Below, one piece after another: positions 1 to 28,259 of a stretch of 28,259 nucleotides of DNA (positions are counted from its first letter, which is position 1; every line of letters starts with the position of its first letter). The stretch covers positions 1 to 28,259 of IMG/VR virus record IMGVR_UViG_3300020463_000103. The stretch is one strand, 5' to 3'. Source of the stretch: a virus. The notes under the pieces were generated by a model that saw nothing but the letters and a program-made list of their open reading frames with translations, searched no databases and was not told the origin of the DNA. The position numbers were made by a program, and so were the translations under genes.

Positions 1-600
1 ATAGAAGTAAATAGAGGAGAAATCGTATTCTCACAGAGAAACTTTGCCAAAAGAAATAATATGACAAGACAAAGATTAAGAACTTTTTTAAAGAAATTGG
101 AAAAAACGAATATGATTTTAGTAAAATCTAACCCAGATATAACCCACGCAATTATTGTCGAATACAATTCCTACAATGAATTTAAACCCTACCAGCAAAA
201 ACCCGCATCTAACCCTATTATAAGAAAGAAAGAAAGTAAGAATAAAGAAATAAATAAAGACTTTGAGAGATTTTGGAAAACATATCCAAAGAAAGTAGGA
301 AAGAAAAAAGTACAGGATAAATTTGACGCTAATGACTTTCCAATTGATTTAATTATAAAGAATATAGAATTGCAAAAGAAGTCGGACCAATGGCAAAACC
401 AACAATACATACCTAATCCTGAAACTTATCTTAATCAAGAAAGGTGGACTGATGAAGTAGTATTAGAAACTATACCTGATGAGCCAATTTATATTTATGA
501 TTGTGCAGTTTGCAACAAACAAAAAACAAAATCGGAATACAGAGATTTATATATTTCGTGTTGCGATCAACAAATACAACCTAGAAAGGAATACAAATGA
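1..600 (+). CDS. Phage replication-initiator-like protein, 5' truncated
   Basis: The frame is open from base 1, so the gene begins upstream of the window; the first in-window ATG (61) lies inside the domain and is unlikely to be the start. The visible N-terminal part (GEIVFSQRNFAKRNN, then MTRQRLRTFLKKLE) has the look of the helix-turn-helix region of phage replication-initiator or DnaD/O-like proteins. A linker rich in Lys and Asn follows, then FERFWKTYPKKVGKKK and a segment ending YIPNPETYLNQERW, which recur in C-terminal parts of phage replisome organisers. The C-terminus carries CAVC and a CC pair, possibly binding zinc. The likely role is recognising the phage origin and recruiting replication proteins. 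It is first in a run of overlapping early genes: its stop overlaps the next ATG in ATGA. Assignment rests on pattern recognition, without a search. Confidence 0.7.
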   Translation: MEVNRGEIVFSQRNFAKRNNMTRQRLRTFLKKLEKTNMILVKSNPDITHAIIVEYNSYNEFKPYQQKPASNPIIRKKESKNKEINKDFERFWKTYPKKVGKKKVQDKFDANDFPIDLIIKNIELQKKSDQWQNQQYIPNPETYLNQERWTDEVVLETIPDEPIYIYDCAVCNKQKTKSEYRDLYISCCDQQIQPRKEYK

Positions 601-827
601 GTGCATATAGAGATTACATAGAGGAAAATATAGATCACTTAATTGAACAACAAATAACAGAACATCAAGAACAAGGCGAGGACAAAGGATTGTTAGTCTG
701 TGTAGTATGCAATACTAGTAGCAACCCCTCATCAGAGCCAATGGAGGACAACGATAAGTTTATTGCTATGTGTGGAGGGTGTAAAGATTGGGGAGAATTT
801 GTCTATGAAAGCGAATTGGAGGGTTAA
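597..827 (+). CDS. Small zinc-ribbon-like protein, unknown function
   Basis: This 76-residue protein starts in an ATGA overlap with the upstream gene, with AAAGGA as ribosome site. The N-terminal third is acidic and Glu/Gln-rich. The rest holds two knuckles, CVVC at about residues 35-38 and CGGC at about 59-62, in the spacing of a four-cysteine zinc ribbon, followed by the aromatic acidic tail WGEFVYESELEG. Such small phage zinc ribbons often bind nucleic acid or a host enzyme, but nothing here fixes the partner. Co-transcription with the replication-like gene suggests an early role. I do not recognise a named family. Confidence 0.65.
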   Translation: MSAYRDYIEENIDHLIEQQITEHQEQGEDKGLLVCVVCNTSSNPSSEPMEDNDKFIAMCGGCKDWGEFVYESELEG

Positions 828-1214
828 ATGAACGAACCAAAAAGATATGGAAAATATCTTAATGTAAAAAATCGTCCTATTAAAAAATGGAATCCGTATA
901 GGTGGGAAAACTTTCACGAGAGAATACCAAGAAAAAGTAAAGAAACTAATAAAGAAAAGTTTATCAGGTTATCAACTAATAGATTGAATAAATCTAAATT
1001 TGCTATTGATAAAACAATGAAATTAGTTTCTATTAAAAATGCTAAAAACTATAAATTTGAAAATCAAAATGAATTGATGATTGATATGTTAAATGACTTA
1101 AAAGAATATATTAACCAAAGAATAGAACTCATAAAAGAACAAGATGAACTTCAAAAACAATACAAAGATAGAAAAAAAGAACTTTTAAAACATTTAAAGG
1201 AGGAATACAAATGA
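828..1214 (+). CDS. Hypothetical early protein with C-terminal coiled coil
   Basis: The 128-residue product follows the preceding stop directly, with GGAGGG just upstream of the ATG. It is strongly basic. Residues 1-45 are rich in Lys, Arg, Pro and Trp. Residues about 46-105 contain a pattern (FIRLSTNRLNKSKFAI, NAKNYKF, then an amphipathic helix) that recalls a widespread family of phage hypothetical proteins built around a helix, an N/Y-rich turn and a second helix; this is from memory. The last 30 residues are a Lys/Glu heptad-like helix. The stop overlaps the next start in ATGA. Function unknown. Confidence 0.7.
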   Translation: MNEPKRYGKYLNVKNRPIKKWNPYRWENFHERIPRKSKETNKEKFIRLSTNRLNKSKFAIDKTMKLVSIKNAKNYKFENQNELMIDMLNDLKEYINQRIELIKEQDELQKQYKDRKKELLKHLKEEYK

Positions 1215-1468
1215 GTGATTTATTATTAAAGACGCAACAAGAGTTGCACGAGAATACTACAAAATGGAACGAAGTTATAGAAAAAATAAAACAAATAAAC
1301 TTTACTAAATACAAAACTAATCAAACGGTCGGATTTATTATTGACGATATAGTAAAAGGAGAATTTATTGATGAAGTAAAAGAAGAAAAGGAAAGCACTT
1401 GGGCAAAAGAAATAGATACTTCTGATATGAAAGAGTGGAATAAACCAAATGAAAGCGAAGTATTATGA
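1211..1468 (+). CDS. Hypothetical early protein, 85 aa
   Basis: It starts in an ATGA overlap, preceded by AAAGGAGGAATACAA, one of the strongest ribosome sites in the window. The N-terminal 35 residues look like an amphipathic helix; the rest is acidic, with a short motif TVGFIIDDIVKGEF. There are no cysteines, membrane segments or catalytic signatures. Position inside the early operon is the only functional clue. Its stop overlaps the next small gene, again in ATGA. I do not recognise the family. Confidence 0.6.
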   Translation: MSDLLLKTQQELHENTTKWNEVIEKIKQINFTKYKTNQTVGFIIDDIVKGEFIDEVKEEKESTWAKEIDTSDMKEWNKPNESEVL

Positions 1469-1626
1469 AAAATGTTATAGATACTCAATGGAGTATTAAA
1501 GTTGAGGGAAAACTTAATCGTAATAATATTATATTCCATACTAATAAATATCAAAAACTTTATCAAAAAATGGAAAAATATAATAACTTTATAAAAAAAC
1601 GAAAGGAGCAAGATGAAACCAAGTAG
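1465..1626 (+). CDS. Hypothetical small basic protein, 53 aa
   Basis: A 53-codon frame opens in the ATGA overlap with the upstream stop and ends at TAG 1624-1626, fourteen bases inside the next gene. It encodes MKNVIDTQWSIKVEGKL followed by an Asn/Lys/Tyr-rich basic tail. The exact stop-start overlap and the lack of any other explanation for 1469-1612 support it as a real gene. Its last codons supply the GGAG ribosome site of the following gene. No recognisable domain. Confidence 0.5.
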   Translation: MKNVIDTQWSIKVEGKLNRNNIIFHTNKYQKLYQKMEKYNNFIKKRKEQDETK

Positions 1627-1876
1627 TGCGAAAATAAATGAGATAGAATTACTTTCTATTGCAAGACCTAATTTAAGAATATATCCAATGGGAGAAAGAA
1701 TAAATCTTTTAACTAAACACTATAACTTAAAATTTAAATCAAAAAAATTAGAAAAACAGTTTATCAAAAATAAAATGAACGAATTGATAGCATTAAATAT
1801 GCCAAATAAAATAGGGTATTATTCTGAAAAACAAAATAGCATAATTGCTTGGGATAAACCAAAAACAACATCATAG
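1613..1876 (+). CDS. Hypothetical protein sharing the MKPSSAK start of its neighbour
   Basis: An 87-residue basic protein with an AAAGGAG ribosome site. Its first seven residues, MKPSSAK, and 20 of its first 21 bases are the same as those of the nuclease gene that begins at 1886, after which the two sequences diverge. The remainder (EIELLSIARPNLRIYP and a Lys-rich helix ending in IGYYSEKQNSIIAWDK) resembles a small helical domain with a C-terminal beta hairpin, a winged-helix-like outline, but this is only a guess. The gene may have acquired its start by local duplication. Function unknown. Confidence 0.6.
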   Translation: MKPSSAKINEIELLSIARPNLRIYPMGERINLLTKHYNLKFKSKKLEKQFIKNKMNELIALNMPNKIGYYSEKQNSIIAWDKPKTTS

Positions 1877-1885
1877 GAGAATTAG

Positions 1886-2245
1886 ATGAAACCAAGTAGT
1901 GCAAAAGCAAAAGGCAGAAACTTCCAGAATAAAGTAAGAGAAATGATAATGGAAAAGCTAGGCATTAATGAACACGATATAAAAACAGCAGTTATGGGAG
2001 AAAGTGGTATGGACATTATATTAGCCAAAGCAGGTAGAGATTCTTTCCCTTATGCAGTAGAATGCAAGAAAGTGGAACGAATCAATATTTGGCAATGTTA
2101 TGAACAAGCCTGTCAAAATTCGGAAGATCTTACACCCTTGCTTGTATTCTCTAAAAATCATTCAAAAGTAATGGTTTGCTTTGAATTTGAGGATTTGCTA
2201 GATTTAATAAATAATAGCAATGGATTTAAGAGATTAACAAAATGA
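1886..2245 (+). CDS. PD-(D/E)XK nuclease, Holliday-junction-resolvase-like
   Basis: The 119-residue protein shows the restriction-endonuclease-fold core: a basic N-terminal helix (KAKGRNFQNKVREMIMEK), GESGMDIIL with the metal-binding Asp, then YAVECKKV with the Glu-x-Lys pair, and WQCYEQA in the following helix. This arrangement is typical of small phage resolvases and related structure-specific nucleases that cut branched DNA during replication or before packaging. Length fits the group. The ribosome site is AGGAG before the ATG. The stop overlaps the following phosphoesterase gene by four bases, so the two are probably translated together. The exact substrate cannot be read from sequence. 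Confidence 0.75.
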   Translation: MKPSSAKAKGRNFQNKVREMIMEKLGINEHDIKTAVMGESGMDIILAKAGRDSFPYAVECKKVERINIWQCYEQACQNSEDLTPLLVFSKNHSKVMVCFEFEDLLDLINNSNGFKRLTK

Positions 2246-3474
2246 AACTTACAGAGGACGGCTTATACTTTATATCTTGCCCTAATTGTGGTAGCAAGAA
2301 TATGATTAAGAAAGGAAGTCAGAAAAATGCTGACGGATCTTATAAACAAAAGTATCTCTGTAATGACTGTAAAAGAAAAACTGTAAATCCAATCAGAAAT
2401 GATATAGAAGTCGTAAGAGAGAATCTAAAACTTGCAAAACAAAAACAATCAGCACAAGATACAAACAGAATAGAAAGGAAATCATTTAGAGAGTATGCAA
2501 GATACGAAAACGCAGTTCATAATTTATTATTTGATATTCAAGCATTATTGCAACAAAAGAATTTTTCAGACTTTAAATTTAAAAAAGTCAAACAAGGTAA
2601 TAGTGTTGGAGTCTTGCAAATATCTGATACACATTTTAACGAGCTTGTTTCCTTACCTCATAACAATTATGATTTCAAAATTGCTAGTAGGCGATTAAAA
2701 CATTATGTAAACAGAGCAAAAGAAATATTTAAAGTTTATGATATAGACAATGTATTAATCGCTATAACTGGCGATTTGATTAATTCTGACAGACGATTAG
2801 ATGAAATGCTTAATATGTCCACGAATAGAAGTAAAGCAGTATTTCTTGCAGTAGATTTATTACAACAAATTATATTTGATGTTGGACAAGATTATTCTGT
2901 ATCTGTTGCTTGTGTGACTGGAAACGAAAGTAGATTAAAACAAGATTGGGGTTGGTCAGACTTTATGGCGTCAGATAATTACGACTTTGTTATCTTTGAA
3001 ATACTAAGACATTACTTTAAAACAACAGATGTGCAGTTTGTTGTTGATGATCCTACGGAAGTAGTAGTTAATGTTGCAGGACAAAATTTATTACTACTAC
3101 ACGGAAACGGTAGTTTTACTACTCAATACGAAAAGAGTGTCAATCAAATCAAAGGTAGATACGCAGGTAGAGGTGTACAGATAGATTATATTATCTCTGG
3201 ACACATACACTCTGCAAGGGTAGGAGATATTGCAAGTAGAAGTAGTTCGCTTGTTGGAGCAAACGAATACAGCGAAAAAGGATTAAATCTATCAGGACGA
3301 GCAAGTCAAAATATTTATATTTTCCACGAGAATAAAAATATAGACGCTATGAAAATAGATTTACAATATGTTGGAGAGGAGTGTTATGACATTGATAACG
3401 AACTTGAAAGTTATAATGCTAAATCTTCCAACAAACTAAAACCAAAGAAAACCATATTTGAGGTAACGATATGA
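2242..3474 (+). CDS. Calcineurin-like metallophosphoesterase with N-terminal zinc ribbon
   Basis: This 410-residue protein joins two parts. Residues about 9-50 are a zinc ribbon with CPNC (C13, C16) and CNDC (C40, C43), resembling ribbons at the N-terminus of IS1-type transposase proteins. A helical linker follows. From about 120 the metallophosphoesterase motifs appear in order: ISDTHF (D129, H131), TGDLIN (D178), GNES (N228, replacing the usual GNH[DE]), LLHG (H287) and SGHIH (H321, H323). The set is complete enough for a two-metal active site. Likely roles are DNA end or nucleotide phosphodiester cleavage; the ribbon suggests nucleic-acid binding. No SbcC-like ATPase partner is in the window, so an SbcD-type complex is not supported. 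It is coupled to the nuclease upstream. Confidence 0.85.
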   Translation: MKLTEDGLYFISCPNCGSKNMIKKGSQKNADGSYKQKYLCNDCKRKTVNPIRNDIEVVRENLKLAKQKQSAQDTNRIERKSFREYARYENAVHNLLFDIQALLQQKNFSDFKFKKVKQGNSVGVLQISDTHFNELVSLPHNNYDFKIASRRLKHYVNRAKEIFKVYDIDNVLIAITGDLINSDRRLDEMLNMSTNRSKAVFLAVDLLQQIIFDVGQDYSVSVACVTGNESRLKQDWGWSDFMASDNYDFVIFEILRHYFKTTDVQFVVDDPTEVVVNVAGQNLLLLHGNGSFTTQYEKSVNQIKGRYAGRGVQIDYIISGHIHSARVGDIASRSSSLVGANEYSEKGLNLSGRASQNIYIFHENKNIDAMKIDLQYVGEECYDIDNELESYNAKSSNKLKPKKTIFEVTI

Positions 3475-3671
3475 TGTTAAAGCTAAACAACGAAGAAACG
3501 CAAGTTCTGAAATATATTTTTAAAAGTCGTTTTGTTAGGGAATTGCCACCTGCAATAAAAGATGTTGCAGTAGAAATTAAAAAGGCAATAGACAAACCAA
3601 CAATAGTGACGGAAAAAGAATATACTGGATTCAATCCAACTTGGAAACATTGCGAAAACTGTGACGATTAA
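3471..3671 (+). CDS. Hypothetical small protein with C-terminal CxxC
   Basis: The 66-residue product begins at an ATGATG in overlap with the upstream stop, with GAGGTAA eight bases before the first ATG. It has a helical Lys/Glu-rich body and ends in WKHCENCDD, a single CxxC knuckle with a nearby His at the very C-terminus. One knuckle alone cannot complete a classical four-ligand site, so zinc binding would need a dimer or the His. No family recognised. About 85 bases of weakly coding sequence separate it from the next reliable start. Confidence 0.6.
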   Translation: MMLKLNNEETQVLKYIFKSRFVRELPPAIKDVAVEIKKAIDKPTIVTEKEYTGFNPTWKHCENCDD

Positions 3672-3757
3672 TTAATATGATTATAGCAAAATTACATCAA
3701 TGCGTGTATAACGCAATAGTATCGCTTTGTCTTAAATGCAAAAACAAGGAAGGTAAA

Positions 3758-4051
3758 ATGTACTACAATACAACAAATGAAAATGGATTGAATTATAAAT
3801 CAAACTTAAAACAAGCAACAAATCAAGAACAGTTAACATTGGCAGTTTTTCAAACATATCCTAATGATAATTTGTCTGCTTATGATGTATGGAAGTTTTT
3901 AATTGATAATGAGTCAATTAACGAGCAAACACCACTAACATCTATACGCAGAGCAATTAGTGATTTAACAGACCACGAAAAACTTGTTAAAACAGATAAA
4001 AAAGTTTTAGGTGGAGCAGGAAGAAAAACATACACTTGGAGATTAAAATAA
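3758..4051 (+). CDS. Putative winged-helix DNA-binding protein
   Basis: I place the start at 3758 (MYYNTTNENG), which has AAGGAAGG at good spacing; an in-frame ATG at 3677 would add 27 residues but has no ribosome site. The 97-residue protein holds a compact winged-helix pattern from about residue 25: LTLAVFQTYPNDNLSAYDVW, then TSIRRAISDL as a probable recognition helix, and LVKTDKKV...GRKTYTWRL as the wing. This is the usual outline for phage proteins binding origin or promoter DNA. The stop TAA overlaps the next ATG in TAATG. A regulator or replication accessory protein are equally possible. Confidence 0.6.
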   Translation: MYYNTTNENGLNYKSNLKQATNQEQLTLAVFQTYPNDNLSAYDVWKFLIDNESINEQTPLTSIRRAISDLTDHEKLVKTDKKVLGGAGRKTYTWRLK

Positions 4052-4278
4052 TGGCTTACGAACACAAAGAGAATAAAGGATCTATCTTTAAAAACGAAAA
4101 GAAAGAGAAAGAAACACACCCAGATTATACTGGACAAGCAAATGTAGATGGCACAGTATATAATGTGTCTGCTTGGATTAATGAAAGCAAGGGTGGTAAA
4201 AAGTATTTTGGATTGGCTTTTTCTATTCCTAAATCAAAAGAGGATAAACCTTTAAGTAAAGACGAATTACCATTTTAA
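4051..4278 (+). CDS. SSB-like / phage OB-fold protein
   Basis: The start is ATG 4051 in TAATG; an earlier in-frame ATG at 4036 lies in the upstream gene and has no ribosome site. The 75-residue protein runs GSIFKNEKKEKETHPDYTG, then strands around VDGTVYNVSAWI and KKYFGLAFSI. This arrangement recurs in small phage and proteobacterial proteins annotated as single-strand-binding-like or DUF736-like. The C-terminus is acidic and ends in DELPF, close to the DDIPF-type tip by which bacterial SSB binds partner proteins. It probably works with the replication, nuclease and phosphoesterase genes upstream. It is the last gene of the plus-strand early block. Confidence 0.65.
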   Translation: MAYEHKENKGSIFKNEKKEKETHPDYTGQANVDGTVYNVSAWINESKGGKKYFGLAFSIPKSKEDKPLSKDELPF

Positions 4279-4283
4279 CAAAT

Positions 4284-4383
4284 TGGGGTAGTTTGGTATA
4301 AATATAAACAATAAAATATAGGAGTTTACCTCTTTTGTTAATTTCAGTTTATGCAAATACAGAGTTGGCTACTCACTACCCCA
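4284..4383. repeat. 9-bp inverted repeat bracketing an 82-nt intergenic segment
   Basis: TGGGGTAGT at 4284-4292 is the exact reverse complement of ACTACCCCA at 4375-4383. The pair lies in the 233-bp gap between two convergent operons, where no gene is seen. Read as RNA on the plus strand it gives a seven-pair GGGGTAG/CTACCCC helix plus a trailing A, an acceptor-stem-like arrangement, with a smaller GAGT/ACTC hairpin just inside the 3' arm. No T-arm consensus is present, so it is not a standard tRNA. It may be a structured noncoding RNA, a terminator component or chance. Confidence 0.35.
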
Positions 4384-4478
4384 TAAAATTATATAAATTC
4401 AAAATAACGCACTATTTACGGTATTCTCGCCAATGTGTACGTCTTTGTTTATGATATGCTATCGATAGATGAGTTATC

Positions 4479-4496
4479 GCCTTAGAGAGGCATTTT
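4479..4496 (+). terminator. Weak candidate terminator at convergent operon ends
   Basis: GCCT and AGGC (4479-4482 and 4488-4491) can form a short stem with a five-base loop, followed by ATTTT. Just upstream is a perfect 10-bp palindrome, CTATCGATAG (4459-4468). Four base pairs make a poor intrinsic terminator, but this is the only stem-plus-T stretch between the early operon and the convergent late operon. Confidence 0.25.
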
Positions 4497-4511
4497 AAGA
4501 AGAAAAATTTC

Positions 4512-5141
4512 TTATAATTGTTGTTCCAAATTGATCGCAACCCTGAAAACATTGTAAGCCGTTTCTGATACTTCTAATTTGTTATTTGTAAGGCGAACTG
4601 TAAAAAAAGTATCGCCATCTTCACTATATTGGAAAGTTTCCTTTTGTCCTTTTGCGTAATTATGCAAAGCCACTAATCTATTTTTATTCGCTTGGCTTAT
4701 ATTTTCATACACCAACTTTCTTTGTATTCTTGATGAATCGTGATTTGCAAAAGTAAAAGTTTTACCACCGATTGATTTCTTGGCAACTATGCCATCATAA
4801 GTTTGAGAAACATCAGTTCCTATGTTTGGATTTTGTGTTGGAGTATAAGTAATACTATCATCTTTAAAAACATCTGTTCCAGAGTTATGAGTTCTTATGG
4901 TCGTTCCATTAACTGCTCTGATAACAGTAAGATTATTTCCACTTATAGAAGTAATTGTCATTTCTTCAAGTTGGGACGAACTATTTGTTATTCTTATATT
5001 TTGTCCTACTTCAAAATGATCTCCGTCTGTAACAGGAACAGTTACAGTTGATGATGAATCGTTAAAACCTGCTGTAAGATTTGATCCACTATCTGTATCT
5101 GGTGTTGTATCTACTCTAAATCTAACTCGTGCTAATGCCAT
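4512..5141 (-). CDS. Minor tail / distal tail protein
   Basis: A 209-residue protein with AGAGGTAAATTA as ribosome site, last in the late operon. It is rich in Ser, Thr and Asn in the first half (TVTVPVTDGDHFEVGQNIRI and SISGNNLTVIRAVNGTT), reading as a beta sandwich. The C-terminal 90 residues run through a short helix (SQANKNRLVALHNYAKGQ) to strands ending in AYNVFRVAINLEQQL, as seen in small tail-tip proteins. Position directly after the tail hub supports a distal-tail or baseplate role. I cannot assign a precise named family. Confidence 0.6.
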   Translation of the reverse strand: MALARVRFRVDTTPDTDSGSNLTAGFNDSSSTVTVPVTDGDHFEVGQNIRITNSSSQLEEMTITSISGNNLTVIRAVNGTTIRTHNSGTDVFKDDSITYTPTQNPNIGTDVSQTYDGIVAKKSIGGKTFTFANHDSSRIQRKLVYENISQANKNRLVALHNYAKGQKETFQYSEDGDTFFTVRLTNNKLEVSETAYNVFRVAINLEQQL

Positions 5142-5159
5142 AATTTAATTTACCTCTTT

Positions 5160-7388
5160 TTATATTTCTCTCAAAACAACTTTTAAACTTCCTGGACTTC
5201 TTGTTAGCGATGTTACTATAAATTGCTTTCCATTGAAACTTTCTCCAAAAGGAGCTATAACTTGATTTGTATGGTCAAAAGCACACACATCTCCAACTTC
5301 CATTAAATAAAAATATGAACTTCCACCAGAGCTACCAGGATTTATTATTTCTGTATTAACAATTAATTTTGGATTTCCTTGAATAGCATTATAATAATTA
5401 GCAAAGCCATTATTTCTAGTACCACCCATATTCGCATCGCCTATTTTATTCCTTAATATAGTTAATTCAGTTGTTTCTACATTTTCTTTTGTAGCTATAT
5501 TATAATCACCTCGTGGATCGTTTGTAGTATCTTCGCAAGTTTGCGTCAAAAATGTTTTATCATTAATAGGATTAACCTCATATTTTATTTCTCTTTTAGT
5601 TATTAGAGATTCTATTGGCGTGATTGATATTTTCATACCTCTTATATCATCTTTGCTTATAGTGTGTAAACTAGTCATAGTATCATCAATATAAATATAC
5701 TGCGAAGATTGGTCTGCTGGACGAAAACGATGTATAAACGCACCTTCAAATTGAACTTGTTCTAGCAGTTTTTTTAATTCTATTTGTTTGTTTGTATAAT
5801 ATTTGCAAAACCAATTTGTTCTGTCTGTTTCTAAGTCTGATAAACTTTTTCCGTTATTTACAACAGGCGTACCAGTTACTCCTGCAAATCTATACAATAA
5901 ATCTCTGTGCATATTAAAAATATCTGTGATTACCGTACTTGTACTCCAAGATTTAGTTAATCCATCTGCTCCTGTATATAATTTTTTTACACTTGTAACT
6001 GCACTATTTTTTGATAATTTATCAGCAGTAGCATCAGATGCTGTTGGTTGAGTAATCTTAGTAGTTACTTCTAAAAACATATCTTTCACAGTTACAGTTG
6101 CAGTATTCGCTGTACCATTTCCTGCATCTTGTGGTTGATTATTGAAAGACACAAACAATCTTATTTGATCTGGCATTGTTTTTAAAGAAGTAGAAAAAGT
6201 AGTTGTATTTAATAAGTCGTGTATCGTAGTAGTAGAACTAGCATTAGCAGTTCTTGTAATATCTACAAAACTAGGGTTGTCTAAATCTGGATTATTCCAA
6301 TACGCCAACACTCTTAAAGTAACAGTTAAACTTCCATTAGTATCAGAAAAACTTGCTGTTTGATGTGTAAAGTGAAAATTTAATTCTGTTATTTCGTGGT
6401 CTTCTTTTGGAAAATCAGTCATTATATAAGTACCACCAGGAGAAATAGTAGCATCTGAACTAAAAGCAAAAGTAGCAACTGTTCCTGCACCAGTAGAATC
6501 GTAAGCATTTCCTGCGTTTGATATTGTAAGTCCAGTAACACTACTTGGATTAGTCACAGTTTGTGGACGAATTTTATAACTTCTTTCTAAATCTAAATCT
6601 GTAGACAATACATTTTTGTTTACATCGTCATCTGCTCCTTCATAGCTATCGTCAGAATCGTTTTGAACATCATCTAAGGGAACAAAAATAGGAAAACTTG
6701 TAGAATCATACATATCTTTTACTGGATAATGTAATCTACCGTCATCAACAGCTTTGTGAGCCAAGCAATTAAATACATCATTATTTAAACTATCTACTTG
6801 TACAGGGAATACTCTTGCAGCATCTACAAAGTCAGGACTAGAAACTGTTGATGTTTCTGGTGTTCCTGTACCATAAAATACAGGAAAAAAATTACCTATT
6901 TTAGACTGATGTTGTAGTATGCTAATATTTTCTATAGGATTGTAAACAGCTATTGTCATAGAAAGAGTATCAACTCCATTTATATTTACATCTTTTAATC
7001 TTCCTTTAAATATTTGTTCTGTATATCCACCAACTCTGGAATGCACTATAACATCGTGGTTTATATATCTTCTTGTGCCACCATATATTTCTGCTGCTAA
7101 TAAAGCGTTACTGTGATTTGCCAAAGCACCATTAACACAAGTCAAACTAATATTTCCTACTGTAGCAGTAGATTTTGACAAATCAATAGATTCTCTTATA
7201 GATGGAATATTAGTTATAAATGAATGATATATAGTTGAACTACTTCCAACTTCTGCAGTACCTAGTCTTATATATTCTGTTGCAGCAGATCCTGAACTAT
7301 AAGTATTATTTCGTAATTCAAAAATCCATTCTTCTTTGATACTTGCACCTAAAGCACCATTGTAATCACTATTGCCTGATAAAGCCAT
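5160..7388 (-). CDS. Tail hub / baseplate-like protein
   Basis: The 742-residue protein follows the tape measure gene with a TAATG overlap and no clear ribosome site, so translation is probably coupled. The N-terminal ~150 residues (EEWIFELRNNTYSS, then strands around IPSIRESIDLSKSTATVGNISL) look like the first domains of a siphovirus tail hub. A long Thr/Ser-rich beta region fills the centre. The C-terminal portion (ISITPIESLITKREIKYEVN, a Gly-rich stretch, then MEVGDVCAF and FIVTSLTRSPGSLKVVLREI) is typical of hub proteins, where the last domain closes the ring. Position after the tape measure is canonical. It lies at the tail tip; no enzymatic domain is apparent. Confidence 0.75.
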   Translation of the reverse strand: MALSGNSDYNGALGASIKEEWIFELRNNTYSSGSAATEYIRLGTAEVGSSSTIYHSFITNIPSIRESIDLSKSTATVGNISLTCVNGALANHSNALLAAEIYGGTRRYINHDVIVHSRVGGYTEQIFKGRLKDVNINGVDTLSMTIAVYNPIENISILQHQSKIGNFFPVFYGTGTPETSTVSSPDFVDAARVFPVQVDSLNNDVFNCLAHKAVDDGRLHYPVKDMYDSTSFPIFVPLDDVQNDSDDSYEGADDDVNKNVLSTDLDLERSYKIRPQTVTNPSSVTGLTISNAGNAYDSTGAGTVATFAFSSDATISPGGTYIMTDFPKEDHEITELNFHFTHQTASFSDTNGSLTVTLRVLAYWNNPDLDNPSFVDITRTANASSTTTIHDLLNTTTFSTSLKTMPDQIRLFVSFNNQPQDAGNGTANTATVTVKDMFLEVTTKITQPTASDATADKLSKNSAVTSVKKLYTGADGLTKSWSTSTVITDIFNMHRDLLYRFAGVTGTPVVNNGKSLSDLETDRTNWFCKYYTNKQIELKKLLEQVQFEGAFIHRFRPADQSSQYIYIDDTMTSLHTISKDDIRGMKISITPIESLITKREIKYEVNPINDKTFLTQTCEDTTNDPRGDYNIATKENVETTELTILRNKIGDANMGGTRNNGFANYYNAIQGNPKLIVNTEIINPGSSGGSSYFYLMEVGDVCAFDHTNQVIAPFGESFNGKQFIVTSLTRSPGSLKVVLREI

Positions 7389-9649
7389 TACGCAAGATTT
7401 CTTTTGATTGTGTTTTCAATCTCTGGTAATAAGTTATCTCTTACAAATTCTTGTGTGCCAATAACATTACCCATAATGTTTACATTGATAGAGCCACTAC
7501 CACCTGCATCACCAAAATCTGGACTTGACAATGGAGTAATATCTACTCGTTCTCTGCCACCAGCGTTATCTCCAACTTTAATAAATTGTTCTCCACCAGT
7601 AATAAATGAACCACCACGAGCAAATGCAGGTGCTTGTTGTGATGCTAATAATCCTGCTTGTGCTGCACCAGAAGCAATAACTAAACCTCTTTGAACTTTT
7701 AATGCCGATGCTCCTGCTGCTAATTTAGCTGCTGCTCTACCCCTACCTTGAGCTGCTGCTGAAATAGAAAGTCCTGTCAATTTATCTGCCATATCTTTTA
7801 TTGCAGAAGCAGTAGAAATAGAACTTTGTATAATCTTTGCTATTTCATTAGCTTGATTTAATTTAAAAATTAAGTTTTGTTGCTTTTGAAGTTTCTTTAA
7901 AGCATCTTTTTCCATATCTTGTCGTTCTTCTGCACTTGCATTTCTAAACCTATCAGTATCTCTTAAAGCAGAAAGCTCGGCTTGTTTTTGAGCATCTATG
8001 CTTTTTTGTGCTATTGAAAAAACTTTGCTAAAATGATTTGTAATTAACTGCTCTCGCATTTCTAGTCGCAATTTTTCTGCTTCTTCAAATGCTTTTGCTT
8101 CTTTTGTTGTTAATCCTAATGCACTTGCTAATTCTTTAGTTTTTTCTGTTATGCTTGAAGATAAACCTAATATCTGTCTTTGAATTTGTTCATACAATGT
8201 TGCTAAATTCAAATTTTCTTCCAATGCAGCTTTTCTTGCTTTTTCATCAGATACTAATTTGCTTAAAAGATTTACATTGGTTAATAAAGCTTTTAATTCT
8301 TCTTTTTCATCTTCAAGTTTTTTTGTTGCTAAATCGCTTCGTTTTTGAGATGCCATAGAAAGACTTCCATTTATAGCTGAAATTCTTTCTAAAATCTTTT
8401 CTTCTCCTCCGTGATTTTTTAAAATATCTAACTGAAGATTTGCTAAATCTTTAGTCATATCCAATCTTATAGAATCACTTGCAACTATTGCTTCTCTAAT
8501 CTTGTTGCTATCCAATGTTGTTTTTCTTTCAATAGCATCTAATTCCAATGACTGCATTCTAAGATTAAGCATTTCAAGTCTTAATTCTTTAGCAGCATCT
8601 CCCAGCTCTCCCAGCTCTCTTATTGAAGTTTCAAGTGTTGTTTCTCCCATTTCTGTAAACATTTGAGCTAATCCAGAAAATGAATTTGTTAGAGTTGTTA
8701 CAACTCCTCGCATATTTATTAAATCTCCAAGAGCAGCACTCATTCTTGTAAATGCGTCTGACATATTGGAAACCAATCCAGTCATTGTTTTTGCTAGTCT
8801 GTCTGTAGCACCTGCAATACCTGCTTCAGGATCAAGCAATGTTTCTTCTAATGCTTTTCTAAAATCTGGCAAACTAACTTTGGATAAGTCATCTATTCCT
8901 TTAAAATCACGGATTAATTGTAAAATACCTCGTTCTCTAAGAATATCTGCTGCACCTGCACCACCAGCAAATGCTCTACCAAGTGCTTGAGCTGCTTCAG
9001 TAGCAGTTACACCCATAAACGCTGCTAAATCAGCAGTAGGTTTAATCATTTCTTCTGCATTTGTACCAAATGCTTTTAACGCTGCACCAGCTTCAACAAC
9101 ATCTGTTAATGTAAATGGAGTAGTAGCTGCAACTTTGTTAAATGTATTAAATGCTTTTGTTCCTCTTTCTACAGAGCCAAACATAGAGTTAAGTCGCACT
9201 TTAACAGCTTCAAATTGCATAGAGGTTTGTATGGCATTCCCAATACCTGCTGCCATACCACCAAAAGCAAATGTTACAAGAAGAATTTTATTTCTAATAG
9301 AACCAATTACTCTTTGCAACCCAGCAGTAGAAATACGCATTCTGTTTTGTACTTTTGTAACCCTAGCAGTAGAAGCAGCAAGTTGCTGGTTACGCATTCT
9401 TAAAACTCTTACCTGCTCTTTAAGTTTTGCAATTTGTGTAGAAGTTTTTAACATCGCAAAACGATGCTTTTCTTGAGCCATTAATAATTTCTTGGTAGCA
9501 GTAACTGCTTTTAGATTTGCGTTGTTAAATTTTCGTTGAGCTGCAGAAATTTTATTTTGCTCTTTTGCTAATCTTTGTAAGTGTCCTATTAGCTTATCGG
9601 CACTTCCACCTGTAGTAAATTTTAATTGTATTTCAAACTGTTTAGCCAT
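7388..9649 (-). CDS. Tail tape measure protein
   Basis: The 753-residue protein has the expected composition: helical Lys/Gln/Ala-rich N-terminus (residues 20-100), a hydrophobic segment near 119-141 (KILLVTFAFGGMAAGIGNAI), a Phe/Thr-rich region with TTPFTLTDVVEAGAALKAFG seen in many tape measures, a central coiled coil (about 355-600), an Ala/Gly-rich hydrophobic stretch near 615-685, and a C-terminus ending in NLLPEIENTIKRNLA. Tape measures set tail length and help DNA entry; at roughly 0.15 nm per residue this one would predict a tail near 110 nm. The ATG overlaps the chaperone extension by eight bases and lacks a clear ribosome site, implying coupling. Confidence 0.92.
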   Translation of the reverse strand: MAKQFEIQLKFTTGGSADKLIGHLQRLAKEQNKISAAQRKFNNANLKAVTATKKLLMAQEKHRFAMLKTSTQIAKLKEQVRVLRMRNQQLAASTARVTKVQNRMRISTAGLQRVIGSIRNKILLVTFAFGGMAAGIGNAIQTSMQFEAVKVRLNSMFGSVERGTKAFNTFNKVAATTPFTLTDVVEAGAALKAFGTNAEEMIKPTADLAAFMGVTATEAAQALGRAFAGGAGAADILRERGILQLIRDFKGIDDLSKVSLPDFRKALEETLLDPEAGIAGATDRLAKTMTGLVSNMSDAFTRMSAALGDLINMRGVVTTLTNSFSGLAQMFTEMGETTLETSIRELGELGDAAKELRLEMLNLRMQSLELDAIERKTTLDSNKIREAIVASDSIRLDMTKDLANLQLDILKNHGGEEKILERISAINGSLSMASQKRSDLATKKLEDEKEELKALLTNVNLLSKLVSDEKARKAALEENLNLATLYEQIQRQILGLSSSITEKTKELASALGLTTKEAKAFEEAEKLRLEMREQLITNHFSKVFSIAQKSIDAQKQAELSALRDTDRFRNASAEERQDMEKDALKKLQKQQNLIFKLNQANEIAKIIQSSISTASAIKDMADKLTGLSISAAAQGRGRAAAKLAAGASALKVQRGLVIASGAAQAGLLASQQAPAFARGGSFITGGEQFIKVGDNAGGRERVDITPLSSPDFGDAGGSGSINVNIMGNVIGTQEFVRDNLLPEIENTIKRNLA

Positions 9650-10088
9650 TTTTCATATTGTTGTAATGTTTTGATTGTATATAATTTAACATTTTTTCTA
9701 TAACATTGCACTTATCAATCCATTTTTTTGGTTGATTTCCGTATGATCCTTCATAAGGGGGTACTTTCATCTTTTTACAATAGGTGTATCGTTGTATATC
9801 TCGTTGATATTCTTTGTTTATAAAGATGTTTGTACAAGCAAAAAAGGGTAGGTGTGATTTGATAGCTTCGTGTATTTCAAACTTTCTTTCAGAGGTTGCG
9901 TTATGTTCTTCAACTTCTTCTTTCAATAGCTTGATTACATACCATATATCGTCCATAGATGTAAAGGTGTGAATGCTGTTATTCTTTTTAAGAGGTAACT
10001 TAGCTTTATATGGAAAGGTAGAATATCTACAACCCTCACACCAATCATCTATTAATATGTTTAATTCAAGTGAGAGGGTTTCTATTCC
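9642..10088 (-). CDS. Tail assembly chaperone, -1 frameshift extension (lambda T-like)
   Basis: This frame has no credible independent start: its first ATG (9956) lacks a ribosome site. The frame is open upstream to 10094, where a TAG closes it, and is in the -1 phase relative to the gene ending at 10082. A shift on the G run at 10091-10087 would join 86 residues of the upstream protein to 148 residues encoded here (GIETLSLELNILIDDWCEG, then onward through MDDIWYVIK), giving a 234-residue fusion. In lambda the G and G-T products of such a shift act as chaperones that load the tail tube onto the tape measure. Position between tail tube and tape measure is exactly right. Confidence 0.75.
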   Translation of the reverse strand, partial: GIETLSLELNILIDDWCEGCRYSTFPYKAKLPLKKNNSIHTFTSMDDIWYVIKLLKEEVEEHNATSERKFEIHEAIKSHLPFFACTNIFINKEYQRDIQRYTYCKKMKVPPYEGSYGNQPKKWIDKCNVIEKMLNYIQSKHYNNMKNG

Positions 10089-10345
10089 CCCAAGCTATTG
10101 TATTCCTGAATAGCTAGTTGTAATTCTACTCTATCGTTAATTGATAAAGATTTTATAAACTTATCATCTGCTCCATCTACACCATTTCTAATCCATAGTG
10201 TACTTAATGCAAATTGATTTTTAATTACTGACTGTCCATCTACTTCTTCAAAGCGTACAGAATCCATACATTTATCAAAAGCATCTACTGACATTTCTAT
10301 AAGCGTAGCTTTAACACCACTCTTAAGCGTTATCTTTTTAGACAT
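10082..10345 (-). CDS. Tail assembly chaperone, short form (lambda G-like)
   Basis: An 87-residue protein beginning MSKKITLKSGVKATLIEMSV, with GAGGAAAGTCA before the ATG. It has a short N-terminal beta hairpin and a helical remainder containing FALSTLWIRNGVDG and a terminal helix ending AIQEYNSLGE, consistent with small tail-chaperone proteins located between tail tube and tape measure. The stop at 10082 is bypassed when ribosomes slip back one base at the preceding G run. It acts during tail assembly and is usually absent from the finished particle in other phages. Confidence 0.75.
   Translation of the reverse strand: MSKKITLKSGVKATLIEMSVDAFDKCMDSVRFEEVDGQSVIKNQFALSTLWIRNGVDGADDKFIKSLSINDRVELQLAIQEYNSLGE
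10085..10094 (-). other. Programmed -1 frameshift slip site
   Basis: On the minus strand the upstream frame reads C TTG GGG GAA TAG. The -1 frame opens only after a TAG at 10097-10095, so slippage is confined to about ten bases containing five consecutive Gs. The GGG codon can re-pair perfectly one base back; the following GAA tRNA can re-pair with GGA through one wobble. It is not an ideal X XXY YYZ heptamer but is a plausible one. Confidence 0.65.
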
Positions 10346-10363
10346 TGACTTTCCTCGTTTTTA

Positions 10364-11383
10364 TTATTGTATTGTGATAGAAACAATGTTTCCTGAAGTA
10401 CCAGCTACTGCTTTACTACTTACAGATAAAAACATTGCATCTTCCTCTGAAAAACTTACATCGGTAATAATACAAGTTGGTAATGATATATCTACATTTC
10501 TTGTCACACTATCTGCTGCTGTTAATGTATTTGCAACAGTAGATGTTGATTGTTCTCCAAATGTTTGTATAAGATTATCTGTATCACCATCATACTTTAC
10601 AACTGCTTCAAAGGTTACTGCCACTTCTGGAATACCTCTGTGCATTTGCTGATAATTACCATTTACATCATAACCACTCATAACAACATCGTTTTCAATG
10701 GTTAAGCTAAATGATTTCATTACTGGATCAGAAATACCTGCAATAGTTGTTACTGCATTTGTTGAACCAGAATCACCATAATCTGTCATAAAGTAGTTTG
10801 TATTAAAACTTGCTCTGTCGTGTGTTGGAACGATAGAAGTATCATTTAATGCTGGAATACAACCAGATTTAAATGTACCTGAAATCTTTAATCTTCCTGC
10901 TTCTTCTCCTACATCTCCACTAATAGTTAATGAAGTTAAGAAACAACCCTTGAAATACATTTGTTGAGCTGCTTCTGGTGTTACTACAACTACTGCAAAT
11001 GTTTTTGTATTGTCACTTACAGAATCTCCATAAGATAAATCAATACCTGCGTAGCTTCCTGCTATTTCAAAAGCACTTGAAGCATCGGTTGTAATATTTG
11101 AAAGAAGCATTGGTAAAATAGTAGCATCTGCAATACCTGAAAAACTAATTTCTTTTACTGTAAGTTTGTTTGATAAGAACATATCTACAGCTTTCATAGT
11201 TCTACCTACTCCGTGTCTTACATCTAAAACCTGTTGTGGGTTTAAAGATGGAAACTCAATAGAATCTATATTAATAAATTTATAATCTGCGTCTGTTGCT
11301 TCTCCAGAACCAATGCCATCTGCTTCAGCAGCGATGGCTAACTGAAACTGTTTAGGACTAAATCCTTCTGCTAAATCTGCCAT
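10364..11383 (-). CDS. Major tail tube protein
   Basis: The 339-residue protein starts MADLAEGFSPKQFQLAIAAE, with AGAGGTAAAGTGAA as ribosome site. Its composition (many Ser, Thr, Val, Gly and Asp, few Lys) and repeated beta motifs (LTVKEISFSGIAD, LTSLTISGDVGEEAGRLKIS, MKSFSLTIENDVVMSGYDV) fit a tail tube subunit with an added beta-sandwich domain. The C-terminal part, ITDVSFSEEDAMFLSVSSKA, is also found in larger tube proteins of marine siphoviruses as I recall them. Gene order (neck, tube, chaperone, tape measure) supports the call. It assembles into the tail tube around the tape measure. Confidence 0.8.
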   Translation of the reverse strand: MADLAEGFSPKQFQLAIAAEADGIGSGEATDADYKFINIDSIEFPSLNPQQVLDVRHGVGRTMKAVDMFLSNKLTVKEISFSGIADATILPMLLSNITTDASSAFEIAGSYAGIDLSYGDSVSDNTKTFAVVVVTPEAAQQMYFKGCFLTSLTISGDVGEEAGRLKISGTFKSGCIPALNDTSIVPTHDRASFNTNYFMTDYGDSGSTNAVTTIAGISDPVMKSFSLTIENDVVMSGYDVNGNYQQMHRGIPEVAVTFEAVVKYDGDTDNLIQTFGEQSTSTVANTLTAADSVTRNVDISLPTCIITDVSFSEEDAMFLSVSSKAVAGTSGNIVSITIQ

Positions 11384-11384
11384 T

Positions 11385-11570
11385 TCACTTTACCTCTTTT
11401 TTAACTTTTTGATCTTTGATTTCTACTAAAAATTCTTTGGCTTCTTTAGGCATAGAATCAAGCTCTACCACTTTACCATTTTTTAATCTTGCCCAATCTG
11501 CCCAGTCTAACCCTAAGTAACTTTTACCTTTAGGTAAGACGCCTTCTTTCTTTTTGTACTTTTTAGCCAT
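11385..11570 (-). CDS. Hypothetical small tail-region protein, 61 aa
   Basis: It has AAGGAGTTAATT as ribosome site and lies between the neck paralogs and tail tube with tight spacing. The protein is Lys-rich at both ends (MAKKYKKKEG, DQKVKKEVK) with a central segment YLGLDWADWARLKNGKVVEL. No domain is recognised. A beta hairpin around the Trp pair is possible. Its placement suggests a structural accessory or assembly role, but nothing more can be stated. Confidence 0.6.
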   Translation of the reverse strand: MAKKYKKKEGVLPKGKSYLGLDWADWARLKNGKVVELDSMPKEAKEFLVEIKDQKVKKEVK

Positions 11571-11572
11571 AA

Positions 11573-12082
11573 TTAACTCCTTACAATATAAAAAGAACCA
11601 TTAGATAATACAAAGAAATTATCGTTAGAAGTTATAAACCTGCCAAATGATTGATGAACTTCTTCATATAGAACAGGAACAGTAATTCTTGAAACATAAA
11701 CATTCTTTAAATCTGTGTCTATATTGTGTTCTATTGTAGGCATACTTTGAAAGAAATACGGCGTAGATCCTCCGTGAGAATTATTAAATAACACCGTTTC
11801 TATTCTACTAACATCTTTATACATTTCATCTAATGCTTTTTCATTATTCTCGTATGTTTTAATAACATAATCCATTTGCATAGCATAAGAATTTAGATAA
11901 GAACGACTTTTTTTATCTATAAGAGTTTGTGACTCTGGGTATATTCTTAATGACTTTGTTCCTATATCTCTATAGTTATTGTCAAAATACACAGGCAATG
12001 CACCCTTAAACTCTGTGCGTATTTTATCTCGCAATGGTGTCATAACTTTGTCGTATGTAATATTATTAAAACTAATAGGCAT
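11573..12082 (-). CDS. Neck / tail-completion protein, paralog A
   Basis: The 169-residue protein begins in a TAATG overlap with the upstream gene. It shares with that upstream product EF-x-x-ALPVY at residues 24-32 and SR[IV]E at residues 92-95, at the same residue numbers in both, indicating tandem duplication with no net gap over about 95 residues. Size, position between head-tail connector and tail tube, and the alpha/beta pattern fit a tail terminator or neck protein. The C-terminal ~40 residues (QSFGRFITSNDNFFVLSNGS) are unique to this copy. One copy may cap the tail and the other bridge to the head. Confidence 0.65.
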   Translation of the reverse strand: MPISFNNITYDKVMTPLRDKIRTEFKGALPVYFDNNYRDIGTKSLRIYPESQTLIDKKSRSYLNSYAMQMDYVIKTYENNEKALDEMYKDVSRIETVLFNNSHGGSTPYFFQSMPTIEHNIDTDLKNVYVSRITVPVLYEEVHQSFGRFITSNDNFFVLSNGSFYIVRS

Positions 12083-12501
12083 TATCTAATATTCCTTACA
12101 CTCAAATTAAATGTTGCTTTTCTATATCCATTAATATCCTCATCATCGTTATAGTCAATACTTTCTATTTGTACATTAAACAAAGGATTGATTTCAATTA
12201 AAGAATAAAATGTTTCTTCTACTCTGGATATTTGTTTAAAAAAATGTTTTACAGTAGTATCGTTTCTTTTTCTATCTGCAATATATACTTCTAATAATAA
12301 ATTATAAATACTACCTAATTTGGCATACATTGTATTTTGTGGTTCTGAATCTTGACCTTTGAGAATAGCAAATTGATTACCTCTTATCTTTGTGCCTTTA
12401 TCTCTATAAACAGGAAGTGCATTAAAAAATTCATTTCTCAATGCAGTCTGTATAACTTCTTCTACATTAGACTTCCAGGCATTAGTAGATGCGAGAGCCA
12501 T
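12082..12501 (-). CDS. Neck / tail-completion protein, paralog B
   Basis: A 139-residue protein starting MALASTNAWKSNVEEVIQTA, with GAGGTAAGA directly before the ATG. It overlaps the upstream connector gene by 20 bases. The core EFFNALPVY (24-32) and SRVE (92-95) matches the downstream paralog at the same positions. The length is typical of tail-terminator proteins, and it ends in strands (RKATFNLSVRNIR). I infer that it forms a ring at the head-proximal end of the tail. Which of the two copies is the true terminator cannot be decided from sequence. Confidence 0.65.
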   Translation of the reverse strand: MALASTNAWKSNVEEVIQTALRNEFFNALPVYRDKGTKIRGNQFAILKGQDSEPQNTMYAKLGSIYNLLLEVYIADRKRNDTTVKHFFKQISRVEETFYSLIEINPLFNVQIESIDYNDDEDINGYRKATFNLSVRNIR

Positions 12502-13462
12502 TCTTACCTCGATAGAATTGTTTGAAATCTTTACGAGTCATTTTAACTGAACGCATTGAGGCATTTTCTGTTTCTTCGTAAATACCTGTTACTTCTACTT
12601 CCCACTCATCATTTTGTGTTGCAGTAGAACTATCTGCAGAACCTTGAAATCTTATCTGTAATCCTGCTGCTAATTCTTGATAATCTCCATTTATAACTTC
12701 ATCAGTTATCACTTGATTATTTTTTAAAGTATTATCATCTTTTGCAAATACAGAATATTTAGCAGTACCAATAGCACCACCAGTAGTTACAATAACTTTT
12801 AGTCTGTCGTAGCTACCAAAGTAATTTCCTCTAGTGTCAACAATATTAAGACTTCCAGATACAGATACTTTTCTTACAATACCTTTTGAAGCATCTCCTG
12901 TATTCATATAACTTAATTTTGCTTTACCACTATTTAAGTCGTTTATGTGCATCTGTGCTTCTTCTAACAATGCTTCTGCTATTTCGCTTGTAGGATCTTT
13001 ACCCTTAACTAAAAAGAATGCAGCCACTAATGAGGTCAATCTTCTAATAAGATAATCATAAGTTCCGTCTTTAAGTAAAAATTGTTCTCTTGGTAAATTA
13101 GAATCTAATTTGGAATCTACATAATCACTTGCGTCTTGCATCACTCTTGTTTTTAATGTAGCAAAATCTTCTCCTGCCTCCATTAATAAATCTTCTGGTG
13201 TGCTACTATCATTGAAATAATATACTGCATCAGCAGCACTATCATAAAACCATTCATCATTTGCATCTACATCTGATTTTGATGATTGTGCAGAACCTAA
13301 ATCTTTTCCATCTACAAACAAAGCAGTTACTAATCCAGAGTCGTGAGAAACATATCTACTACCTGAATCAACTACCCAACCATATACAGGTTTCTTTGTG
13401 TCGAACTCATCTAAATTAGGGAAAGCATCTTTTAAATCTCTTGATGATATATATGTAGGCAT
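12482..13462 (-). CDS. Head-tail connector / adaptor protein
   Basis: The 326-residue protein begins MPTYISSRDLKDAFPNLDEF, with AAAGGAGAATAA right before the ATG formed by the end of the endolysin gene. An acidic helical region around residues 85-185 (DASDYVDSKLDSNLPREQFL, DYLIRRLTSLVAAFFLVKGK) resembles the helical bundle of connector proteins such as HK97 gp6 that sit beneath the portal. Residues about 190-300 form a beta-rich insertion (VSVSGSLNIVD, IRFQGSADSS, EWEVEVTGIY), so it is larger than usual. The basic C-terminus KDFKQFYRGKNGSRIY may contact the neck. Position just before two neck proteins supports the role. Confidence 0.65.
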   Translation of the reverse strand: MPTYISSRDLKDAFPNLDEFDTKKPVYGWVVDSGSRYVSHDSGLVTALFVDGKDLGSAQSSKSDVDANDEWFYDSAADAVYYFNDSSTPEDLLMEAGEDFATLKTRVMQDASDYVDSKLDSNLPREQFLLKDGTYDYLIRRLTSLVAAFFLVKGKDPTSEIAEALLEEAQMHINDLNSGKAKLSYMNTGDASKGIVRKVSVSGSLNIVDTRGNYFGSYDRLKVIVTTGGAIGTAKYSVFAKDDNTLKNNQVITDEVINGDYQELAAGLQIRFQGSADSSTATQNDEWEVEVTGIYEETENASMRSVKMTRKDFKQFYRGKNGSRIY

Positions 13463-13936
13463 TTATTCTCCTTTAGCTCTTTTGTACCAGCCATACCAAA
13501 ATTTTTCTTGGGTAGGGTTACCTGAAATTAGCAAAGAATAGAATAAAATTCTATATGAAATAAATCTATCTGCCTCTAATTTTTTACAAGCTGATATAGT
13601 TGCAGCACCAATCTTACCATCTTCTTTTATTTTAAATGTATTTTTGTTGTTACACGCCTGTTGCAATATTTTTACAGCTCTTGATTGACCTGTGTTTACA
13701 ACACAATCAAAATATGGGTATCTTAAATCTTTGGGAAGTAATGATGCTTTAGATGGTTTCCAATAATCTTCGTAATAGATATTAACAGCGTCATCAATAG
13801 TAAGATTCTTGATGTCAAGATCAGGATAAAATCTCTTAGTAATACCATACTTTGTTTCCCCACCTCTGTCATCTTTGTCATTAACATATCCTCCCTCGTG
13901 TTCTAACACCTTTTTTATTATTTCATTAAACTCCAT
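13463..13936 (-). CDS. Endolysin, GH108-type lysozyme
   Basis: I start this gene at 13936 (MEFNEIIKKVLEHEGGYVND), whose ATG overlaps the holin stop in TAATG; the upstream open frame to 14140 lies inside the holin gene. The 157-residue protein has the family signature EGGYVNDKDDRGGETKYGIT, with Glu14 as the probable catalytic residue, followed by DAVNIYYEDYW and DCVVNTGQSRAVKILQQACN. The C-terminal portion (KEDGKIGAATISACKKLEAD, FWYGWYKRAKGE) matches the small helical domain of this family. It cleaves peptidoglycan at the end of infection. No signal peptide is present, so it should depend on the holin encoded directly upstream. Confidence 0.9.
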   Translation of the reverse strand: MEFNEIIKKVLEHEGGYVNDKDDRGGETKYGITKRFYPDLDIKNLTIDDAVNIYYEDYWKPSKASLLPKDLRYPYFDCVVNTGQSRAVKILQQACNNKNTFKIKEDGKIGAATISACKKLEADRFISYRILFYSLLISGNPTQEKFWYGWYKRAKGE

Positions 13937-14307
13937 TACGCTGATTTCTTGACTTTCTCGAATGAACGCATTCCTCCAAGACCGAGCATACCCAGAAGTA
14001 TTGTCGTGAGAGTTGTCATATCGAATACTGGTAAATCCACTTGATAACCAAATGAATGTAACAGAAAAAGTAAGAAGGGTTGTAGTACGAAGTGATAACA
14101 TAATGCTACTCCACAAGTCCAACCAACAAAAGGACGCCAACCTGCAACAAATAGACTATTGCTGTTGGCTTCAACTTTATTAACCTCAATTTGAGCTTTG
14201 TTAATTTGTTGTATGAGTTCTGCTTTTTCTGCTTTGTCAAGGGTAAAGTCATCGATTTTATCTACTACTTTATCTATAATACCTGCGACTACATTTAACT
14301 TAGGCAT
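13936..14307 (-). CDS. Holin, three-TM phage / GTA type
   Basis: The 123-residue protein has a charged amphipathic N-terminal half (IIDKVVDKIDDFTLDKAEKA) and then AGWRPFVGWTCG, a hallmark of the 3TM phage/GTA holin family, two hydrophobic stretches around residues 58-86 and 96-113, and the ending LLGMLGLGGMRSFEKVKKSA. It would oligomerise in the inner membrane and release the endolysin encoded immediately after it. The two genes overlap in TAATG. AAGGAAG precedes the ATG closely. It overlaps the upstream coiled-coil gene by eight bases. Confidence 0.88.
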   Translation of the reverse strand: MPKLNVVAGIIDKVVDKIDDFTLDKAEKAELIQQINKAQIEVNKVEANSNSLFVAGWRPFVGWTCGVALCYHFVLQPFLLFLLHSFGYQVDLPVFDMTTLTTILLGMLGLGGMRSFEKVKKSA

Positions 14308-14527
14308 CTTCCTTCTCTTCTTTCAAAGAAGAATTAAGTTCTGTAGAAAAGTGATTTTTTGCTGCTTGAAGTTGTTGTGCTTGAAAATTCATTCGACCAA
14401 GCTGTATATCTAAATCTCTAATTTGATTTACCATAATCTTTTGTTCGTCATTTAAATCATCAAATTTTACTTCTTTGCCATCTTCTAGCACTACTTTAAA
14501 TTCATCTTGTTTTGTTTCTTTAGACAT
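14300..14527 (-). CDS. Hypothetical acidic coiled-coil protein upstream of holin
   Basis: A 75-residue protein with a very strong ribosome site, GGAGGAC, four bases before the start. The N-terminal third is a beta hairpin (EFKVVLEDGKEVKFDDL); the rest is a long helix with QIRDLDIQLGRMNFQAQQLQ and a Glu/Lys-rich end. It overlaps the holin gene by eight bases, so it belongs to the lysis transcript. Similar short proteins accompany structural genes in several marine phages as I recall. A holin regulator or virion accessory protein are possible; I cannot choose. Confidence 0.6.
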   Translation of the reverse strand: MSKETKQDEFKVVLEDGKEVKFDDLNDEQKIMVNQIRDLDIQLGRMNFQAQQLQAAKNHFSTELNSSLKEEKEDA

Positions 14528-14535
14528 TTGTCCTC

Positions 14536-14555
14536 CAGTATGTTTAATAATACTG
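14536..14555 (-). promoter_or_regulatory. Small hairpin directly before a strong ribosome site
   Basis: CAGTAT and ATACTG form a six-pair inverted repeat with an eight-base loop. On the minus-strand mRNA it ends immediately before GGAGGAC, the ribosome site of the gene at 14527. It may protect the 5' end of a processed lysis transcript or modulate initiation. The arms are AT-rich and the stem is short. Confidence 0.3.
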
Positions 14556-14566
14556 AATATAACAAA

Positions 14567-14806
14567 TTATGAATATCTACGCATTCTTTTTCTTGTTTTG
14601 CGAGAATACTTAGCTCGTTGCTTTCCTGCTTTAGTTGCTTTTCTTTTTTTACGAGTTTCGTATGCGTATTCTGATTTAGTCATTGCTTTTAACAATCGTT
14701 CAGGCAAATATCTTTCACCAGTTTTCTTAGAAGGTTTACCAGATTTGGTACGCCATTTTTGTTTTGTCCACCTACGTAGACTTTTCTGTGATTTCTTGAG
14801 AGCCAT
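14567..14806 (-). CDS. Small basic phage protein (DUF5872-like)
   Basis: The 79-residue, very basic product starts in a TAATG overlap. It carries WRTKSGKPSKKTGERYLPER, then AMTKSEYAYETRKKRKATKA and an Arg/Lys-rich tail. This set is familiar from small hypothetical proteins in marine phages, which I recall being labelled DUF5872; the label needs a search. No catalytic residues are seen. High charge and position in the late operon suggest nucleic-acid or capsid-interior association, but that is inference. Confidence 0.65.
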   Translation of the reverse strand: MALKKSQKSLRRWTKQKWRTKSGKPSKKTGERYLPERLLKAMTKSEYAYETRKKRKATKAGKQRAKYSRKTRKRMRRYS

Positions 14807-14994
14807 TATCTATAACCACCACCTGCTCTTTTGTAAGCAAGTGCTAACATCTGTGCTTTTCTAGCACTCCATTGTCCAGGATTACCACCTTTGTTACCTC
14901 GTAAAATTCTCTGGAATATTCGTTTTCTTAATCCAGGTTTGGTGTAATTTCCTGCTTGATTGACTCTCGATTTTCTTTTCTTTTTTCTAGGCAT
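14806..14994 (-). CDS. Small basic phage protein with GQWSARKAQ motif
   Basis: A 62-residue protein starting MPRKKKRKSRVNQAGNYTKP and ending NKGGNPGQWSARKAQ followed by MLALAYKRAGGGYR. The Gly-x-x-Gly-Gln-Trp-Ser-Ala-Arg-Lys-Ala-Gln block recurs in hypothetical proteins of cyanophages and other marine phages, as I recall. The ATG overlaps the stop of the 33-residue gene upstream in TAATG. Late expression and strong positive charge are the only functional clues. Confidence 0.65.
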   Translation of the reverse strand: MPRKKKRKSRVNQAGNYTKPGLRKRIFQRILRGNKGGNPGQWSARKAQMLALAYKRAGGGYR

Positions 14995-15095
14995 TACTTG
15001 CGCATCTTTTTTAGTATAGCTTTTTGTAAAGCCATAGGTAGTTTCTTTTGTTTTGCTGTCAAACCTTTTTTCTTTTTTTTCATTTTAGTTTTCAT
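14994..15095 (-). CDS. Lysine-rich microprotein, 33 aa
   Basis: A 33-codon frame with GGGGAGATATT as ribosome site, closed by TAATG overlap with the next gene. The sequence is MKTKMKKKKKGLTAKQ, then KKLPMALQKAILKKMRK. The clear ribosome site and exact overlap make it a real gene despite its size. A polylysine start, a turn (GLT), and a short amphipathic basic helix would suit binding to DNA or an acidic surface. It resembles very small proteins in other marine phages from memory. Function unknown. Confidence 0.65.
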   Translation of the reverse strand: MKTKMKKKKKGLTAKQKKLPMALQKAILKKMRK

Positions 15096-15110
15096 AATAT
15101 CTCCCCATAA

Positions 15111-15491
15111 TTACTTTATTTCCATTTTAATTTTTCTTAAGATTTCATCTTCATTGAATCTCATAGAAATTCCTGCTTCAAATCTCATTATCTCTTTACC
15201 CTGTTCAAATATAATTATAGTAGGAACTGTTTTAATATTCCACTCTTTTTTGATAACTGCACCAATTTTCTTATTAGTAAGATCAATCTCTGCAATATAG
15301 CAATCTTTTAATTTTTCTATCTTTAGTCTATTAGAATAATTCCAAGAAGCATTTACTTGCACAACTGCACAATCCTCTAAACTCATTAGTTGTATTTTTT
15401 GAAAAGTGTCTAAATTAACTGATTGAGATTGTAATGGCGATAGCCATAAACAAAAACCAACCAAATATAAGATACCATAATAATAATTCAT
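15111..15491 (-). CDS. Secreted thioredoxin-fold protein lacking CxxC
   Basis: I choose ATG 15491, seven bases after GAGG; ATG 15494 and TTG 15497 are alternatives. The roughly 126-residue protein has a signal-peptide-like N-terminus (NYYYGILYLVGFCLWL, then PLQSQS) and a thioredoxin-like body: CAVVQVNASWNYSNR in place of the active-site strand and helix, and VPTIIIFEQGKEIMRFEAG, with the cis-Pro and the following strands of the fold. The site normally holding WCxxC reads SWNYSN, so disulfide chemistry is not expected. It would act in the periplasm or outer membrane of an infected cell. A fold-based binding role, perhaps in lysis or exclusion, is inference. Confidence 0.6.
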   Translation of the reverse strand: MNYYYGILYLVGFCLWLSPLQSQSVNLDTFQKIQLMSLEDCAVVQVNASWNYSNRLKIEKLKDCYIAEIDLTNKKIGAVIKKEWNIKTVPTIIIFEQGKEIMRFEAGISMRFNEDEILRKIKMEIK

Positions 15492-15500
15492 CATCAAACC

Positions 15501-15797
15501 TCATTTGTTGTTCATATCTATTAGTGTTTCAGTAATAGCTCTAGTATCATCTTTGATGTCATCTACTTTTTCTTCGAGCTTATCTACTTTACCTTCTGTA
15601 TTTAATATTGAATCACGAATCATCTGGTCTTTTAAATCATATTCCATACGTGATACCTCTGGTTCTGGCAATTCTTTTGCAAGTTCTATCTCAGCTTGTA
15701 AAGAATACCACATACCTATAATCATACCTACAGTAACTAGTATGCTTATGCCAGTTTCTATAGATATTGTAAATTTACTATCTTTACCTATTTCCAT
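15501..15797 (-). CDS. Membrane-anchored coiled-coil protein
   Basis: The 98-residue product has AAAGGATATAAA as ribosome site. A hydrophobic segment at about residues 13-32 (ETGISILVTVGMIIGMWYSL) is followed by an acidic helix with heptad-like spacing (GKVDKLEEKVDDIKDDTRAI). A single membrane pass with an extended coiled coil fits an inner-membrane spanin-like or lysis-timing protein, and proximity to the lysis genes is suggestive. No lipobox partner is evident. Similar proteins in marine phages are usually left unnamed. Confidence 0.6.
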   Translation of the reverse strand: MEIGKDSKFTISIETGISILVTVGMIIGMWYSLQAEIELAKELPEPEVSRMEYDLKDQMIRDSILNTEGKVDKLEEKVDDIKDDTRAITETLIDMNNK

Positions 15798-15807
15798 TTT
15801 ATATCCT

Positions 15808-16080
15808 TTACCATTTTACTTTATTCGCCCAATATGCTGCACTCATACGCCCTTTGCGAATATTTTTAGCGTGTCGTGCCTTAAATGCTCTTCTCCTAGC
15901 TCTAGCTTCTGCTGTTCTAGGATTCTTTCCTGCTCCTCTAACACCCTGTTGCCCAAACCTAATTAGCTTTATCTTGCCACCCGATTTAGCCAAAACCACG
16001 TGTGACTTCTTAGGGTGTCTAGGGGTACGCTTTGGCTTATTATATCCACTAAAGCGCATTCCCCTGTATGTAATAGCCAC
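15808..16080 (-). CDS. Basic phage protein (DUF6321-like), GTG start
   Basis: The start codon is GTG (16080-16078), placed five bases after AAGGGG; no ATG is available until residue 8. The 90-residue protein reads MAITYRGMRFSGYNKPKRTP, then KSHVVLAKSGGKIKLIRFGQ with QGVRGAGKNP, then RRAFKARHAKNI and MSAAYWANKVKW. This pattern is common in marine phage genomes and, as I recall, corresponds to DUF6321. It is strongly basic throughout and has no catalytic signature. Its start overlaps no gene but sits three bases after the previous stop. Confidence 0.75.
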   Translation of the reverse strand: MAITYRGMRFSGYNKPKRTPRHPKKSHVVLAKSGGKIKLIRFGQQGVRGAGKNPRTAEARARRRAFKARHAKNIRKGRMSAAYWANKVKW

Positions 16081-16082
16081 GA

Positions 16083-16328
16083 TTACCCCTTAATTGCTTT
16101 TAGATCTACTAATTCAGCATCTAGTTCAACTACTTGTGCTTCAAGACTTGCTTTTCTTTCTTCTGCTTGTGAAATTGCTTCATCTACTGATTTTACATCA
16201 ACAAAATCTACTACTTCCACATCTTTACCTGAAGCATCTTTCATTGTACGCATCATTTTGATTTCAACCATTTTTGGTTGCTCAACTGAAGATACTTCTA
16301 CTGATTTTTCTGAAATTACTTTAGTCAT
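16083..16328 (-). CDS. Hypothetical protein with C-terminal coiled coil
   Basis: I start at ATG 16328 (MTKVISEKSVEVSSVEQ) because AAGGAG lies at good spacing before it, inside the last codons of the tail fibre gene; an ATG at 16346 is less likely. The 81-residue protein has strands around KMVEIKMMRTMKD and VEVVDFVDV, then a helix with heptad pattern (EERKASLEAQVVELDAELVD). Directly following the fibre gene, it could be a fibre assembly chaperone, but small coiled-coil proteins are common and this is unproven. Confidence 0.6.
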   Translation of the reverse strand: MTKVISEKSVEVSSVEQPKMVEIKMMRTMKDASGKDVEVVDFVDVKSVDEAISQAEERKASLEAQVVELDAELVDLKAIKG

Positions 16329-16329
16329 C

Positions 16330-19300
16330 TTATTCTCCTTCTTCAATATATACTAGCTTCTCGCCAGTAAGTTGTTCTACTAATCTTGCCAATTTCATCA
16401 TATCGACATTGACTTTTTTTAATTTACCCTCTGGTGTATGTCTGGTAGAATGATATGCAAACGCCATATCTTCTGATGCTCCATCAGGTATTAATTCAAA
16501 ATTGTGTGGTGAGATAGTTGTGGTATTTCCTAACTCATCTAATACTTTCATTTCTCCACCATCGTTAAATAAAAATGCTGTATTTGCTGCAGCACTTGGG
16601 TTACTTCCGTTGTCTGAAAAACGCATATTACCAACATGGTCAATTAACACTCTCTGATCCATTGTTTGCGATGAAGAAGAACTATCAGAAGTATAAAAAC
16701 CTATTCCTACTTTATCTACATCACTATCTGTTTGAACAGATGCAATCGCACTACCACTTCTTCTTGATGAGCCATCTGCTTTACCAAATGCTAATACTGC
16801 TTGAACATTACCATCGCCATCAGAGCCACCACTTCTTAAAAATATTGCTTCCCCTGCGTGAGTATCATTATCCAAAGTAGGTGCAGTTGTATTTTCTACA
16901 TCTAACTTTGTTTTAGGTGATGTAGTTCCTATACCGACATTTCCTGAAGTATCTATTCTCATTCTTTCATTACCATTATTGGTTTGGAAAGTCATATATC
17001 CACCAAGACTACTTGAACCTCTATAAAAATGAATGGTTGCATTTTCAGTAGTGTTATAATATAAACCAGTTCTAAATGTTAATGGCTCTCCAGTAGTACT
17101 ACCATCATTATAAATTCTATATTTGAATTGTTGCTCAGTAGAATTTTCCACTGCAAAAGCATAATTGTCTTGTGCTACTGATGCTTTCATCTCTCCTGAC
17201 ACATGTAGCTTACTTGCTGGTGATGTAGTTCCTATACCGACTCTTTGAGAATTATCAATAGTCATAGCAACAGTATTATTTGTATATAATCCTAAAGTAT
17301 CAGAAGTATCTTCAGTAAATCGCATAAATTCAGCACCACCAACAAAGAATTGAACTAAATCTGAACTATCTGATGTTATGTAAGTATCATTACCACCATC
17401 TAAGAATAGTTTTTTACCTTCTGCAAGTCCTGTGTTTTGATGTAAGTGGGTAAATGTAGCACTACCATCTAATGTTAAGTATGCTGTTGTACCACCACTT
17501 CCATCATCTGATTTTAGAATTATATCTCCATCGTCTGTATTGTTGATGATATTTAAATTACCAGTATAGTTTTCTACAAATGAATCTGTACCATTGTGAT
17601 TCAGTTGTAAGTCAGAACCTGCACCTATTTTTATTGGATGTGAATCTTGTGGAAACTCAATTCCACTTCCTGCTTCTGTGAGTTTCATTAGTATATCATT
17701 ACCAACAACAATTTCTAATATGTCATCTGCTTGTTCGTGGATATAAGTATGACTACCACCATCTAAGTAAAGTTTTTGAGTTGCATCTATTGCTATATCT
17801 CCACCTGCAACATCTAATTTTACACTTGGTGATGAAGTTCCTATCCCAACATTTTGAGAACTATTAATTCTCATAGCTTCAGCAGCAGATGTTCCTGTAT
17901 GAAAAGCTAATGCCATACTATCATCAAAAGCAGTTTCAGTTAAGATTTTTATAACTGCTGCACCACTATAAGAACCTGTTTTATATCCTATTTCTGCTTG
18001 TGTTCTTGCACCATTAGTTGTATTAACACCTGTATTTGAAAATGTTAATCTTTGTCCTGATGTACTACCACCTAAATCTAATTTAGCACTTGGTGATGTA
18101 GTTCCTATACCGACATTTTGAGAAGCATTGATTGTCATAGCAGAAGTATTATTTGTTTTAAATTCCATTGTAGAATTTGCAACTTGATTTATAATTAATG
18201 GTGCAGTATTGCTTTGTATATGTGTATTGCTACCATCGTGATAGAGTAATAAATCTTCCCCTGCACCAATCTTAAACTGCTTATTATCTACTGGTATTCT
18301 TAAGTCTTGTGATACATCAACTCTTGTAGCACTACCATCTAATGTTAGGTAAGCAGTTCTTCCACCACTTCCGTCATCTGTTTTTAAAACAATATCTTTA
18401 TCGTCATTTAAATTTTCAATTATTATATCACCAGTTCCGTCATTGTGAATATAAGAATTTGAGCCATCGTGATATAAATTAAAGTCATTAGAAGTTCCTA
18501 ATCTAATTTTTTGATTATCTCCCATACGAAGATTATTATTGGGAAGTAATGTTCCAGCATCACTTGCATCTATTCTTAATGCAGTAACAGTTGAGCCACC
18601 ATCGTTTACTCTAAAATATATATCGCTATCTGAAACAGTATTATCCATAAATAAAGCTCCAGTATAATTCTCTATAAAGGAATTAGTTCCATTGTGTTGA
18701 AATCTTAAATCTTGTCCAGCTCCAATAGCTAAATATTGATTATCGTTAGGTAGTTTAACTTGCCCTACATTACTTGCATCAATTTGTAATGCATTAATTT
18801 GTGAGCCACCATCATTTACACTAAAAAATATATCTGCATCAGAAAGAATGTTTCTAATATTTACACTTCCGACATCACTATCTATATAAGAATTAGTGCC
18901 ATCGTGATACATTACCATATCTTTTGATGAACCTACACCTAAACGAACATTGTCCATTGTAAATACTGAGTCTGTTCCAGACTCTTCAATTCTCATCATC
19001 AGAACTCCACCAGAATATATATCTATTAAATCTCCTGCTGATTCAGTTATATAAGTGCTACCACCACCATCTAAATAAATCTTACCAGTTGCTGCTATTG
19101 CTAAATCTGTTCCATCAAAAGTAAGATTAGCTTCTGCATTCATAGCATCTGTGCCAGTAGCAGTTACAATTCTGTTATTGCTACCATTAGCCATAAAGTC
19201 TGATACATCTACACTTATAGTAGTGCTTGATATATCTATACCAGTTCCTGCTGTGTCAAGTGTTGCGTCTAACTGCGTTTGAATATTAGAAGTTACTCCA

Positions 19301-21252
19301 TCTGTATAATTTAATTCTGCTGTGGTAGCTGTTACTCCGTCCATTATGTTTAGTTCGGCAGCAGTAGCAGTCACTCCATCAAGGATATTAAGTTCTGCTG
19401 TTGTAGAAGTAATTCCATCTAATACATTAAGTTCAGCAGCCGTGCTTGTAACTCCATCTAAAATATTAAGTTCAGCAGCAGTTGATGTAACCCCATCTAG
19501 TATGTTTAGTTCTGCTTTGGTAGAGGTAATACCTAAGTTTGTGATCGCATTGGCTTGTTGTGTGCCAGTTAAACCTTGTGAAGCTGTATCTACTCGTAAT
19601 CTATTGCCTAATGCAGTAGAAGTAGTTGTAGAGAAATTAGCGTCATCGCCTAATGCTGCTGCTAATTCGTTTAATGTGTTCAAAGCTGCTGGAGAAGAAT
19701 CTACTACTCCTGCAACTTCTGCGTCCACATACGCTTTAATGCTTTGTTGTGATGATAGTTTAGTTGCACTATTAGAAGCCATATTATCTTCATCTAATAT
19801 TGCACTACCACTCACGCCAGTATTAATAACTGGACTTGTTAAAGTTTTATTTGTTAATGTTTGAGAACTTGTTAGTTGAACAATATCGCTATTAGTAATA
19901 GATGCAATCTTTGTTGCAGTAGCTGCATTACCAGTAGTATCCTGGTTAAGTGTACCAACAACTAAATCTATTGTTCCATCTCCATCTTGATAAGTAGCAG
20001 TAATTCCAGTTTCGGTATTACTACTAAACATTGCTCCTACGACATCTTGTATTTCTTCATCGGTTTGATCTGCTGTCGCACCTGATTCAATAGCATCTAA
20101 TTTAGTTTTATCTCCGTTCGCAAAAGCTCCTTCTGATGGTTTAGCTTGTAGTGTAGAGATTGTTACTCCCTTAACACCTGCCAAGTCAGTTAATTCTGAA
20201 TCCATCAATGCACCTGCTGAGGTTACATTAGCTGTATCGGTTACATCTGCACTACTTTCAACTGAGTCAAGTTTTGTTTCTTGAGCATCAGTCATTAATC
20301 TTTTGTTAGAAGCGTCAGTAAAGTTAGTAGTTGTAAATGTAGGTGTTGCTCCACTTACTACTGATTGGTCTAATGCTTTTACATCTGCGATACTTGTGAG
20401 TTCGCTGTCCATTAACGCACCAGCACTTGTTACATTGGCAGTATCTGTTACATCTGCACTTGCTTCAATAGCGTTTAGTTTACTATGGTCTGCATCAGTA
20501 AAGACATTTGAATCTGATGCTGATTCTACTGCAGTTCTAATTTCTGCATTTGTTTGGTCAGCAGTAGCACTAGCTTCTATACCATCTAACTTAGAGTGGT
20601 CAGCATCTGTAAATACATTAGAGTCAGAAGCACTATCTACAAGCGTTCTTATTTCAGAAGCTGTCTGATCTGCAGTAGCACTTGCTTCTATTGCGTTTAA
20701 TTTATTTAAAAGTGTTGTTGTAAAATTATTATCTGATTGTGTGGCTACTGATAAATCTATTGTGCCATCGCTATCCTCGTAAGTAACAGTAACACCTGAC
20801 TCGGTATTACTTGAGAACATTGCTCCTACTATATCTTGAACTTGTTCTGAAGTTAAAGTTGCTTCAATCTTTGCATCAAGTTGTGTTTGAATATTGGAAG
20901 TTACTCCATCAAGAAAATCAAATTCAGTAGATGTAACACCTGTGGCGTGTAAAGTATCTAAATAATTTAGTTCTGTTACACTACCAGTATATCCGTCAAG
21001 TACATTTAATTCTGCTGCAGTAGATGTTACTCCATCTAAAATATTTAATTCAGCAGTAGTTGCAGTAAGTCCGTCTAATAAATTTATCTCTGCAGCTGTG
21101 GCAGTAACACCATCAAGAATATTTAACTCTGTTGCTGATGAAGTAACTGCATTTAGTTTAGTCAAGTCTGCTTGTGTAACACCACTAGAACTTACTTTTG
21201 TAACTGACGCATCTATTACAGATCCTGTATGAGTTGATGTAAAATTAGCCAT
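16330..21252 (-). CDS. Repeat-rich tail fibre protein, 1640 aa
   Basis: This is the largest gene of the window, with AAAAGGAGATAG as ribosome site. Residues about 30-120 and 570-655 are tandem 11-13-residue repeats around AAELNILDGVT. Residues 120-420 hold longer repeats around DADHSKLDGIEASATADQT. From about 650 the pattern switches to beta-rich units (LYHDGSNSYIHN, TAYLTLDGSA, MRIEESG). Four copies of VGIGTTSP followed by KLDV or KLHV occur near residues 1049, 1137, 1340 and 1440, as in fibres that end in a chaperone domain. No obvious S74 peptidase domain follows; the end is HTPEGKLKKVNVDMMKLARL. It probably binds the host receptor. Its place between capsid and lysis genes, away from the other tail genes, is unusual. 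Confidence 0.85.
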   Translation of the reverse strand: MANFTSTHTGSVIDASVTKVSSSGVTQADLTKLNAVTSSATELNILDGVTATAAEINLLDGLTATTAELNILDGVTSTAAELNVLDGYTGSVTELNYLDTLHATGVTSTEFDFLDGVTSNIQTQLDAKIEATLTSEQVQDIVGAMFSSNTESGVTVTYEDSDGTIDLSVATQSDNNFTTTLLNKLNAIEASATADQTASEIRTLVDSASDSNVFTDADHSKLDGIEASATADQTNAEIRTAVESASDSNVFTDADHSKLNAIEASADVTDTANVTSAGALMDSELTSIADVKALDQSVVSGATPTFTTTNFTDASNKRLMTDAQETKLDSVESSADVTDTANVTSAGALMDSELTDLAGVKGVTISTLQAKPSEGAFANGDKTKLDAIESGATADQTDEEIQDVVGAMFSSNTETGITATYQDGDGTIDLVVGTLNQDTTGNAATATKIASITNSDIVQLTSSQTLTNKTLTSPVINTGVSGSAILDEDNMASNSATKLSSQQSIKAYVDAEVAGVVDSSPAALNTLNELAAALGDDANFSTTTSTALGNRLRVDTASQGLTGTQQANAITNLGITSTKAELNILDGVTSTAAELNILDGVTSTAAELNVLDGITSTTAELNILDGVTATAAELNIMDGVTATTAELNYTDGVTSNIQTQLDATLDTAGTGIDISSTTISVDVSDFMANGSNNRIVTATGTDAMNAEANLTFDGTDLAIAATGKIYLDGGGSTYITESAGDLIDIYSGGVLMMRIEESGTDSVFTMDNVRLGVGSSKDMVMYHDGTNSYIDSDVGSVNIRNILSDADIFFSVNDGGSQINALQIDASNVGQVKLPNDNQYLAIGAGQDLRFQHNGTNSFIENYTGALFMDNTVSDSDIYFRVNDGGSTVTALRIDASDAGTLLPNNNLRMGDNQKIRLGTSNDFNLYHDGSNSYIHNDGTGDIIIENLNDDKDIVLKTDDGSGGRTAYLTLDGSATRVDVSQDLRIPVDNKQFKIGAGEDLLLYHDGSNTHIQSNTAPLIINQVANSTMEFKTNNTSAMTINASQNVGIGTTSPSAKLDLGGSTSGQRLTFSNTGVNTTNGARTQAEIGYKTGSYSGAAVIKILTETAFDDSMALAFHTGTSAAEAMRINSSQNVGIGTSSPSVKLDVAGGDIAIDATQKLYLDGGSHTYIHEQADDILEIVVGNDILMKLTEAGSGIEFPQDSHPIKIGAGSDLQLNHNGTDSFVENYTGNLNIINNTDDGDIILKSDDGSGGTTAYLTLDGSATFTHLHQNTGLAEGKKLFLDGGNDTYITSDSSDLVQFFVGGAEFMRFTEDTSDTLGLYTNNTVAMTIDNSQRVGIGTTSPASKLHVSGEMKASVAQDNYAFAVENSTEQQFKYRIYNDGSTTGEPLTFRTGLYYNTTENATIHFYRGSSSLGGYMTFQTNNGNERMRIDTSGNVGIGTTSPKTKLDVENTTAPTLDNDTHAGEAIFLRSGGSDGDGNVQAVLAFGKADGSSRRSGSAIASVQTDSDVDKVGIGFYTSDSSSSSQTMDQRVLIDHVGNMRFSDNGSNPSAAANTAFLFNDGGEMKVLDELGNTTTISPHNFELIPDGASEDMAFAYHSTRHTPEGKLKKVNVDMMKLARLVEQLTGEKLVYIEEGE
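16916..18118 (-). repeat. Four dispersed DNA repeats encoding VGIGTTSP units
   Basis: Near-identical segments start at about 16916, 17219, 17829 and 18092. Three share an unbroken run of more than 20 bases (containing GTAGTTCCTATACCGAC); the one at 17829 differs at several bases. Each encodes SVGIGTTSPS-like residues in the fibre gene and continues into related sequence. They could support unequal recombination that changes fibre length. Confidence 0.65.
19280..19530 (-). repeat. Second LNILDGVT tandem repeat array in tail fibre
   Basis: Seven consecutive units of about 36-39 bases encode variants of TAAELNILDGVTS. Codon choice varies between units (for example AATATTAAG versus AATACATTA) although the protein repeat is nearly constant, indicating an old array under protein-level constraint. 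Confidence 0.7.
20895..21155 (-). repeat. First LNILDGVT tandem repeat array in tail fibre
   Basis: About seven units of 30-40 bases encode the TAAELNILDGVT repeat and its variants (ELNYLDTL, EFDFLDGV) near the fibre N-terminus. The same protein repeat recurs in the second array 1.4 kb away. Confidence 0.7.
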
Positions 21253-21270
21253 ATTAATCTATCTCCTTTT

Positions 21271-21306
21271 AGTTTAGGGGAGTGTATTTCAACTCCCCAA
21301 TAAACT
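21271..21306 (-). promoter_or_regulatory. Strong bulged hairpin between capsid and fibre genes
   Basis: AGTTTA plus GGGGAGT (21271-21283) pair with ACTCCCC (21292-21298) and TAAACT (21301-21306), leaving an AA/TT two-base bulge and an eight-base loop: 13 pairs in all. On the minus-strand mRNA it starts one base after the capsid stop and ends just before the fibre ribosome site. No U tract follows, so it is not a classical terminator. It may protect the capsid mRNA end or reduce expression of the fibre and later genes. Confidence 0.7.
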
Positions 21307-21307
21307 A

Positions 21308-22174
21308 TTAGTCTACATTTACGAAATTAACAATTCCAGCATCTGTACTATTTGCAGCTTGTGCTAACACAGCTCCGAATAATACATCAGCTACAACAGA
21401 TGTAGCCAAGTGATCAAGGTCATAAGAACTTTGAACTCTTGGAGAAATTTGTTGTGCAAAGTAAACTGAATCTCTACTAAAGATAGATGCAGTTTCTGAG
21501 GTTGAAGTACCACCCTCGTCCCAATCTGTACTTGCGTATAGTGGTAAGCCATAAGCAGAAATAATTCTACCAGTAGCTAAAGGATTTTGTTCATCTCCTC
21601 TTTTTTGAGCTTCAGTAAACTCTCCTAAACCAAGCATAGACATATATGTTTTAGGGGAAGCATACATATAGAAAGATCCGTCTGCGTAATCGTGTCCAGC
21701 GTCCAGAAGTTTTTCTAGTCCATTTCTGAATAAAGCAGTAGTCATTGTGTCATCTGCTGCTAGTCCTACATTATTACCACTTGCACCTTTAATAGTAGTT
21801 GCAAGAAAACTCTCTACTTTCTTAGCTAAAGCATAACCCATTGATTGTGCATAAGCATTAAATAGATCTGCAGATTCTTGAACTCTTACGATGTCCTCGA
21901 TTCTTTTTGCTTCGTAGAAGTGTTGATCAACTGTTAATTGTCTAACACCGTCTGTTTGTGCAGAATAAGTTACTGCACTATCAGCTGATTTCGCAGCTGC
22001 TGTTTCTTCCTTAACTTTTGGTATGTTAAGAATGTCGCCACCATTTGATAACATAGATGAAAAATCTGATACTTGATTTCTTAACTGAAATTTTCTTTCA
22101 GCATAATCAAGAATTGCATCTCTCCACATCTCTGGTATGAAATTGACAGCTGTTGATATTGTTACATTTGCCAT
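21308..22174 (-). CDS. Major capsid protein (HK97-fold)
   Basis: The 288-residue protein starts MANVTISTAVNFIPEMWRDA, with AAGGAGAGTAAATAAA as ribosome site. The sequence shows an N-terminal arm and helix (ILDYAERKFQLRNQVSD), IPKVKEETAAAK, a spine-helix region (QSMGYALAKKVESFLATTIK), YMYASPKTYMSMLG and GRIISAYGLPLYASTDW, all typical of short HK97-fold capsid proteins. No prohead protease gene is seen, and no long delta domain is present, matching use of a separate scaffold encoded just upstream. A hairpin follows the stop. It forms the icosahedral shell. Confidence 0.9.
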   Translation of the reverse strand: MANVTISTAVNFIPEMWRDAILDYAERKFQLRNQVSDFSSMLSNGGDILNIPKVKEETAAAKSADSAVTYSAQTDGVRQLTVDQHFYEAKRIEDIVRVQESADLFNAYAQSMGYALAKKVESFLATTIKGASGNNVGLAADDTMTTALFRNGLEKLLDAGHDYADGSFYMYASPKTYMSMLGLGEFTEAQKRGDEQNPLATGRIISAYGLPLYASTDWDEGGTSTSETASIFSRDSVYFAQQISPRVQSSYDLDHLATSVVADVLFGAVLAQAANSTDAGIVNFVNVD

Positions 22175-22198
22175 TTTATTTACTCTCCTTAAAAATGA

Positions 22199-22750
22199 TT
22201 ATTTTTTTTTAAGGTAATGACTTATCAAGTCTTTATGCGATCCTCTACGACTTTTTTGATCAGTTAGTTCGTTAAAAGGATTTCCTTTAAACTTACTAAC
22301 AGACACTTGATTTTCAACTTGTCCTACATTAACACCAGACTTTGAATCAAATTCTGATGCTATGTCACGCAAAAGAGATAAATCATCTACCTTCTTAAAT
22401 TTTTCTCTTTTCGTTTCAGGAATTTTACTTAGAAGAGAATCTTTTTCTTGATTGACATAATTAGAAAAAGATTCATTAATCTCGTTAAACTTAGATTGTA
22501 AATCTTTATTCTTATTTTGCTCCTCAACTAACAGAGCTTTGTATTCGCCTTGCTCTTCTAAAGTCTTTTTACGCTGTTCTTCCTGTGCAGTTGCTACTTC
22601 TTGAACTTGTGATTTTAATTCATTTCGTTCTTTGACTAGCTCCTGAAAACGATAATATGGAACAGCTTCTTGTGTCTTTTTTTCGTCTTGACTGACTTGA
22701 GGATTTTTTACAGCTTCCTCTACGGCTGTATTCTGTGTTTCTTCAGACAT
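22199..22750 (-). CDS. Capsid scaffolding protein
   Basis: The 183-residue protein begins MSEETQNTAVEEAVKNPQVS, with AAGGAG at seven-base spacing. It is Glu/Gln/Lys-rich and mostly helical, with a coiled coil across about residues 35-105 (RFQELVKERNELKSQVQEVA). The C-terminus is basic (QKSRRGSHKDLISHYLKKK), as in scaffolds such as that of P22, where a basic helix-turn-helix contacts the coat protein. Position directly before the capsid gene is canonical. It should direct procapsid assembly and leave before DNA fills the head. It is the first gene of the late minus-strand operon. Confidence 0.88.
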   Translation of the reverse strand: MSEETQNTAVEEAVKNPQVSQDEKKTQEAVPYYRFQELVKERNELKSQVQEVATAQEEQRKKTLEEQGEYKALLVEEQNKNKDLQSKFNEINESFSNYVNQEKDSLLSKIPETKREKFKKVDDLSLLRDIASEFDSKSGVNVGQVENQVSVSKFKGNPFNELTDQKSRRGSHKDLISHYLKKK

Positions 22751-22805
22751 TTTAACTCCTTGAGTGGATTATTATATGGTATTAAGTTAAATATAGATTA
22801 AATTA
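22751..22805. promoter_or_regulatory. Divergent promoter region between scaffold and terminase
   Basis: Fifty-five AT-rich bases separate opposite-strand start codons. On the minus strand a perfect TATAAT (22776-22771) sits about 15 bases before the scaffold ribosome site; no good -35 box is apparent. On the plus strand TTGAGT (22760-22765) and TAAGTT (22783-22788) are a weak pair with 17-base spacing. Both late operons must start here or be read through from elsewhere. Confidence 0.5.
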
Positions 22806-24137
22806 ATGACAATCAGAATGTCAAAGAAAATAAAAGAGTTTGAGTTCAAACAAAAATGGTTTGATTATATGCAATATCAACCACACGAAGGGCAAAAAAA
22901 ATTGCATTTTCCTGACAAATCTGACGCATCTTATTTCGTAAACATTTGTGGTAGAAGGTATGGTAAAACTACTGCAGCATTTCGTGAAGCTGAATTTTAC
23001 GCAGCACAACCTAATAAAAAAATATGGCTAGTTGGATTATCTTATAAAAAATCACGATTAATGTTTAGAGAAATCTGGAAAGATATGGTAGCAGGTAAAG
23101 CAAACGATATTGATAGAGCATCTGAAAAAGAACAGTATATAAAATTTAAATGGGGAACAACAGTAGAAGGTATGTCTTGTGAAAACCCAGACTCGCTAGT
23201 CGGAGAAGGGGTAGATTTATTAATTATAGATGAGGCAGCAAAAATGCCAAGAAGAATATGGGATATGTATTTATCTCCAACTCTTGTAGATAGAAAAGGT
23301 AAAGCCATCTTTATTACTACCCCAGAAGGATTTAATTGGATATATGATTTGTTTTTATTAGGTCAAACAGATCCTCAATGGTATTCACAACAATCTCCAA
23401 GTTGGGAAAATCAATATGCGTTTCCAGAAGGAAAGAAAGATTCTTTTATCCAGGAAAGAAAAAGAAATATGTCTAAAGAACTATTCGACCAAGAGTTTGC
23501 AGCAAAGTTTACATCAATGGAAGGAAGAGTATATCCATTTGACAGAGAAATAGATATGGGAGAAGTTCCATATCAAGAAAATTTACCAACCTATTGCTCA
23601 ATGGACTTTGGGTTCAGAATGCCATCAGTATTATGGTTTCAAACTTATAAGCAAGATGGTAATTGGCATATTAATATTATTGATGAAATAATACACGAAA
23701 GAAATATACCAACAGATAAATTAGCAGAAATGATAAAGAAAAAGAATTATCCAGTAATTACTTACTATGGTGACCCTGCTGGTAGCTTTGTGCAAGGACA
23801 ATCTGGATTAGGAGATATTCACATCTTACGCAGACACGGAATTTATGTAGAATACAGAATGGACAAACTATCTCGTGATATACAATCTGGTGTGAGTTAT
23901 TGTCGTGGATTTTTTGAAAATGCAGATGGTTTAAGAAGAATAAAGATAGATAAAAAATGTGTAGGTATCGCAGAAGATTTTGAAGGATATAGATTTCCAG
24001 AAGCAGTAGAAGGCAAAGCTATCTCTAATAACCCAATCAAAGATGGATACTATGAACACGGCTGCGATGCTTTCAGATATTTTATCTTGAATAGATTTCC
24101 AATTAGAAGTAATTTCGTTGGAAGAATACCAAGATAA
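22806..24137 (+). CDS. terL: Terminase large subunit
   Basis: The 443-residue protein has the expected two domains. The ATPase part has a Walker-A-type GRRYGKTT (49-56), Walker B LLIIDEAA (138-145) with D142 and E143, and coupling motif FITTPEG (169-175). The nuclease part has Asp residues in SMDFGF (D267), YYGDPAG (D323) and CDAFRYF (D421). It packages DNA into procapsids and cuts it. The start has no clear ribosome site; ATG 22818 is an alternative. It is encoded on the plus strand, opposite to the small terminase and to capsid genes. Length is typical. Confidence 0.95.
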   Translation: MTIRMSKKIKEFEFKQKWFDYMQYQPHEGQKKLHFPDKSDASYFVNICGRRYGKTTAAFREAEFYAAQPNKKIWLVGLSYKKSRLMFREIWKDMVAGKANDIDRASEKEQYIKFKWGTTVEGMSCENPDSLVGEGVDLLIIDEAAKMPRRIWDMYLSPTLVDRKGKAIFITTPEGFNWIYDLFLLGQTDPQWYSQQSPSWENQYAFPEGKKDSFIQERKRNMSKELFDQEFAAKFTSMEGRVYPFDREIDMGEVPYQENLPTYCSMDFGFRMPSVLWFQTYKQDGNWHINIIDEIIHERNIPTDKLAEMIKKKNYPVITYYGDPAGSFVQGQSGLGDIHILRRHGIYVEYRMDKLSRDIQSGVSYCRGFFENADGLRRIKIDKKCVGIAEDFEGYRFPEAVEGKAISNNPIKDGYYEHGCDAFRYFILNRFPIRSNFVGRIPR

Positions 24138-24149
24138 AAGGAACGCTAA

Positions 24150-25454
24150 ATGGTTTTAACCCCACAAGAGATTATAAAAGATTCATTAACTAATTTTAAA
24201 GAAGAACAAGCGAAAGCTAGAAGAGAAGAAGTAAGAAAGTTTTTAGATTATTATTCTGGCTCTTTAACCGAGCAATACATAGAGGGTTATTTTAAATCTG
24301 ACGCCTTCCAGGAAATCCCACATTACAATACAAACATTGTAAAGAAGTTTGTAAATCGTATGTCAAAAATTTATACTATTGGTGCTAAGAGAAATGTCAA
24401 TGACAGGTATGTAGATTTGTCATCAGTTAAGAATGCTCGTATGAAACAAATGGAACGAATGACTCGTTTGCTTGGTACTTGTGCAACTTATGTTATGTAT
24501 GATGAAATGGAAGAACGATTTGAATATCGTCCTATTTATTATTTTGAGCCATACTTTGGTGACAATCCATACAGACCTGAAGCTATTGTATATCCAATGA
24601 TGCACGGACACGCAGATTTATCTGATACAGATGATTTAATGTATGCTTATTGGGACGGGGATAGACATATTAAGTTTGATGACAATGGAAACATTATAGA
24701 AGAAATAGAACACAATATTGGTATATTGCCTTTTGTTTTTTCACACAGAGAAGAACAATTAGATTCTTTCTTTGTGGAAGGTGCATCAGACTTGGTATCT
24801 GCTAATGAACATATCAATATTACTATGACCGAAATGCAGTTAGGATTAAGATTTCAAATGTTTGGACAGCCAGTAGTAACTGGACTTATATCAGATAATG
24901 CAAACGTAAGAGCAGGATCAGATGAAATCTTAACATTGCCAGAAGGAAGTAATTACGACATTGTATCTCCAGAGGGAAATGTAAGAGATGTTATTGAAAA
25001 CATTAAGTGGCAAATAGAATTGGTAGCATTGAATAATCACTTGTTCGTTACTTTTGCACAATCAGGTGGTGAAGTACCAAGTGGTATTTCTTTAATGATT
25101 AAAGACTTAGAACGCCACGAAGATTTTATTGATGACAAAGAATTATATCGTCAATATGAAAAAGATTTCTATAAAGTAGAATATGCTTTATCAGAAATAA
25201 ACAGCTTAGGTTTACCAAAACCATCTGAGTTTAAAGTAGACTTTTCTGAAGTTGAATATCCTATGACTACTCAAGATAAGATTATGTTAAATGAATACAA
25301 GCTGAAACATAACTTAACTACACAAGCAGAATTGTTAGCAGATGAAAATAGAGATTTAACTATTGAAGATGCTATACAAGTAATTGCAGATAATAAATCA
25401 ATGAATGAAGTAGAGATAGTAGAAGATGATAATCAAGATACACAACAAAGTTAA
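24150..25454 (+). CDS. Portal protein
   Basis: The 434-residue protein follows the terminase after 12 bases with AAAGGAACGCTAA as ribosome site. It has the layout of SPP1-gp6-like portals: a basic N-terminal helix (EEQAKARREEVRKFLDYYSG), NIVKKFVNRMSKIYTIGAKR, a beta region with YFEPYFGDNPYRPEAIVYPM, then SANEHINITMTEMQLGLRFQ, QSGGEVPSGISLMIKDLERH in the tunnel/helix region, and an acidic tail (EVEIVEDDNQDTQQS). It forms the dodecameric ring for DNA entry and the docking point for terminase and connector. It overlaps the next gene by 29 bases. Confidence 0.9.
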   Translation: MVLTPQEIIKDSLTNFKEEQAKARREEVRKFLDYYSGSLTEQYIEGYFKSDAFQEIPHYNTNIVKKFVNRMSKIYTIGAKRNVNDRYVDLSSVKNARMKQMERMTRLLGTCATYVMYDEMEERFEYRPIYYFEPYFGDNPYRPEAIVYPMMHGHADLSDTDDLMYAYWDGDRHIKFDDNGNIIEEIEHNIGILPFVFSHREEQLDSFFVEGASDLVSANEHINITMTEMQLGLRFQMFGQPVVTGLISDNANVRAGSDEILTLPEGSNYDIVSPEGNVRDVIENIKWQIELVALNNHLFVTFAQSGGEVPSGISLMIKDLERHEDFIDDKELYRQYEKDFYKVEYALSEINSLGLPKPSEFKVDFSEVEYPMTTQDKIMLNEYKLKHNLTTQAELLADENRDLTIEDAIQVIADNKSMNEVEIVEDDNQDTQQS

Positions 25455-25932
25455 TTTTAACTTTCACAAAGTTCAATCTAAAGTAATAAAACAATTAGTT
25501 AATAAAAGACTTAAACGAATTGCTGACTTTGCAAAAAAGAAAGTAAGAGATACTTTTAGAAAAGAAAAAAATATTGATGGTAGCAATTTCCAAACATTAA
25601 GCGAAAAATATGTAGAAATAACCGAACGTCCTAATCGTCCTATTATGGATAGAACTGGAAACTTGAAAAAAAGTTTGCATTCAAGAAGCTCTATAAAAAC
25701 AAACACTAATGAAATGACAGTTTCCTATGGTACAAATGAAGAACAATACGAACCACATTTGAAAGAGGGTGGTTATAAAGGAAAATTTGGTAGAGTTCCA
25801 CAAAGAAAATTCTTTTATACCTCTGATGAAGAAGCGTTTGATATAGTAAAAGAAAAGATTGCAACTGAAGTAGATGAGTTTTTGGACGATTTTATAAGGA
25901 ATCTTTCAACAAGTATGCGTAAACTACATTGA
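25426..25932 (+). CDS. HK97-gp10-like / phage virion morphogenesis protein
   Basis: The 168-residue protein starts at ATG 25426 inside the portal gene; no later in-frame ATG precedes the conserved region. It contains a basic helix (RLKRIADFAKKKVRDTF), DRTGNLKKSL, VSYGTNEEQYEPHLKEGGYK, and VPQRKFFYTSDEE, the ordered signature of phage morphogenesis proteins related to Mu gpG and HK97 gp10 that act in head completion or head-tail joining. The final helix (ATEVDEFLDDFIRNLSTSM) is typical as well. Here it sits with the portal rather than among the other neck genes. Its stop overlaps the next ATG. Confidence 0.8.
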   Translation: MIIKIHNKVNFNFHKVQSKVIKQLVNKRLKRIADFAKKKVRDTFRKEKNIDGSNFQTLSEKYVEITERPNRPIMDRTGNLKKSLHSRSSIKTNTNEMTVSYGTNEEQYEPHLKEGGYKGKFGRVPQRKFFYTSDEEAFDIVKEKIATEVDEFLDDFIRNLSTSMRKLH

Positions 25933-26153
25933 TGGAAGATTTAATAAAAGAAATATTTAAAATGGTTTCACAGATAAAAAGAATATCTGAAGCTAATAAT
26001 GATCTACTCGGATTTGTATGTTCTAAGGTTGCTCCAACCAAAAAAATTACCATCAAAGAAATAGATTTATTAGATGTAGCTTATATCTCAATGGAAATGT
26101 CAGAAATATTTGAAGAGTATGATGTTATGCCTGAGGACTATGGGATTGCTTAG
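25932..26153 (+). CDS. Hypothetical small helical protein, 73 aa
   Basis: I place the start at ATG 25932, overlapping the upstream TGA by one base. The 73-residue protein is predominantly helical and acidic at its end (MEDLIKEIFKMVSQIKRI, EIDLLDVAYISMEMSEIFEE). No family is recognised. Its last 29 bases overlap the end of the minus-strand small terminase gene, so two transcripts converge within coding sequence. It is last in the plus-strand packaging block, and an assembly role is only suggested by position. Confidence 0.6.
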   Translation: MEDLIKEIFKMVSQIKRISEANNDLLGFVCSKVAPTKKITIKEIDLLDVAYISMEMSEIFEEYDVMPEDYGIA

Positions 26154-26793
26154 TTTCTAATTCTGCTAACTTTTCTAACCACTTTCTTTTTTCACTCGCA
26201 GTAGGTCGTCTTTGTGGCAATGGCTCTAGTCCAACTTTCTTTGCTCTTTGCAATAATGCGTATCTAGCAGCTCTATCCTCTCTTAATTTTTGCCTATATG
26301 GTTTTTTACCCTTCTTTATTCTTTCTACTGCTTTCTTTTCTTTTATCTGACGCTTTTGAGGTTTGTCGTTTTCTGGATTTCTTTCTGGAAGTGTTTCTAG
26401 TATTTCTGTAACCTCTTCGCTTTCTGCGTCTATAATATCCTCTGCGTCTATTTGTTCTGCTTTTAAGAACTTCTCAAATGGACTATCTACAGTTACATTG
26501 ATGTTTTTAACTAGTTTTCCTGAATGTTCTAATACCAGACGCCCTGCCTGGACATTGCCTTCAATAGCTTCTCGAATCATACTATTTAATACCATAGGTA
26601 ACTTTGCATTAAAAGAAACCATATACTTCTTATAATACATATCAACAAATCTATCATCAGCAAACCAAGATTGTATAGTTCTATGACTAACATTTATTTG
26701 CTCGGCTATTTGTTTTTTATTTAAATCAGGATTATGTATCATTAAATCAATAGCAGCCATTTGATTGGCTTTTTTTAGTTCGATATTACTCAT
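26125..26793 (-). CDS. terS: Putative terminase small subunit
   Basis: The 222-residue protein begins in an ATGA overlap. It has an N-terminal helix-turn-helix (NKKQIAEQINVSHRTIQSWF, about residues 25-45), then YYKKYMVSFNAKLPMVLNSM and AIEGNVQAGRLVLEHSGKLV, a pattern shared by phage small terminase subunits that read the pac/cos site. The C-terminal half is highly charged (KAVERIKKGKKPYRQKLRED) and may contact the large subunit or DNA. It lies 2 kb from the large subunit and on the opposite strand. A DNA-binding regulator is the alternative, but the helix-turn-helix plus AGRLVLEHSG pair favours terminase. Confidence 0.72.
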   Translation of the reverse strand: MSNIELKKANQMAAIDLMIHNPDLNKKQIAEQINVSHRTIQSWFADDRFVDMYYKKYMVSFNAKLPMVLNSMIREAIEGNVQAGRLVLEHSGKLVKNINVTVDSPFEKFLKAEQIDAEDIIDAESEEVTEILETLPERNPENDKPQKRQIKEKKAVERIKKGKKPYRQKLREDRAARYALLQRAKKVGLEPLPQRRPTASEKRKWLEKLAELETKQSHSPQA

Positions 26794-26933
26794 TTACCTT
26801 GCCCTCTATATTTTTTCTTATAATACTTCTTTGAACCTTTTGTGCCGTATTTAGTATTAGAGCTTCTACCTTGTCGAGTTTTTTTTGCACCATTTGACTT
26901 CCTAGTGCGTTCCTGAAATAAAGATTTTCTCAT
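26790..26933 (-). CDS. Lys/Arg-rich small protein, 47 aa
   Basis: The start at 26933 forms an ATGA overlap with the stop of the upstream gene; the frame extends further to 26987 but that part lies inside the membrane protein gene. The 47-residue product (MRKSLFQERTRKSNGAKKTR, then SSNTKYGTKGSKKYYKKKYR, then GQGK) is extremely basic and low in hydrophobic residues, so probably disordered until bound. Nucleic-acid binding is plausible. Its stop overlaps the small terminase start in ATGA, implying coupled translation. Confidence 0.55.
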   Translation of the reverse strand: MRKSLFQERTRKSNGAKKTRQGRSSNTKYGTKGSKKYYKKKYRGQGK

Positions 26934-27145
26934 TTCTTGTAGACTTTTTCTGCTCCTGCGATTCCGAATGAACCTAGTGTAACCCAAACAAATGAGTTAT
27001 AGATGTAGTCGTTTACCATTAATTCTATTCCAATAATACCCATTGCTAAATCTACGACGCCAAATACACACATCAACGCAAAGGATAGAAAACCTATAAT
27101 ATTCTTTTCATTGTATTCGTTTTTATCTTTAAATAATTCCCACAT
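26930..27145 (-). CDS. Small two-helix membrane protein, holin-like
   Basis: The 71-residue protein has AAGGAGAAGTA as ribosome site and starts in TAATG. After a charged N-terminus (MWELFKDKNEYNEKN) it has two hydrophobic stretches, about 16-42 (IIGFLSFALMCVFGVVDLAM) and 49-65 (IYNSFVWVTLGSFGIAG), and a basic tail (AEKVYKK). Size and topology fit a class-II-like holin or a pinholin/antiholin, but a different membrane role is equally possible. A separate holin is found beside the endolysin at 14307. Confidence 0.55.
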   Translation of the reverse strand: MWELFKDKNEYNEKNIIGFLSFALMCVFGVVDLAMGIIGIELMVNDYIYNSFVWVTLGSFGIAGAEKVYKK

Positions 27146-27279
27146 TACTTCTCCTTTTTCTTAGGTCTAAATATTTTCTCCCAACGCTTTTCGTATTCTT
27201 TTTTAGAAATACCTATAGGTCTAGGCACATCGCCTTTACCTGCACCGTTAGGTTTTTTATAAATGCTCTTTTCTTTCAT
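27145..27279 (-). CDS. Basic microprotein with GAGKGDVPRP motif, 44 aa
   Basis: A 44-codon frame closes by TAATG with the membrane protein gene and opens in ATGA with the upstream gene. It reads MKEKSIYKKPNGAGKGDVPR, then PIGISKKEYEKRWEKIFRPK and KKKEK. A Gly-Lys-Gly-Asp-x-Pro-Arg-Pro core followed by a Tyr/Trp helix is a pattern I recall from small proteins in many phages. The function of those is unknown to me. Real coding is supported by the paired overlaps. Confidence 0.6.
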   Translation of the reverse strand: MKEKSIYKKPNGAGKGDVPRPIGISKKEYEKRWEKIFRPKKKEK

Positions 27280-27407
27280 TTACTATATTTTAAAAACTTG
27301 CTTTTCTTTATAGGGTTGCGTTTCAGTTTGGCTTTAATGCTCATCTTACGCATTCCATAAAGACGTTTAGGTATAAAGTTTCTAGCAGATGATACGGTAA
27401 CATTCAT
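27276..27407 (-). CDS. Basic microprotein, 43 aa
   Basis: A 43-codon frame: MNVTVSSARNFIPKRLYGMR, then KMSIKAKLKRNPIKKSKFLK and YSK. It is bounded on both sides by ATGA overlaps. It has no acidic residues at all and could wrap around nucleic acid. No strong ribosome site is visible, so translation is probably by coupling to the gene before it. I do not recognise the family. Confidence 0.5.
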   Translation of the reverse strand: MNVTVSSARNFIPKRLYGMRKMSIKAKLKRNPIKKSKFLKYSK

Positions 27408-27583
27408 TTTCCAACCTTACGCATTGCTGCAGTATGAGCTTGTTTAAAGGTTTTACCTTTTCTCATTGCTGCTGCCATAGATCGTAAATGTCCTTTGGTG
27501 TGATGAACCTTATGTCTGCTCATCTGTTTTTTTTGTGTTTTGTTTAATCCTTTTAGACTAACACCTTTTAAATTTTTAGCCAT
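27404..27583 (-). CDS. Basic His-rich microprotein, 59 aa
   Basis: A 59-codon frame (MAKNLKGVSLKGLNKTQKKQ, then MSRHKVHHTKGHLRSMAAAM, then RKGKTFKQAHTAAMRKVGK). It starts in TAATG overlap with the 24-residue gene and ends in ATGA. The His cluster HKVHHTKGH and the helix MAAAMRKGKTFKQAHTAAM recall small phage proteins with a helix-loop-helix outline that I have seen in marine phages; metal binding is possible. No function is known to me. Confidence 0.6.
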   Translation of the reverse strand: MAKNLKGVSLKGLNKTQKKQMSRHKVHHTKGHLRSMAAAMRKGKTFKQAHTAAMRKVGK

Positions 27584-27657
27584 TACTTCTTCTTACCTTT
27601 CTTCATCTTTTTCTTTTTCTTTTTCTTTTTTCTCATTGTACCTGTGTGGTATGGCAT
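27583..27657 (-). CDS. Polylysine microprotein, 24 aa
   Basis: A 24-codon frame with a clear ribosome site, AAAGGAGATAGTT, before the ATG. It reads MPYHTGTMRKKKKKKKK, then MKKGKKK. The ribosome site, the TAATG overlap with the next gene and the surrounding operon argue for real translation in spite of its size. It resembles the polylysine start of the 33-residue gene at 15095. Binding to DNA, RNA or acidic proteins is the obvious guess. Confidence 0.55.
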   Translation of the reverse strand: MPYHTGTMRKKKKKKKKMKKGKKK

Positions 27658-27659
27658 AA

Positions 27660-27815
27660 CTATCTCCTTTTTTTTAATTTGTCTTTTGGACAATATCTTA
27701 AATAATCTACTCTTGTTTCTACCTTTTTACCTGTGGCTAAACCACAATAAGTAAGCTCTTTTTCTTTCGCTGCAAACGAACAATGAGCTTTTATTAGTGA
27801 ACAGTAATCAAACAT
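27660..27815 (-). CDS. Cysteine-rich small protein, 51 aa
   Basis: A 51-codon frame starting in TAATG overlap with the upstream gene and ending TAG at 27660. It reads MFDYCSLIKAHCSFAAKEKE, then LTYCGLATGKKVETRVDYLR, then YCPKDKLKKRR. Cysteines at 5, 12, 24 and 44, with His 11, could bind a metal, though spacing is irregular. It looks like a short treble-clef or disrupted zinc-finger domain. No family is recognised. Its last codons supply the AGGAG ribosome site of the microprotein gene that follows. Confidence 0.55.
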   Translation of the reverse strand: MFDYCSLIKAHCSFAAKEKELTYCGLATGKKVETRVDYLRYCPKDKLKKRR

Positions 27816-28018
27816 TAATCTATATCCAATTCTTTGTATAATTTACGATCTGGCATAGAACCTGCACCATTTATAACTAATAATGGCTTAGAAGGTATCC
27901 TTTTTACAAGAAATTTTTCCTTACAACATACACATCTTTCAAGTGGATCATCTGTCATTTTCTGCTCCACCTCAAAAATATTATCAGTTTCAAGACATAT
28001 ATAATCGTATTTAGGCAT
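27815..28018 (-). CDS. FmdB-like zinc ribbon protein, degenerate first knuckle
   Basis: The 67-residue protein MPKYDYICLETDNIFEVEQK, followed by MTDDPLERCVCC and FLVKRIPSKPLLVINGAGS, matches the FmdB-type zinc ribbon layout (KYDYxC near the start, then CxxC, then a Lys/Arg-x-x-S strand). The first CxxC is degenerate: only Cys8 remains, replaced by CLET. Three cysteines in CVCC and Cys8 could still bind metal. The start lacks a clear ribosome site. It is the first gene of the small-protein/terS operon; a nucleic-acid-binding regulator is plausible but unproven. Confidence 0.65.
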   Translation of the reverse strand: MPKYDYICLETDNIFEVEQKMTDDPLERCVCCKEKFLVKRIPSKPLLVINGAGSMPDRKLYKELDID

Positions 28019-28090
28019 ACAAGCAATTTAGGGGTAAAAAACAATAAAAAACCACCAAAATTTAGGATTGGTTGTCTAGTTATTTTTGTA

Positions 28091-28107
28091 TTAAAGTAAT
28101 ACTTTAA
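28091..28107. promoter_or_regulatory. Candidate operator, 17-bp perfect inverted repeat
   Basis: TTAAAGTA-A-TACTTTAA has two 8-bp arms around one central base, the shape of a dimeric repressor site. It lies 73 bp before the terS operon start and 127 bp before the plus-strand gene. The early winged-helix protein or an unseen regulator could bind it. Confidence 0.5.
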
Positions 28108-28134
28108 CCTAAATACCTATCTCTACTATATATC

Positions 28135-28146
28135 GTCGTTTACGAC
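28135..28146 (+). terminator. Short hairpin with T tract in the control region
   Basis: GTCGT-TT-ACGAC is a short inverted repeat followed on the plus strand by AATTTTTTATTTT. With a four-base stem (GTCG/CGAC) and TTTA loop it could act as a weak terminator or as an operator half-site. It is too short to be convincing. Confidence 0.25.
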
Positions 28147-28234
28147 AATTTTTTATTTTCTTGATTTTAATATATACTGTATTAAATTATTACTATTTAG
28201 TTAGTCGTTAACTATGGTTTTGCAAGGAATACTA

Positions 28235-28259
28235 ATGGACTACCATGTACTAACAAAAT
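28235..28259 (+). CDS. Start of a plus-strand gene leaving the window
   Basis: ATG at 28235 is preceded by AAGGA at six-base spacing. Eight codons are visible (MDYHVLTK) before the window ends. The divergent control region just upstream and polarity matching the early operon suggest the first gene of an early transcript, but the protein cannot be identified from eight residues. Confidence 0.45.

Follow-up and report, generated by a model that had tools for sequence, protein, structure and literature searches.

Near absence of the tetramer CATG in an uncultured marine phage and the switching of erased words among its relatives

Gene content of the phage record

The window, that is, the whole 28,259-base phage record analysed here, encodes a terminase, a major head protein, a tail tape measure and a tail fibre, together with a GH108 endolysin, a PDDEXK/RusA-like nuclease, an exonuclease and a thioredoxin-like protein (Table 1). 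We call it an uncultured marine siphovirus-like phage: siphovirus-like because tape-measure and head genes are present, and marine as our reading of the contig names of its relatives, whose metagenome sets are taken as oceanic. Isolated reference phages resemble it only remotely, and its genes form a mosaic, with 26 to 100% identity to different relatives. No integrase was seen among the window ORFs, tRNA genes were found neither in the window nor in 52 loci, and the DNA methyltransferase families PF02086, PF01555 and PF00145 have no match in the window.

Table 1. Features of the 28,259-base window.
Feature	Position	Strand	Remarks
CATG-free stretch, 16.6 kb	1..16634		about 48 sites expected pro rata; exact count
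PDDEXK nuclease / RusA-like protein	1886..2245	+	PF24608, weak Mrr_cat
Exonuclease (metallophosphoesterase)	2242..3474	+	marker for gathering relatives
Small conserved gene, cluster c1	3677..4051	+	opens the variable methyltransferase slot
80-aa conserved ORF, cluster c2	4036..4278	+	adjoins methyltransferase genes in relatives
Methyltransferase slot	4279..4511	+	empty in the window; Dam-like, C5 or N6/N4 enzymes in relatives
Small tail gene, cluster c0	4512..5141	-	closes the methyltransferase slot
Tail-fibre-like gene, 1640 aa, LDGVT(S/A)TAAELN repeats	16330..21252	-	contains 2 of the 3 CATG sites
CATG site 1	16635..16638		in the long tail-fibre gene; site shared by the near relative L110
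CATG site 2	17202..17205		in the tail-fibre gene; exact count
CATG-free stretch, 11 kb	17206..28243		exact count
Major head protein	21308..22174	-	marker for sister genera
Terminase large subunit	22806..24137	+	marker for the family tree
CATG site 3	28244..28247		12 bases before the contig end; in none of the listed genes

Loss of CATG and of other words

The exact count of CATG in the window is three, as an earlier note on this DNA had stated, with the middle site at 17202 and not at 17212. Base composition predicts 85.1 sites, within the 85 to 90 given in that note, and the Markov check proposed there, N(CAT)N(ATG)/N(AT), gives 80.9 (z = -10.4). The observed/expected ratio of 0.037 (3/80.9) lies far from expectation and below 0.1, the threshold for elimination. 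Coding regions contain 2 sites against 40.7 (sd 4.8, minimum 26) in 500 synonymous-codon shuffles holding every protein and the codon usage fixed; the loss therefore does not follow from amino-acid or codon usage, but acts on the DNA, through the choice among synonymous codons. The same is visible in histidine codons, nearly always CAC before G as had been noticed by eye (34 CAC and 2 CAT, against 31 CAC and 49 CAT in other contexts; Fisher p = 4e-9), and in the 179 in-frame ATG codons, none of which is preceded by C. The noncoding part comprises just 2.7 kb and has one site for 4.7 expected, which are small numbers. CATC, GATG and AATG are over-represented. The near absence of CATG in the window is real.

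Other words are also affected (counts given as observed/expected). ACGT is at 7/56 (z = -10.5), and GCGC (2/16), CCGC (1/14), GGCC (0/8.5), CGCG (0/7) and CCGG (0/3) are nearly absent. Partial depletion is found for TCGA (16/48), GTAC (43/93), CTAG (46/89) and GATC, with ratios from 0.33 to 0.52. GATC had served as a contrast word because at least 20 sites were seen; there are in fact 38, but at 0.39 of expectation this word is itself depleted. TGCA (0.82), AGCT (0.83), TATA, TTAA and ATAT are near expectation (0.82 to 1.04), so the loss of palindromes is not uniform: the comparison across palindromic tetramers, in which equal depletion of many would have spoken against a CATG-specific effect, found these five words kept. 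Among words with a large expectation, CATG is the most strongly depleted by ratio. A background avoidance of GC-containing palindromes (about 0.4 to 0.6) contributes, with certain words erased outright on top of it. With several further sites lost alongside CATG, this one genome points to several R-M specificities.

Relatives, target switching and the methyltransferase slot

We gathered 80 relatives by terminase (88 to 99% identity), and most of them have no CATG at all, many over 10 to 34 kb (e.g., G012, with CATG 0/82 across 34 kb and also ACGT 0/77). The exceptions, which tolerate CATG, are G009 (36/88), G018 (28/87), L020, L027, L161 and L149. On the terminase tree CATG tolerance requires four changes, at least two of them forced by well-supported branches. 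Word statistics for the family were taken from 43 contigs spanning the methyltransferase slot, where CATG heads the list of erased tetramers (88% of the contigs, observed/expected 0.06 when pooled), followed by CCGC (70%), GCGC (64%), ACGT (56%), GATC and GACC (23% each) and CTAG (14%). TTAA, TGCA and most remaining words are erased in none of them, while GATC, GTAC, CTAG and TCGA are low broadly across the family.

The erased words switch between lineages. GATC, CTAG, ACGT and GACC are missing in some close relatives and normal in others, with composition constant. G009, whose terminase is 96% identical to that of the window, keeps CATG but has ACGT 0/62 and GACC 0/68; GATC is at 0/59 in G027 and CTAG at 0/48 in G019. 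The 51-kb record G013 contains two exonuclease copies, and its halves have opposite profiles (GATC 27/52 with ACGT 0/31 in one, GATC 0/65 with ACGT 40/72 in the other); it is best read as two phage genomes fused in assembly, each keeping its own profile. A library artefact was considered and rejected, since phages from one metagenome (3300030451: L019, L144 and L238) have CATG at 36/88, 0/42 and 61/68, so that keepers occur in it. Isolated Pelagibacter phages retain CATG (HTVC010P 60/110, HTVC011P 93/122).

Alignment with the tolerant G009 allowed us to follow the loss site by site. All 18 of its alignable CATG sites are another word in the window, 14 of them one substitution away. The words found there, each pooled with its complement, are CACG (6), CATA (5), AATG (2), CATC (1) and others (4). 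Control words in the same alignments were retained in 44% (TGCA), 38% (AGCT), 30% (GATC), 28% (GTAC) and 18% (CTAG) of cases. As the window is a mosaic and yet poor in CATG throughout, the gene pool from which it was drawn must be CATG-poor.

The slot between the small conserved gene c1 and the small tail gene c0 carries, in relatives, different combinations of Dam-like (PF05869), C5 (PF00145) and N6/N4 (PF01555) methyltransferases. In the window it contains none of them and the Dam-cluster ORF is also absent, so this phage would depend on lacking the sites. In the contigs compared, Dam and complete GATC erasure do not occur together: none of the 17 Dam carriers has erased GATC, against 10 of 26 contigs lacking Dam (Fisher p = 0.003, ignoring shared descent). 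On the exonuclease tree, GATC erasure changed about 5 times and Dam 7 times; with so few changes in erasure the independent sample is small, which weakens that p value.

For CATG the relation with the slot is less simple. Presence of an N6/N4 methyltransferase is associated with CATG tolerance at a nominal p = 7e-4, a test that pools two different enzymes and has exceptions in L155 (CATG 2/27) and L164 (2/19), CATG-poor despite relatives of the G009 methyltransferase. In the tolerant G018 only a Dam-like gene was seen. No single methyltransferase accounts for all cases. The G009 enzyme was an attractive candidate for a CATG methylase, since its carriers among other phages (L165 to L168) keep CATG. 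However, an alignment shows the G009 enzyme and those of these carriers to differ in their variable central part, the expected place of target recognition; CATG is also kept by most unrelated phages, and L155 and L164 speak against the idea. We retain it only as a lead. A genome scan with this methyltransferase matched Pseudomonas loci only.

Probable restriction avoidance and other explanations

We suggest that CATG was removed from the window under selection imposed by Type II restriction in the host (probability about 0.8), and infer that the agent is restriction with a specificity of exactly CATG. Avoidance of an NlaIII-type enzyme had been proposed in the earlier note; avoidance as such is well supported by the synonymous-level selection, the target switching, the substitutions relative to G009 and the Dam/GATC exclusion, but a CATG enzyme was not found and the avoidance is not confined to CATG. 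Cells repeatedly infected by this lineage would carry an enzyme cutting unmodified CATG, and phages with fewer sites would survive entry more frequently. The sites would then be cleared genome-wide by point mutation, for the most part into CACG or CATA (or the complements of these changes), and the exchangeable gene pool of the family would thereby become CATG-poor. Other specificities would likewise have removed ACGT, GCGC, CCGC and GGCC in the window and GATC, CTAG or GACC in sister lineages. In some relatives, a methyltransferase gene in the exchangeable slot may be an alternative route.

If selection or mutation were biased in general against palindromes containing GC, or against particular dinucleotide steps, no CATG-specific agent would be needed; this would agree with the low GATC, GTAC, CTAG and TCGA in the window and broadly in the family. 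But CATG (0.04) is far under this background, TGCA and AGCT have the same composition and remain near 0.8, and near relatives of equal composition have CATG at 0.3 to 0.5 while lacking other words. As targets switch at constant composition, a compositional bias fails as explanation and we consider it improbable. It is very unlikely that a sequence-specific nuclease of the phage degrades host DNA at CATG and the phage avoids its own target. The window does encode a PDDEXK protein and a metallophosphoesterase exonuclease; both genes are about 90 to 92% identical in the tolerant G009 and G018, relatives with the same nuclease genes avoid different words, and no window gene cleanly divides avoiders from tolerant relatives. 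This candidate was rejected because its genes are common to both groups.

Even slighter is the chance that CATG is, or contains, the PAM of a host CRISPR system. One earlier study (PMC4246573) dealt with the depletion of motifs in phages whose hosts carry CRISPR, but here a strict 4-base palindrome is lost genome-wide while CATC, GATG and AATG are in excess, which a palindromic cutter fits better. The least probable reading reserves CATG for rare functional sites, as a regulatory or packaging signal comparable to methylation-controlled switches. Three sites are indeed left in the window; two of them, however, are in a fast-changing tail-fibre gene and one is at the contig end, and the many relatives with zero sites leave no conserved CATG site to keep. 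The regulatory or methylation alternative of the earlier note thus finds no support, given also that three methyltransferase families are absent from the window and that the same genes occur in relatives which tolerate CATG.

Searches for the host gave no match: terminase relatives were absent from the GTDB species genomes in the contig collection searched, and relatives of the protein at the portal position (24150-25454) were found in 0 of 398 Pseudomonadota genomes. The ICEA family (PF05315), which we take to cover NlaIII, was found in 0 of the same number of Pseudomonadota genomes but also in 0 of 14 controls, and the host lineage may lie outside. The genomes searched yielded neither an endonuclease nor a methylase specific for CATG. 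The R-M systems of the NlaIII, FatI, CviAII and HpyI type recognise CATG, and their match with the window is in the recognition word; because neither host nor enzyme was found, the term NlaIII-type is taken from that word alone.

The window is a strong, family-wide case of a known phenomenon, probably Type II site elimination. Some 7% of orthodox Type II sites count as eliminated from phage genomes (CB < 0.1), a share far above that of other R-M types, and elimination is commoner in non-temperate phages (Rusinov et al. 2018, PMC6286503). Like the non-temperate dsDNA phages of that study, the window has a palindromic site under this threshold (0.037), several affected sites and no integrase seen. 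The hosts' R-M systems were known there, whereas here the specificity has to be deduced from the phage family; the present data add target switching among relatives with 93 to 97% terminase identity. In lactococcal 936 phages, a short Dam-type enzyme was proven to block DpnII, a GATC cutter (Murphy et al. 2014, PMC4190342). As in those phages, methyltransferases were acquired by siphophages of about 30 kb, in our case by relatives of the window, and the Dam of their cassette shares about 45% identity with annotated 936-phage methylases. Unlike them, the window has no methyltransferase, and in its family GATC is occasionally erased altogether in phages that lack Dam. A limited literature search found no earlier description of CATG avoidance or of CpG-free phages in marine viruses.

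Distant sister phages sharing the exonuclease (50 to 58% identity) display the same pattern with other words. CpG is absent from the 29,324 bases of G428 (0 for 621 expected) and from L375 (0/527), L381 (0/485), L377 (0/266) and L374 (0/169), and is found once in G429 (1/404). Some relatives of these CpG-free phages have CpG at 0.4 to 0.65, and in the partly depleted ones the contexts of the surviving CpG vary by lineage. Therefore, either reading of the CpG-free genomes is possible: several 4-base erasures may have added up, or one CG-specific agent may have acted. We know of no restriction endonuclease with a 2-base target.

As a tentative and rather doubtful generalisation, these phages could be barcodes of host restriction: the words erased in a lineage would list the specificities it has met, one exchangeable slot would set the tolerated words, and the CG erased in the sisters would point to a defence that recognises two bases or else to the complete range of CG-containing specificities. 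When near-identical phages lack different words, the difference predicts the restriction specificity to seek in the host, the site protected by each phage methyltransferase, and the contigs that are chimeric. This is important as host and defence are unknown for most ocean phages, and the CpG-free relatives would seriously puzzle the known biology of restriction.

CpG loss in sister phages

Among the more distant phages that share the exonuclease with the window, the CpG dinucleotide is absent (0 observed against 621 expected) from the uncultured phage G428 (L336-L337; 29,324 b), where the arginine codons of the ORFs checked are AGA and AGG only. Zero counts were also obtained in L375 (0/527), L381 (0/485), L377 (0/266) and L374 (0/169), and a single CpG is found in G429 (L338; 1/404). 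These are all uncultured phages, tied to the window by the exonuclease. CA/TG reaches ~1.36 in the CpG-free sisters, and some of their relatives have CpG at 0.4-0.65.

The CpG contexts that survive vary between lineages (L276-L298 and other sisters sharing the major head protein or exonuclease). One sister group keeps CpG mostly with TCG/CGA flanks (ACGA, CCGA, GCGA, TCGA), having lost ACGC, ACGG, ACGT, CCGC, CCGG and GCGC.

Other erased words

Word erasure also hits asymmetric words, both in family members and in sisters. GACC/GGTC occurs 0-1 times versus 49-68 expected in several of the former (G009, G005, G022, G004, G024), and CCAG/CTGG stands at 0/113 and 2/119 in two of the latter (G430 and G433). 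Pelagibacter phage HTVC011P (L206), whose record carries an annotated anti-restriction protein, has GATC at 0/80 and TCGA at 0/23, with CATG near-normal. The 51-kb record IMGVR_UViG_3300030102_002442 (G013; L126 and L160) carries the exonuclease gene twice and combines two word profiles that are opposite to each other; it is probably two phage genomes joined during assembly.

An ORF in the methyltransferase slot

Unassigned ORF in a relative
Feature	Coordinates	Length	Family	Location
ORF	L158:1900-2922	340 aa	unassigned	methyltransferase slot, in a relative whose exonuclease is 99% identical

This ORF had no match in Pfam or NCBIfam. Judged by eye, its stretch WDMCAGWGGRLFGF looks like a methyltransferase.

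Follow-up and report, generated by a model that had tools for sequence, protein, structure and literature searches.

We have found that a 3.3-kb block of late genes is inverted as a unit against the other late genes in a group of marine phages, represented here by the virus record IMGVR_UViG_3300020463_000103, of which a stretch of 28,259 bases (the window) was analysed. The block comprises the genes for the large terminase (TerL), the portal protein, a neck protein and a 74-aa protein. Few features of tailed phages are usually held to be as stable as the order of their head and packaging genes; in this one group, the motor-portal block flips repeatedly and its neighbours stay put. It is probable that the block inverted as a unit and has its own TerL-facing promoter when inverted, that flips are rare and fixed, and that the close relatives with the usual gene order have re-inverted. 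Because the block flips repeatedly while its neighbours stay in place, the two arrangements provide natural before-and-after pairs, which bear on whether synthesis of TerL and portal has to be separate from that of the shell, and on what a phage operon loses or gains on being reversed.

Gene content and orientation of the packaging block

The window begins with early genes on the plus strand (1-4278), followed by a minus-strand run of tail, lysis, fibre, major capsid protein (MCP) and scaffold-like genes (4512-22750), the plus-strand block (22806-26153), and the small terminase (TerS) with small genes on the minus strand (26125-27145). The sign of the GC skew changes at the block borders, tracking the strand switches. 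On the left flank, the MCP (21308..22174, minus strand) matched phrog_267 (E 6e-24) and Pfam PF25209. The scaffold-like protein (22199..22750, minus strand), an open reading frame that adjoins MCP in relatives, had no family match in the PHROG search and is named for the position of its gene before MCP. Within the block, all on the plus strand, TerL (22806..24137) matched phrog_2 (E 3e-41) and PF03237, the portal gene occupies 24150..25454, and the neck protein, which resembles HK97 gp10 (25426..25932), matched phrog_26 (E 2e-9). The last gene of the block encodes the 74-aa protein (25929..26153) and stays with the block in both arrangements. TerS, on the right flank (26125..26793, minus strand), matched phrog_2538 (E 1e-9). 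The initial annotation, which placed TerL, portal and a gp10-like protein on the plus strand between scaffold and capsid on the left and TerS on the right, both on the minus strand, is thus borne out by open reading frames and family matches.

The window portal had no Pfam or PHROG match at E 0.01 and no match at E 1e-5 among 50,697 phage records, whereas 5 of its 22 aligned relatives matched PHROG portal families (phrog_145/104). Its predicted fold (pLDDT 75) matched solved portals, with a Foldseek E of 3e-11 to 8zdj and a VIA-align Z of 20.5 over 331 residues to 8v8b, solved portals scoring at Z of about 20; the predicted structure identifies the product as a portal. Among close relatives with portals at least 77% identical, the neck gene was either missed by tblastn or 26-96% identical, a far wider spread than in the adjoining genes, which looks like allele replacement within the block. 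In relatives with the usual order, the alignment to the annotated window TerL begins no earlier than about residue 6, so the annotated start is probably 12 bp (four codons, 22806-22817) too early, the true start probably being the ATG at 22818 (MSKKIKEF).

Elsewhere in the window, a gene for a 1640-aa fibre protein (16330-21252) directly follows MCP and carries repeats 39 nt apart (19270-19572 and 20965-21189). Two adjacent early open reading frames, 1613-1876 and 1886-2245, begin with 28-nt sequences that are 89% identical, which is probably a duplication. The tape measure protein weakly resembles those of pelagiphages, and a search of a genome collection with portal and TerL patterns, made with a view to the host, found no relative.

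In order to compare gene orientation, window proteins were placed by tblastn on related IMG/VR loci, and each record was labelled A where the block was inverted, i.e. on the strand opposite to its flanks, or B where the usual co-oriented order was found. The close set (108 records, window included) was obtained after dropping the window's own locus (L114) and L092, which lies on the same contig as L022. It held 96 A records, with both flanks opposite in 65, the TerS side only in 19 and the scaffold side only in 12, and 12 B records, with both flanks readable in 8 and one in 4. Orientation in the distant set was labelled from iterated profiles; the label of the 74-aa gene may have drifted in these profiles and was left unused. 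After removal of L181, L193 and L194, which share contigs with L202, L183 and L188, respectively, and with L184, L187 and L240 unlabelled because they have no TerL with a readable flank, 44 of 53 distant records were A and 9 were B. Altogether, 140 of the 161 labelled records were A and 21 were B. The initial annotation had treated the inverted order as a departure from the usual run; for the window's group it is the norm, and not an oddity of one genome.

A promoter-like motif facing TerL

The divergent gap between the scaffold-like gene and TerL (22751..22805; 55-56 bp in core A records) contains a candidate -10 region facing TerL, TTAAATTA (22798..22805, plus strand). The motif was sought in the 110 nt upstream of scaffold, where TAATTTAA reads TTAAATTA on the TerL strand. 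It was present in 96 of 110 A records (68/70 core, 28/40 distant) and in none of 14 B records (8 core, 6 distant). Counted by lineage, 15 of 22 A representatives carried it and 7 did not, against 0 of 5 for B; among distinct core leaders, it was found in 21 of 22 from A and 0 of 3 from B. The motif was chosen after the sequences had been seen. In 500 dinucleotide shuffles, on average 1.3 and at most 6 of the 22 representatives carried it, compared with the 15 observed. It was also the commonest 8-mer, and no 8-mer exceeded 7 in the shuffles. Restricting the comparison to the 15 distant A representatives, the motif occurred in 9 (shuffle mean 0.9, maximum 5).

Of the 15 representatives with the motif, 7 (L183, L195, L202, L203, L204, L212 and L214), which correspond to about four independent lineages, had a hexamer beginning with TTG at a distance of exactly 18 nt ahead of TAAATT; at spacers of 14-17 and 19-21, TTG occurred in none of the 15. 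Core records, including the window, retain the -10-like part and lack the TTG at -35. Together, the motif and the TTG-N18 arrangement resemble a promoter of the sigma-70 type directed at TerL. Should the motif at 22798-22805 serve as a -10 region, the TerL RNA is possibly near-leaderless.

The motif might instead simply reflect A+T-rich sequence or the scaffold promoter, with TerL transcribed some other way. The region is indeed A+T-rich, and a general sigma-70 scan of 20500-28259 showed no excess (27 found, 33 expected). Neither base composition nor a scaffold promoter, however, readily accounts for a count so far above the shuffles, for a TTG at one exact spacing, or for the absence of the motif from B records, where the scaffold leader persists; we regard this explanation as unlikely. 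Close B records keep the leader and appear to have lost the motif, which is what one would expect had TerL ceased to need it. The initial annotation held that the inversion demands separate promoters, and to the extent that a separate promoter is implied, the conserved motif in the gap of A records provides a candidate for it.

Most likely, the block forms a late transcription unit of its own, with its own promoter. In A records, it is hypothesized that transcription of the block would start within the gap between scaffold and TerL, at a promoter that faces TerL and stands back to back with that of scaffold, as is the case in phage P2, and that TerS would be made from a third transcription unit. 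Separate timing of the packaging genes, raised by the initial annotation, is one conceivable consequence. A terminator-like hairpin on the plus strand (26755-26770) was considered as a stop for the block RNA and rejected, since the same sequence occurs in some B records as well, is not found in all A records and follows the TerS codons. In the corresponding gap of L223, a palindrome (TATACAG-A-CTGTATA) lies beside the TerL-facing motif and is a possible shared regulator site.

Age, number and borders of the inversions

In a TerL tree of the close relatives (94 rows), all 12 B records fell on one side of a single branch with 99% SH-aLRT support. An outgroup was sought by scanning for a TerL motif variant that is absent from the close relatives. 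Of the 12 matches, 10 were sister lineages and all 10 were A. A further scan with one sister lineage, L183, yielded 55 loci with identities down to 27%, and every sister lineage with a TerL at least 63% identical to that of L183 and a readable flank was A. In a protein tree of TerL from 46 representatives, of which 38 are A and 8 are B, orientation changed at least three times and the close B clade lay inside A at supported nodes; the portal tree (42 rows) also had three changes. Grouping all B representatives as one clade was rejected by the AU test (p 2e-5; p 1.9e-4 without L237, the one long branch on which the deep root leans), as was a single clade of all A (p 1.9e-4). Rooting with a non-reversible model and with distant cultured TerLs, whose branches are saturated, was weak in both cases and was not relied upon.

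Since the close B clade is nested deep within A, these trees place the inverted order as the ancestral, long-standing state of the window's group, and the close B clade is most simply read as a re-inversion to the usual order. Re-inversion would have put TerL behind TerS again, with an overlapping start, and the TerL-facing motif would then have decayed. By the initial annotation, relatives with the usual order would speak against the inversion; 12 close and 9 distant relatives of this kind were found, but they do not refute the inversion, since the close ones fall within the inverted group.

The alternative polarity, in which B is ancestral for the close group, A arose once within it, and the nesting reflects recombination or a rooting artefact, has several points in its favour. 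The distant cultured phages examined are co-oriented, the TerS-TerL overlap of B appears canonical, and the 29 bp by which TerS of A runs into the antisense of the 74-aa gene could be a scar. A derivation of A from B had been argued from that antisense overlap and was overturned by the sister lineages: those with readable flanks between the core and the deep B records are A. Given these sisters, the supported nesting of close B within A and the rejection of a single A clade, a B ancestor is distinctly improbable.

The borders of the block are constant among close relatives and lie just upstream of TerL and just after the 74-aa gene. In B records, the 74-aa gene and scaffold are separated by the scaffold leader and its AAGGAG ribosome site; in both arrangements, the leader from the divergent gap remains upstream of scaffold. 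TerL of B starts within the end of TerS, and TerS of core A records extends into the antisense of the 74-aa gene by 29 bp, or in a few by 26 bp, a convergent overlap that marks the right border of the inversion in the window (26125..26153). Therefore, a flip moves exactly the segment from TerL to the 74-aa gene.

We propose that these flips arose rarely, by accidental recombination at the block borders, became fixed, and would not represent a switch. A switch would imply that growing phages invert the block by means of an invertase or short inverted repeats, A and B being states of one virus. Both orders do occur among close relatives, and a 9-bp inverted match joins the borders in 7 of 68 core A records. 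However, inverted matches of at least 8 bp were present in just 14 of the 68 (median p 0.35), with no inverted repeats conserved at both borders, and invertase-type border repeats were rejected as a general mechanism. No near-identical block was found in both orientations among the records, the closest A/B TerL pairs being 86-88% identical in nucleotide sequence, and the close B records form one clade for TerL. A growth-phase switch is therefore very unlikely. Judged by eye, a crossover at the 9-bp match found in some A records, AATTAGAAT/ATTCTAATT, would yield junctions near those of B, which is suggestive only. That the assembler inverted the block in the window's contig, an uncultured virus contig of 28 kb and a concern of the initial annotation, is refuted and has essentially no probability left, as the 96 independent close records with the same order, i.e. 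the window and 95 others from many datasets, have homologous junction sequences and the sister lineages share the order too.

B scaffolds are 96.5-99.5% and B MCPs 92-99.6% identical to those of some A record, and the B portal of L049 is 97.7% like an A portal. The B records do not form a single clade in the core trees for portal, MCP, scaffold and TerS, which need 2 to 5 changes; we read this as recombination. Tracts of 95-98% identity between B and A records, up to 2.4 kb long, begin at the inversion border (L101, 3218-5660; L059, 5667-7468) and point to recent exchange of flanks across arrangements. By these comparisons, flanks and even the portal gene appear to have been exchanged freely between A and B, with TerL bearing no sign of exchange. 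A broader and more tentative reading, which we think has somewhat less than an even chance of being right, is that the block persists, under selection, as a long-lived inversion polymorphism within a single gene pool of marine phages that recombine freely. It would be separately promoted in most lineages and occasionally flip back, each flip would rewire expression as the promoter is kept or lost, and the TerL end would be shielded from exchange between the two forms.

Comparison with known systems

The closest parallel is coliphage P2 (Peduovirus), in which the PQ and ONMLXY operons set TerL (P) and portal (Q) opposite scaffold (O) and MCP (N). In P2, the first pair is transcribed leftward, and scaffold, MCP and TerS (M) rightward. 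As judged from open reading frames and families, the window has the same divergent layout, with TerL and portal on the strand opposite scaffold and MCP and with the TerL end facing scaffold. Divergence of TerL-portal from scaffold-MCP is described as a trait of P2-like phages (PMC10612066). Divergent start sites, annotated or mapped, share the TerL-scaffold gap of P2, and the window gap carries the TerL-facing motif as a candidate promoter.

Several features differ. In the capsid operon of P2, TerS is encoded downstream of MCP, an arrangement expected of Peduoviridae, whereas the window TerS lies to the right of the block, beyond its far end and in a strand run of its own. Peduoviridae late promoters are run by an Ogr-type activator. 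The TerL-scaffold gap of P2 has an annotated activator site; none is known in the window gap. The lack of a Pfam match for the window portal is a further difference from P2.

Four cultured phages with distant TerLs (about 30% identity), Pelagibacter phage HTVC111P, phage DSL-LC06, Arthrobacter phage Wollypog and Pseudomonas phage hairong, share the module content, TerL and portal being followed by scaffold and/or MCP. Unlike in the window, these genes all lie on one strand. RHEph10 gp169 and hairong_008 were considered as TerS homologues and showed no similarity; the TerL-portal context of RHEph10 reaches the end of its record and is thus silent on MCP.

The literature searched, which mostly excluded subscription papers, yielded the P2 precedent and no report of repeated inversion of a packaging block. 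The divergent layout itself is already known from P2. What looks new relative to that literature is a group unlike P2 in the place of TerS, in which the whole block has flipped repeatedly, one clade has re-inverted, and the promoter-like motif has met a matching fate.
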